Origin: Bacteroidaceae bacterium
GTDB taxonomy: Bacteria; Bacteroidota; Bacteroidia; Bacteroidales; Bacteroidaceae
DNA length: 64,000 nt
Direction: 5' to 3'
NCBI GenBank assembly: GCA_017408685.1
Contig: JAFQUE010000094.1
Span: forward strand, 62,001-126,000
This document shows positions 1 to 64,000 of this stretch, piece after piece. Each line of letters begins with the position of its first letter. Position 1 is the first letter of the stretch. The notes below the pieces were generated by a model. The model ran no database searches, had not been told where the DNA came from, and saw nothing but the letters and a program-made list of their open reading frames with translations. A program made the translations under genes and the position numbers.

Positions 1-2120
1 TAACGCCCAACGGAATGATGTCGGTTGTACCGTTCAACGTCATGGGTTCGGACCTCAATGTCTTTGACAAGGACAGCCGCTGGTGGTCGGCACCCTATGA
101 GTACAACAACAGGTTCTTCACCGGTTATGCCCACGTCGCATTGAGCGGCGTAGGTTGCCCCGAGGCTTCTTCGCTGCTTGTAATGCCCACGGCAGGAGAA
201 CTTGACGTAAACTATTTCACATACGGCACTGAGTATACCGACGAGATTGCTTCGCCGGGTTACTACAGCAACCGACTTACGAAGTACGGCATAAAGACAG
301 AAGTTACGGCAACCACACGCAGTGCATGCGAGCGCTACACATTCCCCGCAGGCAAGGGAAACATTATATTGAACCTGGGACAGGGCCTCACCAATGAGTG
401 CGGCGCCATGGTGCGACGCGTGAGCGAGACCGAGATTGAGGGTTTCAAGGTACTGGGTACGTTCTGCTACACCACACAGGCGGTGTTCCCTATCTATTTT
501 GCCATGAGGGTATCAAAAGCGCCCACAAGCGAAGGTCCATGGAAATTCCAGCCTGCATTGAGCGGCGTTGAGGCCGAGTGGACCCCCGACGACGGCACAT
601 ACAAACTATATGAGAATTACTACAAGGAAATTGCCGGCGACAACATCGGCTACCGTTTCTGTTATGATGACCTTGCCGAAGGCGAGCAGATTACAGTGCA
701 GATGGGCGTCTCTTTCGTTTCGGTAGAGAACGCATGGGAGAACCTTGAAGCCGAACAGAAAGGCAAGAACTTTGACATGGTACACGCCGAGGCTGTGGAA
801 CGTTGGAACAACGACCTGGGACGCATTCGCGTGGAGGGTGGTACAAAGGAGCAGCAGACAATTTTCTACACAGCACTCTACCACGCGCTCATTCATCCCA
901 GTACCATAAGCGACGTAAACGGCGAGTACCCCAAGATGGAGAGCGCGGGAGTGGGCAAGAGCGACCACACACGCTACACTGTATTCTCACTATGGGACAC
1001 ATACCGCAACCTTCACCAGTTACTCACGCTTGTTTACCCCGAACGCCAGACCGACATGCTGCACACCATGGTTGGCATGTACGAGGATTGGGGTTGGCTG
1101 CCGCGCTGGGAACTCTTCGGGCGCGAGACATACACCATGGAGGGTGACCCTGCGGCCATTGTCATTGCCGACAGTTGGATAAAGGGACTGCGCAATTTTG
1201 ACATCGACAAGGCCTATGAGGGCATGCTCAAGTCGGCAACCACCGAAGGCAAGAACAACCCCATACGCCGCGACATTGACCCTTATATAAAGGACGGTTT
1301 CATTCCCCTGTGGTACTTCTCGAGCGACCTTTCGGGCGACAACTCGGTTTCTCATGCACTCGAGTACTGCTCGGCCGACTATGCCATTGCGCAGTTGGCC
1401 GACTCGTTGGGCGACAAGGCACGCGCAAAGGAGTTCCTGAAGCGTTCACAGAGTTATCGCCGTTACTTCTGCAAGGAGCATGGCACACTGCGCCCCCTCA
1501 CGAAGGATGGCGAGTTCCTGGGCGACTTTGACCCGACAACAGGAAAGAATTTCGAGAACGTGCCCGGGTTCCACGAGGCTTCGGCATGGTGCTATACCTT
1601 TGCTGTTCCGCATGACATCAAGGGCCTCACAAGGCTCATGGGCGGCAAGCGCAGTTTCATAAACAGCCTGCAGGGAGTTTTCGACAACGAACTCTACGAC
1701 CCTGCAAACGAACCCGATATTGTATATGCATACCTCTTCAGCCGTTTCAAGGGCGAGGAGTGGCGCACACAGAAGGAAGTGAACAAGATTCTTGACAACC
1801 ACTACAAGAATGCCCCCGACGGCATTCCGGGCAACGACGACACCGGTACAATGTCGGCATGGGCGGTGTTCTCCATGATGGGATTCTACCCCGACTGCCC
1901 GGGCGAACCGCACTACACCCTCACCACACCGGTATTCGACAAGGTGAACATCACCACCCCGCAGGGCAACATCACAATAGAGTGCGACCGCCCAAGCGAG
2001 GATTGCCGCTACATCGAGAGTATAAGCCTCAACGGCAAGAAAAGCGGTTACCGCCTCACACACAAGCAGTTGCTTGACAACGCAAATATAAGACTCAAAC
2101 TAAAGAAAGAACCGAAATGA
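1..2120 (+). CDS. GH92 alpha-mannosidase, left-arm copy, 5' truncated by window edge
   Basis: Mirror of the complete gene at 16639-18885. The first full codon in frame is at position 3, and about 42 N-terminal residues, including the signal peptide, are missing. The visible part holds the GH92 C-terminal signature GNDDTGTMSAW and the SLWDTYR motif. Its stop overlaps the start of the next GH92 gene (ATGA). It is probably the same locus read twice and not a second gene. Confidence 0.9.
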   Translation, partial: TPNGMMSVVPFNVMGSDLNVFDKDSRWWSAPYEYNNRFFTGYAHVALSGVGCPEASSLLVMPTAGELDVNYFTYGTEYTDEIASPGYYSNRLTKYGIKTEVTATTRSACERYTFPAGKGNIILNLGQGLTNECGAMVRRVSETEIEGFKVLGTFCYTTQAVFPIYFAMRVSKAPTSEGPWKFQPALSGVEAEWTPDDGTYKLYENYYKEIAGDNIGYRFCYDDLAEGEQITVQMGVSFVSVENAWENLEAEQKGKNFDMVHAEAVERWNNDLGRIRVEGGTKEQQTIFYTALYHALIHPSTISDVNGEYPKMESAGVGKSDHTRYTVFSLWDTYRNLHQLLTLVYPERQTDMLHTMVGMYEDWGWLPRWELFGRETYTMEGDPAAIVIADSWIKGLRNFDIDKAYEGMLKSATTEGKNNPIRRDIDPYIKDGFIPLWYFSSDLSGDNSVSHALEYCSADYAIAQLADSLGDKARAKEFLKRSQSYRRYFCKEHGTLRPLTKDGEFLGDFDPTTGKNFENVPGFHEASAWCYTFAVPHDIKGLTRLMGGKRSFINSLQGVFDNELYDPANEPDIVYAYLFSRFKGEEWRTQKEVNKILDNHYKNAPDGIPGNDDTGTMSAWAVFSMMGFYPDCPGEPHYTLTTPVFDKVNITTPQGNITIECDRPSEDCRYIESISLNGKKSGYRLTHKQLLDNANIRLKLKKEPK

Positions 2121-4327
2121 AAGCATTGAACAGCATATTGGCACTGTCGCTCATTCTTGCGACATCGTGCTCCACAGCCCCCAAAAGCGAGGAAACCCCA
2201 CAGGAACCGCTCACACAATATGTAAACCCGCTCATTGGCAGCGGCGGACACGGGCATGTATTCGTGGGCGCAAGTGTACCGTTCGGTATGGTACAACTGG
2301 GCCCCACAAGCATAAACCAGACATGGGACTGGTGCTCGGGGTACCACCAAGACGAGGCCACGGTAATAGGTTTCTCGCATACACACCTGAGCGGAACAGG
2401 AATTGGTGACCTCTTCGACGTTACAGTAATGCCCGTGACCGGCGAAGTGACTTACGCACGCGGCATGGCCGAGGACCAAAACAGCGGCATATGGTCACCC
2501 GCCGACCGCACACAGGAAGTTGCCCGTGTCGGTTACTATTCGGTACCACTCACACGCTACGGGATAAAGGCAGAGATGACAGCCACGGCGCGCGTGGGTT
2601 TGCACCGCTACACCTTCCCCGAGGCACAGGACGCAGCGCTTGTGATTGACCTGCAGAACGGCGGTTGTTGGGACGAGACCACCGAAACCTTTATGCAGGC
2701 CGAAGGAAACAACCGCATTGTCGGTTACCGTTACTCAAAAGGATGGGCCAAGAACCAGCGCATATACTTTGTTGCCGAGTTCGCAAAGCCATTCGATAAG
2801 TTTGAACTTAAGGGTTACAAGGATATGTACGGACGTGCGTCGTTCAGTACCGCAGCAGGCGAAGAGGTGTTGCTGAAGGTTGCAATCTCACCCGTGAGCA
2901 TTGAGGGAGCCAAACTGGCAATGGAGTCGGAACTGCCCGGTTGGGACTTTGCAGCAGTGCAGACAGCAGCCGTGGAGGCATGGGAAAAGGAACTCGCGCG
3001 AATAAGGATTGAGAGCAAAAGCCGGGAGCAGAAGGAAATATTCTACACCGCAATGTACCACGCAATGATTGCCCCAATGCTCTTCAGCGACGTCAACGGC
3101 GACTACCGCGGTGCCGACGACAAGATATACAACAGCGACAAGCCACGCTACACCTGTTTCTCCCTGTGGGATACATACCGCGCAAAACAACCGCTGATGA
3201 CGATAATACAACCCGAAAAGGCAGGTGAGTTCGTTGCCACAATGGTTGACATCTGCGACAAGCAGGGCGACCTGCCGGTATGGCACCTGTGGGGCAACGA
3301 GACCGACTGCATGGTGGGCGACCCGGGCATTCCCGTTGTTGCCGACGCCATAGCAAAGGGCATTGATGGCTTTGACCGCGAGGCAGCATTCGCCGCCATA
3401 AAGAAGACTGCCGCCACCGAAGAGCGCGGCAAGGAGTTCCGCCACAAGTTCGGTTACATCCCGTGCGACCTTTTTACCGAGGCTGTTGCCTTTGACATGG
3501 AATATGCCCTTGCCGACGGTGCTGCAGCCAACGCAGCCAAGGCGCTTGGCAAGCAAGACGACTATGAGCACTTCACAAAGATGAGCCACAGTTACCGCAC
3601 ATTCTTTGACAAGGAGACCGGTTTTGTGCGCGGCGTGGACGAGAACGGCAAGTTCCGCACACCGTTCAACCCCTACTTCTCGGCACACCGCGCCGATGAC
3701 TACTGCGAGGGCAACGCATGGCAGTACACATGGCTCGTTCCGCACGACCTTGGCGGTTACATCGACCTCTTCGGCAGCAAGGAAGCATGCCTGGCACGCC
3801 TTGACTCACTGTTCCTTGCACCATCGACAGTCGACGGCGACCCCTCACCCGATATCTCGGGCATGATAGGCCAGTTCGCACACGGCAACGAACCCAGCCA
3901 CCACATCCTCTACCTCTACACAATGATGGGCCAGCCACAGAAGACAGCCAAGTGGGTACGCGAGGTAATGACCACACAGTATCGCAACGATTTTGACGGC
4001 CTCTCGGGCAACGAGGACATGGGCCAGATGTCGGCATGGTATATAATGTCGGCAATGGGTTTCTACGAAGTTGAACCCGCCGGCGCCCGCTACTGGTTCG
4101 GTTCGCCGCTCTTCGACCGCGCCGAACTCACCGTCAAAGGCGGCAAGTTCGTCATTGAAACAGTGAACAACAGCGACGCCAACATCTACATCAAGAGCAT
4201 AAAACTCAACGGCAAACCATACGGCCTGCCATACATCAACCACAGCGACATCGCCAAAGGCGGCACACTCACAATAGAGATGAGCGACACCCCCGCCGTG
4301 TGGTACGACGCGGATGTAATAAGATAA
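2117..4327 (+). CDS. GH92 alpha-mannosidase lipoprotein, left-arm copy
   Basis: Identical mirror of 14432-16642, where the full description is given: a 736-residue exo-alpha-mannosidase of glycoside hydrolase family 92 with an SPII lipobox (LATSC) near residue 18. It overlaps the upstream GH92 gene by 4 bp and is followed by the palindromic terminator at 4343-4380. Confidence 0.9.
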   Translation: MKALNSILALSLILATSCSTAPKSEETPQEPLTQYVNPLIGSGGHGHVFVGASVPFGMVQLGPTSINQTWDWCSGYHQDEATVIGFSHTHLSGTGIGDLFDVTVMPVTGEVTYARGMAEDQNSGIWSPADRTQEVARVGYYSVPLTRYGIKAEMTATARVGLHRYTFPEAQDAALVIDLQNGGCWDETTETFMQAEGNNRIVGYRYSKGWAKNQRIYFVAEFAKPFDKFELKGYKDMYGRASFSTAAGEEVLLKVAISPVSIEGAKLAMESELPGWDFAAVQTAAVEAWEKELARIRIESKSREQKEIFYTAMYHAMIAPMLFSDVNGDYRGADDKIYNSDKPRYTCFSLWDTYRAKQPLMTIIQPEKAGEFVATMVDICDKQGDLPVWHLWGNETDCMVGDPGIPVVADAIAKGIDGFDREAAFAAIKKTAATEERGKEFRHKFGYIPCDLFTEAVAFDMEYALADGAAANAAKALGKQDDYEHFTKMSHSYRTFFDKETGFVRGVDENGKFRTPFNPYFSAHRADDYCEGNAWQYTWLVPHDLGGYIDLFGSKEACLARLDSLFLAPSTVDGDPSPDISGMIGQFAHGNEPSHHILYLYTMMGQPQKTAKWVREVMTTQYRNDFDGLSGNEDMGQMSAWYIMSAMGFYEVEPAGARYWFGSPLFDRAELTVKGGKFVIETVNNSDANIYIKSIKLNGKPYGLPYINHSDIAKGGTLTIEMSDTPAVWYDADVIR

Positions 4328-4342
4328 AGAAAGGTCATATCA

Positions 4343-4380
4343 AATTAAAGGGGATTCACCGCGGTGAATCCCCTTTAATT
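4343..4380 (+). terminator. 38-bp perfect palindrome, terminator of the GH92 operon (left copy)
   Basis: The sequence reads the same on both strands from 4343 to 4380, centred on CCGCGG with no spacer. It begins 16 bp after the GH92 stop codon, with AATT/TTAA-rich ends and GGGG/CCCC stems. A strong hairpin at this spot is most simply the intrinsic terminator of the mannosidase operon. Mirror copy at 14379-14416. Confidence 0.75.
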
Positions 4381-4476
4381 AACTATTGGTTGAATAATTT
4401 ATAAAGTTATATTATCGATTTAGAAACTTTCTTTATTGGAAGTGTACGATAATCCTATCCGCAACGTGGCAGTGAT

Positions 4477-4524
4477 ATATATACAGCAAACAGGGTGGCA
4501 TGCCACCCTGTTTGCTGTATATAT
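4477..4524. repeat. 48-bp perfect palindrome in the GH92-argR intergenic region (left copy)
   Basis: A perfect spacer-less palindrome centred on GGCATGCC. It would extend further (GTGAT...ATCAC) but for one extra TA on the left side. It lies about 100 bp past the first terminator and overlaps the start of a broken leucine-rich-repeat reading frame. It could be a second terminator left from a lost gene or a small repeat element. Mirror copy at 14235-14282. Confidence 0.7.
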
Positions 4525-4731
4525 CACGTATCATACGCGTTGGGTATCACATCAGTAGATGAGTACCTTTTTGCCATTTATTATATTTATACCGTGCGCG
4601 CAATGACTCCGCCCGCAATTACAATGATATTCAATACCCCGGGCATTACAGTTCATGTCCCGGCCACGGCGCTGGCCGCCTACAGGAGCAACCCCAACTG
4701 GAGAACGTACAGGTTGGTAGGGGATTTATAA
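4495..4731 (+). pseudogene. Remnant of a BspA-like leucine-rich-repeat surface protein (left copy)
   Basis: An open frame of 78 codons whose last ~45 residues look like the C-terminal end of a BspA/LRR_5 protein: an AMTPPA segment followed by VPATALAAY, NPNW and a short tail. Such proteins in Bacteroidales end in a 'TPP ... VPA.AL.AY' repeat cap. Upstream repeats and a signal peptide are absent, and the frame begins inside the 48-bp palindrome, so only the 3' end of a gene seems to remain. The rest of 4328-4897 holds the two palindromes and the argR promoter, and no other gene was seen. Mirror at 14028-14264. Confidence 0.5.
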
Positions 4732-4863
4732 CTCTTCATTTCCAAGACACCTTAATAAAAAGGCCATTCGGTTCAACCCTTGTTGTTTCCAAAGAAACTG
4801 CAAATTTCACAGTTTATATGTAAATTATTTGCAAAAACACAAGGAAAATTGTTTAAATATACC

Positions 4864-4871
4864 TATTTTTG
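4864..4871 (+). promoter_or_regulatory. Candidate -7 element (TATTTTTG) of argR, left copy
   Basis: TATTTTTG matches the Bacteroidota TAnnTTTG -7 consensus and ends 26 bp before the argR ATG. No TTTG lies at the expected ~19-bp spacing, and no clear palindromic ARG box was recognised, so self-regulation by ArgR is not visible. Mirror at 13888-13895. Confidence 0.4.
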
Positions 4872-4897
4872 TGTTCGCAAAGAATAAATATACAGTT

Positions 4898-5380
4898 ATG
4901 AAGGTAAAGAATTCACGTCTTGACGCTATTCGTCTTATTCTCTCGACACAAGAGATAGGGAGCCAGGAGGAACTTTTGAGTGAACTTGAGAAAGAGGGTT
5001 TCAAACTTACACAGGCTACGCTGTCGCGAGACCTGCACCAGTTGCGCGTGGTTAAGACGGTGGGTGTTCAAGGACGTTACCGTTATGTGCTTACACGCCC
5101 TCACCAGTACCGCCATGCGGGCGAGCAGGGCGAAGTGCGGGCAGTTACCACGCCACAGGAGGTTACAGGGTTTCTTTCAATCAAGTTCTCGGGCAACATT
5201 GCCGTAATACACACGAAACCAAGTTACGCAAGTACACTGGCATATCATATCGACAATTACGATTTCCCCGAGATTATAGGCACGATTGCGGGCGATGACA
5301 CTGTGATGATGATTATTGCCGAGAACGTGACACGTGCAGCGGTACTGAGGGTCCTCAGGACCATCATCCCCAATATATGA
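4898..5380 (+). CDS. argR: Arginine repressor ArgR, left-arm copy
   Basis: Identical mirror of 13379-13861. 160-residue ArgR with an N-terminal winged helix (SRDLHQL) and the C-terminal arginine-binding motif GTIAGDDT. The ATG at 4898 is chosen over the upstream in-frame TTG at 4829 because homologues begin here and the -7 element lies between the two. Confidence 0.9.
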   Translation: MKVKNSRLDAIRLILSTQEIGSQEELLSELEKEGFKLTQATLSRDLHQLRVVKTVGVQGRYRYVLTRPHQYRHAGEQGEVRAVTTPQEVTGFLSIKFSGNIAVIHTKPSYASTLAYHIDNYDFPEIIGTIAGDDTVMMIIAENVTRAAVLRVLRTIIPNI

Positions 5381-5393
5381 ACAGTTGAGGAGA

Positions 5394-5963
5394 ATGGAAG
5401 AGATTGAGTTCAACGACGGCATTGAGGTGATTATAGCCAATGCCTCGCACGAGAGATATGTCGATGAGATACTCGACACAATAAGCGACGCAGCCAAGGT
5501 GCGCGGTACAGGAATTGCAAAGCGCACGCATGAGTATGTGGCGCAGAAGATGAAGGAGGGCAAAGCCATCATTGCTCTCGCGGGAGATGAGTTTGCAGGG
5601 TTCTGTTACATCGAGAGTTGGGGCAACAGGCAGTATGTCGCAAATTCGGGACTTATTGTAAGGGAGAAGTTCCGCGGGCACGGACTGGCAAGGCGCATAA
5701 AGCAGAGGGCTTTCAGGTTATCGAGAGAGAAATGGCCCAACGCCAAACTGTTCGGGCTCACGAGCGGTGGAGCAGTCATGAAAATCAACACCGAACTTGG
5801 TTACGTACCTGTGCCTTTTTCGGAACTCACCGACGACGAGGCATTCTGGAAGGGTTGCCAGGGTTGTGTGAACCACGATGTGCTCATGCGCACCGGCAGG
5901 CGATACTGCATATGCACAGCCATGCTCTACGACCCGGCAAAGCAGAAAAAGGAGATTATATAA
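5394..5963 (+). CDS. GNAT acyltransferase, candidate N-acylglutamate synthase (left copy)
   Basis: Identical mirror of 12796-13365. 189-residue GNAT protein with the acyl-CoA-binding motif FRGHGLARR. It starts 13 bp after argR in the arginine cluster. The ATG at 5394 is preferred to the TTG at 5385 because GAGGAGA precedes it. Confidence 0.8.
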   Translation: MEEIEFNDGIEVIIANASHERYVDEILDTISDAAKVRGTGIAKRTHEYVAQKMKEGKAIIALAGDEFAGFCYIESWGNRQYVANSGLIVREKFRGHGLARRIKQRAFRLSREKWPNAKLFGLTSGGAVMKINTELGYVPVPFSELTDDEAFWKGCQGCVNHDVLMRTGRRYCICTAMLYDPAKQKKEII

Positions 5964-6028
5964 AGCATTGATTGTTTACACGAACAGAGAATATATATTA
6001 TAAATTTTATATTTCGCACGTTTGTTTA

Positions 6029-6036
6029 TATCTTTA
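6029..6036 (+). promoter_or_regulatory. Weak candidate -7 element before argG (left copy)
   Basis: TATCTTTA differs from TAnnTTTG in its last base and ends 9 bp before the argG ATG. This would make a very short leader. The 82-bp gap between the GNAT gene and argG is AT-rich, so an internal promoter is possible but not proven. Mirror at 12723-12730. Confidence 0.25.
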
Positions 6037-6045
6037 CAACAGAAT

Positions 6046-7245
6046 ATGAAAAAGAAGGTTGTTGTCGCATTCAGCGGCGGACTCGATACATCATTTACAG
6101 TAATGTACCTCGCCAAGGAGAAGGGCTATGAGGTTTATGCGGCATGCGCAAACACAGGCGGTTTCACACCTGAGCAGTTGAAGCAGAACGAGGAGAATGC
6201 ATACAAGTTGGGTGCCAAGGAGTATGTCACCATTGACGTCACAAGGGAGTACTATGACAAGAGCCTGCGCTACATGATATACGGCAATGTGCTGCGCAAC
6301 GGCACATACCCCGTTTCGGTATCATCGGAAAGGATATTCCAGGCGCTTGCCATTGCACGCTACGCAAAAGAAATAGGTGCCGACGCCATTGCGCACGGTT
6401 CCACCGGTGCCGGCAATGACCAGATACGCTTTGACATGACATTCCTGGTGTGCGCACCCGGTGTAGAAATCATCACCCTCACACGCGACATGACGCTCAC
6501 ACGCGAATTTGAGGTGAATTACCTTAACGAGCATGGTTTCAAGGCCGATTTCGCAAAACTGAAATATTCATACAACGTGGGACTGTGGGGAACATCCATC
6601 TGCGGCGGCGAGATACTTGATTCAAGGCAGGGACTGCCCGACAGCGCATACCTTAAGCAGGTAGAGAAAGAGGGTGAAGAGGAACTGCGCCTCACTTTCG
6701 AGAACGGCGAGTTGAAGGCCGTGAACGGCGAGATGTTCAAAGACCCCATCAAAGCCATACAGAAGGTAGAGGAGATTGGCGCACCATACGGCATTGGACG
6801 CGACATGCACGTGGGCGACACCATAATAGGCATAAAAGGGCGTGTGGGTTTTGAAGCAGCGGCCCCAATGCTCATAATTGCCGCCCACAGGTTCCTTGAG
6901 AAATACACGCTCAGCAAGTGGCAACAGTACTGGAAGGACCAGGTTGCCAACTGGTACGGAATGTTCCTGCACGAGAGCCAGTACCTTGAACCTGTAATGC
7001 GCGACATCGAGGCCATGCTCGAGAGTTCGCAGAGGAACGTGACAGGCACGGCAATACTCAGGCTCATGCCGAAACATTTTGAGACCGTGGGCGTGGATTC
7101 GCCAAATGACCTTGTAAAGAACAAACTTGGCGAGTATGGCGAAGTGCAGAAGGGGTGGACTGCCGAAGAGGCCAAAGGATTCATTAAGGTAACCTCTACC
7201 CCGCTGCGTGCATACTATGCAAGCCACCCCGAAGAGAAGATATAA
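6046..7245 (+). CDS. argG: Argininosuccinate synthase, left-arm copy
   Basis: Identical mirror of 11514-12713. 399 residues, with the N-terminal nucleotide-binding motif AFSGGLDTS of argininosuccinate synthases. The ATG at 6046 is chosen because the homologous N-terminus MKKKVVVAFSGG begins there, and the TTG at 6022 would lie upstream of the likely transcription start. Confidence 0.93.
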   Translation: MKKKVVVAFSGGLDTSFTVMYLAKEKGYEVYAACANTGGFTPEQLKQNEENAYKLGAKEYVTIDVTREYYDKSLRYMIYGNVLRNGTYPVSVSSERIFQALAIARYAKEIGADAIAHGSTGAGNDQIRFDMTFLVCAPGVEIITLTRDMTLTREFEVNYLNEHGFKADFAKLKYSYNVGLWGTSICGGEILDSRQGLPDSAYLKQVEKEGEEELRLTFENGELKAVNGEMFKDPIKAIQKVEEIGAPYGIGRDMHVGDTIIGIKGRVGFEAAAPMLIIAAHRFLEKYTLSKWQQYWKDQVANWYGMFLHESQYLEPVMRDIEAMLESSQRNVTGTAILRLMPKHFETVGVDSPNDLVKNKLGEYGEVQKGWTAEEAKGFIKVTSTPLRAYYASHPEEKI

Positions 7246-7259
7246 ATTAAATACATTAT

Positions 7260-8228
7260 ATGATACGAGTAGGAATTATTGGAGGTGCGGGATACACCGC
7301 AGGAGAACTTATACGTCTGTTGCTTATACATCCCGAAGTTGAAATAAAGTTCGTTCACAGCAGCAGCAATGCCGGCAACCGCATAGCCGACGTGCATGCA
7401 GGCCTGCATGGCGATACCGACCTGCTGTTTACCGACGAGTTGCCGTTTGAAGAGATAGACCTTCTCTTTCTGTGCACCGCACACGGCGACACACGCCGAT
7501 TCATGGAAAGCCATGCATTGCCCGACGAATTGAAGGTCATCGACCTCTCAATGGACTACCGCATAAAAGGGAACGACCACGATTTCATTTACGGTTTACC
7601 GGAACTGAACCGTCGCCAGACATGCAAGAGCCGCTACGTAGCAAACCCGGGTTGCTTTGCCACATGCATTGAATTGGGATTGCTGCCATTGGCAAAGGAG
7701 CACATGCTCAAGGGCGACATATCGGTAAATGCCATCACAGGCAGCACCGGCGCGGGGACAAAACCCCAGACTGCCACACACTTCAGTTGGAGAAACGACA
7801 ACATAAGCATATACAAACCGTTCGAGCACCAGCACATGCCCGAAATAATGCAAAGCATAAGACAGTTACAACCCGATTATGACGGCGAGATAGATTTTAT
7901 ACCTTACCGTGGCGGTTTTGCACGCGGAATATTCGCGACAATAGTGGTAAAGTGCGACCTCGATATTGAAACACTCTACAAACTCTATGAGCACTATTAC
8001 GACCGTGACTCGTTCACTCATATCGTAAACACCCCGCTCGACCTGAAGCAGGTGGTGAACACCAACAAGTGCCTCATACACCTTGAGAAACACGGGAACA
8101 AGTTGCTGATAACATCGGTCATCGACAACCTGCTCAAAGGCGCAAGCGGCACGGCGGTACACAACATGAACCTGCTGTTCGGCCTTGCCGAAACAGTGGG
8201 CCTGCAGTTGAAACCATCGGCATTCTAA
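7260..8228 (+). CDS. argC: N-acyl-gamma-glutamyl-phosphate reductase, left-arm copy
   Basis: Identical mirror of 10531-11499. 322 residues, with an N-terminal NAD(P)-binding GGAGYTAGEL motif and the catalytic cysteine in NPGCFAT. It starts 14 bp after argG. Confidence 0.93.
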   Translation: MIRVGIIGGAGYTAGELIRLLLIHPEVEIKFVHSSSNAGNRIADVHAGLHGDTDLLFTDELPFEEIDLLFLCTAHGDTRRFMESHALPDELKVIDLSMDYRIKGNDHDFIYGLPELNRRQTCKSRYVANPGCFATCIELGLLPLAKEHMLKGDISVNAITGSTGAGTKPQTATHFSWRNDNISIYKPFEHQHMPEIMQSIRQLQPDYDGEIDFIPYRGGFARGIFATIVVKCDLDIETLYKLYEHYYDRDSFTHIVNTPLDLKQVVNTNKCLIHLEKHGNKLLITSVIDNLLKGASGTAVHNMNLLFGLAETVGLQLKPSAF

Positions 8229-8239
8229 AGAAGAACAAA

Positions 8240-9361
8240 ATGAAACTTTACGATGTATACCCGCTTTTTGATATCAACATTGTCAAGGGAAAGGGGTGCA
8301 GAGTGTGGGATGACAAAGGTACTGAATACCTTGACCTTTACGGCGGACATGCTGTAATCTCCATTGGGCATGCACACCCCAAGTATGTAGAAAATATAAA
8401 CCGCCAGGTTGCAACGCTCGGATTCTACTCGAATTCGGTAATCAACACCTTGCAACAGGGCGTTGCAGAAAGACTTGGACGCATGAGCGGTTATGAGGAC
8501 TACAGCCTCTTCTTCATAAACTCAGGAGCAGAAGCCAACGAGAATGCGCTGAAATTATCCTCGTTCAAGAATGGCAAAAGACGCGTTATTGCCTTTAAAA
8601 AGGCATTCCACGGACGAACATCATTGGCCGTGGAGGTTACCGACAACCCGAAAATCATTGCGCCGATAAATGCCAACGGGCACACCACATACTTGCCGCT
8701 TGGCGACATTGAGGGTGTACGTGCCGAGATTGAGAGAGGCGATGTTACAGCCGTCATTATCGAGGGCATTCAAGGCGTAGGCGGGATACAGATACCAGAG
8801 CCTGCATTCCTGCAGGAACTTAAGGCATTGTGCAATGCTACAGGCACCACTCTTATCCTGGACGAGATACAGAGCGGTTGCGGACGCAGCGGCAAGTTCT
8901 TTGCTCACCAATGGGCAGGCATAAGACCCGACATAATCACACAAGCCAAAGGCATTGGCAACGGTTTCCCCATAGGTCTGGTACTCATAAGTCCGGAATT
9001 CAAGGCCGTTCATGGAGAATTAGGCACAACATTCGGCGGCAACCACCTTGCATGTGTTGCAGCCCGGACCGTGCTTGAAGTAATGGAGGAGGAGAACCTG
9101 CAGGAGAATGCCGACCGGGTGGGCAACTTCCTTATGGAGGAATTGCGCAGAATTGAGGGTATAAAGGAGGTACGCGGACGCGGTCTGATGATTGGTATTG
9201 AATTTGATGAACCTATCAAGGATATACGTCGCAGACTACTCTTCGAGGAGCATGTGTTCACCGGCGTGAGCGGCACGAACGTAATACGGTTGCTGCCACC
9301 GCTGACACTCTCGCTTGACGAAGCGCATGAGTTTATAAGAAGATTCAAGAATGTCTTATAG
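8240..9361 (+). CDS. argD: Acylornithine aminotransferase, left-arm copy
   Basis: Identical mirror of 9398-10519. 373-residue class III PLP aminotransferase with the cofactor lysine in QAKGIGNGFP. It is the last gene before the axis of the inverted repeat; its stop codon is 18 bp from the axis. Confidence 0.92.
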   Translation: MKLYDVYPLFDINIVKGKGCRVWDDKGTEYLDLYGGHAVISIGHAHPKYVENINRQVATLGFYSNSVINTLQQGVAERLGRMSGYEDYSLFFINSGAEANENALKLSSFKNGKRRVIAFKKAFHGRTSLAVEVTDNPKIIAPINANGHTTYLPLGDIEGVRAEIERGDVTAVIIEGIQGVGGIQIPEPAFLQELKALCNATGTTLILDEIQSGCGRSGKFFAHQWAGIRPDIITQAKGIGNGFPIGLVLISPEFKAVHGELGTTFGGNHLACVAARTVLEVMEEENLQENADRVGNFLMEELRRIEGIKEVRGRGLMIGIEFDEPIKDIRRRLLFEEHVFTGVSGTNVIRLLPPLTLSLDEAHEFIRRFKNVL

Positions 9362-9397
9362 ACATGAGAAGAGAGGCGCGCGCCTCTCTTCTCATGT
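9362..9397. terminator. argD terminator palindrome at the fold-back axis
   Basis: Between the two mirrored argD stop codons lies ACATGAGAAGAGAGGCGC and its exact reverse complement, with no spacer. A GC-rich hairpin right after argD fits an intrinsic terminator of the arginine operon. Because both sides are mirrored, the true length of the natural hairpin cannot be told from this sequence: everything beyond its real arm is a copy of the argD side. Confidence 0.55.
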
Positions 9398-10519
9398 CTA
9401 TAAGACATTCTTGAATCTTCTTATAAACTCATGCGCTTCGTCAAGCGAGAGTGTCAGCGGTGGCAGCAACCGTATTACGTTCGTGCCGCTCACGCCGGTG
9501 AACACATGCTCCTCGAAGAGTAGTCTGCGACGTATATCCTTGATAGGTTCATCAAATTCAATACCAATCATCAGACCGCGTCCGCGTACCTCCTTTATAC
9601 CCTCAATTCTGCGCAATTCCTCCATAAGGAAGTTGCCCACCCGGTCGGCATTCTCCTGCAGGTTCTCCTCCTCCATTACTTCAAGCACGGTCCGGGCTGC
9701 AACACATGCAAGGTGGTTGCCGCCGAATGTTGTGCCTAATTCTCCATGAACGGCCTTGAATTCCGGACTTATGAGTACCAGACCTATGGGGAAACCGTTG
9801 CCAATGCCTTTGGCTTGTGTGATTATGTCGGGTCTTATGCCTGCCCATTGGTGAGCAAAGAACTTGCCGCTGCGTCCGCAACCGCTCTGTATCTCGTCCA
9901 GGATAAGAGTGGTGCCTGTAGCATTGCACAATGCCTTAAGTTCCTGCAGGAATGCAGGCTCTGGTATCTGTATCCCGCCTACGCCTTGAATGCCCTCGAT
10001 AATGACGGCTGTAACATCGCCTCTCTCAATCTCGGCACGTACACCCTCAATGTCGCCAAGCGGCAAGTATGTGGTGTGCCCGTTGGCATTTATCGGCGCA
10101 ATGATTTTCGGGTTGTCGGTAACCTCCACGGCCAATGATGTTCGTCCGTGGAATGCCTTTTTAAAGGCAATAACGCGTCTTTTGCCATTCTTGAACGAGG
10201 ATAATTTCAGCGCATTCTCGTTGGCTTCTGCTCCTGAGTTTATGAAGAAGAGGCTGTAGTCCTCATAACCGCTCATGCGTCCAAGTCTTTCTGCAACGCC
10301 CTGTTGCAAGGTGTTGATTACCGAATTCGAGTAGAATCCGAGCGTTGCAACCTGGCGGTTTATATTTTCTACATACTTGGGGTGTGCATGCCCAATGGAG
10401 ATTACAGCATGTCCGCCGTAAAGGTCAAGGTATTCAGTACCTTTGTCATCCCACACTCTGCACCCCTTTCCCTTGACAATGTTGATATCAAAAAGCGGGT
10501 ATACATCGTAAAGTTTCAT
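9398..10519 (-). CDS. argD: N-acetyl/N-succinylornithine aminotransferase ArgD
   Basis: Class III PLP-dependent aminotransferase of 373 residues that makes N-acylornithine from N-acylglutamate semialdehyde and glutamate in arginine synthesis (cytoplasm). The pyridoxal lysine is in QAKGIGNGFP, preceded by the LDEIQSGCGRSG motif that binds the cofactor ring. Length is typical for the family. It lies 11 bp after argC in the same operon. In some Bacteroidota the arginine intermediates are succinylated, not acetylated, so the acyl group handled here is not certain. The related succinyldiaminopimelate activity cannot be excluded from sequence. Confidence 0.93.
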   Translation of the reverse strand: MKLYDVYPLFDINIVKGKGCRVWDDKGTEYLDLYGGHAVISIGHAHPKYVENINRQVATLGFYSNSVINTLQQGVAERLGRMSGYEDYSLFFINSGAEANENALKLSSFKNGKRRVIAFKKAFHGRTSLAVEVTDNPKIIAPINANGHTTYLPLGDIEGVRAEIERGDVTAVIIEGIQGVGGIQIPEPAFLQELKALCNATGTTLILDEIQSGCGRSGKFFAHQWAGIRPDIITQAKGIGNGFPIGLVLISPEFKAVHGELGTTFGGNHLACVAARTVLEVMEEENLQENADRVGNFLMEELRRIEGIKEVRGRGLMIGIEFDEPIKDIRRRLLFEEHVFTGVSGTNVIRLLPPLTLSLDEAHEFIRRFKNVL

Positions 10520-10530
10520 TTTGTTCTTCT

Positions 10531-11499
10531 TTAGAATGCCGATGGTTTCAACTGCAGGCCCACTGTTTCGGCAAGGCCGAACAGCAGGTTCATGTTGTGT
10601 ACCGCCGTGCCGCTTGCGCCTTTGAGCAGGTTGTCGATGACCGATGTTATCAGCAACTTGTTCCCGTGTTTCTCAAGGTGTATGAGGCACTTGTTGGTGT
10701 TCACCACCTGCTTCAGGTCGAGCGGGGTGTTTACGATATGAGTGAACGAGTCACGGTCGTAATAGTGCTCATAGAGTTTGTAGAGTGTTTCAATATCGAG
10801 GTCGCACTTTACCACTATTGTCGCGAATATTCCGCGTGCAAAACCGCCACGGTAAGGTATAAAATCTATCTCGCCGTCATAATCGGGTTGTAACTGTCTT
10901 ATGCTTTGCATTATTTCGGGCATGTGCTGGTGCTCGAACGGTTTGTATATGCTTATGTTGTCGTTTCTCCAACTGAAGTGTGTGGCAGTCTGGGGTTTTG
11001 TCCCCGCGCCGGTGCTGCCTGTGATGGCATTTACCGATATGTCGCCCTTGAGCATGTGCTCCTTTGCCAATGGCAGCAATCCCAATTCAATGCATGTGGC
11101 AAAGCAACCCGGGTTTGCTACGTAGCGGCTCTTGCATGTCTGGCGACGGTTCAGTTCCGGTAAACCGTAAATGAAATCGTGGTCGTTCCCTTTTATGCGG
11201 TAGTCCATTGAGAGGTCGATGACCTTCAATTCGTCGGGCAATGCATGGCTTTCCATGAATCGGCGTGTGTCGCCGTGTGCGGTGCACAGAAAGAGAAGGT
11301 CTATCTCTTCAAACGGCAACTCGTCGGTAAACAGCAGGTCGGTATCGCCATGCAGGCCTGCATGCACGTCGGCTATGCGGTTGCCGGCATTGCTGCTGCT
11401 GTGAACGAACTTTATTTCAACTTCGGGATGTATAAGCAACAGACGTATAAGTTCTCCTGCGGTGTATCCCGCACCTCCAATAATTCCTACTCGTATCAT
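10531..11499 (-). CDS. argC: N-acetyl/N-succinyl-gamma-glutamyl-phosphate reductase ArgC
   Basis: 322-residue NADPH-dependent reductase that turns N-acyl-glutamyl phosphate into the semialdehyde used by ArgD. It shows the N-terminal Rossmann motif GIIGGAGYTAGEL, the active-site cysteine in NPGCFAT around residue 130, and the substrate-loop segment TGSTGAGTKP. It is sandwiched between argG (14-bp gap) and argD (11-bp gap), so the three are almost surely co-transcribed. The kinase ArgB, the carbamoyltransferase and argininosuccinate lyase are not in the window and must be encoded elsewhere. Confidence 0.94.
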   Translation of the reverse strand: MIRVGIIGGAGYTAGELIRLLLIHPEVEIKFVHSSSNAGNRIADVHAGLHGDTDLLFTDELPFEEIDLLFLCTAHGDTRRFMESHALPDELKVIDLSMDYRIKGNDHDFIYGLPELNRRQTCKSRYVANPGCFATCIELGLLPLAKEHMLKGDISVNAITGSTGAGTKPQTATHFSWRNDNISIYKPFEHQHMPEIMQSIRQLQPDYDGEIDFIPYRGGFARGIFATIVVKCDLDIETLYKLYEHYYDRDSFTHIVNTPLDLKQVVNTNKCLIHLEKHGNKLLITSVIDNLLKGASGTAVHNMNLLFGLAETVGLQLKPSAF

Positions 11500-11513
11500 A
11501 TAATGTATTTAAT

Positions 11514-12713
11514 TTATATCTTCTCTTCGGGGTGGCTTGCATAGTATGCACGCAGCGGGGTAGAGGTTACCTTAATGAATCCTTTGGCCTCTTCGGCAGT
11601 CCACCCCTTCTGCACTTCGCCATACTCGCCAAGTTTGTTCTTTACAAGGTCATTTGGCGAATCCACGCCCACGGTCTCAAAATGTTTCGGCATGAGCCTG
11701 AGTATTGCCGTGCCTGTCACGTTCCTCTGCGAACTCTCGAGCATGGCCTCGATGTCGCGCATTACAGGTTCAAGGTACTGGCTCTCGTGCAGGAACATTC
11801 CGTACCAGTTGGCAACCTGGTCCTTCCAGTACTGTTGCCACTTGCTGAGCGTGTATTTCTCAAGGAACCTGTGGGCGGCAATTATGAGCATTGGGGCCGC
11901 TGCTTCAAAACCCACACGCCCTTTTATGCCTATTATGGTGTCGCCCACGTGCATGTCGCGTCCAATGCCGTATGGTGCGCCAATCTCCTCTACCTTCTGT
12001 ATGGCTTTGATGGGGTCTTTGAACATCTCGCCGTTCACGGCCTTCAACTCGCCGTTCTCGAAAGTGAGGCGCAGTTCCTCTTCACCCTCTTTCTCTACCT
12101 GCTTAAGGTATGCGCTGTCGGGCAGTCCCTGCCTTGAATCAAGTATCTCGCCGCCGCAGATGGATGTTCCCCACAGTCCCACGTTGTATGAATATTTCAG
12201 TTTTGCGAAATCGGCCTTGAAACCATGCTCGTTAAGGTAATTCACCTCAAATTCGCGTGTGAGCGTCATGTCGCGTGTGAGGGTGATGATTTCTACACCG
12301 GGTGCGCACACCAGGAATGTCATGTCAAAGCGTATCTGGTCATTGCCGGCACCGGTGGAACCGTGCGCAATGGCGTCGGCACCTATTTCTTTTGCGTAGC
12401 GTGCAATGGCAAGCGCCTGGAATATCCTTTCCGATGATACCGAAACGGGGTATGTGCCGTTGCGCAGCACATTGCCGTATATCATGTAGCGCAGGCTCTT
12501 GTCATAGTACTCCCTTGTGACGTCAATGGTGACATACTCCTTGGCACCCAACTTGTATGCATTCTCCTCGTTCTGCTTCAACTGCTCAGGTGTGAAACCG
12601 CCTGTGTTTGCGCATGCCGCATAAACCTCATAGCCCTTCTCCTTGGCGAGGTACATTACTGTAAATGATGTATCGAGTCCGCCGCTGAATGCGACAACAA
12701 CCTTCTTTTTCAT
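11514..12713 (-). CDS. argG: Argininosuccinate synthase ArgG
   Basis: 399-residue ATP-dependent ligase that joins citrulline and aspartate to give argininosuccinate. The N-terminus carries the PP-loop motif AFSGGLDTS, followed by HGSTGAGNDQIRF, the citrulline/aspartate site. The start is the ATG at 12713; a longer TTG start at 12737 would add eight residues not expected in the family. 82 bp separate it from the GNAT gene, the largest gap in the arginine cluster, where a weak -7 element is seen. Confidence 0.95.
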   Translation of the reverse strand: MKKKVVVAFSGGLDTSFTVMYLAKEKGYEVYAACANTGGFTPEQLKQNEENAYKLGAKEYVTIDVTREYYDKSLRYMIYGNVLRNGTYPVSVSSERIFQALAIARYAKEIGADAIAHGSTGAGNDQIRFDMTFLVCAPGVEIITLTRDMTLTREFEVNYLNEHGFKADFAKLKYSYNVGLWGTSICGGEILDSRQGLPDSAYLKQVEKEGEEELRLTFENGELKAVNGEMFKDPIKAIQKVEEIGAPYGIGRDMHVGDTIIGIKGRVGFEAAAPMLIIAAHRFLEKYTLSKWQQYWKDQVANWYGMFLHESQYLEPVMRDIEAMLESSQRNVTGTAILRLMPKHFETVGVDSPNDLVKNKLGEYGEVQKGWTAEEAKGFIKVTSTPLRAYYASHPEEKI

Positions 12714-12722
12714 ATTCTGTTG

Positions 12723-12730
12723 TAAAGATA
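12723..12730 (-). promoter_or_regulatory. Weak candidate -7 element before argG
   Basis: Read on the minus strand, TATCTTTA is one base off the TAnnTTTG consensus. It lies in the only sizeable gap of the arginine cluster. The very short leader it implies makes this a low-confidence call. Confidence 0.25.
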
Positions 12731-12795
12731 TAAACAAACGTGCGAAATATAAAATTTATAATATATATTCTCTGTTCGTGTAAACAATCAATGCT

Positions 12796-13365
12796 TTATA
12801 TAATCTCCTTTTTCTGCTTTGCCGGGTCGTAGAGCATGGCTGTGCATATGCAGTATCGCCTGCCGGTGCGCATGAGCACATCGTGGTTCACACAACCCTG
12901 GCAACCCTTCCAGAATGCCTCGTCGTCGGTGAGTTCCGAAAAAGGCACAGGTACGTAACCAAGTTCGGTGTTGATTTTCATGACTGCTCCACCGCTCGTG
13001 AGCCCGAACAGTTTGGCGTTGGGCCATTTCTCTCTCGATAACCTGAAAGCCCTCTGCTTTATGCGCCTTGCCAGTCCGTGCCCGCGGAACTTCTCCCTTA
13101 CAATAAGTCCCGAATTTGCGACATACTGCCTGTTGCCCCAACTCTCGATGTAACAGAACCCTGCAAACTCATCTCCCGCGAGAGCAATGATGGCTTTGCC
13201 CTCCTTCATCTTCTGCGCCACATACTCATGCGTGCGCTTTGCAATTCCTGTACCGCGCACCTTGGCTGCGTCGCTTATTGTGTCGAGTATCTCATCGACA
13301 TATCTCTCGTGCGAGGCATTGGCTATAATCACCTCAATGCCGTCGTTGAACTCAATCTCTTCCAT
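12796..13365 (-). CDS. GNAT acyltransferase, candidate N-acyl(acetyl/succinyl)glutamate synthase
   Basis: 189-residue GCN5-related acyltransferase. The acyl-CoA pyrophosphate loop is visible as REKFRGHGLARR (Q/RxxGxG/A type) near residue 95, and a CVNHDVLM segment lies close to the C-terminus. It sits 13 bp after argR and before argG-argC-argD, and no other gene for the first step, acylation of glutamate, is in the cluster. From this placement it is inferred to be the N-acylglutamate synthase. Bacteroidota that use N-succinylornithine would need N-succinylglutamate as product. It is much shorter than the classical amino-acid-kinase/GNAT ArgA, so the assignment rests on context. Confidence 0.75.
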   Translation of the reverse strand: MEEIEFNDGIEVIIANASHERYVDEILDTISDAAKVRGTGIAKRTHEYVAQKMKEGKAIIALAGDEFAGFCYIESWGNRQYVANSGLIVREKFRGHGLARRIKQRAFRLSREKWPNAKLFGLTSGGAVMKINTELGYVPVPFSELTDDEAFWKGCQGCVNHDVLMRTGRRYCICTAMLYDPAKQKKEII

Positions 13366-13378
13366 TCTCCTCAACTGT

Positions 13379-13861
13379 TCATATATTGGGGATGATGGTC
13401 CTGAGGACCCTCAGTACCGCTGCACGTGTCACGTTCTCGGCAATAATCATCATCACAGTGTCATCGCCCGCAATCGTGCCTATAATCTCGGGGAAATCGT
13501 AATTGTCGATATGATATGCCAGTGTACTTGCGTAACTTGGTTTCGTGTGTATTACGGCAATGTTGCCCGAGAACTTGATTGAAAGAAACCCTGTAACCTC
13601 CTGTGGCGTGGTAACTGCCCGCACTTCGCCCTGCTCGCCCGCATGGCGGTACTGGTGAGGGCGTGTAAGCACATAACGGTAACGTCCTTGAACACCCACC
13701 GTCTTAACCACGCGCAACTGGTGCAGGTCTCGCGACAGCGTAGCCTGTGTAAGTTTGAAACCCTCTTTCTCAAGTTCACTCAAAAGTTCCTCCTGGCTCC
13801 CTATCTCTTGTGTCGAGAGAATAAGACGAATAGCGTCAAGACGTGAATTCTTTACCTTCAT
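13379..13861 (-). CDS. argR: Arginine repressor ArgR
   Basis: 160-residue hexameric transcription regulator that senses arginine and binds ARG boxes. An N-terminal winged helix-turn-helix holds the recognition SRDLHQL (residues ~45-52), and the C-terminal oligomerisation/arginine-binding domain has GTIAGDDT with its paired aspartates. The ATG at 13861 is used; the in-frame TTG at 13930 would put the -7 element inside the gene. It is first in the arginine cluster and so likely controls it, but no clear operator palindrome was recognised upstream. Confidence 0.93.
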   Translation of the reverse strand: MKVKNSRLDAIRLILSTQEIGSQEELLSELEKEGFKLTQATLSRDLHQLRVVKTVGVQGRYRYVLTRPHQYRHAGEQGEVRAVTTPQEVTGFLSIKFSGNIAVIHTKPSYASTLAYHIDNYDFPEIIGTIAGDDTVMMIIAENVTRAAVLRVLRTIIPNI

Positions 13862-13887
13862 AACTGTATATTTATTCTTTGCGAACA

Positions 13888-13895
13888 CAAAAATA
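13888..13895 (-). promoter_or_regulatory. Candidate -7 element (TATTTTTG) of argR
   Basis: On the minus strand TATTTTTG matches TAnnTTTG and lies 26 bp before the argR start. No TTTG at the normal spacing supports it, so it is a candidate only. Confidence 0.4.
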
Positions 13896-14027
13896 GGTAT
13901 ATTTAAACAATTTTCCTTGTGTTTTTGCAAATAATTTACATATAAACTGTGAAATTTGCAGTTTCTTTGGAAACAACAAGGGTTGAACCGAATGGCCTTT
14001 TTATTAAGGTGTCTTGGAAATGAAGAG

Positions 14028-14264
14028 TTATAAATCCCCTACCAACCTGTACGTTCTCCAGTTGGGGTTGCTCCTGTAGGCGGCCAGCGCCGTGGCCGGG
14101 ACATGAACTGTAATGCCCGGGGTATTGAATATCATTGTAATTGCGGGCGGAGTCATTGCGCGCACGGTATAAATATAATAAATGGCAAAAAGGTACTCAT
14201 CTACTGATGTGATACCCAACGCGTATGATACGTGATATATACAGCAAACAGGGTGGCATGCCAC
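14028..14264 (-). pseudogene. Remnant of a BspA-like leucine-rich-repeat protein
   Basis: Right-arm copy of the broken frame described at 4495-4731, joined here to the normal chromosome. Only the C-terminal cap (AMTPPA, VPATALAAY, NPNW) resembles the BspA/LRR_5 family; there is no signal peptide and no upstream repeat. It fills most of the 570-bp space between the GH92 operon and argR (13862-14431), which otherwise holds only the two palindromes and the argR promoter. Confidence 0.5.
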
Positions 14265-14282
14265 CCTGTTTGCTGTATATAT
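14235..14282. repeat. 48-bp perfect palindrome between the mannosidase operon and argR
   Basis: Mirror of 4477-4524: a spacer-less palindrome centred on GGCATGCC, ending in alternating TA runs that differ by one TA unit between sides. It lies next to the LRR remnant and may be the terminator of a lost gene. Confidence 0.7.
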
Positions 14283-14378
14283 ATCACTGCCACGTTGCGG
14301 ATAGGATTATCGTACACTTCCAATAAAGAAAGTTTCTAAATCGATAATATAACTTTATAAATTATTCAACCAATAGTT

Positions 14379-14416
14379 AATTAAAGGGGATTCACCGCGG
14401 TGAATCCCCTTTAATT
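14379..14416 (-). terminator. 38-bp perfect palindrome, terminator of the mannosidase operon
   Basis: Spacer-less palindrome centred on CCGCGG starting 16 bp beyond the stop of the last GH92 gene. The strong stem and the AT-rich ends fit an intrinsic terminator closing the GH5-ROK-GH92-GH92 operon. Confidence 0.75.
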
Positions 14417-14431
14417 TGATATGACCTTTCT

Positions 14432-16642
14432 TTATCTTATTACATCCGCGTCGTACCACACGGCGGGGGTGTCGCTCATCTCTATTGTGAGTGTGCCGCC
14501 TTTGGCGATGTCGCTGTGGTTGATGTATGGCAGGCCGTATGGTTTGCCGTTGAGTTTTATGCTCTTGATGTAGATGTTGGCGTCGCTGTTGTTCACTGTT
14601 TCAATGACGAACTTGCCGCCTTTGACGGTGAGTTCGGCGCGGTCGAAGAGCGGCGAACCGAACCAGTAGCGGGCGCCGGCGGGTTCAACTTCGTAGAAAC
14701 CCATTGCCGACATTATATACCATGCCGACATCTGGCCCATGTCCTCGTTGCCCGAGAGGCCGTCAAAATCGTTGCGATACTGTGTGGTCATTACCTCGCG
14801 TACCCACTTGGCTGTCTTCTGTGGCTGGCCCATCATTGTGTAGAGGTAGAGGATGTGGTGGCTGGGTTCGTTGCCGTGTGCGAACTGGCCTATCATGCCC
14901 GAGATATCGGGTGAGGGGTCGCCGTCGACTGTCGATGGTGCAAGGAACAGTGAGTCAAGGCGTGCCAGGCATGCTTCCTTGCTGCCGAAGAGGTCGATGT
15001 AACCGCCAAGGTCGTGCGGAACGAGCCATGTGTACTGCCATGCGTTGCCCTCGCAGTAGTCATCGGCGCGGTGTGCCGAGAAGTAGGGGTTGAACGGTGT
15101 GCGGAACTTGCCGTTCTCGTCCACGCCGCGCACAAAACCGGTCTCCTTGTCAAAGAATGTGCGGTAACTGTGGCTCATCTTTGTGAAGTGCTCATAGTCG
15201 TCTTGCTTGCCAAGCGCCTTGGCTGCGTTGGCTGCAGCACCGTCGGCAAGGGCATATTCCATGTCAAAGGCAACAGCCTCGGTAAAAAGGTCGCACGGGA
15301 TGTAACCGAACTTGTGGCGGAACTCCTTGCCGCGCTCTTCGGTGGCGGCAGTCTTCTTTATGGCGGCGAATGCTGCCTCGCGGTCAAAGCCATCAATGCC
15401 CTTTGCTATGGCGTCGGCAACAACGGGAATGCCCGGGTCGCCCACCATGCAGTCGGTCTCGTTGCCCCACAGGTGCCATACCGGCAGGTCGCCCTGCTTG
15501 TCGCAGATGTCAACCATTGTGGCAACGAACTCACCTGCCTTTTCGGGTTGTATTATCGTCATCAGCGGTTGTTTTGCGCGGTATGTATCCCACAGGGAGA
15601 AACAGGTGTAGCGTGGCTTGTCGCTGTTGTATATCTTGTCGTCGGCACCGCGGTAGTCGCCGTTGACGTCGCTGAAGAGCATTGGGGCAATCATTGCGTG
15701 GTACATTGCGGTGTAGAATATTTCCTTCTGCTCCCGGCTTTTGCTCTCAATCCTTATTCGCGCGAGTTCCTTTTCCCATGCCTCCACGGCTGCTGTCTGC
15801 ACTGCTGCAAAGTCCCAACCGGGCAGTTCCGACTCCATTGCCAGTTTGGCTCCCTCAATGCTCACGGGTGAGATTGCAACCTTCAGCAACACCTCTTCGC
15901 CTGCTGCGGTACTGAACGACGCACGTCCGTACATATCCTTGTAACCCTTAAGTTCAAACTTATCGAATGGCTTTGCGAACTCGGCAACAAAGTATATGCG
16001 CTGGTTCTTGGCCCATCCTTTTGAGTAACGGTAACCGACAATGCGGTTGTTTCCTTCGGCCTGCATAAAGGTTTCGGTGGTCTCGTCCCAACAACCGCCG
16101 TTCTGCAGGTCAATCACAAGCGCTGCGTCCTGTGCCTCGGGGAAGGTGTAGCGGTGCAAACCCACGCGCGCCGTGGCTGTCATCTCTGCCTTTATCCCGT
16201 AGCGTGTGAGTGGTACCGAATAGTAACCGACACGGGCAACTTCCTGTGTGCGGTCGGCGGGTGACCATATGCCGCTGTTTTGGTCCTCGGCCATGCCGCG
16301 TGCGTAAGTCACTTCGCCGGTCACGGGCATTACTGTAACGTCGAAGAGGTCACCAATTCCTGTTCCGCTCAGGTGTGTATGCGAGAAACCTATTACCGTG
16401 GCCTCGTCTTGGTGGTACCCCGAGCACCAGTCCCATGTCTGGTTTATGCTTGTGGGGCCCAGTTGTACCATACCGAACGGTACACTTGCGCCCACGAATA
16501 CATGCCCGTGTCCGCCGCTGCCAATGAGCGGGTTTACATATTGTGTGAGCGGTTCCTGTGGGGTTTCCTCGCTTTTGGGGGCTGTGGAGCACGATGTCGC
16601 AAGAATGAGCGACAGTGCCAATATGCTGTTCAATGCTTTCAT
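14432..16642 (-). CDS. GH92 exo-alpha-mannosidase, lipoprotein
   Basis: 736-residue glycoside hydrolase of family 92, calcium-dependent exo-alpha-mannosidases that trim alpha-mannosides of yeast mannan or N-glycans. The N-terminal beta-sandwich starts around residue 34 (YVNPLIGSGGHGH), and the (alpha/alpha)6 domain carries SLWDTYRA near residue 350 and the family signature GNEDMGQMSAW near residue 630. A lipobox LATSC near residue 18 predicts an SPII lipoprotein, facing the periplasm or the cell surface. Its ATG overlaps the stop of the upstream GH92 gene (ATGA), so the two are translationally coupled. The exact linkage preference cannot be read from sequence. Confidence 0.93.
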   Translation of the reverse strand: MKALNSILALSLILATSCSTAPKSEETPQEPLTQYVNPLIGSGGHGHVFVGASVPFGMVQLGPTSINQTWDWCSGYHQDEATVIGFSHTHLSGTGIGDLFDVTVMPVTGEVTYARGMAEDQNSGIWSPADRTQEVARVGYYSVPLTRYGIKAEMTATARVGLHRYTFPEAQDAALVIDLQNGGCWDETTETFMQAEGNNRIVGYRYSKGWAKNQRIYFVAEFAKPFDKFELKGYKDMYGRASFSTAAGEEVLLKVAISPVSIEGAKLAMESELPGWDFAAVQTAAVEAWEKELARIRIESKSREQKEIFYTAMYHAMIAPMLFSDVNGDYRGADDKIYNSDKPRYTCFSLWDTYRAKQPLMTIIQPEKAGEFVATMVDICDKQGDLPVWHLWGNETDCMVGDPGIPVVADAIAKGIDGFDREAAFAAIKKTAATEERGKEFRHKFGYIPCDLFTEAVAFDMEYALADGAAANAAKALGKQDDYEHFTKMSHSYRTFFDKETGFVRGVDENGKFRTPFNPYFSAHRADDYCEGNAWQYTWLVPHDLGGYIDLFGSKEACLARLDSLFLAPSTVDGDPSPDISGMIGQFAHGNEPSHHILYLYTMMGQPQKTAKWVREVMTTQYRNDFDGLSGNEDMGQMSAWYIMSAMGFYEVEPAGARYWFGSPLFDRAELTVKGGKFVIETVNNSDANIYIKSIKLNGKPYGLPYINHSDIAKGGTLTIEMSDTPAVWYDADVIR

Positions 16643-18885
16643 TTCGGTTCTTTCTTTAGTTTGAGTCTTATATTTGCGTTGTCAAGCAACTGCTTGTGTG
16701 TGAGGCGGTAACCGCTTTTCTTGCCGTTGAGGCTTATACTCTCGATGTAGCGGCAATCCTCGCTTGGGCGGTCGCACTCTATTGTGATGTTGCCCTGCGG
16801 GGTGGTGATGTTCACCTTGTCGAATACCGGTGTGGTGAGGGTGTAGTGCGGTTCGCCCGGGCAGTCGGGGTAGAATCCCATCATGGAGAACACCGCCCAT
16901 GCCGACATTGTACCGGTGTCGTCGTTGCCCGGAATGCCGTCGGGGGCATTCTTGTAGTGGTTGTCAAGAATCTTGTTCACTTCCTTCTGTGTGCGCCACT
17001 CCTCGCCCTTGAAACGGCTGAAGAGGTATGCATATACAATATCGGGTTCGTTTGCAGGGTCGTAGAGTTCGTTGTCGAAAACTCCCTGCAGGCTGTTTAT
17101 GAAACTGCGCTTGCCGCCCATGAGCCTTGTGAGGCCCTTGATGTCATGCGGAACAGCAAAGGTATAGCACCATGCCGAAGCCTCGTGGAACCCGGGCACG
17201 TTCTCGAAATTCTTTCCTGTTGTCGGGTCAAAGTCGCCCAGGAACTCGCCATCCTTCGTGAGGGGGCGCAGTGTGCCATGCTCCTTGCAGAAGTAACGGC
17301 GATAACTCTGTGAACGCTTCAGGAACTCCTTTGCGCGTGCCTTGTCGCCCAACGAGTCGGCCAACTGCGCAATGGCATAGTCGGCCGAGCAGTACTCGAG
17401 TGCATGAGAAACCGAGTTGTCGCCCGAAAGGTCGCTCGAGAAGTACCACAGGGGAATGAAACCGTCCTTTATATAAGGGTCAATGTCGCGGCGTATGGGG
17501 TTGTTCTTGCCTTCGGTGGTTGCCGACTTGAGCATGCCCTCATAGGCCTTGTCGATGTCAAAATTGCGCAGTCCCTTTATCCAACTGTCGGCAATGACAA
17601 TGGCCGCAGGGTCACCCTCCATGGTGTATGTCTCGCGCCCGAAGAGTTCCCAGCGCGGCAGCCAACCCCAATCCTCGTACATGCCAACCATGGTGTGCAG
17701 CATGTCGGTCTGGCGTTCGGGGTAAACAAGCGTGAGTAACTGGTGAAGGTTGCGGTATGTGTCCCATAGTGAGAATACAGTGTAGCGTGTGTGGTCGCTC
17801 TTGCCCACTCCCGCGCTCTCCATCTTGGGGTACTCGCCGTTTACGTCGCTTATGGTACTGGGATGAATGAGCGCGTGGTAGAGTGCTGTGTAGAAAATTG
17901 TCTGCTGCTCCTTTGTACCACCCTCCACGCGAATGCGTCCCAGGTCGTTGTTCCAACGTTCCACAGCCTCGGCGTGTACCATGTCAAAGTTCTTGCCTTT
18001 CTGTTCGGCTTCAAGGTTCTCCCATGCGTTCTCTACCGAAACGAAAGAGACGCCCATCTGCACTGTAATCTGCTCGCCTTCGGCAAGGTCATCATAACAG
18101 AAACGGTAGCCGATGTTGTCGCCGGCAATTTCCTTGTAGTAATTCTCATATAGTTTGTATGTGCCGTCGTCGGGGGTCCACTCGGCCTCAACGCCGCTCA
18201 ATGCAGGCTGGAATTTCCATGGACCTTCGCTTGTGGGCGCTTTTGATACCCTCATGGCAAAATAGATAGGGAACACCGCCTGTGTGGTGTAGCAGAACGT
18301 ACCCAGTACCTTGAAACCCTCAATCTCGGTCTCGCTCACGCGTCGCACCATGGCGCCGCACTCATTGGTGAGGCCCTGTCCCAGGTTCAATATAATGTTT
18401 CCCTTGCCTGCGGGGAATGTGTAGCGCTCGCATGCACTGCGTGTGGTTGCCGTAACTTCTGTCTTTATGCCGTACTTCGTAAGTCGGTTGCTGTAGTAAC
18501 CCGGCGAAGCAATCTCGTCGGTATACTCAGTGCCGTATGTGAAATAGTTTACGTCAAGTTCTCCTGCCGTGGGCATTACAAGCAGCGAAGAAGCCTCGGG
18601 GCAACCTACGCCGCTCAATGCGACGTGGGCATAACCGGTGAAGAACCTGTTGTTGTACTCATAGGGTGCCGACCACCAGCGGCTGTCCTTGTCAAAGACA
18701 TTGAGGTCCGAACCCATGACGTTGAACGGTACAACCGACATCATTCCGTTGGGCGTTACTGCGCCCGGGTTTGTTGTGCCGAAGTTGGTTGTGCCTATAA
18801 AAGAATTTACAAGTCCGGCGGGGCCTTGTGCTCCCGCTGTAACTGCGCAAAGCAGCAGGGCCAATAGCAATGTCGTCTTCTTCAT
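16639..18885 (-). CDS. GH92 exo-alpha-mannosidase, secreted
   Basis: 748-residue GH92 enzyme with a classical signal peptide (hydrophobic run, AGAQ cleavage region near residue 20) and no lipobox, so probably periplasmic. The N-terminal motif is LVNSFIGTTNFGTTNPG, SLWDTYR lies in the middle and GNDDTGTMSAW near the C-terminus. It differs clearly from the neighbouring GH92 protein, so the pair is an old paralogous set with possibly different linkage preference. It lies 6 bp after the ROK kinase gene and overlaps the next GH92 by 4 bp. This right-arm copy is the only complete one in the window. Confidence 0.93.
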   Translation of the reverse strand: MKKTTLLLALLLCAVTAGAQGPAGLVNSFIGTTNFGTTNPGAVTPNGMMSVVPFNVMGSDLNVFDKDSRWWSAPYEYNNRFFTGYAHVALSGVGCPEASSLLVMPTAGELDVNYFTYGTEYTDEIASPGYYSNRLTKYGIKTEVTATTRSACERYTFPAGKGNIILNLGQGLTNECGAMVRRVSETEIEGFKVLGTFCYTTQAVFPIYFAMRVSKAPTSEGPWKFQPALSGVEAEWTPDDGTYKLYENYYKEIAGDNIGYRFCYDDLAEGEQITVQMGVSFVSVENAWENLEAEQKGKNFDMVHAEAVERWNNDLGRIRVEGGTKEQQTIFYTALYHALIHPSTISDVNGEYPKMESAGVGKSDHTRYTVFSLWDTYRNLHQLLTLVYPERQTDMLHTMVGMYEDWGWLPRWELFGRETYTMEGDPAAIVIADSWIKGLRNFDIDKAYEGMLKSATTEGKNNPIRRDIDPYIKDGFIPLWYFSSDLSGDNSVSHALEYCSADYAIAQLADSLGDKARAKEFLKRSQSYRRYFCKEHGTLRPLTKDGEFLGDFDPTTGKNFENVPGFHEASAWCYTFAVPHDIKGLTRLMGGKRSFINSLQGVFDNELYDPANEPDIVYAYLFSRFKGEEWRTQKEVNKILDNHYKNAPDGIPGNDDTGTMSAWAVFSMMGFYPDCPGEPHYTLTTPVFDKVNITTPQGNITIECDRPSEDCRYIESISLNGKKSGYRLTHKQLLDNANIRLKLKKEPK

Positions 18886-18891
18886 AACTTG

Positions 18892-19992
18892 TTATCTTTT
18901 GTCCAGTTCGCTCAGGGCAAATGCATATGCTCCAACTGAAACTGCCTTGCTTGCACCTAATTTTGATATTGCAATACCCACGCGCTTCTGACTGTCATAA
19001 TCGACATACCTCTCTTCGCCGTAGACTTTCACTTTCTTTACTTCGCCCTTTGCAAAAAGTTCGAATTCATCGGGATTTTCAAGGTCATATACCTTCATCT
19101 GCACAAGGTCCACCTCGTCACCGCCAAGAGTGTGCAGTTTTGAGCGCATTTCCTCAAGCAGCGCAGGCATTATCCAGCGACTTGCAGCCGACACACCGCC
19201 GCCAATGACAACGAGTCCGTCGATGATTGTGACTGCTGTTGAAATTGCAGCACCGGCAATCCTGCCAAGCGAAGCGAATGCCTCTTTTGCCGCCTCGCGG
19301 TCGCCCTGGCGTGTGCCGTCGGCAATCTCGCATATATCTTTCGGGGTGAACCCGTGGTCGGGGTTGCCGCTCTTTTCTCCATATACCCTCTTTACCGCAC
19401 GTATGGCAACGCCTTCCTCGACAATGACTTCAGGCATCTCCTTGTGGCGCAGGCAGAATGTCTCCACGCATGAGTTGTCACCGCGGTTCAGGCGGTTGTC
19501 AATCACCACGCCAATGCCGAAACCGGTACCCAATGTGTAACCGATGAGATTCTTGTACTGCTTTGTGGAACCGAGTTCCTTCAGGCGGTTGTTTATTTCG
19601 GGAAGCACACCGCAGAGCGCCTCGCCGTATGCGAACAGGTCGCCGTCGTTGTTTATGAACACGGGCACGCCGAACTGTTTCTCAAGGAATGCACCCAGCG
19701 CCACACCCTCGCGGAATGATGGGAAGTTGGGCAGGTAACCGCCGATAATCCCGTTAGGGTAGTCGGCAGGGCCGGGGAATGCGAAACTGATGGCAACAGG
19801 TTTCTCTTCCAATTTGTCGAATACCTGGCGGAATCCGTTTACCATGTTCTGCAGGCAAAGGTCGAGGTCGTGCGACTGTGCAGGTACCGAGACCGGTTCA
19901 ATGATGAATTCTCCGGCTCTCATGGCGCCGAAAACAAAATTGGTGCCACCGGCGTCAAGGGTGGCTACAATGCGGTTGTCTTTCTTGTACAT
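18892..19992 (-). CDS. ROK-family sugar kinase, probable mannose/hexose kinase
   Basis: 366-residue ROK protein with the ATP phosphate motif LDAGGTNFVFG at the N-terminus, the sugar-binding segment NNDGDLFAYGE around residue 120, GTGFGIG around residue 165 and GGGVSAASRW near residue 260. No DNA-binding domain precedes it, so it is a kinase and not a NagC-type repressor. The zinc-binding CxCGxxGC of most ROK kinases is missing: the region reads SCVETFCLRH. Placed between a GH5 mannanase-like gene (15-bp gap) and two alpha-mannosidases (6-bp gap), it most likely phosphorylates the released mannose, although glucose or N-acetylhexosamines are also possible. Confidence 0.85.
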   Translation of the reverse strand: MYKKDNRIVATLDAGGTNFVFGAMRAGEFIIEPVSVPAQSHDLDLCLQNMVNGFRQVFDKLEEKPVAISFAFPGPADYPNGIIGGYLPNFPSFREGVALGAFLEKQFGVPVFINNDGDLFAYGEALCGVLPEINNRLKELGSTKQYKNLIGYTLGTGFGIGVVIDNRLNRGDNSCVETFCLRHKEMPEVIVEEGVAIRAVKRVYGEKSGNPDHGFTPKDICEIADGTRQGDREAAKEAFASLGRIAGAAISTAVTIIDGLVVIGGGVSAASRWIMPALLEEMRSKLHTLGGDEVDLVQMKVYDLENPDEFELFAKGEVKKVKVYGEERYVDYDSQKRVGIAISKLGASKAVSVGAYAFALSELDKR

Positions 19993-20007
19993 AGTTGTTA
20001 TGAGTTT

Positions 20008-21294
20008 TTATCTGTTTATCTCTTGTGAATACTTCTTTATAATGTCAATTGTGGTTGTGTCGCAGTCGAATACCGAGTACCAGCCCTGCGGTTCGTGCGG
20101 GGGGTCGCACAGGTAGTCATCGCCCGGTTGCCATACAAGGTCACGCGGGCGTCCGCTGCCGCCCCAGCCCCAGAAGTTGCAGCCTGCAATCGGGCCGTTC
20201 TCGTCGGCGCTCTTCTTTACCTGCTCAAATATGAACGAGTAGAAGATGTCGCGACTCTCTGTCGTTATGTCAACGCCCGAGACATTGCCCTTGCGCGAGA
20301 ATCCGAACTCCTCTATTACCAAAGGTTTGTCTATCCTCTTTGCCATTGCAATGTGCTCGTCGATGTACTTTCCGCTCTCCATGCAGGCGTTCTCAATACC
20401 GCTGTCGGGGTTGGAACGTGGAGCCCAACCCCAATTCACCGGCCATATGTGTATTGTAAGGTAGTCGATGTTCTTGTCAGCATGTATGCGTTCGCAAAGT
20501 TCCGCGTCCACTTCGCAACCTATGTAACCTTCGCTGCCTGTCGATACAAGATGGTTGCTGTCAATGCTTTTTATCAATGCGGCGGCCTTTGCTATCCACT
20601 CCGCGAAAAGTTCCTTGTTCTCCTTTGAGAAGGCGCGTGGTTCGTTGCACAACTGCCACGACATTATTGCAGGTTCATTCTTGTAGGCCCGCCCGGTTAT
20701 GCTGTTTGTGCGCGATACAATGCTCTTTATGTAGTCATAGTACATTTCAAGTGCTTTCGGCTCGCGAGCGAAGTTTGCACAGTAGTCAACATAGCGGTTG
20801 TATCCTCCATCTTCGTTGGTGTTTGGCGAGTCGCCATAGCCGCACTCCTTCAGGTAGAACCCGAAACCTCCGCTCCAGTCCCATGCATTGTTGAGATAAA
20901 TTACTGCAGTCATGCCTCGCTTTTCAAGTTCGGCAATGGCAAAGTCCAGCCCCTGCAGAATTGTGTCGTTGAGTACACCCGGTGAAATCTGCAGGTATGG
21001 TTTTGCAGGGTTGGCAAGGTCGCTGCCGGCGTCGGGGCCGGCGACAATTCTCAAGTTGGTTACGCCAATGCTCTTCAGGTTGTCGAGTTCCTTGCAGAAC
21101 CTTTCCCTGTCGCCGCCCTCACCGGTTGAGGCGAGTATGCTCGCATACCACAGGTTTGTACCTATGTACCTGTATGGTTTCTCGCCGCAAAGGAACTGTG
21201 TGCCGTCGGTTGTTATGAAAACGGGTTTCTCGGTGCCGCATGACATAAATAGCATGGTTGTAATGAGCATTATAAATGGTTTCAGTACTTTCAT
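20008..21294 (-). CDS. GH5 (subfamily 7-like) endo-beta-mannanase lipoprotein
   Basis: 428-residue glycoside hydrolase of family 5. The acid/base glutamate is in LCNEPRA and the nucleophile in IEEFGFS; a C-terminal FWGWGGSGRP segment and an aromatic WYSVFD tail are as in beta-mannanases of GH5_7. The ATG at 21294 gives a lipoprotein signal with lipobox LFMSC; a longer start at 21375 would add 27 residues in front of the signal peptide and is rejected. It is first of four tightly spaced genes (ROK, GH92, GH92), so the operon pairs a beta-mannan endo-enzyme with alpha-mannosidases. No SusCD or regulator is beside it. Confidence 0.85.
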   Translation of the reverse strand: MKVLKPFIMLITTMLFMSCGTEKPVFITTDGTQFLCGEKPYRYIGTNLWYASILASTGEGGDRERFCKELDNLKSIGVTNLRIVAGPDAGSDLANPAKPYLQISPGVLNDTILQGLDFAIAELEKRGMTAVIYLNNAWDWSGGFGFYLKECGYGDSPNTNEDGGYNRYVDYCANFAREPKALEMYYDYIKSIVSRTNSITGRAYKNEPAIMSWQLCNEPRAFSKENKELFAEWIAKAAALIKSIDSNHLVSTGSEGYIGCEVDAELCERIHADKNIDYLTIHIWPVNWGWAPRSNPDSGIENACMESGKYIDEHIAMAKRIDKPLVIEEFGFSRKGNVSGVDITTESRDIFYSFIFEQVKKSADENGPIAGCNFWGWGGSGRPRDLVWQPGDDYLCDPPHEPQGWYSVFDCDTTTIDIIKKYSQEINR

Positions 21295-21452
21295 CTCTTT
21301 GTGTTTTGATATTGTTTCCGCGAAGTTAACAACTTCTGTCAAAGAAAAGAATTTTTGAATATTTTTTTCCGTCATTAGTTAAAAAGATTCATTTATAATG
21401 TCTGTTTGCCTATTTTTTTATTACTCCATTAATGTTTTTTGGTAACAATTAC

Positions 21453-21460
21453 TATCTTTG
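21453..21460 (+). promoter_or_regulatory. -7 element (TATCTTTG) of the SlyD-like gene
   Basis: TATCTTTG is a full match to the Bacteroidota -7 consensus TAnnTTTG and lies 36 bp before the ATG at 21497. At the -33 position only a weak TTAATG is seen. The intergenic space is shared with the divergent GH5 operon. Confidence 0.6.
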
Positions 21461-21496
21461 CAGAATTGATATTAACAAATAATAACCGATACAAAA

Positions 21497-22069
21497 ATGG
21501 AAATTACAAACAGATACCTGCGTGTTGAGTACACGCTCTATTCACATCGTGGCGAAGAGTGCGAGGAGGTTGAGAAGACAACCCTCGAACAACCTTTTGC
21601 CTTTCTTACAGGTGTAGGTTACACTCTCGACGCCTTTGAAGAGAACCTCAAGGACCTGAAGAAGGGCGATACTTTTGATTTTACCATTCCTTTTGCCAAT
21701 GCATATGGCGAGTATGACCCCGACCATGTTCAGGATTTCGACCGCGAGGTGTTCACAATTGACGGCAAGTTCGACTCGGCACACATATACGAAGGCAATG
21801 TGGTTGAGATGATGCGCGCCGACGGTTCTCCCATCCTTGGAACAGTGAAGGAAGTTACTCCCGTAAAGGTTGTAATGGACTTCAATCATCCGCTTGCCGG
21901 TTGCGACCTGCAGTTTGTCGGCAGTGTGGTTGAGGCCCGTGCAGCAAAGGAGTCTGAACTCAAGAAATTCTATGACTCCCTGAAGGCTTCCTGCAGTTGC
22001 GGCGGCGGTTGCAGCGGTTGCAATGGCGGTTGCGGCGACGGTGGATGCGAGGGTGGTTGCAACCATTGA
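21497..22069 (+). CDS. SlyD-like FKBP peptidyl-prolyl isomerase with Cys/Gly-rich tail
   Basis: 190-residue cytoplasmic prolyl isomerase/chaperone of the SlyD type: an FKBP half-domain with an inserted flap (residues 1-150, with LTGVGYTLDAFEE and FDFTIPFANAYGEYD), then a C-terminal tail of about 20 residues containing seven cysteines among glycines and a final histidine. SlyD proteins of other bacteria end in a His/Cys-rich metal-binding tail used in nickel handling; the tail here suggests metal binding as well. It is followed after 15 bp by aroC, so the two may be co-transcribed. Confidence 0.85.
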   Translation: MEITNRYLRVEYTLYSHRGEECEEVEKTTLEQPFAFLTGVGYTLDAFEENLKDLKKGDTFDFTIPFANAYGEYDPDHVQDFDREVFTIDGKFDSAHIYEGNVVEMMRADGSPILGTVKEVTPVKVVMDFNHPLAGCDLQFVGSVVEARAAKESELKKFYDSLKASCSCGGGCSGCNGGCGDGGCEGGCNH

Positions 22070-22084
22070 TTCCGCTATAGTGAT

Positions 22085-23167
22085 ATGAACAGTTTCGGTC
22101 AACTGCTTCGCCTTACAACCTTCGGCGAGTCGCACGGTGCGGCAATCGGGGGTGTTCTCGATGGTTTCCCCGCCGGGGTAGTCATCGATGAGGATTTTAT
22201 ACGTAGCGAAATGCAACGTCGTCGTCCGGGGCAGAGTGCAATAACAACGCAGCGTAATGAGTCGGATGAGGTACAGTTCCTTTCCGGTATTTTTGAGGGG
22301 CGTTCCACCGGTACTCCCATAGCGTTTGTTATAGCGAACAGCAACAACCGTAGCGGCGATTATGAGAATTTGCGCGACGCATACCGTCCTTCGCATGCCG
22401 ATTATGTTTACGATTGCAAATATGGTGTCCGCGACCATCGTGGCGGCGGCCGCTCCTCGGCACGTGAGACAGCCGTGAGGGTATGTGCAGGTGCTCTTGC
22501 CAAACTGGCACTGAAACAGTTGGGAATCTCTGTACAGGCTTTTACCTCACAGGTCGGCACCATTGTGCTCGAGGGGGACTACACCGCTTATGACCTCTCT
22601 TTAATCGAGACCAACGCTGTCCGTTGTCCGCATGCCGTTAAGGCTGCCGAAATGGAGCGCCTCATAATGGAGGTGAAACGCGAAGGCGACACCGTTGGCG
22701 GGGTAGTGACATGCGTGGTAAAGGGTGCTCCGTTGGGGTTGGGTGAACCACTCTATGGCAAACTGACATCATCGCTTGCCCATGCCATGCTTTCCATAAA
22801 TGCAGCAAAAGGTTTTGAATATGGCAATGGTTTTGCCTCTGCTGCCGGGCGTGGTTCGCAACAGAACGACCTTTTTTACAATAACGATGGCGCAATTGCC
22901 ACAAGAACCAATAACAGCGGTGGAATTCAGGGTGGAATATCCAATGGCAATGACATCTTCTTCCGCGTGGCATTCAAACCGGTGGCAACGCTTCTGAAGG
23001 AGCAGCAGACGGTAACCCGTAACGGTGAGGACACGACCCTGTTGGCACGTGGACGTCACGACCCATGTGTGGTACCGCGCGCCGTGCCTGTAGTCGAGGC
23101 TATGGCCGCACTTGTTGTTCTTGACCATTATATGCTTGCCAGGGCAAAGGACCGGCTCTTTGTATAA
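22085..23167 (+). CDS. aroC: Chorismate synthase
   Basis: 360-residue enzyme making chorismate from 5-enolpyruvylshikimate 3-phosphate, the last shared step of aromatic amino acid synthesis, with reduced FMN. Signature segments are seen in order: [18 protein letters not shown] at residues ~12-30, [13 protein letters not shown] at ~45-58, and [17 protein letters not shown] near 118-134, which contains the catalytic histidine and arginines. Length is normal. It lies between the SlyD-like gene and a membrane protein gene, without other shikimate genes nearby. Confidence 0.96.
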
Positions 23168-23189
23168 CATAAAAGACCACAAACAAATC

Positions 23190-25325
23190 ATGACAAGAAC
23201 CACTAAAAACAATAAGGGCACAATCCATAAAGTGCACGGAGATGTTATGGCAAAGACCCCTTCGCCATTTGTCCGTGTTCTGCCGTTCCTGCAGAAGTTT
23301 GCAGTACCGCTTTTCTTCATTGCTCTGTGGGCGGTGTTGGCTTTCTATGAGTCGGCATTGCTGAAGAGGAGTGCTTCAATGTCTCTGTTCCTGTTCGACA
23401 GCACTTTCTTTGAGGGAATGCTGGCGGTGCCTGCTGGCATGCTCTCCTATCTTGGCTGTTTCTTCATACAGTTCTTCCATTATCCGGCTTTGGGCGCGGC
23501 AATTTATGTGGCATTGCTTTTCCTTGTATATTGGCTCACGCGCAAGGTGTTTGTGATTCCCGTGAACTATTCGCTGTTGGCGCTTGTCCCGGTAGTGGCG
23601 CTTGTCGCCTCCAATACGCAACTTGGATATTGGCTGTTCTATCTGAAAATGCCCGGGTATTATTATATGGCCCTTCTGGCAACACTGCTGACATTGCTTG
23701 GAATGTGGGCCTACAGGAAATCCGGCGCGGTTGTGCGCTTTCTGCTGCCGGTTGTGTGGGTGGTAGCGGGTTATCCGTTCATGGGTGTCTATGCCTTGGT
23801 CTCTTCCCTGCTCATGGCGCTCTTCGGGATTATGCTTGCCGTGCAGGAGAAAAAGAGTCTGTTATTGCCCTCCATTGCTTTGCTTTTTGCATTCGTTCTG
23901 GTAATTTTTGTCCCGCGTTTCTATTACGGTTGTTACAATCTTGTGGCCAAGGACCTTATATATACAGTAGGAGTGCCTGTGACTCAATGGAGCGAAAAGT
24001 ATGTGGCAAACGTGGTGTATGAATCCGAGTCGGTTTGGCAGTGTATATGTCTTTACTGGTTGCCGTTGTGCCTTCTTCTGCTTTCAATGCTCCTTGCTGT
24101 AATCTCTCCCGCCTTTCGTGGGCGCAGTACATTCCCGGCAAGGATGTCCGGCGCCGTAAATTGCTCGGCACTTTTGTTCTCGCTCATTGTGATGGCGTGT
24201 TTCTGGTACAGGGACACAAACTTCCGCATTGAGAACAAACAGATGGTTGCAATGTGGGATGAAGATTGGGCGGCAGTGGCCGAATATGCGAAAGATACTG
24301 ATGAACCTACCCGTCAGATAGTCCTGAACAAGAATCTGGCGTTGGTAAACATGGGAAAACTCGGTCAAGAGATGTTTGCTTACCCCGATGGCGGTTTGCT
24401 CCCGGTATCTCCCATTTCTGTGCATATGACTCACACCGACGGCAGTTCCATCTATTACAATTATGGTAAATTCAACTATTGTTACCGGTGGTGCGTGGAG
24501 AACTCGGTAGAGTATGGCTGGAGGGTAGAGTATCTGAAGAATGCCGCACGCTCTATGTTGCTCTCGGGCGAGTACAAACTTGCCGGCAGGTACACAAGAA
24601 TACTCAAGAGTACCCTTTTCAACAAAGGTTGGGCGCAGGAACTTGAGAAGTATATCGATAATCCGGAACTTATAGCACGGGAACCATCATTTGCAATGCC
24701 CTTGTCCTTTGCGTGCTATAACGATGTCCTTGGTGTGGACGAGGGTGTGGAAGTGCACCTTACCTCGACGATGGACGCGCTCGGGTTGCGGCAGAGTATA
24801 GGCACTGAGAATCTCCTTGCTTTGCGCGACGCTTTTGAGGCCGGTGACATCGAGGCGCTTAAGGCAGCGCAGGAAAACGTGGGCGAAGTGTCGCACCCTT
24901 ATCTTGAGACATCTATGACAATGGCGCTTATAAAAAAGGACTCGAAACGCTTTCTGCAACTGTTCGACATGTATCTTGCCAACCATATGAAGGGCGTCGA
25001 TTTAAAAGCCGGCAATGCGGTCAAGTATCTGCCTGTACACTACCAGGAGGCGTTGCTGCTATTCCTGCTCCTTGATAAAGGGCAGACTGTGCAGGTGGGC
25101 GATGCATTCCTCGGCAAAATAGTGTCACGTGCGCCCGGCGGAACCGAATCGCGTTTCAATGCGTTCCAGCGTGCGGTGGCCACAAACAGGGATGTCATCA
25201 GCAAGAAATATCCCGATATGTCCGAGTCCCGGATGAATGCCCAGTTGGCAACCATCCTTAAAGAGGAGTTCGGAAACACGTATTACTATTACTACTTCTT
25301 CGTGAAGAAAATAAAGACTTATTAA
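23190..25325 (+). CDS. Large multi-pass membrane protein, DUF6057-like
   Basis: 711-residue protein from the ATG at 23190, 22 bp after aroC; the frame is open back to 23112 but those starts lie inside aroC. The N-terminal ~370 residues contain about ten hydrophobic segments, first around residues 24-45 and last near residue 355. The C-terminal ~340 residues are soluble and helical, with repeated pairs such as LLSGEYKLAGRY and KAAQENVGEVS that resemble TPR-like helices. The layout recalls the Bacteroidota family DUF6057, function unknown. The next gene, 11 bp downstream, encodes a heme/propeller lipoprotein, and the two probably act together at the cell envelope. Confidence 0.7.
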   Translation: MTRTTKNNKGTIHKVHGDVMAKTPSPFVRVLPFLQKFAVPLFFIALWAVLAFYESALLKRSASMSLFLFDSTFFEGMLAVPAGMLSYLGCFFIQFFHYPALGAAIYVALLFLVYWLTRKVFVIPVNYSLLALVPVVALVASNTQLGYWLFYLKMPGYYYMALLATLLTLLGMWAYRKSGAVVRFLLPVVWVVAGYPFMGVYALVSSLLMALFGIMLAVQEKKSLLLPSIALLFAFVLVIFVPRFYYGCYNLVAKDLIYTVGVPVTQWSEKYVANVVYESESVWQCICLYWLPLCLLLLSMLLAVISPAFRGRSTFPARMSGAVNCSALLFSLIVMACFWYRDTNFRIENKQMVAMWDEDWAAVAEYAKDTDEPTRQIVLNKNLALVNMGKLGQEMFAYPDGGLLPVSPISVHMTHTDGSSIYYNYGKFNYCYRWCVENSVEYGWRVEYLKNAARSMLLSGEYKLAGRYTRILKSTLFNKGWAQELEKYIDNPELIAREPSFAMPLSFACYNDVLGVDEGVEVHLTSTMDALGLRQSIGTENLLALRDAFEAGDIEALKAAQENVGEVSHPYLETSMTMALIKKDSKRFLQLFDMYLANHMKGVDLKAGNAVKYLPVHYQEALLLFLLLDKGQTVQVGDAFLGKIVSRAPGGTESRFNAFQRAVATNRDVISKKYPDMSESRMNAQLATILKEEFGNTYYYYYFFVKKIKTY

Positions 25326-25336
25326 TCGCTGTTATC

Positions 25337-26839
25337 ATGAGAAATATATTCCGATATATTCCGTTGTTGTCTCTGCTTGCCGTCGTGGCCTGTTCTACGC
25401 AGGTACCGCGGGAATATGAAACGGTAAATGCACTGCCTGCTGTTTTCCCCGAATACACGAATGTGACAATACCATGCAATATTGCTCCGTTGACATTCAG
25501 GATTGAGAATGAAGCCGAGGATTATGTAACGTCGTTCAAGGTCGGCGATAAAGAAACCGTGGTTGCCGGTAGCGAAGTGGCCCTCTCCATGGACGAGTGG
25601 AACGGACTTCTGGCCGAGGCAAAGGGCGACAGTATAAAAATTGATGTCTTTGCCAGGGTGGCGGGTGGCTGGAGAAAGTACAACACTTTTGTCTTCATTG
25701 TCTCTGAGGACGAGGTCGACCCTTACATATCCTACCGTTTGATACCGCCCTCTTATGTCGCATACGAGAAACTGACGATAAACCAGCGTGCCCTCTCCAA
25801 CTACGACGAGGATGTCATCTTCAGCAACCAGATGATCAATGCGGAACCTAATGGCCAGTGTATAAATTGTCATGCATACAAGAACTACAGGACCGACAAT
25901 ATGCAGTTCCATGTGCGTCAGACTCTGGGAGGAACGGTTTTTGTACATAACGGCGAGATGAAGAAGGTGAACATGAAGTGTGATTCAACCATATCGGCAG
26001 GTGTATATCCGTCGTTCAATCCCAAGTATGACCTGGTTGCTTACTCTGTCAATACAACAGGTCAGGTTTTTCATACCAGGCATGCCAATAAGGTTGAGGT
26101 TCAGGATACCCTGAGCGATATTATCGTGTATAATCCGGTTGCCGAGACTGTTACGAAGGTTGCGTCCGACCCCAATGCCCTTGAGGTGTTCCCGACCTGG
26201 TCACCCGATGGGGAAACACTCTATTATTGTGTTGCCGACGTTGAGTGTGACGACCCTTCAAAGACCCGTGTTACCCAGTTGGTAGAGGGGTATAAAGATA
26301 TAAAATACGACATTGTGCGCCGTTCCTGGAATCCCGTGACCGGTACCTTTGGGAATGTAGATACGGTGTTCCTTGCCACGGCATTGGGTAAGAGCGCCAC
26401 ATTCCCGCGTGTGTCGCCATGCGGAAAGTTCCTGCTTTTTGCATTGGGCGAATATGGCTGTTTCCATATATGGCACAAGGACGCCGACCTCTATCTCCTG
26501 AGTCTTGAGGACGGCACGTATTGGCCGCTTGAGAAGGCGAATTCGCCGTTTGCCGAGAGTTATCACTCATGGAGCAGCAACGGGCGCTGGATTCTTTTTG
26601 CAAGCCGCCGCAAGGAGAACAATTACAGCCGTCTATACCTGGCTCATGTGAATGCAGACGGTTCAAGTGACAAGGCGTTTGTATTGCCGCAAAGAACATC
26701 CGGTCATTATGATTTCTTCGACCGCTCATACAATGTTCCTGAGTTCATGATTGAGCCCGTATCCATTACTCCGCAAGAGTTTGCCGAGGTGGTCAAAGGT
26801 GAACCGGTAAGTGTTAAATATTCGTCAAATGCAAAGTGA
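25337..26839 (+). CDS. Lipoprotein with single c-type heme motif and TolB/PD40-like propeller
   Basis: 500-residue exported lipoprotein (lipobox LAVVAC near residue 18). Residues ~25-130 form a beta-rich domain. At residues 175-179 there is one CINCH motif, the CxxCH pattern of covalent heme c attachment, preceded by NGQ and followed by AYKNYR. Residues ~220-470 contain PD40/TolB-type blade repeats (YPSFNPKYDLVAYS, FPTWSPDGETLYYC, FPRVSPCGKFLLF, YHSWSSNGRWILF). It directly follows the DUF6057-like gene. Whether heme is really bound cannot be told; the motif could be structural. Confidence 0.75.
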   Translation: MRNIFRYIPLLSLLAVVACSTQVPREYETVNALPAVFPEYTNVTIPCNIAPLTFRIENEAEDYVTSFKVGDKETVVAGSEVALSMDEWNGLLAEAKGDSIKIDVFARVAGGWRKYNTFVFIVSEDEVDPYISYRLIPPSYVAYEKLTINQRALSNYDEDVIFSNQMINAEPNGQCINCHAYKNYRTDNMQFHVRQTLGGTVFVHNGEMKKVNMKCDSTISAGVYPSFNPKYDLVAYSVNTTGQVFHTRHANKVEVQDTLSDIIVYNPVAETVTKVASDPNALEVFPTWSPDGETLYYCVADVECDDPSKTRVTQLVEGYKDIKYDIVRRSWNPVTGTFGNVDTVFLATALGKSATFPRVSPCGKFLLFALGEYGCFHIWHKDADLYLLSLEDGTYWPLEKANSPFAESYHSWSSNGRWILFASRRKENNYSRLYLAHVNADGSSDKAFVLPQRTSGHYDFFDRSYNVPEFMIEPVSITPQEFAEVVKGEPVSVKYSSNAK

Positions 26840-26875
26840 AATTTAACACTCTATTGTTAAATAAATAAAATTCGC

Positions 26876-26921
26876 AAAAAATCTCTTCTTTGGCATTTGT
26901 TAGCCCGAGAAGAGATTTTTT
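26876..26921 (+). terminator. Intrinsic terminator after the heme/propeller lipoprotein gene
   Basis: A 14-bp stem (A-run plus TCTCTTCT pairing with AGAAGAGA plus T-run) with an 18-nt loop, followed by TTTTTTTCTG. It lies 37 bp past the stop codon and separates this unit from the FAS1/Sus locus. Confidence 0.8.
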
Positions 26922-26996
26922 TCTGTTAAAAAGTGAAAAAATCGGTGCAGAGGTGAAAAAAAAATCGGTTTTGTGCGAAATATTATTTAAAAGTCT

Positions 26997-27004
26997 TATT
27001 TTTG
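26997..27004 (+). promoter_or_regulatory. -7 element (TATTTTTG) of the FAS1-SusCD locus
   Basis: TATTTTTG matches TAnnTTTG, with a TTTTG 23 bp upstream (26969-26973), slightly farther than the usual 19-20 bp. It lies 80 bp before the start of the first FAS1 gene, leaving a long AT-rich leader. It is the only strong promoter-like signal before 42699, consistent with one long transcript. Confidence 0.55.
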
Positions 27005-27084
27005 CACATTACCAAAGGGTATTTTATGCCCTGGCGTGATATGCTTAAAAAAATGAAAAATAATAATTAATAAATTTTGTACTT

Positions 27085-30000
27085 ATGTTTAAGCACCGTT
27101 TAAGTAAATTCGGCAAAGCATCGCTTTATGTGATGTGCATGCTTCTTGCAGGCGGTTCGTTTGTCTCATGTGAAGATGAATATTTCTATGACGACAGGGA
27201 ACCGGAATGGTTGGGCGCAAGTATCTATGATTTCCTTAACGAAGGTTCGTCGGGTCACACCTACAAAAACTTCGTCGAACTCATCGACAGTCTTGGAGAG
27301 AGGGAAACGCTTGCACACACAGGTAGTAAAACTCTTTTCATTGCCGATGACGTGGCATTCCAGCACTTCTTCAAGAATAACCCATGGAATGTCAAGAGCG
27401 TTGCCGAAATGTCTAAGGCGCAGATGAAGATTCTGCTTTACAGCGCAATGCTTGACAATGCAATGCTGCTTGATATGTTGTCAAGCGACGGTCCCGATGT
27501 CTCTAACGAAGGCAAACGCCTGCGTCGTGAAACTTCGGTTTCCGACATAGACACCATTGAACTTACCGATAAAAGACCGCTGTACAACAAGTTCTGGGAC
27601 GCACGTTACGGAACCGGCAGCAAAAAAATCCGTTTGGCCAAGGATGGCTCAAAACCTATGATGGTGCATTTCTTGCCTGATTATTTGAAGAATAATGATA
27701 TAAAGCCGTCTGATATGAATGTCCTTTTCAAGAAAAGCGATGGAACTCAGGCAAAGACCTATGCCGAAGGTGAGGCTTTTGTTTTCGGCAACAAACTTGT
27801 AACCAGCGATATACCTATGGACGGTTTCTCTGACGATAATATGACCATTGTATGTAAAAACGGTTATCTCTATCGCCTTGACAGCGTCCTTCTCCCTCCG
27901 TCAAACATGGCCGAGGAATTACGCCGTCGTGAAGATACCAAAGTGTTCAGTTACATGCTTGACCGCTTCTGTATTCCTGAATATAATGCACGTTTGTCGC
28001 AGGACTTCAATGCTTACTATGGTACGAATGACAGTATCTTCTGTCTGCGATACATAGACGGTGCAGGGTCGAATTTTAATGATGAAGTAAAGTTGAAAAC
28101 ATGGTACATAATGTTGGATGAAGTTGACGCTGCACCTGCGGCAGACGAACTTCTGAAGTTTGACCCGGGACGTAATGATATCAATGACGGTACTTCAGGG
28201 GCGGGTGCAGATATGGCTGCAATGTTCGTGCCTAAAGATGATGTCATGTTTGACTACTTTGTGAACGGTCCCGGTGTGTTCCTGCTTCAGAACTTCGCAC
28301 CACATGTGGAGGTTGTTGCCGGCGATGGTTACGAGTCTTTGATTCGTGCACTCAATTGTGTGCCTGAGAACAATGTGGCAGAGTTTGTCAACAATCTCAT
28401 GCATGAATCCTTTGCAGGTTCGGTACCAAGCAAGTTTACAAAAGTCGTGAACGACGCCAAGGATGAGATGGGACTTGCACCGGAACATGTTGACGAATGC
28501 GTGATTGCAAACAACGGTGTCATATACCTAATGAATACTGTATTTGGTCCGCAATCATTTGAGGCGGTGTCTGCACCATTGCTTTTCTTTGCCAACATGA
28601 GTATAATGAATCAAGTGAATATTGCTCTCAAATACGACTATTATCTTCTTGCAATGAAGTCTGTGTATAGTTTTATCGTACCCGACGATACGGCGTTCGT
28701 CTATTACGACCCGGCGAGCAAGGTACTTGAAAAAACAGAACCCACGGCTTATGTATACCATTACAATAGCGAAAATCCGAAAAATAACACCAGCAGCAAG
28801 CAATTATGGTATGAAGAGTATAAATATAATAAAGGTACTTATGAACTGGAGGGTACTCCTATAACAACAGGTGAGGCAGCACTCGGGTCCGGAGAACACA
28901 GAACCCGTATGACCGACCTTATGGAGTATCTTATTGTCGTTCACGACGAGGGTGATGGTATAATATTGCCCGATGGTACACCAAACAACAAAAAGTATCA
29001 CCAGACAAAGGGTTATGGCACAATTAAAGTCGATACCAGCAATCCTGACCGAATCAAATTCTGGGGTGGAGAACAGTTGGAGAACGGTGCCGATATAGTT
29101 GCGGCAGCAACATATCCACAGAAGAATGGATATACATTCTGTACAGTTCCCGAAGAAGGATTTTCAGGTATTCCTACACCGCCTACAAGGTCTGTACACT
29201 CATACGTTATTGATGAAGCTCAGGACGAGTCACATCCTTTCCATGAGTTCGGTAATCTGTGTGTGCCTGCAGGCGTCGGTGAATTTGAGGCTGTGATGTT
29301 GCAACTCTTCCCCGAGGAGGTAAGCAATGTAACGTCAAGAGGAAAACTCTACAGCGATTCAACCAAACTATATTCTATCTTCTATACCAAGAAGAACTGT
29401 GTTGTTAGCAGTAACGGCGTTGAGAACGACGATTACACCGCTGCCAAGAAAACAAATGAAATCAATAACTTGGTATCATTCTTCAATACATATCATTACA
29501 CCGTTTATGTGCCGTCAAACGAGGCTGTGAAGGAACAGATTGATTCGGGTCTTCCGCAGTGGGAAGACATCCTTGAAACAGCCAAGGTGGCACCAAAGAA
29601 GGCTGCAGCGCAAATGCGCCTGCTCAACAGTTTCCTGCGTTACCATTTCCAGGATAACTCTGTTTATGTAGATGCAGTGCCATTCTCTATGCCATTGCCG
29701 GGCGGCGGCTCCAAGAGCGAGGCCAACTTCTCTACAGCTGTGGTAAATCCCAAAACATCGCGCTTCTATGAGACTACTGTCACTACTGTTGATGGAACTC
29801 TGCAGATTACCGACCAGTTGGGTAGGACCGCAAAGGTCAACAAGGCATCAGGCGCCGAGCATGAGACTTGGAATATTATGGCACGTGATATCGAATATGA
29901 GACAAAGACTGTCCAAGGTACGAAAACTCCTAATACCATCAAGACTTCATCGTTCTCTGTAATTCACTCTATCGACAATGTGCTGTTGCACGAAGGACTC

Positions 30001-30399
30001 TTTGGTTTCGATGGTCGTTATTGCCGTTATGCCAACGATGGTGAACTTGTTGATGAGATGGATATTGAGCATGGTGATAAAACCGTTGCCCATCGTGTAG
30101 CCAACTGCGGAAAAGCCCAGATTGCAGACGCAAACGGTGCAATGAAGAGTGTGCGTTTGGCATACCTCATGCGCGAGTTGAGCGAAGGCGAAGAAGGATA
30201 TGATTCAAAATATACCCGCGAGGCTTATGTACTTGATGAAAATGGTCAGAAGATACTCATAACCAATGAAGGTTTCTTGGTGAAAGTAAGTACGGACGAC
30301 GATGTTATAACGTATGAATACGCTGTGGATGAAAATAATGTCCGACTCAGAATCGATGAATCCGGTAATATCTGTAAAGAAAATGAGTCTGCAAAATAA
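27085..30399 (+). CDS. Large FAS1 (fasciclin)-repeat surface lipoprotein
   Basis: 1104-residue SPII lipoprotein (lipobox region GSFVSCED, Cys near residue 30). Four segments show the FAS1 core pattern 'YT.F.P.D.AF': TLFIADDVAF near residue 82, AMFVPKDDVMF near 378, YSFIVPDDTAF near 527 and YTVYVPSNEAV near 803, each followed by helical stretches as in fasciclin domains. FAS1 domains mediate adhesion or ligand binding. It opens the 15.6-kb locus, 28 bp before a SusC gene. By analogy with the extra lipoproteins of Sus systems it may bind the nutrient at the surface, but the ligand is unknown. Confidence 0.75.
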   Translation: MFKHRLSKFGKASLYVMCMLLAGGSFVSCEDEYFYDDREPEWLGASIYDFLNEGSSGHTYKNFVELIDSLGERETLAHTGSKTLFIADDVAFQHFFKNNPWNVKSVAEMSKAQMKILLYSAMLDNAMLLDMLSSDGPDVSNEGKRLRRETSVSDIDTIELTDKRPLYNKFWDARYGTGSKKIRLAKDGSKPMMVHFLPDYLKNNDIKPSDMNVLFKKSDGTQAKTYAEGEAFVFGNKLVTSDIPMDGFSDDNMTIVCKNGYLYRLDSVLLPPSNMAEELRRREDTKVFSYMLDRFCIPEYNARLSQDFNAYYGTNDSIFCLRYIDGAGSNFNDEVKLKTWYIMLDEVDAAPAADELLKFDPGRNDINDGTSGAGADMAAMFVPKDDVMFDYFVNGPGVFLLQNFAPHVEVVAGDGYESLIRALNCVPENNVAEFVNNLMHESFAGSVPSKFTKVVNDAKDEMGLAPEHVDECVIANNGVIYLMNTVFGPQSFEAVSAPLLFFANMSIMNQVNIALKYDYYLLAMKSVYSFIVPDDTAFVYYDPASKVLEKTEPTAYVYHYNSENPKNNTSSKQLWYEEYKYNKGTYELEGTPITTGEAALGSGEHRTRMTDLMEYLIVVHDEGDGIILPDGTPNNKKYHQTKGYGTIKVDTSNPDRIKFWGGEQLENGADIVAAATYPQKNGYTFCTVPEEGFSGIPTPPTRSVHSYVIDEAQDESHPFHEFGNLCVPAGVGEFEAVMLQLFPEEVSNVTSRGKLYSDSTKLYSIFYTKKNCVVSSNGVENDDYTAAKKTNEINNLVSFFNTYHYTVYVPSNEAVKEQIDSGLPQWEDILETAKVAPKKAAAQMRLLNSFLRYHFQDNSVYVDAVPFSMPLPGGGSKSEANFSTAVVNPKTSRFYETTVTTVDGTLQITDQLGRTAKVNKASGAEHETWNIMARDIEYETKTVQGTKTPNTIKTSSFSVIHSIDNVLLHEGLFGFDGRYCRYANDGELVDEMDIEHGDKTVAHRVANCGKAQIADANGAMKSVRLAYLMRELSEGEEGYDSKYTREAYVLDENGQKILITNEGFLVKVSTDDDVITYEYAVDENNVRLRIDESGNICKENESAK

Positions 30400-30427
30400 C
30401 AGTGATGTAGAATAAACATAATTAGCC

Positions 30428-33400
30428 ATGATAAAAATAAAGAAATTATTGCTACTCGCGCTTTTCAGCTCTTTGAGCAGTATGGTTTTGGCACAAAAGG
30501 GTGCGAGAATTTCGGGTACGATAACCAGTGACGCCGAAGGTCCACTAATTATGGTGAACATCACCGAGCGTGACAACAGTAACCGTATCATTAACCACAG
30601 TGCAACCGATTTTGAAGGAAACTTCTCTATGGTTGTGAAAAGTACTGCCAACGAGCTTGAAATCACCTATATCGGTTACAAGACACAGCGAATTCCCATT
30701 GGCAGTCGCACAGTCTTCAATATAAAGATGGTCGAGGACAACATGCTTGAGGAGGTACAGGTTGTAGCCAAGCAGGTACAGCGTTCAGGCGGTCTTGACA
30801 TTCTTGAGAGAGAAATGACGCATGCGACACAGAAGATAAGCATGGAGGATATGGAAGGTCTTTCGTTTGCCTCTGTCGACCAGGCGCTCCAAGGTCAGAT
30901 TGCAGGTCTTGACGTCGTTTTCAATTCCGGTGACGTTGGTTCGGGAACCCAAATGCGTTTGCGCGGTAACTCTGTACTTGATGGTTCAATGGGCGACGCG
31001 AATCCGCTTATTGTGGTAGATGACAACATCTTCGAAGTCAATGATACCGATTTTGATTTTGAAACAGCGACCCAGGACAAGTTTGCCGACCTTTTGATGG
31101 TGAATACAGAGGATATTGCCGAAATTGAGGTTCTGAAGGATGCTGCCTCATGTGCGGTGTACGGTTCACGCGGTGCCAACGGTGTCATCAAAATCAAGAC
31201 AAAGCGTGGTAAGCGTGGTCCCACACGTGTCAGTTTCTCATATAAATTCCAGGATAAGTGGACACCGAAGGGTCTTAATCTTCTCACCGGTGACGACTAT
31301 ACAATGCTCATGAAGCAGGCACTTTTCAACCAGAATCCCGAGAATGCTGTAATTCCGGAGTTGAACTACCAGAAGACATTCCCCGAGTATGAGAACTACA
31401 ACAATAATACCGATTGGGTAGATGCAGTCTCAAAACACGGATACAGCAATGATTACAATATCAATATCTCCGGTGGTGGTGAGAAGGCAACATTCCGTAT
31501 TTCAGCAGGTTATCGTGATGAGACAGGTCAGGTGATAGGTCAGTACTGGCAACGTTTTACAACACGTCTTGCTCTTGACTACTATGTGTCTGAACGAATC
31601 AAGGTTATTGCAGACTTCTCGTTTACCTATAACAAGAACAAGGAGAATACAATGCACCTTCTCAACGAGGCATTGCACAGAATGCCTAATATGAGTATCT
31701 ACAGGCAGGATTCAATCGGTAACAACACCGATGACTACTATGCAATGCTTGATTATGAAGAAAGCAAGCGTAATGAACTCCAGAAAAAACTGAACGGTCA
31801 AAAGAACCCTGTTGCCGTAGGTAATCTTGCCGACTACAAGACTGACAAATACAGTATCAGTCCGCAGATTACGTTCGAGTATAATCTTCTTGGTCTTGAG
31901 GACAATGAGACCCAGTTGAAGTATCGCGGTATGGTTAACCTCAACGCTTCTACATCTGCGACAACGTTGTATCAGCCGGCTGCAATATCAATGGCCGACT
32001 GGAATGCCGACGAAAAGAACAATTCGAAATCCGATGATAGCAAGAGTTTGAGTTTCACAACACGTCATCAACTTATCTTTACTCCTTACCTTGGGCACAA
32101 GGACCACTTCATGACAATGAATGCCCAGTTCGAATTAAGGACGGGTAGCGGCAACTCGCAGAACTCTACTGCATTGGGTCTGCCGAGCGGCAACATAAGC
32201 AGTTCTACTGTTAATTCAAAACTTGGCGGTGCCGGTACCGGTAAATGGGAAAGTCGCAATATCAGTTTTGTTTGGGACGCCCACTACTCATACAAGTCAA
32301 AATATGCTTTGCGCTTGGCTGTTCGTGGCGAGGGTCTTACCTCTATGGGTGACGACAGAAAATGGGTCGCTTATCCATCTGTCTCTGCCCGTTGGAACAT
32401 CATTGATGAGCCTTGGATGGAATGGGCACGTCCGGTTGTGAGCATGCTTTCTGTACGTCCGGGTTGGGGTATGGACGGTCATGCCCCGGGTGAGAATATG
32501 ACTTTCAACAGTTATTCACCATATCAGTATAGACAATGGGTATCCAACGATCAGTCTATTTTGCACGACCTCTCATATCTTGGTATGGCTGCATTCAAAA
32601 TGGACGGTATCCGTTTGACTGACCTTCGTTGTTCACGCAAGAGCGAGTGGAATGTCGGTTCCGACTTCGGTTTCTTCAATGGCTTGTTCACCGGTGCATT
32701 CAACTACTATAACGGTGTAACATCTGAGCAGTTGATTTCCGGTTACAGAATACCGTCAACCACAGGTTATTCCTCTTTGGCATACAAGAACTCCGGTTCA
32801 ATGAGGAACTCGGGATGGGAACTTAACCTTAACCTAAATAATATAAAGATTGTAAAAGACCTCTCACTGTCTCTCTTCTTCAATATCGGTAACAACTACA
32901 ACGAGATTCTTGAACTTGAAGAAGCGTATCTTGAGGCACGTAACGGAACCTATGATAAACCCGAGAATAGCAAATATCTGCCTCGTATACAGATAGGCAA
33001 CCCCAGCGGTGCCATCTACGGTTTCCGCTATAAGGGTGTGTACCGTTACAGTTACAAGAACTGGGAAAAGGCACTTGCCGAAGAGGCAGCAGGTCGTGAT
33101 GGCACATGTCCTATCGTAAGGGACGCCGAAGGTAATGTCGTATATCAGGCCAACGGAACTCCAAAGCCAATGGTACTCTTCTACGATAATGAGACCAAGA
33201 CCAGTAAATATACATTCCGTGGCGGTGATGCGATATACGAGGATATAAACCACGACGGTACAATAAACCAACTCGATATCGTGTATCTGGGTAATTCCAA
33301 TCCCGCGGCACAGGGTGGTTTCGGCCTTACTCTGCGTTACAAGAAGTGGACTTTGAGAACCAACTTCACATATCGTTGGGGTGTGGATGTAGTGAACAGT

Positions 33401-33796
33401 TCACGTATGAACTTCGAGAACATGGCTACATTCAACAACCAGAGCCGTTCTGTAAACTGGCGTTGGCGCAAGGAGGGTGACATGACCGAAATTCCCCGTG
33501 CGGTATATGGTAATGAAAGTGCCTACAACTATTTGGGTAGCGACCGTTATGTAGAGGACGCTTCATACGTGCGTTTCTCTTATCTGCAGTTGTCTTACTC
33601 TTTCGAACCGGCATGGCTGAAGAAGATTGGTCTCAAGAACTTGAATCTCTTTGCTTCGGTCGACAACATCTGTTTCTGGTCAAAGTACACCGGTCTTGAA
33701 CCGGAGATTGCGTCAAGTGGTGATGGTATCGCATACGACGGTTCAAAGACTCCACGTCCACGCTCATATACACTCTCACTTTCGTTTGGTTTCTAA
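30428..33796 (+). CDS. SusC/RagA-type TonB-dependent outer-membrane transporter (module 1)
   Basis: 1122-residue outer-membrane channel. A signal peptide (ends near MVLAQ), a carboxypeptidase-regulatory-like beta domain (ISGTITSDAEGP ... YIGYKTQRI, residues ~25-105), then the TonB plug with LRGNSVLDG, NPLIVVDD and the SusC signature EVLKDAASCAVYGSRGANGVI around residues 235-256, and a long beta-barrel ending in the aromatic terminus LSLSFGF. It imports a substrate together with the SusD lipoprotein encoded 12 bp downstream. No hydrolase or regulator beside the locus reveals the substrate. Confidence 0.93.
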   Translation: MIKIKKLLLLALFSSLSSMVLAQKGARISGTITSDAEGPLIMVNITERDNSNRIINHSATDFEGNFSMVVKSTANELEITYIGYKTQRIPIGSRTVFNIKMVEDNMLEEVQVVAKQVQRSGGLDILEREMTHATQKISMEDMEGLSFASVDQALQGQIAGLDVVFNSGDVGSGTQMRLRGNSVLDGSMGDANPLIVVDDNIFEVNDTDFDFETATQDKFADLLMVNTEDIAEIEVLKDAASCAVYGSRGANGVIKIKTKRGKRGPTRVSFSYKFQDKWTPKGLNLLTGDDYTMLMKQALFNQNPENAVIPELNYQKTFPEYENYNNNTDWVDAVSKHGYSNDYNINISGGGEKATFRISAGYRDETGQVIGQYWQRFTTRLALDYYVSERIKVIADFSFTYNKNKENTMHLLNEALHRMPNMSIYRQDSIGNNTDDYYAMLDYEESKRNELQKKLNGQKNPVAVGNLADYKTDKYSISPQITFEYNLLGLEDNETQLKYRGMVNLNASTSATTLYQPAAISMADWNADEKNNSKSDDSKSLSFTTRHQLIFTPYLGHKDHFMTMNAQFELRTGSGNSQNSTALGLPSGNISSSTVNSKLGGAGTGKWESRNISFVWDAHYSYKSKYALRLAVRGEGLTSMGDDRKWVAYPSVSARWNIIDEPWMEWARPVVSMLSVRPGWGMDGHAPGENMTFNSYSPYQYRQWVSNDQSILHDLSYLGMAAFKMDGIRLTDLRCSRKSEWNVGSDFGFFNGLFTGAFNYYNGVTSEQLISGYRIPSTTGYSSLAYKNSGSMRNSGWELNLNLNNIKIVKDLSLSLFFNIGNNYNEILELEEAYLEARNGTYDKPENSKYLPRIQIGNPSGAIYGFRYKGVYRYSYKNWEKALAEEAAGRDGTCPIVRDAEGNVVYQANGTPKPMVLFYDNETKTSKYTFRGGDAIYEDINHDGTINQLDIVYLGNSNPAAQGGFGLTLRYKKWTLRTNFTYRWGVDVVNSSRMNFENMATFNNQSRSVNWRWRKEGDMTEIPRAVYGNESAYNYLGSDRYVEDASYVRFSYLQLSYSFEPAWLKKIGLKNLNLFASVDNICFWSKYTGLEPEIASSGDGIAYDGSKTPRPRSYTLSLSFGF

Positions 33797-33808
33797 AAAT
33801 TGTCGACT

Positions 33809-35548
33809 ATGAAAAGAATATCCAAAATATATAAGAATTTACTCACACTGCTTGCAGTGTTGCTGTTTGCTAGTTCCTGTACAGATTATCTGACAATCAT
33901 TCCGCCGGACAAGACTACAGAGGAATTCTATTGGCAGACAGAGGATGATGTCAACGGTGTGCTTGCCAAGGCTTATCTTAACCTTCTCAGCACAGATGCC
34001 ATCAAAAAGGCTATTGTTTGGGGTGAACTCCGTTCCGAGACCTTGACAATACCTACCAACCCGAATTCTGAAATCAAATATGTTGTCGAGGCAAATCTTT
34101 TTGACGATAACGGTTATTGCAATTGGGCTATATACTATGAGGCAATACAGACAGCCAATCTTGTTATTGACCGTGCGCAGGATGTGCTTGAGCGTGACCC
34201 GGACTTTACCCAAGGTGACTGTGATGTCGTTCTTGGCGAGATGTACGCTCTTCGTGCCCTTGCCCACTTCTATCTTGTGCGTGCATTCCGCGATATCCCT
34301 ATGGCACTTGAGGTTGTCGATAAGGACTATAATATGCCACAGTATCCTCAGGTACATCCTTTGGTGGCCCTCAACCACATTATGGCCGACCTGGACAAAG
34401 CACAAGGATTGGTTATGAAATCCGGCAGTTTTGTCAATCTTGACGGACACAACCGCAATCTTGGACGTATAACGGAAAATGCAGTGTTGGCCATGAAAGC
34501 AGATGTGAACCTGTGGCGTGCTGCGTTTGCCCAGTATCATGAGAATAATACAGAACTTGTAGGTCCGAATGATGTGCAGAGGTATTATGATGATTGTATA
34601 AACGACTGCCGTACTATTGTTGCCAATATGGACCGTATGTTTGAGGCTGAAAACAAGGGTAACAAGGGCAATAAGGAGTCATATCCCTATAATCTTATAC
34701 AGAACGAAGGTAGTGCCGATTTAAAGAAACTGACTAAGAGCAGTACTGCGTTTGACGAGATTTTCGGTGCAGGTAACTCCAGCGAGTCCATCTTTGAATT
34801 GCAGGTAACCGGTACCAATGCAACCAATGGTTTTGCTCTTGGAACGCGTGATATGTATGGCGCGTCCGGAACTGCTTATGGTTATGACAAGAGTCTTGTA
34901 ATAGTGCCAAAGGATTTCCATAAAAACTATTCCGAAGATGATTTGCGCGCATTCTCGTTCTTGGATATCGAGGACCACAAAACCGGTAAGGAAGAGGGTT
35001 CTGTTTATGTTTGCAAATACAAGGCCATGTCGTCACCGGCTTATATGGGAAACTACCGCAATGCCGACAATTTTGCTGCAAACTGGATTGTATACCGTAA
35101 GACCGATGTGTTGCTGATGATGGCCGAGGCGCTTACTCTGCGTCCTTCATCTTCCGAAGATGACTACAAAGAGGCTTTCAATATTGTCAAGGCAATCAAT
35201 ACACGTTCACGTATGGACACGCTTAACATCAAGAAACCTTTGGATTTCAACAAATATAATAATAAGGAGACTTTGCATGAACTCGTGCTCAAGGAGCGTC
35301 TGCTTGAACTATCGTTTGAGGGCAAACGTTGGTTCGACCTCGTGCGCAAGGCTCTCAGGGAGAAGGATACAAAGAATATTCTGTTTGTAGCCAAGAAACT
35401 TGACAACGGCGCCGGTGCTGTACAGAGTAAGATGGCAACTATTGACGGTCTGTTCATGCCAATCCATAGAGATGAATTGCTTTACAATGAAAATCTGAAA
35501 CAGAATCCGGTTTACACCCGAGAAGATTCGTCTACGGAGATGAATTGA
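33809..35548 (+). CDS. SusD/RagB-type nutrient-binding lipoprotein (module 1)
   Basis: 579-residue lipoprotein with lipobox LFASSC near residue 24. SusD hallmarks are present: an N-terminal helical TPR part with MYALRALAHFYLVRAFRD (~residues 143-160) and the C-terminal region with LKERLLELSFEGKRWFDLVR (~493-513). It caps the SusC of the same module. The ATG at 33809 is chosen over the TTG at 33800. The gene starts 12 bp after SusC and is followed by the second FAS1 gene after 83 bp. Confidence 0.93.
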   Translation: MKRISKIYKNLLTLLAVLLFASSCTDYLTIIPPDKTTEEFYWQTEDDVNGVLAKAYLNLLSTDAIKKAIVWGELRSETLTIPTNPNSEIKYVVEANLFDDNGYCNWAIYYEAIQTANLVIDRAQDVLERDPDFTQGDCDVVLGEMYALRALAHFYLVRAFRDIPMALEVVDKDYNMPQYPQVHPLVALNHIMADLDKAQGLVMKSGSFVNLDGHNRNLGRITENAVLAMKADVNLWRAAFAQYHENNTELVGPNDVQRYYDDCINDCRTIVANMDRMFEAENKGNKGNKESYPYNLIQNEGSADLKKLTKSSTAFDEIFGAGNSSESIFELQVTGTNATNGFALGTRDMYGASGTAYGYDKSLVIVPKDFHKNYSEDDLRAFSFLDIEDHKTGKEEGSVYVCKYKAMSSPAYMGNYRNADNFAANWIVYRKTDVLLMMAEALTLRPSSSEDDYKEAFNIVKAINTRSRMDTLNIKKPLDFNKYNNKETLHELVLKERLLELSFEGKRWFDLVRKALREKDTKNILFVAKKLDNGAGAVQSKMATIDGLFMPIHRDELLYNENLKQNPVYTREDSSTEMN

Positions 35549-35631
35549 TGAGCAAACATTGAATTATATATAGGTTCATCCGTCGGTTTGCTTTGTGAGG
35601 ACAGATGGATGACCGGTTTGAAGGAAAGAAA

Positions 35632-37332
35632 ATGACAAAAAATATGAATACATTATTTAAACATAAGATTCTGGCAGGTGCAATTCTATGCAGCGCATTG
35701 TTTGCTGTATCGTCATGCGATGATACCGATGTGTTGTCCGACGCACCACAAGAGACATTGTACAATGTCATGATGGCCGATAATGATTTGACCGAATTTA
35801 TTGAAGTAATCAATCATTGCGGCGCGCATTGTGCCGATTCTCTTTTCAATCAGTCGAGAGTGTATACAGTATGGGCTCCCAAGAACAAAACGTTCAACAA
35901 AGACTCCCTTATATCCGAAATTAAAGAGGGCGGGAAAAGAGATCAGGTATTCCATAGGTTTGTGATGGCCCACGTTGCAAACAACCTGCATGCAGCCAAT
36001 GGTGATATGGATGCCAAGATTCTGCTTCTGAACGGAAAATTCGCCGAACTTGACGGTTATCGCAAAGATGGCAAACTGTATTATACATTTGACGGTCAGA
36101 CACTTGAAGAAGTGAACAGGAGAACAAGGAATGGTTTCCTGCACAAGTTGGCAAGTCCTGCAGAGTATAAATACAATATCTGGGAATATCTGAGTGTTGA
36201 CTCCCGTGTCGATTCAGTTGCCTCATATTTGTACGCATTCAATGACACAACCTTTAACGAGTTTGCCAGTACTCCCGGTCCTATTGTTAATGGAGTGCAG
36301 ACATATATTGACTCTGCATTCATAACATCCAACATTATGCTCAGTTCATGGAGCGGTGTCGGTATGTTGGATACCGAGGACTCTACATATACAGTATATG
36401 TACCTTCAAATGATGCATGGAACGAAATGCATGCCTTGGCTGCAAAGCACTTCAAGTATGGCGAACACAGAAAACCTACAAAGGTCACCTTGGAAGAAAG
36501 AGACTCTTTGCATAACTACTATTCACGTATAAATCTGCTCAAGTACATGACATACAGCGAAAACGAGCAGCGTTATGTCAAGGAACCCGGTATGGCCATG
36601 CCGGCATGGCATGGAAGGTCTGTGTATGACTTTAGACCGGAGTTCTCTAAAGATGTTCTTGAAGAGAATGTAATATATTCAAAGGAACTCTCCAACGGTA
36701 CATTCAAGATTGTGGACAAGATTCCATATAATCAGTTCGAGTTGTGGCATGATACAATCAAGATTGAAGGAGAGAATACCAATTTTATGAAGTATAAGGG
36801 TGCACAATCGGCAGAACGTTTTGCTGTCTCAAAGATTGATTTGCAGGCCGACTCTACTTTGGCCGGTGTTGAGATTTCCGGTGGTGCATATTATATGGCC
36901 GGTAGTAACGAGGGTAAACAGAGGGCTTCAGTAACACTTACTGCGGGTATTCCCAATATTCTTTCTGCAAGTTATAATGTCGCATTCATACTCGTACCGA
37001 ACAATTTCCCTAAAAAACCTCTTTCGGAAATCAAACCTATGAGTATGGAAGTGACTATCGAGCATGCGGCTCAATCAAAGCAACTCTACTCATTTGAAAT
37101 CAAAGATTATATGGTAGAGCGAGTGGATACCATGTTTCTTGAGGATGAGGATGGCAAACCGGCTGTGATTACAGTTCCTTTCTGCGAATATTATGATGGA
37201 TATCAAGACCTCAATACCGAGGCCGACTGCAACTTCACTATTGTGATGGAAACAAAAAGAGGTGCATCTCTTGATCCATCCATCCGTCTCGATGCAATTC
37301 TTCTTATCCCTGTTGAGGACCCTGAAGAATAG
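35632..37332 (+). CDS. FAS1 (fasciclin)-domain lipoprotein (module 2)
   Basis: 566-residue lipoprotein from the ATG at 35632 (GAAGGAAAGAAA precedes it; ATG 35605 would put nine charged residues before the signal, and ATG 35644 is also possible). Lipobox FAVSSC. Two FAS1-like segments are seen: YTVWAPKNKTF near residue 83 and YTVYVPSNDAW near 250. A C-terminal beta-rich part (residues ~390-560) has no recognised family. It plays the same positional role as the larger FAS1 protein of module 1: directly upstream of a SusC gene (8-bp gap). Confidence 0.7.
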   Translation: MTKNMNTLFKHKILAGAILCSALFAVSSCDDTDVLSDAPQETLYNVMMADNDLTEFIEVINHCGAHCADSLFNQSRVYTVWAPKNKTFNKDSLISEIKEGGKRDQVFHRFVMAHVANNLHAANGDMDAKILLLNGKFAELDGYRKDGKLYYTFDGQTLEEVNRRTRNGFLHKLASPAEYKYNIWEYLSVDSRVDSVASYLYAFNDTTFNEFASTPGPIVNGVQTYIDSAFITSNIMLSSWSGVGMLDTEDSTYTVYVPSNDAWNEMHALAAKHFKYGEHRKPTKVTLEERDSLHNYYSRINLLKYMTYSENEQRYVKEPGMAMPAWHGRSVYDFRPEFSKDVLEENVIYSKELSNGTFKIVDKIPYNQFELWHDTIKIEGENTNFMKYKGAQSAERFAVSKIDLQADSTLAGVEISGGAYYMAGSNEGKQRASVTLTAGIPNILSASYNVAFILVPNNFPKKPLSEIKPMSMEVTIEHAAQSKQLYSFEIKDYMVERVDTMFLEDEDGKPAVITVPFCEYYDGYQDLNTEADCNFTIVMETKRGASLDPSIRLDAILLIPVEDPEE

Positions 37333-37340
37333 TCTGTAAT

Positions 37341-40300
37341 ATGTATAAAAAGGAAATAACTATGTATATGCGACAATTTATGCAATTATTGGTGGCTATG
37401 GTGGCATTCCTGCCATCAGTGGTCCATGCGTCAGACTGCAGTTCTGGCGTGTACGCAGCAAATGATTCTGTAAAAACAGAGACTGTGCAGTCCGAGGATT
37501 TACGCACCATTACAGGTACTGTCTACGATGCTGCGACAAATACACCGTTGGCCGGTGTTCGCGTTCAGGCAACAGGTCATAAGAAGGTTACTGCAATGAC
37601 TGACGCCGAAGGAAAATACCAACTCAATATCCCTTCCTACGTTACCTTGCTCGACTTCTCGACACAAGGTTATCTGCTTGTTCAGAAAGCGACAGGTCGT
37701 GCCGATATTGTCAATGTGCGTCTTTATCCTGAGGGCTTCACGGCAAACTACAGTGATGATATTACGCTTGCGGCGGAGCGTAGCATGGCGGAACATGATT
37801 CTTGGGCCTTGTCGGTTGATGCCGATATACAGAACAAGCTGGGCGCCGATGTCCGCACAATAACACGTTCCGGAACACCGGGTATAGGTGCCGTAATGTT
37901 CATCCGTGGACTCAATTCGCTCAATGCAAATGTGCAACCCCTATTTGTTGTGGATGGTGTGATTTGGGACTTGCAGGATGGCAATGAGACTATCCACATG
38001 GGTCTCTACAACAATGTTCTCAATGCAATTGATGTCAACGATATACGTGACGTCAAGGTAATCAAGAACGGAACAGCCATCTATGGTGCACGCGGTGCCA
38101 ATGGTGTCGTAATCATAAATACAAAGCGTGGCGAGAGCATGGCAACACGTATTACAGCAAACATCTATGCCAATGTTGCGCTTACTCCCAGCACTCCTAA
38201 GATGTTAGGTACAGAGGATTTTCGTATCTATGCTAATGAGATGATTGGTACAATGGACATACGTGCGAACACTGAATTTGGTTTCTTGCGTGGTGATGCT
38301 CCTGTATACGATGAGTCGACCGGTATGCTTAAGAGTGGTTATATAGACTACTACAAGTATCACAATAATACCGACTGGGCCGATTTGGTGTACCGTGAGG
38401 CTTTCACACAAAACTACAAGGTTAATGTTGAGGGTGGTGACGACGTAGCCAAGTATAACTTCTCATTCGGTTATACTATAGCCGATTCTCCTCTCAAGGG
38501 AAACAGTCTTGACCGTTTGAATATACGTCTTAATTCCGATATTCTTCTTGCCGACAACTTCACTACCCGTGTAGATATTTCGTATGCACGCGTGGGCCGC
38601 GAAGTTCTCGATGACGGTATGCGTGAAGACCAGACTGCTTTCCCGGTAAGTTCTACAGGCGTGCTTGCTGCAATAAAGGCTCCGTTCCTGAGTCCCTACC
38701 GCTACGCAAGTACAGGTGAAATAAGTACTAACCTTGATGCCAGTGATACTTGGGCACACGAAATTCTGGCAACTGCTCGAATTGCACATCCGAACAGTTC
38801 ATACTACAACCCTATGACAATCCTCACTAAGGGAGCAGGTACCCAAAAGAATGAGTTGGAGTATACCAACATGGGTATCACAGTCGCTCCTGAACTTGTT
38901 TTGGGTGATTTCAAGATTTCTGAGATTTTCAACTACTCTCTACACCGTGTGAGCGAAAAGTACTATCTTCCTTACGTGAACTCGAACAAGGGTTATCATT
39001 TCTATGTATCATCGCTCAATGGTTCAATAGGTAACTATGTATCTTCTTTCTTCGGTAAAGAGGCTGCTCTTTCAAGCGATACACGTGTAGAGTGGAGCAA
39101 GATTTTCGGTGGTCATAGCATTGATGTCTTTGGCGGTTTCCGTTATACGAACTTCAACTTCGACTCAAGTTCAATCTCGGGTGCCAACTCAGGTAGTGAC
39201 AATGCATTCAATGTCGGTACTTCATTGGAACATCTTGAGAGTTCGGGTGACAATAATGTATGGACAAACCTTGCATGGTATCTTTCAGCCGATTATTCAT
39301 ACAAGACAAGATATTTCTTGCAGTTTGCTGCTTCACTTGAGGCTTCGTCACGTTTCGGCATGAAGGCCGAAGGTGCTCTCAAGATGTGTGGCGTGCCCTG
39401 GGCATTCTTCCCCTCTGTGCAGGCTGCATGGCTTGTATCTTCTGAACCTTGGTTTAAAGTGAAACCAATCAATATGCTTAAGTTGCGTGCCGGTTTTGAC
39501 ATGGCCGGAAATGACGCACTTGACTACTTCGCTTCACGAAGTTACCTGCACACCGTTAAGTTCTATGACAAGTCTATCGGTTTGCAGTTGGGTAATGTGG
39601 AGAATGAGGGTATCAAGTGGGAGACGACCTCACGTTTCAATGTTGGGCTCGATGCCATGTTGCTCGACAACCGTCTGTCTCTGTCGTTCGATTGGTATAC
39701 ATCAAAGACAAGCGACCTTCTTGTACAGAAACAGTATCCTTATGTCACAGGTATGGACAAATATTGGGCAAACGGCGGTGAACTCAAAAACACCGGTATC
39801 GAGGCCACAATCAATGCCAAACTTATCAATACAAAGAACTGGCAGTGGGAACTCGGTGCGTCTTTGGGTCACTATAAGAACGAGGTTACTGCGCTTGATG
39901 AGGATGTCGCTCCGGTATCGGTATATGGTGGAGAAGTCATCACAAAAGTCGGTGAACCTGTCGGCGCTTTCTGGGGTTATAGGACTGAAGGCGTTCTATG
40001 CAGTTCCGATGAAGCCAAAGAAGCCGGGCTTTTCCAGCGTGACGCAACCGGTGCGCCCGAGTACTTCAAGGCCGGTGATATGAAGTTTGTCGATGTCAAT
40101 CCCGGCAAGGACCCCGGTTGCATTGACGAGAACGACAAGGTTGTAATCGGTAATCCAAACCCAGATATATATGGTAATGTATTTACCCGCCTCAAGTATA
40201 AGGAATTCCAACTCGATGTCAACTGCAACTATTCGGTAGGAAACGATGTGTACAACTTCTATCGCCAGCAACTTGAGGGTGGTTCAAACTTCTTTAACCA

Positions 40301-40649
40301 GACAACAGCTCTTGCTAACCGTTGGACCTACGATGGCCAGAATACAGATATACCGGCCATCGCTTTCGGTGACCCGATGGGTAATGCACGTTTCTCTGAC
40401 CGTTGGATTGAGGACGGTTCATACTTCAGGGTAAAGGCCATCAAGTTCTCTTATGATATTCCATTGGTACTTGATTGGTTGCAAGGTCTCACTGTTTGGG
40501 CTGCAGCAGAGAATGTGCTTACATTTACAAAGTACAAGGGTTCTGATCCCGAGTTCTCTGTCAACAACAATGTATTGTATCAAGGTGTAGACGCCGGTCT
40601 GTTGCCTCAAACCCGCAGTTTCCATCTTGGCGTGAAAGTTAACCTCTAA
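37341..40649 (+). CDS. SusC/RagA-type TonB-dependent outer-membrane transporter (module 2)
   Basis: 1102-residue transporter (1095 if translation begins at the ATG at 37362, which leaves a cleaner signal peptide). Order of parts: signal peptide, carboxypeptidase-regulatory-like domain (ITGTVYDAATNTPLAGVRV, ~residues 54-130), plug with FIRGLNSLN, PLFVVDGV and VKVIKNGTAIYGARGANGVV near 235-254, then a beta-barrel ending in FHLGVKVNL. Sequence differs strongly from the module 1 SusC, so the two modules are not a recent duplication. The partner SusD gene begins 55 bp downstream. Confidence 0.92.
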   Translation: MYKKEITMYMRQFMQLLVAMVAFLPSVVHASDCSSGVYAANDSVKTETVQSEDLRTITGTVYDAATNTPLAGVRVQATGHKKVTAMTDAEGKYQLNIPSYVTLLDFSTQGYLLVQKATGRADIVNVRLYPEGFTANYSDDITLAAERSMAEHDSWALSVDADIQNKLGADVRTITRSGTPGIGAVMFIRGLNSLNANVQPLFVVDGVIWDLQDGNETIHMGLYNNVLNAIDVNDIRDVKVIKNGTAIYGARGANGVVIINTKRGESMATRITANIYANVALTPSTPKMLGTEDFRIYANEMIGTMDIRANTEFGFLRGDAPVYDESTGMLKSGYIDYYKYHNNTDWADLVYREAFTQNYKVNVEGGDDVAKYNFSFGYTIADSPLKGNSLDRLNIRLNSDILLADNFTTRVDISYARVGREVLDDGMREDQTAFPVSSTGVLAAIKAPFLSPYRYASTGEISTNLDASDTWAHEILATARIAHPNSSYYNPMTILTKGAGTQKNELEYTNMGITVAPELVLGDFKISEIFNYSLHRVSEKYYLPYVNSNKGYHFYVSSLNGSIGNYVSSFFGKEAALSSDTRVEWSKIFGGHSIDVFGGFRYTNFNFDSSSISGANSGSDNAFNVGTSLEHLESSGDNNVWTNLAWYLSADYSYKTRYFLQFAASLEASSRFGMKAEGALKMCGVPWAFFPSVQAAWLVSSEPWFKVKPINMLKLRAGFDMAGNDALDYFASRSYLHTVKFYDKSIGLQLGNVENEGIKWETTSRFNVGLDAMLLDNRLSLSFDWYTSKTSDLLVQKQYPYVTGMDKYWANGGELKNTGIEATINAKLINTKNWQWELGASLGHYKNEVTALDEDVAPVSVYGGEVITKVGEPVGAFWGYRTEGVLCSSDEAKEAGLFQRDATGAPEYFKAGDMKFVDVNPGKDPGCIDENDKVVIGNPNPDIYGNVFTRLKYKEFQLDVNCNYSVGNDVYNFYRQQLEGGSNFFNQTTALANRWTYDGQNTDIPAIAFGDPMGNARFSDRWIEDGSYFRVKAIKFSYDIPLVLDWLQGLTVWAAAENVLTFTKYKGSDPEFSVNNNVLYQGVDAGLLPQTRSFHLGVKVNL

Positions 40650-40704
40650 GGAACACTCCTGTGTGCACGGTTTCCCCGTGCCACAGGTACAAATAAATAA
40701 AACA

Positions 40705-42699
40705 ATGAAAAAGAATCTTATTTATACGGTGGCATTCCTGCTCTGCGGGGCTGTTTTCTTCAGTTCCTGCGAGGATATGCTGAATCCTGAGTCAAACCGT
40801 GTGGAGTATGAGTTTGACCCATTGACAATGAACGACTCTGTATATTCAGTTCTGGGTATCCTCAAGGGTGTTCAGGAAGTAGGTGACCGTCAGGTCCTCC
40901 TAAACGAACTTCGTGCCGATTTGGTGTCTCTGAATGCGTCAAAGGCCGTAATCGATATCCAGGAGTTGAGCAGGTCTGAATTCAACCTTGAGTCCAACAA
41001 GTATCTTGATGTAAAGGACTACTATACTATCATTAATAACTGTAACATCTTCTTTACCCGTATTGACACCACTCTGCAAAAGAACGGTATTAAGGTGATG
41101 ATGCCTGAGTATGTTGCCGTAAAGACCATTCGTGCATGGACATATCTTCAACTTGCAATCAACCACAATTATATCCCTTATTTTACAGAACCTGTGTTGA
41201 CGCACGGTGCTGCTGAAGATGTGATGAACCGTCCTAAACTTTCGCGTCAGGAAGTCATCTCTAAACTTATTGATGAATTGTTGCCATACGAGAATCCCTC
41301 ATTGTACCCTATGCCTGCATGGGACTCTGATGGAAAGGTCCTCAAGTTCGGATACGGCATTGGTGGAGTAGAAATCCTGACAGAGAAACTTTTTGTGCCT
41401 GTGCGCATGCTTCTTGGTGATTTGTACCTATGGAGAGGATTGCCCGGCGATTATCGCAAGGCAGCGAAAGCTTACTATGACCTCTTGGCTGCAACATCAA
41501 CCGGTTCAAATGTGAGTAAATTTGTCGACAACAAATTTATCTCTGAGTATATTGCTGACGGTGGTAAATTATATAGTACTGCTTTCTCCCAACTGTTCTC
41601 AGTCAATGATTATACAAACAAGATTGAAAAGAATATACTTGCTTTGATTCCTTATGCTACATCATCATTGAATGGAACAATCTCCCAACTTGCTGATATT
41701 TTCCTGCCTGTATCCGATGCCGGCGGTTCTCAGGTTGTTGCGTCTCCTGCAATGGTTTCTTTGTCTGAGAGACAAGTCTACCGTTATGTCGATAATGTCG
41801 ACAAACCAAAGATTGTAGAGTATAGTCACATTGAGGATTACGAGACAAAAGGCGACTTGCGTCTTGTATCGACAACATGTTACCAGAACATTCAAGATGA
41901 GGACGGCGCTGCTTCATCGACCAAGTTCAATAATCTTATTGCAAAATTCAATCTTGAGAATAACAGAGTCAACACTCTTTATACTCCAACAATACCTACT
42001 CCTTATATCGTTTTATCACGTCCTGAGCAAGCATATCTCCGTCTTGCCGAGGCGCTGATGGGAATGCACCGTGAAGGGTATTTGGGAGCAATGGATGTTG
42101 CCATGACAATACTTAAGAGTGGTATTAAGACCAAAGAGACTCTCCTGCTCAATCCTGTTTACGATTCCATTCCTTATGTGAATTCAAAGGGTGATACAAT
42201 ACGTTGGGACAAGTTTGTGGCATCCTGCACCGACGAGTTGGTTCTTGATTTCTCTAATGCCTTCTTTGCCGACAACACCGGTATTCACTCCCGCGGTTCA
42301 GGTGATAGCGAGCATAACATTTATTATGCACTTGATGACATCAATGTAGCACGTTACTTGGGCAAGACCGCAAAGGATGATAATGGCAATGAAATCATCG
42401 ATGGAGAAATTACTCCTGAAGATAAAGCGCTTTATGTTTCTGAACTTATCCTTGACGAGATGGCTCTTGAACTTGCTTGGGAGGGAACCCGTTTTGGCGA
42501 CCTTGTGCGCGTAGCAACAGCATTGGGTGACCCTGACGTGCTTGCTTTGCGCATTGCGGGCCGTGATAAGGCCAATACTGTTTCTCATCGCCATCCCAAT
42601 TATGACAAGGATGGTGCCATATACGATAACATGAGAAATGAGAATAACTGGTATATTCCGCTTCCCGGTGATTTTGTGGAAACGAGTGCGGCGGAGTAA
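40705..42699 (+). CDS. SusD/RagB-type nutrient-binding lipoprotein (module 2)
   Basis: 664-residue lipoprotein, longer than the usual ~550 residues. Lipobox FFSSC near residue 20. Seen are AVKTIRAWTYLQLAINHNYIPYF (SusD TPR region, ~residues 131-155) and the C-terminal LILDEMALELAWEGTRFGDLVR (~580-602). The ATG at 40705 is chosen over the GTG at 40663, which would place 14 residues before the signal peptide. It is the last gene of the FAS1-SusCD locus and is followed by a terminator. Confidence 0.92.
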   Translation: MKKNLIYTVAFLLCGAVFFSSCEDMLNPESNRVEYEFDPLTMNDSVYSVLGILKGVQEVGDRQVLLNELRADLVSLNASKAVIDIQELSRSEFNLESNKYLDVKDYYTIINNCNIFFTRIDTTLQKNGIKVMMPEYVAVKTIRAWTYLQLAINHNYIPYFTEPVLTHGAAEDVMNRPKLSRQEVISKLIDELLPYENPSLYPMPAWDSDGKVLKFGYGIGGVEILTEKLFVPVRMLLGDLYLWRGLPGDYRKAAKAYYDLLAATSTGSNVSKFVDNKFISEYIADGGKLYSTAFSQLFSVNDYTNKIEKNILALIPYATSSLNGTISQLADIFLPVSDAGGSQVVASPAMVSLSERQVYRYVDNVDKPKIVEYSHIEDYETKGDLRLVSTTCYQNIQDEDGAASSTKFNNLIAKFNLENNRVNTLYTPTIPTPYIVLSRPEQAYLRLAEALMGMHREGYLGAMDVAMTILKSGIKTKETLLLNPVYDSIPYVNSKGDTIRWDKFVASCTDELVLDFSNAFFADNTGIHSRGSGDSEHNIYYALDDINVARYLGKTAKDDNGNEIIDGEITPEDKALYVSELILDEMALELAWEGTRFGDLVRVATALGDPDVLALRIAGRDKANTVSHRHPNYDKDGAIYDNMRNENNWYIPLPGDFVETSAAE

Positions 42700-42721
42700 A
42701 CATAACATGAAATTATTCTTT

Positions 42722-42750
42722 ATGAGGGAGGGCTTAAGTTCCTCCCTCAT
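42722..42750 (+). terminator. Terminator hairpin after the FAS1-SusCD locus
   Basis: A 10-bp stem (ATGAGGGAGG with CCTCCCTCAT) and a 9-nt loop, 22 bp past the SusD stop codon and 18 bp before the sirtuin gene. The T-run is short (TGATTT), so termination may be partial. Confidence 0.6.
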
Positions 42751-42767
42751 TGATTTAATCCTATATT

Positions 42768-43466
42768 ATGAAGAAAATTGTCATACTCACCGGTGCTGGA
42801 ATGAGTGCCGAGAGTGGTATAAGCGTTTTCCGCGGCAGTGGCGGTTTGTGGGATGAGTACCCTGTGGAGCAGGTTGCAACTCCCGAAGGTTATCGTGCAA
42901 ATCCCGGGCTTGTTCTTGAATTCTATAACAAACGGCGCAGACAACTGCTTGAGGTCGCACCTAATCATGGGCATGAACTTGTGGCGGCACTTGAAAATGA
43001 TTATGACGTTACTGTAGTAACGCAGAATGTAGATGACCTTCACGAGCGTGCCGGGTCTTCAAATGTCATACATCTGCACGGAGAATTGATGAAGGTGTGC
43101 TCCTCAAGAGAACCATATAATGAGAACTATGTAAAGATCCTGACAAGTGATAACGCTGAAATCGGACTTGGTGACCTCGCTGCCGACGGTTCACAGTTAC
43201 GCCCTTTTATAGTGTGGTTTGGCGAGGCAGTGCCCAAGATGGATGACGCAGTGCGTTCTTTGTCGGGTGTCGATGTATTCGTTATTATAGGGACATCGCT
43301 AAATGTTTATCCTGCCGCAGGTTTGCTTGATTATGTGCCCCGCAACGTGCCGGTTTATCTCATTGATCCTAACGATGTAAAAGTGCCAAGCAATCGCCCA
43401 GTGACAGTAATACGCAATGGTGCTTCTGCAGGAATGGAAGAATTGATTACAAAATATTTGAAATGA
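42768..43466 (+). CDS. Sirtuin-type NAD-dependent protein deacylase without zinc cysteines
   Basis: 232-residue Sir2-family protein. NAD-binding motifs are intact: GAGMSAESGIS.FR at residues 9-22, TQNVDDLHERAG near 85-96, the catalytic histidine in HLHGE near residue 104, and GTSLNVYPAAGL near 180. The helix after the NAD loop has FYNKRR, a Y-x-x-R pattern that in class III sirtuins (SIRT5, CobB) binds succinyl- or malonyl-lysine. The zinc ribbon normally built from two CxxC pairs has only one cysteine (KVCSSRE), so zinc binding looks lost. It acts in the cytoplasm, removing acyl groups from lysines. Confidence 0.88.
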   Translation: MKKIVILTGAGMSAESGISVFRGSGGLWDEYPVEQVATPEGYRANPGLVLEFYNKRRRQLLEVAPNHGHELVAALENDYDVTVVTQNVDDLHERAGSSNVIHLHGELMKVCSSREPYNENYVKILTSDNAEIGLGDLAADGSQLRPFIVWFGEAVPKMDDAVRSLSGVDVFVIIGTSLNVYPAAGLLDYVPRNVPVYLIDPNDVKVPSNRPVTVIRNGASAGMEELITKYLK

Positions 43467-43498
43467 TTACAATATTATAATAATTTAACTTAATATTG

Positions 43499-43529
43499 TT
43501 TGCAACTGTTGTACAATTTCTTAATTTTG
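43499..43529 (+). promoter_or_regulatory. Rubredoxin promoter, TTTG-N19-TAATTTTG
   Basis: The -33 TTTG (43499-43502) and -7 TAATTTTG (43522-43529) are separated by exactly 19 bp, the best match to the Bacteroidota housekeeping promoter in the window. It lies 68 bp before the rubredoxin ATG and 33 bp after the sirtuin stop, so rubredoxin is transcribed on its own. Confidence 0.8.
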
Positions 43530-43597
43530 CAGTGCAGGAAAACGGTTGTTCCGAACCATCTTGCTGCATAATTGTTTAACTGATAAACCATAATTTT

Positions 43598-43759
43598 ATG
43601 AAAAAGTATATTTGTACAGTATGTCAATGGGTCTATGACCCTGAAATCGGTGACCCTGAGCAGGGGATTGAACCGGGTGTAGCATTTGAGGACCTTCCTG
43701 ATGATTATGTGTGTCCGCTGTGCGGAGTAGGCAAGGAGGAGTTCGAGGTTGAGGAGTAG
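43598..43759 (+). CDS. Rubredoxin
   Basis: 53-residue iron protein that carries single electrons in the cytoplasm, commonly to rubrerythrin or oxygen/peroxide-reducing partners in anaerobes. Both iron-binding knuckles are present: [10 protein letters not shown] (residues 6-15) and [11 protein letters not shown] (39-49), with the conserved YDPE.GDPE..I.PG segment between. Length is exactly that of the family. It has its own promoter and ends before a 20-bp-stem terminator. No rubrerythrin or other partner lies beside it. Confidence 0.96.
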
Positions 43760-43848
43760 TATCTCCATAATTTCATTACAGAAGAAGATGATTTGAAAGT
43801 GTGCTTTTGCGTTACGCAAGCCTGATACAACATCTTCTTGTTCATGTC

Positions 43849-43889
43849 CAACAACAGAGGGTGACTTTAAAAGTCACCCTCTGTTGTTG
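43849..43889. terminator. Bidirectional terminator between rubredoxin and the CotH gene
   Basis: A 20-bp perfect stem around a single central base (43869), with AGAGGGTGAC/GTCACCCTCT at its core. It lies between two convergent genes and serves both. It is nearly a perfect palindrome, like several others in this genome. Confidence 0.8.
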
Positions 43890-43916
43890 CTGCCGTCAGC
43901 ACTTTATTGCTCCTGT

Positions 43917-46900
43917 TCAATATACAGTCACTTTCTCTCCGTTTACAATATACATGCCTGCAGGTACGGCAATTCCTGTTGTGCCCTCAGGGACAGTTGT
44001 CTTGTATACCAGACGCCCGTCAACAGTGTATACTGCAACCTCCTGTGCCTCGAGTGCAGTAACCGTTATCATCTCACCACCGCTTATGTTTGCTGTCATG
44101 AGTGTGTTGTCAATTCCTGTTTTTTCGCCGAAAGGTACGGAGATGTCTGCCAAGTATACCTCGTCGTTGCTGCTTGTCACGGCATATGCGTTTGTGATAT
44201 CCAGCTTGCGCTTACTCTCCTCGATAACACTGCTTGTACTCAATGTCAGCTTTGCAATGGTTTCTTCACCTGTAAAGAAGTCGGTGTTGTCATTATTGAA
44301 TGCTACTACACGGAATGTGTTCATGTTTATTTGTGACCAGACAAAAGTGCTGCTTGAAAGCAGTTCGGGTACTGCGATTTCGTCTACATCAAGTCCGTCG
44401 GGCACAATAATATCGAACTGTATTGCGTTGTAGTCTTCGCCCATGTAACCGGCAAGGTTAAGGGTTACTTCACATTCTCCGCCCAACTCAATGTCAAATG
44501 CGTTTACCGCGAGGTTTCCCTGTGCCTCCGCTGTGTAGTATCTGTATGTGGCTCCGGGTGCCTCGCTGTCGAGTATGAGTTCTGCAACCTTCTCGGCGTC
44601 TGCTGCTTCAATTGTACCGTTCCCGTCGGCATCGGCCTTGCCTTCATTGAAGGCCTTGTGTGTTCTGCCGTTCAGATATGCAGCAATCAATGCTGCGTCG
44701 TGTACGGTCAGTTGGTTGTTGCAGTTTACATCACCGGTTATAGATGACAATATATCTTCAATGTCATACTCCGTGAGGTTGCCATAGATAAACTCCTTAC
44801 GTGCCCTGAGCCATTCCTTTGCACGTTCTTTATCACTTTCGTCGAAACCGCAACTGCTTCCCCATTCAACGGCATTGCTTTGGAAAGAATTTTTTGCAAA
44901 CTCGTAGTAACAGTCGATGTAATCCTCAAGTTCCTCCATGCAATTATTGTCAACAAACTCTTTCCAAACCTTATAGTAGTGTTTCTTGAAGATTTCCGAT
45001 GTTGTTATATCAATCCAAAATGTGTGGGCATCCATTGCAGAGTTTATGTTGCTCGATGTAGCCCCTGAAATGTAGTATTTGTTGTTGGTTTCATACCCGT
45101 AGCCCCAATCGAAATCCCATATGGGACCGAATGTGAGTTTCCCGTCCGTGGTGCTCTCGTCCTTGAAAAGGAATGTGCTCTTCGGATGGTTAATCTCCTG
45201 GTTCAACGATAAGTCATTTGTTAGGTAGAAACGTGCAAGGGCATCTACATCAAGCACTGTTTCAATGTTGCCCTTACTGAACAGGACATTAGACATTTCC
45301 TTTACGTCATCAAGCATTGCTGTGCGGCGTGCTTTCGCGACATCGGCTGTGTAATCTTCAAGGTCGGGTTCTGCTATCTTTACCGGAAGATTGTATACGC
45401 CGGTTCTGTATATTGGTTCATCGTAACTGCCATATGTATCAAGTTCGAGCAGATAGCCAAGTGCCTCATCAATGTCCACACTGTTGTTCGCCATACCCAC
45501 CTTCTCTGTGAACATGTAGTTGCCCATGTATCTTCCGTTCATGTAAAGGTCTACAGGGATTATGTGGTTGGTATACTTTGCCCCTGCCATCTGTCCCATC
45601 TTCATGGACATTGCATTTGCCATAAGTGAACCCTTCTGTGCATTCGCCAGCAACACCCAACTTTTTCCTTTGGTGAGTCCGAATGGCTTAACCTTCTCTG
45701 CAAACTTCAGGCGATACGGTTTCTTGCTGTAACCCCATGATGAGTTGCCTCTTCCCTTGATTTGTACCGAGTCATCGAAATTCTCATATACACCGTAGCC
45801 TGTTATGCGGAATCTTGCGTCAAGATAGTAATCCTTGCTGTTCACAAACTGTCCGCCAACGATGTCAATGTCAATACGCGGTATTGAAATGGCATTGTCT
45901 GTGAGCCATTCAATGTCCACGTTATATTCCTGACCAAACGGCTTGCGCACGTTCTCGAATTTTGCGTCCTGTATCTTCACCGGTTCTTCAGTGCTGCCTT
46001 TAAGCACCTTGTACACACGTAGTTCGGACAGTACAAAGTGGTTCTTTGAATACTCTCCGCTTGTCTGCAATATCCTTACTTTTGAGTAACTGCCGCCAAG
46101 AGCAATAGTGGGTGAGGTATACTCCAGTCCGATACCGCCTGTGGGCATGCCATCCTTTATGTAGTCGAGCGTGCGTACAAGTTTCCATGTCTGGTTGTCG
46201 TCACTGACGTATATTTCCCATACCAACGGGTTATATCCGCCTGACCACGCGCGGCATTTGTAGTAAAGTTGTATGTCTTCTACACTTTCGGGCAGTTCTA
46301 TGTCTATATATGTGTTTACATTTATAGTGGCGTTGTTCGCGTTGCCCCATGTCGAGTGGAATATCGTCTCGGGGTCGCCATCGAGCAGGTTCCCGAGTAC
46401 CTCGTCGGCCTGTGTTGAAGGTTTGTTGGTCGACAGCATGTCGGCTGTAAGCGCAATCTCAACTGTATCGCCGTTTGCAACAGGCGTTGTCCATATCTCG
46501 TCTTGTGTCTTTATCCATTCTACTGTATTGTATCCTGGGTATGTGACTATGTATGTTACCTTGTCGGCAAAACTTTGGCGCGTAACCTTGCTCTCCTGCA
46601 TTACGGTATCCACATATGCAACGGCCTTGTCGTCGCTCAACTGGAAACTTGCAGTGAGCCATTTGCCTATGGCATTGAGACTGAAGTACATGTCTTCTGT
46701 GACAGTTCCTGCAATGGCGTCAACGTTAAGGTTCGGGTTGTACTTGTTGTTGAACTTGAACGATGTCATTACAGGCAATTGCGGCCTTGTTGTTGAACAA
46801 CTGTCAAACTCTTCCTTGGTGTAGTGCATTACATCACCGTCCTTTATGGGGAAATAGAGTATGCCGTTCTCCTCATAATAGTTACCGTCGAGTTTCTCAA

Positions 46901-48617
46901 GGTCATATGCGTCTACACCGCCATCGGAGAGATACACATATACAAAATCCTTCTCAGGTTCTTCGGTGTCTTCTGTATCTCCGTTGCCGCCCGACTCCTT
47001 TACCTTTGTCGATTCGAATGTCGCAATGTCTGTTTCCAACTGTTCAAAGATTGATTCATATTGCTCTGCCGTGTATACTCCTGCGGCTGCTTTTGCTGCC
47101 GAAATAGTAAGCATAATGCCGTCAAGTATCGATTTTGAACTCTCCGGGTATGTGCCTTCCTGGTATGGGTAACTGCTGTATGTGGCATTCGATTCAAGTT
47201 CGGTCGCACGGCGCTCATATTGTTTGAGTCCTACTGCCATATATCTTGACAGTGCCACAAGCAGTGCCGACTGGACTGTCTCAATCTCGGAGAAACTGTT
47301 GACAGCGCCTATTGTATTGCGGGAATCGGAGATTGCTGTCTGCAGTGCTGCGTCCTCCCCTTCGGTGCAGTCACCGTTGAAATTGCCATATTCCGACAGA
47401 TAACTCTCGCTTTTGTCTATAATCGGCTTCAATGTTCTTTGAGCATAGTCCGGCAATGAGAACATGAGGCTCTCAACTGTGGAATCGTCAAGTTCGGCCT
47501 TGTATATTTCCCAGCCGAAATCAACAGGCAATGAATAGCCTTGAGTGTAATCCTCGTTCTCGAGTGCTGTCTTGTGCTCAAGGTCAAATGTCTTCATCTT
47601 GGAGTCGAGCCCGTCGCGCATTTCAGCCCCTACATACAGTGTCTGCTCGCCATTTGCATTCATTCCGTTGTAACACAACTCAAATTTACCGTTTCCGGTT
47701 GGCGTGATACTTACATATGCAGCCTTGCTGAGTGATTCTGTGCTGTACTGCCATCCGTTGAGTCCATTGTAATGGCTTGCAGAGTTGGCCAGATATTTCC
47801 CGGATATGGGCCAATATATTATATAATGCCCGTTATCCACAGGAATCAGTTGCATTACGTTCTTGACGGTTGCTTCAATATCGCCCTCCTCGGCATACCT
47901 CATGTACAAAGGCCCGCTGCCGGTGAAAGTGCTACCATTTGCTGCGGTGAAGAATTTTACGGCATTGCCCTTCAATACAAAGAGTTGCTTTTCTGCCTTA
48001 AGTTCCTGCGTGGTGGTTACTGCGTCACCCAATGCAAATTCATCGCCAATTGAGGATGGGGTGTAGTCTGTACCCAATGTCACTCCAACTGTGGTTGGGG
48101 CATTCTTTGAAAGGCCAAGGCGTGTTGCCCATTCTAATGAGAAAGCGTCTACGCTTTTCTCCAAAGAGACTTCTACGTGGTGATATTCTGCAACAGGGGC
48201 GTTGCCGGTCCACATTGAGTGGAAGTATGTTTTGTAATCGTTGTCGGAGAGAGCAGAAAGTCCATCTCCGTCATCAACATATGACATAGAGTTGTGGTCG
48301 GCATTCGAGGTGGCAATATAAGGCAGTGAGTTGCCGTCTTTGTCATATACTTTCAGCTCGGAAAGCGCAAAGATGATATTGTTGCCGTTAGGCATTTCAT
48401 CACTGATGGTGCCAACTACGGTAAGACGAATCTTATTCGTCGAAGTTCCGGGCTCAATCAAGGTTGAAGAGAACTCATAGAATCCATCGTAATCGACATC
48501 GCCCAATGCAATTCCGGGCAGTCCGTCAGCATTGGTCAGGACCTTGCTCCATTCCTGTGCGTTAATGCCGGTGAATGTTGCCAGAAATAAGATTGCGGAA
48601 AGTAAAATTTTTTTCAT
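43917..48617 (-). CDS. CotH-kinase surface protein with discoidin-, dockerin- and cohesin-like regions and T9SS tail
   Basis: 1566-residue exported protein with a signal peptide (TGINAQ). Regions in order: a discoidin/F5-8C-like domain (~22-180), a beta-rich region with a small helical linker (~190-550), a second discoidin-like domain (~726-872), a CotH spore-coat-type kinase domain (~940-1240; IKGRGNSSWGYSKKPYRLKF and the metal-site motif DFDWGYG near 1166), a dockerin-like pair of calcium loops (GDVNCNNQ... and ADADGNGT..., ~1293-1345), a cohesin-like beta domain (~1350-1500) and a C-terminal T9SS type A-like sorting domain (VYTVDGRLVYK, AGMYIVNGEKV). It is probably displayed on the cell surface. 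CotH domains of other bacteria phosphorylate proteins; the target here is unknown. Confidence 0.8.
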   Translation of the reverse strand: MKKILLSAILFLATFTGINAQEWSKVLTNADGLPGIALGDVDYDGFYEFSSTLIEPGTSTNKIRLTVVGTISDEMPNGNNIIFALSELKVYDKDGNSLPYIATSNADHNSMSYVDDGDGLSALSDNDYKTYFHSMWTGNAPVAEYHHVEVSLEKSVDAFSLEWATRLGLSKNAPTTVGVTLGTDYTPSSIGDEFALGDAVTTTQELKAEKQLFVLKGNAVKFFTAANGSTFTGSGPLYMRYAEEGDIEATVKNVMQLIPVDNGHYIIYWPISGKYLANSASHYNGLNGWQYSTESLSKAAYVSITPTGNGKFELCYNGMNANGEQTLYVGAEMRDGLDSKMKTFDLEHKTALENEDYTQGYSLPVDFGWEIYKAELDDSTVESLMFSLPDYAQRTLKPIIDKSESYLSEYGNFNGDCTEGEDAALQTAISDSRNTIGAVNSFSEIETVQSALLVALSRYMAVGLKQYERRATELESNATYSSYPYQEGTYPESSKSILDGIMLTISAAKAAAGVYTAEQYESIFEQLETDIATFESTKVKESGGNGDTEDTEEPEKDFVYVYLSDGGVDAYDLEKLDGNYYEENGILYFPIKDGDVMHYTKEEFDSCSTTRPQLPVMTSFKFNNKYNPNLNVDAIAGTVTEDMYFSLNAIGKWLTASFQLSDDKAVAYVDTVMQESKVTRQSFADKVTYIVTYPGYNTVEWIKTQDEIWTTPVANGDTVEIALTADMLSTNKPSTQADEVLGNLLDGDPETIFHSTWGNANNATINVNTYIDIELPESVEDIQLYYKCRAWSGGYNPLVWEIYVSDDNQTWKLVRTLDYIKDGMPTGGIGLEYTSPTIALGGSYSKVRILQTSGEYSKNHFVLSELRVYKVLKGSTEEPVKIQDAKFENVRKPFGQEYNVDIEWLTDNAISIPRIDIDIVGGQFVNSKDYYLDARFRITGYGVYENFDDSVQIKGRGNSSWGYSKKPYRLKFAEKVKPFGLTKGKSWVLLANAQKGSLMANAMSMKMGQMAGAKYTNHIIPVDLYMNGRYMGNYMFTEKVGMANNSVDIDEALGYLLELDTYGSYDEPIYRTGVYNLPVKIAEPDLEDYTADVAKARRTAMLDDVKEMSNVLFSKGNIETVLDVDALARFYLTNDLSLNQEINHPKSTFLFKDESTTDGKLTFGPIWDFDWGYGYETNNKYYISGATSSNINSAMDAHTFWIDITTSEIFKKHYYKVWKEFVDNNCMEELEDYIDCYYEFAKNSFQSNAVEWGSSCGFDESDKERAKEWLRARKEFIYGNLTEYDIEDILSSITGDVNCNNQLTVHDAALIAAYLNGRTHKAFNEGKADADGNGTIEAADAEKVAELILDSEAPGATYRYYTAEAQGNLAVNAFDIELGGECEVTLNLAGYMGEDYNAIQFDIIVPDGLDVDEIAVPELLSSSTFVWSQINMNTFRVVAFNNDNTDFFTGEETIAKLTLSTSSVIEESKRKLDITNAYAVTSSNDEVYLADISVPFGEKTGIDNTLMTANISGGEMITVTALEAQEVAVYTVDGRLVYKTTVPEGTTGIAVPAGMYIVNGEKVTVY

Positions 48618-48681
48618 ATTGCAGTACTGTTATATTCGTGTGTGTCGGGTTTTATCCCAAAGGGATAAATATATATTTCTA

Positions 48682-48712
48682 CAAAGAAACGAAATATAAC
48701 AATAATTGCAAA
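48682..48712 (-). promoter_or_regulatory. Promoter of the CotH gene, TTTG-N19-TTTCTTTG
   Basis: On the minus strand a -33 TTTG is followed after exactly 19 bp by TTTCTTTG, one base off TAnnTTTG. The leader of about 60 bases contains a small stem-loop (TTTATCCC/GGGATAAA, 48651-48669) close to its 5' end, which could protect the transcript. Confidence 0.6.
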
Positions 48713-48740
48713 GAATTTTGGTTTTTTTGTATAACTGTGG

Positions 48741-50510
48741 CTACTGTTGTGTACTCTCCTGCACTTGCTTCATTACCCGTAGCCAGTTCCCGCCCCATAT
48801 TTTCCCTATATTCTCATTGCTGTAACCCCTGCGAAGCAGTTCACGCGTTATGTTGGACAGTTGCGAAGCCGATGAGCAACCTATAATCTTTCCGTCACCG
48901 TCAAAGTCTGTACCTATACCTACATGGTCAATACCCGCAACGGAGATTGCATGCTCAAGGTGCAGCATAAAGTCGTCCAAAGCAGCCTCGCCATCCTTGC
49001 GCAGAAACCCGTTGTACATTGTTACCTGCATTACCCCGCCTTTGTCTGCCAAGGCCTTAATCTGCCTGTCGGTGAGGTTGCGGGGATGGTCGCAAAGCGC
49101 CCTGCATGATGAATGTGAGCACACAACCGGCTGTGTGCTGGCAAGAAGCACATCATCGAATGTGCTTTCGGCTGCATGTGAAAGGTCAATCATCATGCCT
49201 TGGCGGTTCATCTCCTTGACAACTTCCCTGCCGTATGCACTCAAACCTCCATGTTCGCCATTGCCGCGCGCCGAATCGCATATGTCGTTGTCGCCATTAT
49301 GGCATAGTGTCATGTATACAACCCCTCTCTCCTTGAAGTGTCTTATGAGTGATAAGTCTGTACCTATCGCATATCCGTTTTCGATAGCACGCATGATGGC
49401 TCTCTTTCCGGCCTTTTTTGCTTGCATGACTTCGCGGGGCGTACTGCATAGTTGTATGTGGCTGCTGTTCCTTGCAACCTGCTCTTCTATGCCGTCAAGC
49501 AGTATGGTTGCTTTTTCCGCAGCAGCAGCCAACGATTCAGCGTCACGCCCTTTCTGTGGTATATATGCGGCCATTGTTACCACATCGAGCATGCCTTCCC
49601 TCATCTTGTGCAGGTCCACAAGTGCCTTGTCGCTACGTCCTTCGAGTCTGTACCCTTCGGCAAAGAGCATAGGAGTGTCGCAATGTGAGTCAATTGTAGT
49701 TATTCTGCCGTGCAGTTCCTTGGTCCGGCGATAGAGCATGGCCTCGTTTACTACCCATTGGAATATGGGCAACATGCAACGGTTGTTGTCCATGATGAAC
49801 GATTCCGGGTGCCATTGCACTCCAATTATAGGGCGGCAGTCAGTGGTCTCAATGCCTTCAATTACACCGTCAGTTGCCGTAGCGTTGACCATGAAACCGC
49901 TCGGGAGGCTCTTGACGGCCTGATGGTGGAATGTGTTTACCGCAAGTTCCTTTGTCCCGAATATCCGTGCCAGGAGGCTCCCTTGTACAATGTCCACGCT
50001 GTGTGTGGTCTTGTGCCTTTCCACCGGGTCTTGGTCGTGCATGAGCAACTCGCCGCCTATTCCTGCATAGATGTCCTGGTGAACGTTGCCGCCCAGTGCT
50101 GCAGCCAACATCTGTATGCCGCGACATATTCCCAATATCGGCATGCCGCGTCTTTCGGCAAGTACGGTGAGCAGAATCTCCTGAGTGTCGCGCTTCGGGT
50201 TTATCGTGTGCAACAGCGTGTAGTCCGGTTCTTCTCCCATGTAACGCGGGTCTATGTCGGCGCCTCCGCTGAGTATTATGGCGTCTACGTGCTCAATGGT
50301 CTCGAAGAGCGCTTCCCGCTCTTGGTACGGCGGAATGAGCAGGGGAGTGCCGCCTGCCGCAATAACCGACCGGTAGTAGGCCTCGGCAAGAGTGGCCTTG
50401 TCTTCCATGAAATTGGCCGTTATGCCAATCACGGGGCGTCTGTTCCATGCCGGATAGTCTGAATCCGATGTGCCAAGTATATCTTGCAGGTTAAAGGAAT
50501 GCTCGTTCAT
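48741..50510 (-). CDS. Fusion of PuuD-like gamma-glutamyl hydrolase (C26) and membrane dipeptidase (M19)
   Basis: 589-residue two-domain protein without a signal peptide. Residues ~20-260 form a class I glutamine-amidotransferase-like C26 peptidase (gamma-glutamyl-GABA hydrolase type): nucleophile Cys129 in GICRGIQ, SGGADIDP upstream, and the His/Glu pair in QWHPES. Residues ~270-585 form a zinc dipeptidase of family M19 (renal dipeptidase type): metal ligands in DSHCDTP, the DLSHAAE loop, SHSSCRALCDHPRN and GTDFDGDG. The first domain would cut a gamma-glutamyl bond and the second a dipeptide, so the fusion could process gamma-glutamyl peptides in two steps. It lies in its own unit between a terminator and the CotH gene. 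Confidence 0.88.
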   Translation of the reverse strand: MNEHSFNLQDILGTSDSDYPAWNRRPVIGITANFMEDKATLAEAYYRSVIAAGGTPLLIPPYQEREALFETIEHVDAIILSGGADIDPRYMGEEPDYTLLHTINPKRDTQEILLTVLAERRGMPILGICRGIQMLAAALGGNVHQDIYAGIGGELLMHDQDPVERHKTTHSVDIVQGSLLARIFGTKELAVNTFHHQAVKSLPSGFMVNATATDGVIEGIETTDCRPIIGVQWHPESFIMDNNRCMLPIFQWVVNEAMLYRRTKELHGRITTIDSHCDTPMLFAEGYRLEGRSDKALVDLHKMREGMLDVVTMAAYIPQKGRDAESLAAAAEKATILLDGIEEQVARNSSHIQLCSTPREVMQAKKAGKRAIMRAIENGYAIGTDLSLIRHFKERGVVYMTLCHNGDNDICDSARGNGEHGGLSAYGREVVKEMNRQGMMIDLSHAAESTFDDVLLASTQPVVCSHSSCRALCDHPRNLTDRQIKALADKGGVMQVTMYNGFLRKDGEAALDDFMLHLEHAISVAGIDHVGIGTDFDGDGKIIGCSSASQLSNITRELLRRGYSNENIGKIWGGNWLRVMKQVQESTQQ

Positions 50511-50527
50511 ATGTTTTCTTCAATAAA

Positions 50528-50549
50528 AGGGTGACCCGCGGGTCACCCT
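50528..50549 (-). terminator. 22-bp perfect palindrome, terminator after the Lrp-family gene
   Basis: AGGGTGACCCG and its exact complement with no spacer; on the minus strand it is followed by TTTATTG. It lies 25 bp past the stop of the Lrp gene and before the PuuD/M19 gene. Confidence 0.75.
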
Positions 50550-50574
50550 CATGTTGTCAATGTAGTTGAGTGTC

Positions 50575-51042
50575 TCATTCCAAAGGCATGTTGCGCTTTA
50601 TGCTGTTGTCAAGGACAATCATGGTTTCGGTGCTCACAACACCCGGAATATCCTGTACACTGCCGTTCAGCAGTTGCATGAGGTGTTCGTTGTCGTGTGA
50701 GTACATTTTGGCAAGTATGGAGTACGGGCCGGTGGTATAACAGCACTCTACGACTTCCGGGATTTCGCGCAGGCGCTCTACCACCTCCTTGTACATGGAA
50801 CCGCGCTCAAGGCGTATACCTATGTATGTGCATGTCTTGTAACCAAGGCGGCGTGCGTCAATCTCGTAGCACGAACCGGAAATTATACCCATGTCAATGA
50901 GGTGCTGGACACGCAGGTGAATGGCCGCTCTTGAGACACCGCACATTTCTGCGACATTGCGGAAAGGTATTCTTGCATCTTTAGAGATTATGCTCAGGAT
51001 TTTCAAGTCGAGCGCGTCGACTTTGCATTCAATGTTTTTCAT
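50575..51042 (-). CDS. Lrp/AsnC-family transcription regulator
   Basis: 155-residue regulator with an N-terminal helix-turn-helix (LDLKILSIISKDARIPFRNVAEMCGVSRAAIHLRV, with the recognition helix around residues 34-46) and a C-terminal RAM ligand-binding domain (VVECCYTTGPYSILAKMY near 95-112). Members sense amino acids and bind as dimers or octamers. It is the third gene of a unit after two FKBP isomerases (29-bp gap). The target genes cannot be named; the neighbouring peptidase fusion is a possible one. Confidence 0.9.
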   Translation of the reverse strand: MKNIECKVDALDLKILSIISKDARIPFRNVAEMCGVSRAAIHLRVQHLIDMGIISGSCYEIDARRLGYKTCTYIGIRLERGSMYKEVVERLREIPEVVECCYTTGPYSILAKMYSHDNEHLMQLLNGSVQDIPGVVSTETMIVLDNSIKRNMPLE

Positions 51043-51071
51043 CGTTTCTCTTATGGTTAGGTTGTTTGTGT

Positions 51072-51905
51072 TTACTTTGTCTCTATGATTTCAATGTCGT
51101 ATACCAACGCACTGTACGGCGGAATGCTGTTGCTGCCTTTGGCACCGTAGGCAAGGTTCCACGGAATATATGCCTTGAACCGCGTGCCGGCAGGAAGTGT
51201 TGTCAATACTTCGGCCAATCCGGGGACTAGTCCGTCCACGTCAAGTTCGACACTTTTTCCCTGTGATGAGGAGAAGACGGCACCGTTGGGGAAAGTCCCT
51301 TTATATATGCATGTGACCTTGTCCGGATATTCGTTTTTTTCTCCTTTGCCCTGGATTTCAATCTTGTACTGGACACCGCTTGGCAATGTTACCACTCCCG
51401 GACGTTTTGTGTTGTCTGCAATGAACTGCTCGCTGCGGGCGCGGAATATTTTTGTGTTGTAGTACGCCCTCGCGAAGTCATTGTTCATGACCTCTTCGTT
51501 GCCGCTTGCATTTGCTATGAGTCCCTCAAGAAAAACTCTCCTGTCAACTTTTTTCCCCATTTCATCGGGGTAAATGGACCTGTCGACCTGCTCCAGCATA
51601 TTTGCAGCCTCAGCGGCGGCATATATGCCGCTGAGGAATGCTCTCTCTTCGGCTGTGTCGTCAAGCGGGAATGCCATGCGCATGCCGCGGATGAACTCGT
51701 CCAACGTGGTGGAATCAATACCCTCTTCAGACATTTTTTCCGGTATTGATTCGGATAACAGCATGCTCACGGCATATGCTATCGAGTCTTCCTCGTTGTC
51801 AAGTCTTGCATTGCTGCCGGCGCCTGTCCCGGCACAGCCGGCAGAAAGTGCACAGCCGGCGGTCAATACAATACCGAACGCGAATGCCTTGAATGATTTT
51901 CTCAT
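51072..51905 (-). CDS. FKBP-type peptidyl-prolyl isomerase lipoprotein
   Basis: 277-residue protein with an SPII signal (lipobox LSAGC near residue 24), so anchored in the envelope. Residues ~35-160 are the helical FKBP_N dimerisation/chaperone part (Mip/FkpA-like), and ~170-277 the FKBP catalytic domain (GVQYKIEIQGKGE, VTCIYKGTFPNGAVF, LPAGTRFKAYIPWNLAYG, IPPYSALVYDIEI). It assists folding of exported proteins. It begins only 5 bp after the other FKBP gene, of which it may be an envelope-directed paralogue. Confidence 0.9.
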   Translation of the reverse strand: MRKSFKAFAFGIVLTAGCALSAGCAGTGAGSNARLDNEEDSIAYAVSMLLSESIPEKMSEEGIDSTTLDEFIRGMRMAFPLDDTAEERAFLSGIYAAAEAANMLEQVDRSIYPDEMGKKVDRRVFLEGLIANASGNEEVMNNDFARAYYNTKIFRARSEQFIADNTKRPGVVTLPSGVQYKIEIQGKGEKNEYPDKVTCIYKGTFPNGAVFSSSQGKSVELDVDGLVPGLAEVLTTLPAGTRFKAYIPWNLAYGAKGSNSIPPYSALVYDIEIIETK

Positions 51906-51910
51906 TGTTT

Positions 51911-52495
51911 TTAGAGGACTTTGATAAGTTCTACGTCAAATATGAGCGCGCTGTATGGCGGTATCATCTCTCCTGCACCATGCTCTCCGTATGCCATGTC
52001 GTATGGGATGTACAAACGCCATTTAGAACCTTCAGGCATGAGCTGCAGTGCTTCTACCCATCCTTTGATAACCTGGTTTACGCCGAATACTGCGGGTTCT
52101 CCGCGCTTGATGGAACTGTCAAAGACTGTACCATCAATGAGTGTGCCCTCGTAATGGCACTGTACGCGGTCTGTTGCAGCAGGTCTTTTACCGTTGCCTT
52201 CTTTGACAATCTCGTATTGCAGTCCGCTGGGCAATGTGATTACACCCGCTTTCTTCGCGTTCTCGGCAAGGAAGTTCTCGCCGGCAGCCTTGTTTATGGC
52301 ATATGCCTCTTCGGCAAGTTTCCTGAAGTGTTCGTTGACCACTTTCTGGGCCTCGGCATGAGTCATTTCGGTCTTGTTGCCGGCAAGGATATCTTTTATT
52401 CCTTTGATGAAGTCCTCGACGTTCATCTCTTTTACACCCATTGATAGTAGATTCTGGCCTATTCCCATTCCGAGGCCGTAACTGAATTTGTCCAT
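51911..52495 (-). CDS. FKBP-type peptidyl-prolyl isomerase (FklB-like)
   Basis: 194-residue Mip/FklB-type isomerase: a helical N-terminal part (MDKFSYGLGMGIGQNLL, residues 1-80) and a C-terminal FKBP domain (GLQYEIVKEGNGKRP, HYEGTLIDGTVFDSS, WRLYIPYDMAYG, IPPYSALIFDVEL). No signal peptide is seen, so it is probably cytoplasmic, unlike its downstream lipoprotein paralogue. First gene of the FKBP-FKBP-lrp unit, with a -7-like element about 90 bp upstream. Confidence 0.9.
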   Translation of the reverse strand: MDKFSYGLGMGIGQNLLSMGVKEMNVEDFIKGIKDILAGNKTEMTHAEAQKVVNEHFRKLAEEAYAINKAAGENFLAENAKKAGVITLPSGLQYEIVKEGNGKRPAATDRVQCHYEGTLIDGTVFDSSIKRGEPAVFGVNQVIKGWVEALQLMPEGSKWRLYIPYDMAYGEHGAGEMIPPYSALIFDVELIKVL

Positions 52496-52582
52496 GTCGA
52501 TATTCTTTTTATTCTTTATTTAATTTATTGTACTGTCATTTTGCTAATTTTATTCAAAGCGCAGTTTTGTCTTGAATGCGAG

Positions 52583-52590
52583 CGAAGATA
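52583..52590 (-). promoter_or_regulatory. Candidate -7 element (TATCTTCG) of the FKBP-FKBP-lrp unit
   Basis: On the minus strand TATCTTCG is one base off TAnnTTTG, with TTG 21 bp upstream in TTTGTTG. It lies about 90 bp before the FKBP start codon at 52495. Confidence 0.5.
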
Positions 52591-52784
52591 CAACAATTTA
52601 TTTATTATGTGCAACAAATTGATATTTTTTTAGTCTGAAATGATGAAAAGTGTTATTTGTTTGTGTGGTAACTACGGTTTGTGTCTTTTGGCATTTTGTC
52701 AGCGGAGTTTGTTGCCTTTTGCTATTTTATGTAATATAGTAATTTATTTTAAGAGAAATCAAATGGCTTCTCAATTTTATTGAG

Positions 52785-52792
52785 TATCTTCG
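52785..52792 (+). promoter_or_regulatory. Candidate -7 element (TATCTTCG) of the small membrane protein gene
   Basis: TATCTTCG, one base off the consensus. It lies after the possible TTG start at 52780 and so favours a start at ATG 52804 or 52813. Confidence 0.45.
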
Positions 52793-52803
52793 CGAGTGTA
52801 AAA

Positions 52804-53190
52804 ATGGCAATAATGGGAAATACGATTATTCTGTGTGTTGTTCTGCTGCTCATGATTGTTGCCTTCTGTTTCTTAAGGAAGTATGGCAAGGCCGGTCAGG
52901 TGGTCGAGGAACATCATGACCATGGCAGTGAAGGCGGTTGTTGCGGCAGACATGCAAACTGTGAGAAGGGGAATGGCGGCGAAGGCCTTTATTTCGATGA
53001 TGAGGAACTTGACCGTTTCAAGGGCGTCGCCCCGCAGGAATATACCGAGAGTGACATCGAGGAGTTCCGGCAGGTGCTTTATACCATGAAAGAGGAGGAG
53101 GTAGACACTTGGGTGCAGTGCTTGCAGACACGTGGCATTGAATTGCCCGATGAAGTGAGGGAGGAGGTCCTTATGATTCTCCGCAAGTAA
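52804..53190 (+). CDS. Small single-pass membrane protein with His/Cys-rich linker
   Basis: 128 residues from the ATG at 52804 (or 125 from 52813); the upstream TTG at 52780 lies before the likely promoter element. One strongly hydrophobic segment (IILCVVLLLMIVAFCFL, residues ~7-23) is followed by a basic stop, then a linker with EEHHDHG, GGCCGRH and NCEKG, rich in His and Cys, which could bind a metal. The C-terminal ~70 residues are acidic and helical. No family is recognised. It lies 61 bp before the PorW/SprE-like gene, on the same strand, with which it might be co-expressed. Confidence 0.65.
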   Translation: MAIMGNTIILCVVLLLMIVAFCFLRKYGKAGQVVEEHHDHGSEGGCCGRHANCEKGNGGEGLYFDDEELDRFKGVAPQEYTESDIEEFRQVLYTMKEEEVDTWVQCLQTRGIELPDEVREEVLMILRK

Positions 53191-53251
53191 TCATGCGCAG
53201 GACAATAAAACTGTATCTTCCAAGTTATTATAGTATATAATTTTTACAGAC

Positions 53252-56104
53252 GTGAAGAAAGGCTTTTTGTATATATTCGCATTAGTGGCTGTGCTTGGCT
53301 TGTGCAACTGTGCAAGCCGCAAGAAGAATACAGCCGCCACGCGCGCATATCATGCCTTTACAGCACGTTATAACACCTATTACAACGGCAAACAGGCCTA
53401 TGACCAGGCCCTCAAGGCGCAGTCCAAAGGACACAAGGATAACTATCTTGAACTGTTGCCTCTGCTGACGATAAGCGATGAGAATACACAGAAGCAGGGT
53501 ACTGACAAATATGACAAGGCTATTGAAAAGGCGCAGAAAGCAATCAAGAATCACTCGATAAAAAGGCGCCCTAAGAAACCTTCGGGCAAGAAATTGAGTC
53601 CTAAACAGAAACGTTTCTATGCCAAGAAGGAGTTCAATCCCTTCCTGTGGCGTGCATGGTTCCTGCTGGCCGATTCCCAAATGCAAAAAGGGGAGTTCAC
53701 CGAAGCAGCAAGTACATACATATACATTTCACGTCTATACGAGGATGACCGCAATATTGTGGCCCGGGCCCGCATAAGACTTGCCGAATGTTACAGCGAA
53801 CTCGACTGGCTCTATGAGGCCGAAGAGATACTGCAACGTGTGCAGCGTGACACGGTTCCCGAATCGCTCGATGAAGAGTTTGCGCAGGCAAAAGGGAACC
53901 TTTTGCTCAAACAAACCCGTCTTGATGAGGCTATTCCGCATGTTGTCAAAGGCATGAAGCGCGACGGGGCAACATCCCTTGACAAGGCCCGCGAGTATTA
54001 TCTTTTGGGTCAGCTTTATGCAGCGACGGGCGACAGCATGGCCGCATATAAAAGTTTCGGCAAGACAATATCCAAGAGTCCCCCATATGAACTGGAGTTC
54101 AATGCGCGCATACGTCAGACCGAGACCGCTACAACCGAAAACCACAAGAAAATTCTACGCAAACTCAAACGCATGGCGCGTTCTCCCAAGAACGAGGAAT
54201 ACTTGTCCCAGATATACTATGCCATAGGCAATATACACATGAGCCGTAAGGATACGGCCGAGGCAATCAAGGCCTATGAGACCGGTGTGGCCGAGGGGGC
54301 GACAAGCGGTTACGGCACGGGTATGCTCCATTTTTCTTTGGCAAAAATCTACTGGAACCAGGAAAAGTTCTCCAAAGCCAACGAGAACTATTCCAAAGGT
54401 GTCCCCATGATAAGCGAAGCGACAGCGGGGTACGACGAGGCGCTGTTCCGCAGTCAGGTGCTCGGCAATATAGTACAGTTTACCGATGTAGTAGAGAAGC
54501 AGAGTGAACTGCTCTATTGGTCCACTCTCCCGCCCGAGAAACTCAATCCCATAATAGACGAGCGCATTGAGGAGGCCAAACGTCTTGAAGAACTCCGCAA
54601 AAAAGAAGAGAAGAAGACAGAGCGCGAGAGCGGCGGCAGCGAACTCGATAATGCCGGTTCCATGGCCGACATGACAATACAGGACCCCACTGAGCAGCAG
54701 CAATGGTACTTCTACAACAGCAAACTTGTTGCCCAAGGCGTTCGCTCTTTCAAGCAACAGTGGGGTGATAGGGAACTGAAGGACTATTGGCGCTTCAGTC
54801 ACGAAATATCATCCCTTATGGCCGACAACGCAATCCTTGAAGACAGTATATCGCCCGATACCGATATGCTCGATTCCGATTCGATATTGCAGGCCGATTC
54901 GGTAATGCTCGACCCGGAACCCCTCCCCGAGGATACATTGTCCACGGACCCCACCACGCGGGAGTATTATCTACAGCAGATTCCGGTGACCGACGAACAG
55001 AAAGAAAATGCACACAAGGCATTGTGCGAAGCCCTTTTCGAGTCGGGTGTCAGGTTCAAGGATGTCGTGGGTGACAAGGAACTTGCCATCAAGTACCTCG
55101 AAAGGGTTGCCGATGATTATCCGCAATACGAAAAGATTGCCGATACATACTTCAACCTCTTCATAGCCGGTTCAAGATGGGAAGAACCTGAGATTGCCGA
55201 GCGCTATAAACTCTTGCTCATGCAGCACTTCCCCGACAGCGCAATGACAAAACTCATACAGCAACCCGATTATTTTGACAATGCTGCCACGCGTAGACAC
55301 AAAGAGGACTCGCTTTATGTGAAAGCCTATTCGCACTACATGGCGGGTGAGTATGCCATGGTGGAAGAGGAGAACAGCCTTGCGGCCCAGAAGTACCCCA
55401 AGGGTAATCACCGCGCACGTTTCATGTTCATTGACGCTATGTCCAAACTCTATGGAGGCAAGCAGGACGAGGCACTCAAGGCTCTTGGCGAGATTGTGGC
55501 CTATTATCCGTCCGATAGTGTAAGTCGCATGGCCGGTGACATATCTACAGGCATAAAGGAAGGCAGGCTGTTACAGAGCGGAATATCCCTTTCTATCTGG
55601 GACCGCAAGGCCGATGGTACGATAAGGAGTACCGGTGACAGCGTTCCTCCATTTGTAGCCGAGCGTAACGAACCATATTACTTTGTGCTTGCATATCCTA
55701 ACGACTCGCTCGACGAGAAGCGTCTGCTCTTTGAGATTGCAAGGTATAACTTCTCGCGTTACATGGTACGCAACTTCGAGATAGTATTCGAGAAACAGGC
55801 CCGGGTGACACTGCTCGAGGTCAAGGAGTTCCTTAATTTCGACGAAGCCTATGTATACCGCAAGAGGCTTTACTCGAATGCCGAGACTGCAAGGCTGCTC
55901 GAAGGAATAAATGCCCTCATAATATCAAAAACAAATCTTGATTTGTTGTTACAGTATTACACGTTCGGCGAATATGAGAAGTTCTACGAACAGAATTTCA
56001 TGGGAATACCCGAACTTGAGATTGACGGGTACACCATCGACGAACCCGATTACAGAGAGAAGAAAGTGAAAACTGCTGAAAATAATAACAAAGAGGTGGA
56101 ATAA
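53252..56104 (+). CDS. PorW/SprE-like TPR lipoprotein of the type IX secretion system
   Basis: 950-residue lipoprotein starting at GTG 53252, with a short signal ending in GLCNCAS. The N-terminal region (RAYHAFTARYNTYYNGKQAY, residues ~31-50) matches the start of SprE/PorW proteins, which are lipoproteins with tetratricopeptide repeats needed for T9SS and gliding in Bacteroidota. TPR-like helix pairs are seen around residues 130-400 and 600-760. A low-complexity acidic region with D-S repeats (~540-575) separates them. It is followed after 5 bp by PorX, a T9SS regulator, which supports the call. The name rests on this N-terminal likeness and context. Confidence 0.75.
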   Translation: MKKGFLYIFALVAVLGLCNCASRKKNTAATRAYHAFTARYNTYYNGKQAYDQALKAQSKGHKDNYLELLPLLTISDENTQKQGTDKYDKAIEKAQKAIKNHSIKRRPKKPSGKKLSPKQKRFYAKKEFNPFLWRAWFLLADSQMQKGEFTEAASTYIYISRLYEDDRNIVARARIRLAECYSELDWLYEAEEILQRVQRDTVPESLDEEFAQAKGNLLLKQTRLDEAIPHVVKGMKRDGATSLDKAREYYLLGQLYAATGDSMAAYKSFGKTISKSPPYELEFNARIRQTETATTENHKKILRKLKRMARSPKNEEYLSQIYYAIGNIHMSRKDTAEAIKAYETGVAEGATSGYGTGMLHFSLAKIYWNQEKFSKANENYSKGVPMISEATAGYDEALFRSQVLGNIVQFTDVVEKQSELLYWSTLPPEKLNPIIDERIEEAKRLEELRKKEEKKTERESGGSELDNAGSMADMTIQDPTEQQQWYFYNSKLVAQGVRSFKQQWGDRELKDYWRFSHEISSLMADNAILEDSISPDTDMLDSDSILQADSVMLDPEPLPEDTLSTDPTTREYYLQQIPVTDEQKENAHKALCEALFESGVRFKDVVGDKELAIKYLERVADDYPQYEKIADTYFNLFIAGSRWEEPEIAERYKLLLMQHFPDSAMTKLIQQPDYFDNAATRRHKEDSLYVKAYSHYMAGEYAMVEEENSLAAQKYPKGNHRARFMFIDAMSKLYGGKQDEALKALGEIVAYYPSDSVSRMAGDISTGIKEGRLLQSGISLSIWDRKADGTIRSTGDSVPPFVAERNEPYYFVLAYPNDSLDEKRLLFEIARYNFSRYMVRNFEIVFEKQARVTLLEVKEFLNFDEAYVYRKRLYSNAETARLLEGINALIISKTNLDLLLQYYTFGEYEKFYEQNFMGIPELEIDGYTIDEPDYREKKVKTAENNNKEVE

Positions 56105-56109
56105 TACTT

Positions 56110-57660
56110 ATGGCATACAGACTCCTATGGGCCGATGATGAGATTGAACTCTTGAGCCCCCATATAATCTTCCTGCAGGGTAAAGGGTACGAAGTTACAA
56201 AGGTAACGAACGGGCCCGACGCCATTGAGGCATGCAGGAATGAGGCCTTTGACCTCATTCTGCTCGATGAGAACATGCCCGGTCTCACCGGTCTCGAGAC
56301 CCTGACCAGGATAAAAGAACTTCACCCGGCCACCCCTGTGGTTATGGTTACCAAGAGTGAAGAGGAGGATATCATGGAACAGGCAATAGGTTCAAAGATT
56401 GCCGACTATCTCATTAAACCGGTCAACCCTCACCAAATACTTCTTGTGCTGAAGAAGAATATCCATAGCAAGGAGATTGTCGCCGAGAAGGCAAACACCG
56501 CCTATCAGCAGAACTTCGGCAGGCTCTCAATGCAGATTTCCGACGCAAGGAGCATTGAAGAGTGGCAGGAGGTTTACAAGAAGATTGTTTATTGGGAACT
56601 GGAACTCGAGAATGCCGACATGCAAATGCGCGAAATGCTCAAATCGCAGAAGGCCGAGGCCAACAGCATGTTCGGGCGCTTTGTCAGGCAGAACTATATG
56701 GAGTGGATGTCCTCGCCGCGCGAAGAGCGTCCTCTCATGAGCAACGACATATTCCGTGACCGTCTGTTCCCGTTGCTTGACAACGGCGAAAAGGTATTCT
56801 TTGTAATCATAGACAATTTCCGTTACGACCAATGGCGCGTACTTGCCCAGGAAATAGGCAGCGACTTCAACATTGAGGAGGAACTCTACACAAGCATACT
56901 TCCCACCGCAACGCAATATGCCCGCAATGCAATTTTTTCGGGTCTCATGCCCAAACAGATAAAGGAGATGTTCCCGGCTCTATGGGTCGACGAGGAGGAC
57001 GAAGAGGGCAAGAATCTGAACGAAGAAGAACTCATTGCAACGCAAATTTCCCGTTATCGCCGCAAGGATACATTCTCTTATGCAAAGGTCCTGACCTCAT
57101 CGGCTGCCGAGAAGTACATGGACACGCTCAACTCCCTTGCCCGAAACGATATCAATGTGCTTGTAATCAATTTTATCGATATGCTTTCGCATGCCCGCAC
57201 CGAATCGCTCATGGTGCGCGAACTTGCCGCCAACGAGGCTGCATACCGCTCCATAACATTGTCATGGCTGCGTCATTCGGCAATAAAGAGACTGTTCCGC
57301 TACCTTGCCGACAACCGTTACACCGTAGTCATAACCACCGACCACGGCAGCATACAGGTTGACAGTCCCACAAAAGTGATAGGCGACAAGAATACCAATA
57401 CCAACCTCCGTTATAAACTTGGTAAGGCGTTGAATTACAGTGGTAAGGATGTTTTCGAGATAAAGGAACCGGCCAAAGCGTTTCTGCCGGCACCCAACCT
57501 GAGCACGAGCTACATATTTGCAACGGGCAGCAACTTCTTTGCCTATCCCAACAACTATAACTATTACGTACAATATTATAAGGACACGTTCCAGCACGGC
57601 GGAATATCGATGGAAGAGATGCTTGTGCCATTGATACGTTTGCGTCCCAAAGGATTATGA
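56110..57660 (+). CDS. porX: PorX, response regulator of the type IX secretion system
   Basis: 516-residue two-domain protein. Residues 1-125 are a receiver domain: acidic pair in WADDEIE, phosphoacceptor aspartate in LILLDENMPG near residue 54, conserved T/S in VMVTKS and lysine in LIKPVNP. Residues ~190-510 are a PglZ (alkaline-phosphatase-like) domain with FVIIDNFRYDQW, TQYARNAIFSGLMP and TTDHGSIQ. PorX with the kinase PorY controls T9SS genes, and its PglZ domain has phosphodiesterase activity in Porphyromonas gingivalis. It is tightly linked to the PorW/SprE-like gene (5 bp) and overlaps tsaE. No PorY or SigP gene is in the window. Confidence 0.92.
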   Translation: MAYRLLWADDEIELLSPHIIFLQGKGYEVTKVTNGPDAIEACRNEAFDLILLDENMPGLTGLETLTRIKELHPATPVVMVTKSEEEDIMEQAIGSKIADYLIKPVNPHQILLVLKKNIHSKEIVAEKANTAYQQNFGRLSMQISDARSIEEWQEVYKKIVYWELELENADMQMREMLKSQKAEANSMFGRFVRQNYMEWMSSPREERPLMSNDIFRDRLFPLLDNGEKVFFVIIDNFRYDQWRVLAQEIGSDFNIEEELYTSILPTATQYARNAIFSGLMPKQIKEMFPALWVDEEDEEGKNLNEEELIATQISRYRRKDTFSYAKVLTSSAAEKYMDTLNSLARNDINVLVINFIDMLSHARTESLMVRELAANEAAYRSITLSWLRHSAIKRLFRYLADNRYTVVITTDHGSIQVDSPTKVIGDKNTNTNLRYKLGKALNYSGKDVFEIKEPAKAFLPAPNLSTSYIFATGSNFFAYPNNYNYYVQYYKDTFQHGGISMEEMLVPLIRLRPKGL

Positions 57661-58094
57661 TTATGAAAGACTACACAATAACAATAAACGGCCTTGAGGA
57701 TTACCCTCATGCAGCGCACGAATTCGCTCAGTTCGTTGCTCCCGGTCGCATATTTGCATTCTACGGTAAAATGGGCAGTGGCAAGACAACGCTCATCAAG
57801 AGTATCTGCAGCGAATTGGGTGTAGAAGACCCGGTGAACTCACCCACTTTTGCAATAGTAAACGAGTACGAGGATAGGGAACAGAATACCATATATCATT
57901 TCGATTTCTATCGTATAAAATCACTTGAAGAGGTTTACAACATGGGGTATGAGGAGTATTTCTACAGCGGCGCCACCTGTTTCATCGAGTGGCCCGAGCT
58001 TGTCGAGGAGCTCCTGCCCGAGGATTGTGTGCAGGTTTTTGTCGAAGAAGAGGCCGACGGTTCACGCACGGTAAAGATTATGGTGGCCGAATGA
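57657..58094 (+). CDS. tsaE: tRNA threonylcarbamoyladenosine biosynthesis ATPase TsaE
   Basis: 145-residue P-loop ATPase (YjeE family) that works with TsaB and TsaD to make the t6A base at position 37 of ANN-decoding tRNAs. Walker A GKMGSGKTTLIK (residues ~39-50), VNSPTFAIVNEY and the HFDFYRI motif are typical, as is FIEWPELVEELLP. The first ATG overlaps the porX stop (ATGA); a second ATG at 57663 is also possible. Its linkage to porX is seen in many Bacteroidota, so position supports both calls. Confidence 0.93.
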   Translation: MIMKDYTITINGLEDYPHAAHEFAQFVAPGRIFAFYGKMGSGKTTLIKSICSELGVEDPVNSPTFAIVNEYEDREQNTIYHFDFYRIKSLEEVYNMGYEEYFYSGATCFIEWPELVEELLPEDCVQVFVEEEADGSRTVKIMVAE

Positions 58095-58133
58095 CCCTGC
58101 TGTCAATAATATTTGCTACCTTAGCACCGCAAT

Positions 58134-58484
58134 ATGGAACAGACAAACAAGACAGAATATATGAAAATCAATGCAAATGCATCGGGTACCCGCACCATTG
58201 AGGTTACCGAGACCCAGTTGCAGATTATAAGGAAGTACTCTCTGCTCGACAGGGTTGCAAACAGCATGGGTATCGTAAATGAGGAGTCGCTCGACAAACT
58301 GCGTTTGACGGTACGCTCCCTCATTGCTTCCCAGAAGATGGACTCCAAGGACCTGCTTGAATTATGCCTTGTACTCTATCACGAAGATATGAAGGCGCTT
58401 GGTCTGGGAAATCTCCTCAAGTGTTACAACGACTGGCTGGTACAGCAACTTTCAGTCGAGAGCGCTGCGGCAGGCAATGAATAA
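58134..58484 (+). CDS. Small conserved-type protein upstream of YgiQ, function unknown
   Basis: 116 residues, no signal peptide or membrane segment, predicted mostly helical (QLQIIRKYSLLDRVANSMG, residues ~24-42; DLLELCLVLYHEDMKALGLGN, ~73-95). No family is recognised. Its stop overlaps the likely ygiQ start (ATGAATAA), so the two are translationally coupled and probably act in the same process. A TACCTTAG -7-like element at 58117-58124 would place the transcription start very close to the ATG at 58134; the internal ATG at 58161 might then be the true start. Confidence 0.7.
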   Translation: MEQTNKTEYMKINANASGTRTIEVTETQLQIIRKYSLLDRVANSMGIVNEESLDKLRLTVRSLIASQKMDSKDLLELCLVLYHEDMKALGLGNLLKCYNDWLVQQLSVESAAAGNE

Positions 58485-60333
58485 CCGTAAGGTCACAGAT
58501 TGGTTGCCCACAACCCGCAAGGAGGCCGAAATGCGCGGTTGGGACGAGATGGACGTTGTCATTTTCAGTGGCGACGCATATGTTGACCACCCATCGTTCG
58601 GCGCAGCTGTCATCGGACGTCTGCTCGAGGCCGAAGGACTCCGGGTTGCAATAGTCCCCCAACCGAACTGGCAGGACGACCTGCGCGACTTCAAGAAGAT
58701 GGGTCGTCCCAGGTTGTTCTTCGGTATATCGGCCGGTTGCATGGACTCAATGGTAAACAAATACACGGCAGCCAAAAGATTCCGTAGCGAGGACGCCTAC
58801 TCCCCCAATGGCAAACACAGCATGCGACCCGAATATGCCACAACCGTATATTCTACAATCCTGAAGGAACTCTACCCCGATGTCCCCGTTGTCATCGGCG
58901 GCATTGAGGCCTCCATGCGCCGTTTCACACACTACGATTATTGGCAGGATTCGCTCAAGAAGAGCATTCTCGTCGACAGTAAGGCCGATATTCTTGTATA
59001 CGGCATGGGCGAGCAACCGATTCTTGCGCTTGTTGCAGCAATGAAGGAGAGACTCTCGGAAACAGGTTCGGTATATATGACGGCTGCCGAAGCAAGGTAC
59101 ATCTGCCGTGGGATAAGGCAGACTGGTTATCTTGCCCGCCGTGAGGATATAGTTCCCGATGAAAACAACGACAGACTTCTTGCCCCGCACTGCGAATGTC
59201 TCAAAAGTAAAGAGAAACAGGCTGCAAACTTCCTGGCAATAGAAAAAGAATCGAACAAGGTCACGGCAAAGCGGTTGTTGCAGGAGACCGATGAAGGGGT
59301 AGTGGTCATAAACCCTCCTTTTCCCACAATGACAACCGAGCAACTCGACCATAGTTTCGACCTCCCATATACACGTCTTCCCCATCCTAAGTACAAAGGC
59401 AAGCGCATTCCTGCGTACGACATGATAAAGCATTCGGTGAACATCCACCGCGGCTGCTTCGGCGGCTGTGCCTTCTGCACAATCTCGGCCCATCAGGGTA
59501 AGTTTGTCGTAAACCGCAGTCAGGAGAGTATTCTGCGCGAGGTAGAGGCCATTTCAAAGATGGACGACTTCAAAGGTTATCTTTCCGACCTCGGCGGTCC
59601 ATCGGCCAACATGTACATGATGAAGGGGCGCAACAGCGAACTCTGCGCAAAGTGCTCCCGTCCCTCATGCATACAGCCCAAGATATGCCCCAATATGGAT
59701 GTCGACCACTCTGCATTGCTCGAACTCTACAGGAAAGTTGATTCCATGCCGGGGATAAAGAAGAGTTTTATCGGTAGCGGAGTCCGTTACGATATGCTTC
59801 TTTACAAAAGCGGTGACCCCGTGCGCGATGCTGTCACAGCGCGTTACACCGAGGAATTGATAACTAACCATGTGAGCGGCAGGCTCAAGGTGGCGCCCGA
59901 GCATACAAACGACTCCGTGCTGAAACTTATGCGCAAGCCCCCGTTCCGTCAGTTCCATGAGTTCAAGAAAATATTTGACAGCATTAACGGCAAGCATAAC
60001 CTGAAGCAGCAGCTAATACCTTATTTCATAAGCAGTCATCCGGGTAGCACCATGGAGAGCATGGCTGAACTTGCGGCCGAGACACGTCAACTGAACTTTC
60101 ACCTTGAACAGGTACAGGATTTCACTCCCACTCCCATGACAATGGCCACCGAAATGTACTACACCGGCATAAATCCCGAAACCGGTGAAAAAGTGTATGT
60201 GGCGCGCTCAATGCACGACAAGGAGTCGCAACGCAGGTTCTTCTTCTGGTATAAACCCGAAGAACGCAAGGAGATTGCCCGCATGCTCAAGAGCATGCAC
60301 CGTCCCGACCTCTTGAAGAAATTGGGCATGTAA
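58477..60333 (+). CDS. YgiQ family radical SAM protein
   Basis: 618 residues from the ATG at 58477 (MNNRKVTDWLPTT); the frame is open back to 58399 but that part overlaps the upstream gene. The radical SAM cluster motif CFGGCAFC (CxxxCxxC) is near residue 330, after an N-terminal cobalamin-binding-like/UPF0313 domain (GISAGCMDSMVNKYTA, GGIEASMRRFTHYDYW). A second cysteine group (CAKCSRPSC...KIC, near 392-405) may bind another iron-sulfur cluster. The C-terminus has the family segment FTPTPMTMATEMYYTG. Function of YgiQ is not established; the family is widespread in anaerobes. Confidence 0.9.
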   Translation: MNNRKVTDWLPTTRKEAEMRGWDEMDVVIFSGDAYVDHPSFGAAVIGRLLEAEGLRVAIVPQPNWQDDLRDFKKMGRPRLFFGISAGCMDSMVNKYTAAKRFRSEDAYSPNGKHSMRPEYATTVYSTILKELYPDVPVVIGGIEASMRRFTHYDYWQDSLKKSILVDSKADILVYGMGEQPILALVAAMKERLSETGSVYMTAAEARYICRGIRQTGYLARREDIVPDENNDRLLAPHCECLKSKEKQAANFLAIEKESNKVTAKRLLQETDEGVVVINPPFPTMTTEQLDHSFDLPYTRLPHPKYKGKRIPAYDMIKHSVNIHRGCFGGCAFCTISAHQGKFVVNRSQESILREVEAISKMDDFKGYLSDLGGPSANMYMMKGRNSELCAKCSRPSCIQPKICPNMDVDHSALLELYRKVDSMPGIKKSFIGSGVRYDMLLYKSGDPVRDAVTARYTEELITNHVSGRLKVAPEHTNDSVLKLMRKPPFRQFHEFKKIFDSINGKHNLKQQLIPYFISSHPGSTMESMAELAAETRQLNFHLEQVQDFTPTPMTMATEMYYTGINPETGEKVYVARSMHDKESQRRFFFWYKPEERKEIARMLKSMHRPDLLKKLGM

Positions 60334-60347
60334 TTCCTGGCTTGCGG

Positions 60348-60395
60348 TAAATAGAAATGAACGGTTGAGAATTCTCAACCGTTCATTTCTATTTA
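60348..60395. terminator. 48-bp perfect palindrome, bidirectional terminator
   Basis: Spacer-less perfect palindrome centred on GAATTC, with a 24-bp arm ending in AAATAG/CTATTT. It lies between the convergent ygiQ and DPP7 genes, 14 bp after each stop codon, and thus serves both. Confidence 0.85.
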
Positions 60396-60408
60396 TGCAA
60401 CTTGCACG

Positions 60409-62550
60409 TTATTTCACGATATTCATCTCGTCGATTATGCGTTTGCAGTTACCCAACTTCTCGATAACAAAGAGCACATAGCGTATGTCTACGTTTATAC
60501 AACGCTGCAGGTTGTCGTCGAAGTTTATATCGCCGCTCAGTGACTCCCAGTTGCCGTCGAATGCAAGACCTATGAGTTCGCCGTTGCCGTTGAGCACGCC
60601 GCTGCCGCTGTTGCCGCCGGTGATGTCGTTTGTTGTGAGGAAGGCTACGGGCATTTCGCCGTTTGCCATTGCATATTCTCCATAATCCTTGGTCTCATAG
60701 AGTTCTTTCAGGCGTGCAGGTACAATGAATTCGCTGTTGTTGGGGTCTTCTTTCTCCATTACACCTTTGAGGGTAGTGTAGTAGTTGTATGTGACACCAT
60801 CCTTTGGCTGGTAAGGCTTAACGTTGCCGTAGGTCATGCGCATTGTAAAGTTCGCGTCAGGGTATACCGGAGCGCCGTTCGCCATCTCCATAAGTCCCTT
60901 GAGATATCTCTTGTGCAGCGGGTTGATGACGCTTGCAAATTCAGCAGCCTTTGCCATTATTGCGCGGTATGAACCCAATACGGCAGTGCGCAACTGCATG
61001 GCAGGGTCCTTCTCGAATTTCTTGAGCGAAGGTTTCTTCAGGAACTTATTCAGGTTGGCCTCATTGGCAAGAATAGAGTTGTCATAAACATCATCGATGT
61101 ACTTGTCAAGGTTGCCTTTGTATTTTGCATATACTCCGTTGAGGTAATCGCTGCGCTCCTCGGGCTTTGTCAGTTCAAAGTAGAGCGGCAGCACCTCTTT
61201 TGCAATGCGGCGGTCAATGCCATGTACATAGTCGCGCTCGTGCAGCCATGCATAAATGTTTTTCATTGTAGCCTCGAGCTTTGAGGGGTCGTCGAACATA
61301 GTCTTGTTGTCGGCAATGAGGTTGCGGAATATGAACTCCACATTCATGATGAGTTCCGATGTAACTGTTGAGAGGTACATTGTGCGGTTCATCATTTCAA
61401 CGCAGGCATTGATTTCCTCGACCACGTTCACGTACTCGTCCTTGCCGTTCTTCTGTGCCCATGCCTTGAATGCGGCCTCCTCGGCAAGTTTTGTTTCAAC
61501 AACCTTGTTGTCCACGATGGCCTTGTTCATTCCTATGGAATTCTTCCAGTAGTTGCTTATGCGGGCCTGCTTGTTGGCATATCTGATGGCGATATCCTCG
61601 CTCTTTGCCATCTCTTCGCGTATAATCTTGAGTGTTACATCGCGCATTGCAATGCGTGGCTCGTTCTCCTGGAACATTCTCTGCTTCACTTCGTCGCCTG
61701 TGAGGTAGCGCGATGTGCTGCCGGGAAATCCCATAATCATAGCGAAATCTCCGTCTTCAAATCCTGCAAGTGAAATGTTCAGGTACTTTGGAGTACTCAA
61801 GGGCACATTCTCCTTGCTGTATGCAGCAGGGTTGCCGTTCTTGTCGCCATAAATACGGAATACCGAGAAGTCGCCGGTGTGGCGCGGCCACATCCAGTTG
61901 TCGGTCTCGCCACCGAATTTGCCTATTGAGTTGGGAGGGGTTGCTACAAGGCGCACATCGGTATACTTCTTGTAATATACAAGGTAGAACCTGTTGCCTT
62001 CGAAGTAGGGGAGCAACTGCGGATACATGTACTCCTTGCCCTCGATATTGTCAGCGTCGAACAGTTCCTTGCCTATCTTTGCCAGCGCCTGACGGTCGAA
62101 CGACTGTTCTTCGGTAATCTCACCATTCTCCATGCGCTTGTTGACCTCGTCGGTAACATCGGTAATCTTTACTACAAATGTGAAGCCGATGTTCTCGCAA
62201 GGGAGTTCCTCTTCGTAACTCTGGCTCCAGAAACCGTTGTGCAGGTAGTTGTGCTCAACTGTGCTCAACTGCTGTATGAAACTGAAACCGCAGTGGTGGT
62301 TTGTTATTACAAGTCCGTTGGGAGAGATTACCTCACCTGTACATCCACCGCCGAAAATTCCTATGGCGTCCTTCAATGAAGGTGCGTCGGGTGAATAAAT
62401 GCCGTCAACCGACATCTGTAGTCCCTGTTTGCGCATTTGGTCCTCAAGGTTCTGCTGGCGCATGAGTTGCAACAGCCACATGCCCTCGTCGGCCATCATC
62501 TGCGGGGTAAAAAGTACTGCCATTAGCAGTGTCGCGAATAATTTCTTCAT
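60409..62550 (-). CDS. S46 dipeptidyl peptidase, DPP7 type
   Basis: 713-residue periplasmic serine exopeptidase that releases dipeptides from the N-terminus of peptides, feeding amino acid use. Signal peptide ends near residue 20 (QMMADEG). The catalytic histidine is in TNHHCGF near residues 84-90, the aspartate in the GGETDNWMWPRHTGDF region near 215-230 and the serine at position 648 in GGNSGSG. The residue 18 positions after the serine is glycine (FDGNW), which in this family marks DPP7 (hydrophobic P1), where DPP11 has arginine for acidic P1. It follows plsC by 37 bp. Confidence 0.92.
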   Translation of the reverse strand: MKKLFATLLMAVLFTPQMMADEGMWLLQLMRQQNLEDQMRKQGLQMSVDGIYSPDAPSLKDAIGIFGGGCTGEVISPNGLVITNHHCGFSFIQQLSTVEHNYLHNGFWSQSYEEELPCENIGFTFVVKITDVTDEVNKRMENGEITEEQSFDRQALAKIGKELFDADNIEGKEYMYPQLLPYFEGNRFYLVYYKKYTDVRLVATPPNSIGKFGGETDNWMWPRHTGDFSVFRIYGDKNGNPAAYSKENVPLSTPKYLNISLAGFEDGDFAMIMGFPGSTSRYLTGDEVKQRMFQENEPRIAMRDVTLKIIREEMAKSEDIAIRYANKQARISNYWKNSIGMNKAIVDNKVVETKLAEEAAFKAWAQKNGKDEYVNVVEEINACVEMMNRTMYLSTVTSELIMNVEFIFRNLIADNKTMFDDPSKLEATMKNIYAWLHERDYVHGIDRRIAKEVLPLYFELTKPEERSDYLNGVYAKYKGNLDKYIDDVYDNSILANEANLNKFLKKPSLKKFEKDPAMQLRTAVLGSYRAIMAKAAEFASVINPLHKRYLKGLMEMANGAPVYPDANFTMRMTYGNVKPYQPKDGVTYNYYTTLKGVMEKEDPNNSEFIVPARLKELYETKDYGEYAMANGEMPVAFLTTNDITGGNSGSGVLNGNGELIGLAFDGNWESLSGDINFDDNLQRCINVDIRYVLFVIEKLGNCKRIIDEMNIVK

Positions 62551-62587
62551 AGTTTATAATCTTTTTGTTTTCAAATGTTCTTCTCTT

Positions 62588-63322
62588 TTATTCTTGTCCC
62601 AGTGTCTTTGCAATGGCGGCACGTGTTTCGTTCATCATGCGTTCCACATTCTCGCTGTCGCGTCCCTTACACTCGACCGGCGCATGGAATGTGATTGTCA
62701 CGGGCGACCAGTGCAGGCATTTGCAGCCCTTTGGCAGAATGTCATATGAACCCTGTATTGCAACCGGAATTATTGTTTTCTGTGCCATGTTGGCAATTAC
62801 AAAAGCACCCTTCTTGAATGTTCCCAATTTACCGTTCCTGCAGCGTGTGCCCTCGGGGAAGATACCCATTGACGCACCACCTTTGAGTGTGCTTATCGAC
62901 TTTCTAAGCAAGTCCTTCTGTGGGGTAGAGCGGTTCACGAATATATGTCCTGTCTGCTCGCAGGCCAGTCCAAGGAGAGGCATTTTGCGCAGTGAATCCT
63001 TCATAATCCACTTGAACCGCTTGCAAATGTATCCGTACATTATGAATATGTCGAACATGCCCTGGTGGTTGGCCGCAAAAATGTAGGTTTCGTCCTTCTT
63101 CACATATTTGTCCCTGTCGATAACCTTTACCGGAATGAGGAAAATCCAGCAAGTGAGTCTGCACCAGATTACGGCAGGTGTGTGGTCGGCATTCTTAATT
63201 TTGAAATGGTGCCCGAACACGCTGATGATTATTGCTGTTATTGCAACTACGATGAGTGCTGCCCACCATGCAAAAAGAACCTGATACAAAATGTAGAGCG
63301 GGTGTAGAATCTTCCTTAACAT
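62588..63322 (-). CDS. plsC: 1-acyl-sn-glycerol-3-phosphate acyltransferase (PlsC family)
   Basis: 244-residue membrane-bound acyltransferase that makes phosphatidic acid from lysophosphatidic acid, an early step of phospholipid synthesis. The catalytic HX4D is NHQGMFD near residues 84-90 and the glycerophosphate motif is FPEGTRCRNGK near 158-168. A hydrophobic N-terminus (residues ~8-35) anchors it to the inner membrane. It lies between the metH end (85 bp) and the DPP7 gene, on the same strand. Confidence 0.92.
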   Translation of the reverse strand: MLRKILHPLYILYQVLFAWWAALIVVAITAIIISVFGHHFKIKNADHTPAVIWCRLTCWIFLIPVKVIDRDKYVKKDETYIFAANHQGMFDIFIMYGYICKRFKWIMKDSLRKMPLLGLACEQTGHIFVNRSTPQKDLLRKSISTLKGGASMGIFPEGTRCRNGKLGTFKKGAFVIANMAQKTIIPVAIQGSYDILPKGCKCLHWSPVTITFHAPVECKGRDSENVERMMNETRAAIAKTLGQE

Positions 63323-63353
63323 ATTATATAATATTTAATATTGTTTCCTTTTG

Positions 63354-63361
63354 CAAATATA
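63354..63361 (-). promoter_or_regulatory. -7 element (TATATTTG) of plsC
   Basis: On the minus strand TATATTTG is a full match to TAnnTTTG, with TTTTG 22 bp upstream (63384-63388). It lies 31 bp before the plsC start codon and 46 bp after the metH stop codon. Confidence 0.65.
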
Positions 63362-63407
63362 GCGTTTTTTTGGATGTTGATGGCAAAAGGTCGAGGAAAT
63401 AAAGGTT

Positions 63408-64000
63408 TTAACCTCTTATGTTGCGGACAAGGAACCTTTTTATTTTTTCTGCCGGTACTTTGCGGCGTGCGCAGTAGTCATGCAGTTGTTCATCCGTTAT
63501 TTCCCCCACAGCGAAGTATCTTGCAGCAGGGTGTGAGAGCATGAGCCCGCACACCGATGAATGGGGCGACATGGCGCCGTTGGGCGTGAGTATAATCCCA
63601 ATGTCGCCAACCTGAAGAATACTGTCTATTATGAAAATAACACTCTGGTCGGGTAACGACGGGTAACCTACGGCAGGGCGAATGCCTTGGTATTCTTCGC
63701 GGTTCAACTCATCTATTGTCAGTTTCTCGTCAGGGACATATCCCCAATATCTGTTGTCGGTGCGCACCGTACGGTGCATGAGCGTTGCTGCGGCCTCGGC
63801 AAGCCTGTCGGCAAGCACCAGTGCTATGATTCTCCTGTAGTCGTCGGCATATCCGCTACCGAAAGCGTCTTCTACCATTGTGGCAAAAAGACCGATTTTG
63901 TCCCCTCTTGGTGAAACGAAGTCGCTGAGGCATAAGTTCGGTTTGCCATCAAGGCGGTGCTGTTGGCGCAGCAGGGGTAGGCGTGTGCCCTCAATCATTA
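63408..64000 (-). CDS. metH: Cobalamin-dependent methionine synthase MetH, C-terminal part (cut by window end)
   Basis: 196 visible residues of the AdoMet-binding reactivation domain: LPLLRQQ, NLCLSDFVSPRGDKIGLF, and the SAM-site segment EYQGIRPAVGYPSLPDQS, then a C-terminal region with MSPHSSVCGLMLSHPAARYFAVG. The frame is still open at the window edge and the domain is missing its start, so this is the end of a much longer MetH (about 1200 residues in full) or, less likely, a separate activation-domain protein. It methylates homocysteine to methionine, and this domain restores inactive cobalamin. Confidence 0.9.
   Translation of the reverse strand, partial: MIEGTRLPLLRQQHRLDGKPNLCLSDFVSPRGDKIGLFATMVEDAFGSGYADDYRRIIALVLADRLAEAAATLMHRTVRTDNRYWGYVPDEKLTIDELNREEYQGIRPAVGYPSLPDQSVIFIIDSILQVGDIGIILTPNGAMSPHSSVCGLMLSHPAARYFAVGEITDEQLHDYCARRKVPAEKIKRFLVRNIRG

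Follow-up and report, generated by a model that had tools for sequence, protein, structure and literature searches.

The window analyzed here, a stretch of DNA of 64,000 nucleotides, corresponds to positions 16759-80758 of contig C60 (G000:C60, 142,758 bp), on the minus strand, in a draft genome of 95 contigs and 2,251,037 bases. Its first part carries arginine genes and two genes encoding GH92 glycoside hydrolases, arranged in two arms that mirror each other (Table 1). No tRNA was found in the window by ARAGORN. The direct pairing of the arms gave a perfect palindrome with zero spacer at positions 1-18758, in which 9379 of 9379 pairs match, and a repeat finder, run independently, returned the same two arms. 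The runner-up among the axes tried reached a match of 28%, little above the 25% expected by chance. These results confirmed what had been noticed in an earlier sequence-only reading of this DNA, namely that two arms of 9379 bp are exact reverse complements without a spacer.

Table 1. Features of the window, in window coordinates.
Feature	Position	Strand	Copy in left arm	Remark
Left arm as visible in the window	1..9379	+		in C60 it extends past window position 1
Right arm	9380..18758	-		exact reverse complement of 1-9379
Further part of the same arm	18759..64000	.		mirror copy elsewhere in C60, which is its own reverse complement
48-bp perfect palindrome at the axis	9356..9403	.		present also in the C60-C43 junction with differing flanks
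28-nt palindrome	9366..9393	.		identical to the first 28 bases of C43
argD-type aminotransferase (Aminotran_3)	9398..10519	-	8240..9361 +	373 aa; Pfam on right copy
argC-type semialdehyde dehydrogenase	10531..11499	-	7260-8228 +
argG, argininosuccinate synthase	11514..12737	-	6022-7245 +
GNAT acetyltransferase	12796..13374	-	5385-5963 +
argR, arginine repressor	13379..13930	-	4829-5380 +
GH92 glycoside hydrolase	14432..16642	-	2117-4327 +
Second GH92	16639..18885	-	to 2120 +	left copy cut only by the window edge

The palindrome is much larger than the window suggests. The rebuilt C60, which has no N, reads the same on both strands over its full length: none of its 71,379 pairs is mismatched, and the palindrome axis falls exactly at mid-contig. 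The size of 18.8 kb given by the sequence-only reading only reflects where the window cuts a symmetry that extends over 142,758 bp. Likewise, the window start, which had been taken for a contig end, lies within C60, and the GH92 gene that had seemed to be broken off in the left arm is interrupted by nothing other than the window edge. Since C60 is self-complementary throughout, the stretch 18759-64000, into which the right arm had been thought to continue as single-copy sequence, is also duplicated, its mirror copy being outside the window. The doubling attributed to two GH92 and five arginine genes in fact affects all 71,379 bp and every gene of the window, and the comparison of read depth proposed between 9398-18758 and 19000-64000 would be misleading, as each of the two is duplicated to the same extent. 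When the two ends of 94 contigs were compared over 1000 bases (C57, which reads N, was left out), C60 alone had a start that is the reverse complement of the end. The end of the arm, folded as DNA by itself, was unremarkable (z -0.91), and RNA folding of the axis region merely repeats the palindrome and carries no evidential weight.

Taken as deposited, this sequence would describe a real and perfectly symmetric inverted duplication of 142.8 kb in the chromosome. Bacteria do not easily maintain long perfect palindromes, and the two arms of a duplication of this kind should be flanked on the outside by different sequences, yet both outer ends of C60 are the same sequence in reverse complement and distinct flanks are absent. 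The zero differences found across 71 kb also argue against it, as does a second contig of the same genome, C43, which provides the neighbor expected for argD. We therefore find a real duplication hardly conceivable.

The axis of C60 sits inside a natural loop-free palindrome located 3' of argD. When the terminal 480 bases of the arm were compared with the genome, a single match at E 0.001 or better was obtained besides the two arms, and it consisted of the last 30 bases, which match the start of C43. This contig of 15,134 bp opens with the 28-nt palindrome of the axis; C43 and C60 are identical ten bases past the 28-mer (ATGTCTATAA) and diverge beyond. The first gene of C43 encodes an M23 peptidase and is oriented toward the contig end, that is, converging on argD. 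Behind it lie genes which we take to be those of a lipoprotein (called DUF4292), a TPR protein, dut, a GNAT-like protein, an acyltransferase, rpoC, rpoB, and rplL. The joining of C60 and C43 over the 28 bases, based on this overlap and on synteny, places argD and the M23 gene 46 bases apart, with a perfect 48-bp loop-free palindrome occupying the gap. The true neighbor at the axis is a separate contig that shares the end k-mer, and the palindrome between argD and the M23 gene probably acts as a two-way transcription terminator.

The sequence-only reading had advised looking in related genomes for what follows argD, and this look-up gave the answer. Genome contigs were searched with argD and the best 80 loci were taken, of which the best ten are titled as Bacteroidaceae or Bacteroidales bacteria (8/10 from ruminant guts, by title). 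In 11 of the 80 (L167-L176 and L180), argD is followed by the converging M23 gene and by the DUF4292-like, TPR, dut, and GNAT genes in the order and orientation of C43; this order was found in 11 of the 16 loci with an argD of at least 80% identity. The gap between argD and the M23 gene is below 300 bases in eight of the syntenic loci and reaches 963, 1392, and 3706 bases in the others. Five of the 16 nearest loci (L166, L177, L178, L179, and L181) show no M23 gene after argD. One of them, L166, comes from a genome with two argD copies, the other of which (L169) is syntenic, and L178 stops 162 bases past argD, while L177, L179, and L181 showed no M23 match within 10 kb downstream of argD. Among the 64 more distant loci, none had an M23 gene after argD in the available downstream DNA, which is shorter than 1 kb in some of them. 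In a second set of relatives, in which several genomes overlap the 80-locus set, the M23 gene was located downstream of argD in 12 of 29 loci.

Six of the 11 syntenic loci carry a loop-free palindrome of their own, of 32-52 bp, in the argD-M23 gap, and none was present in the scanned gap of the other five (the scan of L169, L171, and L173 covered the first 150 bases only). The palindromes of these relatives are unlike that of the window, although L173 and L175 have a common core. In L174 the gap holds a stem of 18 bp closed by a 4-base loop, and in four syntenic loci the scanned gap yielded stems of 8 at most.

These data also bear on the idea that the axis is a telomere, as it would be if a linear replicon whose ends are covalently closed hairpins had been assembled as a head-to-head dimer or through its telomere. 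A folded-back end of this type would make the contig symmetric and leave a palindrome without a loop, and the 28-mer of the axis is found at the end of C43 as well. Nevertheless, in each of the 11 syntenic loci the site lies in the interior of a contig, with argD on one side and the M23 cluster on the other, the genes inspected (arginine synthesis, GH92, and SusC/SusD) are of the usual chromosomal kind, and dozens of similar palindromes lie within contigs of this genome, as described below. We give a hairpin-ended replicon almost no credence.

Judging from the sequences compared, the palindrome is almost certainly a misassembly in which a whole contig was folded back. The chromosome would have a natural, perfect, loop-free palindrome between argD and the converging M23 gene. 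Since this palindrome reads identically on both strands, a de Bruijn graph with k under about 50 offers two exits to a walk that enters from argD, one toward the M23 gene and one that returns along the complementary strand of the walk itself. By taking the backward exit, the assembler would have copied the whole arm of 71,379 bp in reverse, and the true neighbor would have been left over as the separate contig C43, beginning exactly at the palindrome. We infer this sequence of events within the assembler from four demonstrated facts, namely the symmetry of C60, the palindrome at the end of C43, the argD/M23 order in relatives, and the support of the k-mers. A contig end folded back during assembly had already been proposed by the sequence-only reading; the assembly fold is upheld, but the end in question is not at the window start, since the fold lies at the edge of the arm after argD, that is, at the axis.

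The k-mers of the fold-back walk, taken over 5 kb to either side of the axis, were all found in the C60-C43 junction at 11 values of k between 21 and 49. The small-k graph therefore holds the fold-back without the need for any chimeric read. The number of fold-back k-mers absent from the junction was 1 at k=50, 10 at k=59, and 92 at k=141, so at large k the fold would have been carried over from small k or would have met a few chimeric reads. A strong hairpin could self-prime, and a chimera made during library preparation, by a self-primed hairpin or by whole-genome amplification, might replace the graph error as the origin of the palindrome, since a few such reads would supply the large-k k-mers that the junction lacks. 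Chimeric reads are, nonetheless, unnecessary at small k, and a chimera alone accounts neither for the full 71-kb mirror nor for the lost link to C43. This origin is considered improbable, and the fold-back in the graph is preferred.

Other traces of the assembler were observed at the contig ends, where 13 forks and six dovetails of exactly 141 bases were counted and no other length occurred more than twice. Contigs C43, C63, and C72 each open exactly with a 28-nt palindrome, and the end of C50 is a palindrome of exactly 142 nt. The lengths 28 and 142 are within one base of k = 27 or 29, and of 141, respectively, and both 29 and 141 are among the default k values of MEGAHIT. Several close relatives bear RGIG names, which presumably come from a ruminant study. 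The assembler was, by inference, MEGAHIT. The methods passage of the ruminant study (PMC8199421), from which the window might perhaps also come, cites MEGAHIT v1.1.1, with no k option, and IDBA-UD for single samples; the term RGIG did not turn up in the text of that study.

Additionally, perfect palindromes with a stem of at least 12 were counted in a sample of 1.32 Mb, composed of up to 20 kb from the start of every contig and one arm of C60. There were 65 with spacer 0, 12 with spacer 1, seven with spacer 2, and 30 with spacer 4. If the loops were random 4-base loops, the 30 palindromes at spacer 4 would predict about 2.5 at spacer 0 and 7.5 at spacer 2; the seven found at spacer 2 fit this expectation, whereas those at spacer 0 exceed it about 26 times. 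No spacer-0 palindrome appeared in one run of first-order random sequence of equal length. By position, 21 of the 65 were in convergent gaps, 20 in same-direction gaps, two in divergent gaps, seven inside ORFs, and 15 near contig edges, the gap classes being assigned by a crude ORF call that gave 112 convergent, 520 same-direction, and 126 divergent gaps in the sample. Since 64 of the 65 sequences are distinct, most of them are not copies of a single repeat family.

The same palindromes were counted around the 80 argD loci, five of which fell in no group of the comparison. The 24 loci grouped by title and identity with the lineage of the window, ruminant-gut Bacteroidaceae to judge from the titles of its relatives, contained 15 palindromes in 429 kb, against one in 391 kb for 20 loci of Bacteroides, Phocaeicola, or Mediterranea (by title) and two in 596 kb for 31 other loci. 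A small control of 50 kb from E. coli K-12 gave none. Moreover, three genomes of the same genus (G036, G005, and G025), whose contigs match records bearing SPAdes-style names, contained 10 palindromes in 320 kb, partly overlapping the 429 kb. As these genomes carry them too, the palindromes are not the product of one assembler. The loop-free palindromes that trigger the fold are real, and their position suggests that the class could function as terminators. In a wider picture, to which we assign an even chance of being right, the large palindrome is an error whose trigger belongs to a real, lineage-specific class of dozens of palindromes, many at gene ends; they could end transcription in both directions and owe their perfection, whether created or preserved, to a process in which one arm is copied onto its partner, and short-read assemblies across the lineage would be broken up and folded by them.

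The giant palindrome is an artefact without biological function, and C60 stands for one arm of 71,379 bp abutting C43. With about 71 kb doubled, gene counts taken from C60 and claims of paralogous GH92 or arginine genes are wrong, and estimates of contamination by duplicate markers could be inflated. Only the fold makes C60 the longest contig of the assembly, since the next one has 100,908 bp and a single arm 71,379. Given that the trigger palindromes are common in the lineage, further fold-backs may be expected. Asking whether each contig is identical to its reverse complement is a cheap check that would reveal such errors in public collections of genomes, and the loop-free palindromes merit a separate look.

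Literature searches for inverted fold-backs of full contigs and for loop-free terminator palindromes gave none, as judged by titles and the starts of abstracts among the matches listed. In two further papers, palindromes are named solely as part of the term CRISPR. Two related artefacts have been described in passages of the same two sources. First, short-read assemblers leave terminal overlaps of k-mer length (PMC7111523, PMC8116208), and the contig ends of this genome similarly have exact 141-base stretches in common; the palindromic ends of fixed length (28 and 142 nt) are an extra trace that goes unmentioned in those passages. Second, the artificial concatenation of identical sequence has been reported in metagenome contigs (Chen et al., 2020, PMC7111523; CheckV, PMC8116208). 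As in C60, the assembler puts the same sequence in one contig more than once, and the artefact is detected by a repeat finder or by k-mer counts, as C60 can be. By contrast, the passages on concatenation deal with identical repeats and contain no inverted copy, whereas the copy in C60 is inverted and spans the entire contig, and in this case the trigger can be named, a natural palindrome.

Long perfect palindromes without a loop were unusually frequent in the lineage of the draft genome from which the window derives (G000). The G000 sample contained 65 in 1.32 Mb, a count that includes the 142-nt end of contig C50, and one was found in 0.39 Mb of the comparison loci titled Bacteroides, Phocaeicola and Mediterranea. 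The size of the loop-free palindromes in this lineage was 24–68 bp, and many were located at gene ends; the table gives three examples from G000. They were also observed in relatives, at three argD loci (L167, L169, and L173) and two further loci (L255 and L258).

Palindromes were also detected at the ends of other G000 contigs. The perfect palindrome at the C50 terminus is one base longer than the 141-base overlaps joining other contig ends, and this terminus is probably a second, aborted fold-back. Contigs C63 and C72 open with an identical palindrome, and a longer version of it lies near the opposite end of C63; this is likely a small repeat at which the assembly breaks.

Two argD copies were found in the relative RGIG6404 on separate contigs (L166 and L169; G004:C89 and C81), with 89% and 87% identity to the argD query. 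Within the available flanking DNA, the M23 peptidase gene accompanies just one of them. Either argD occupies two loci in this genome, or the bin may be mixed; both readings are possible.

Additionally, two SusC/SusD-like pairs were identified in window 27085-42699, and a dockerin type I domain was found in this gut Bacteroidaceae member.

Coordinates of the palindromes and window features
Feature	Location	Details
Loop-free palindrome, G000	L011:4634-4685	
Loop-free palindrome, G000	L031:5288-5349	
Loop-free palindrome, G000	L059:2042-2109	
C50 end palindrome	L059:16261-16402	142 nt
C63 start palindrome	L071:1-28	28 nt
C72 start palindrome	L080:1-28	28 nt
C63, near opposite end	L071:7542-7577	36 bp
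Protein ahead of SusC/SusD-like pairs	window 27085-30399	weak fasciclin match
SusC/SusD-like pair 1	within window 30428-35548	TonB plug, SusD_RagB domains
SusC/SusD-like pair 2	within window 37341-42699	TonB plug, SusD_RagB domains
1566-aa protein	window 43917-48617	CotH kinase, F5/8 type C, dockerin type I domains
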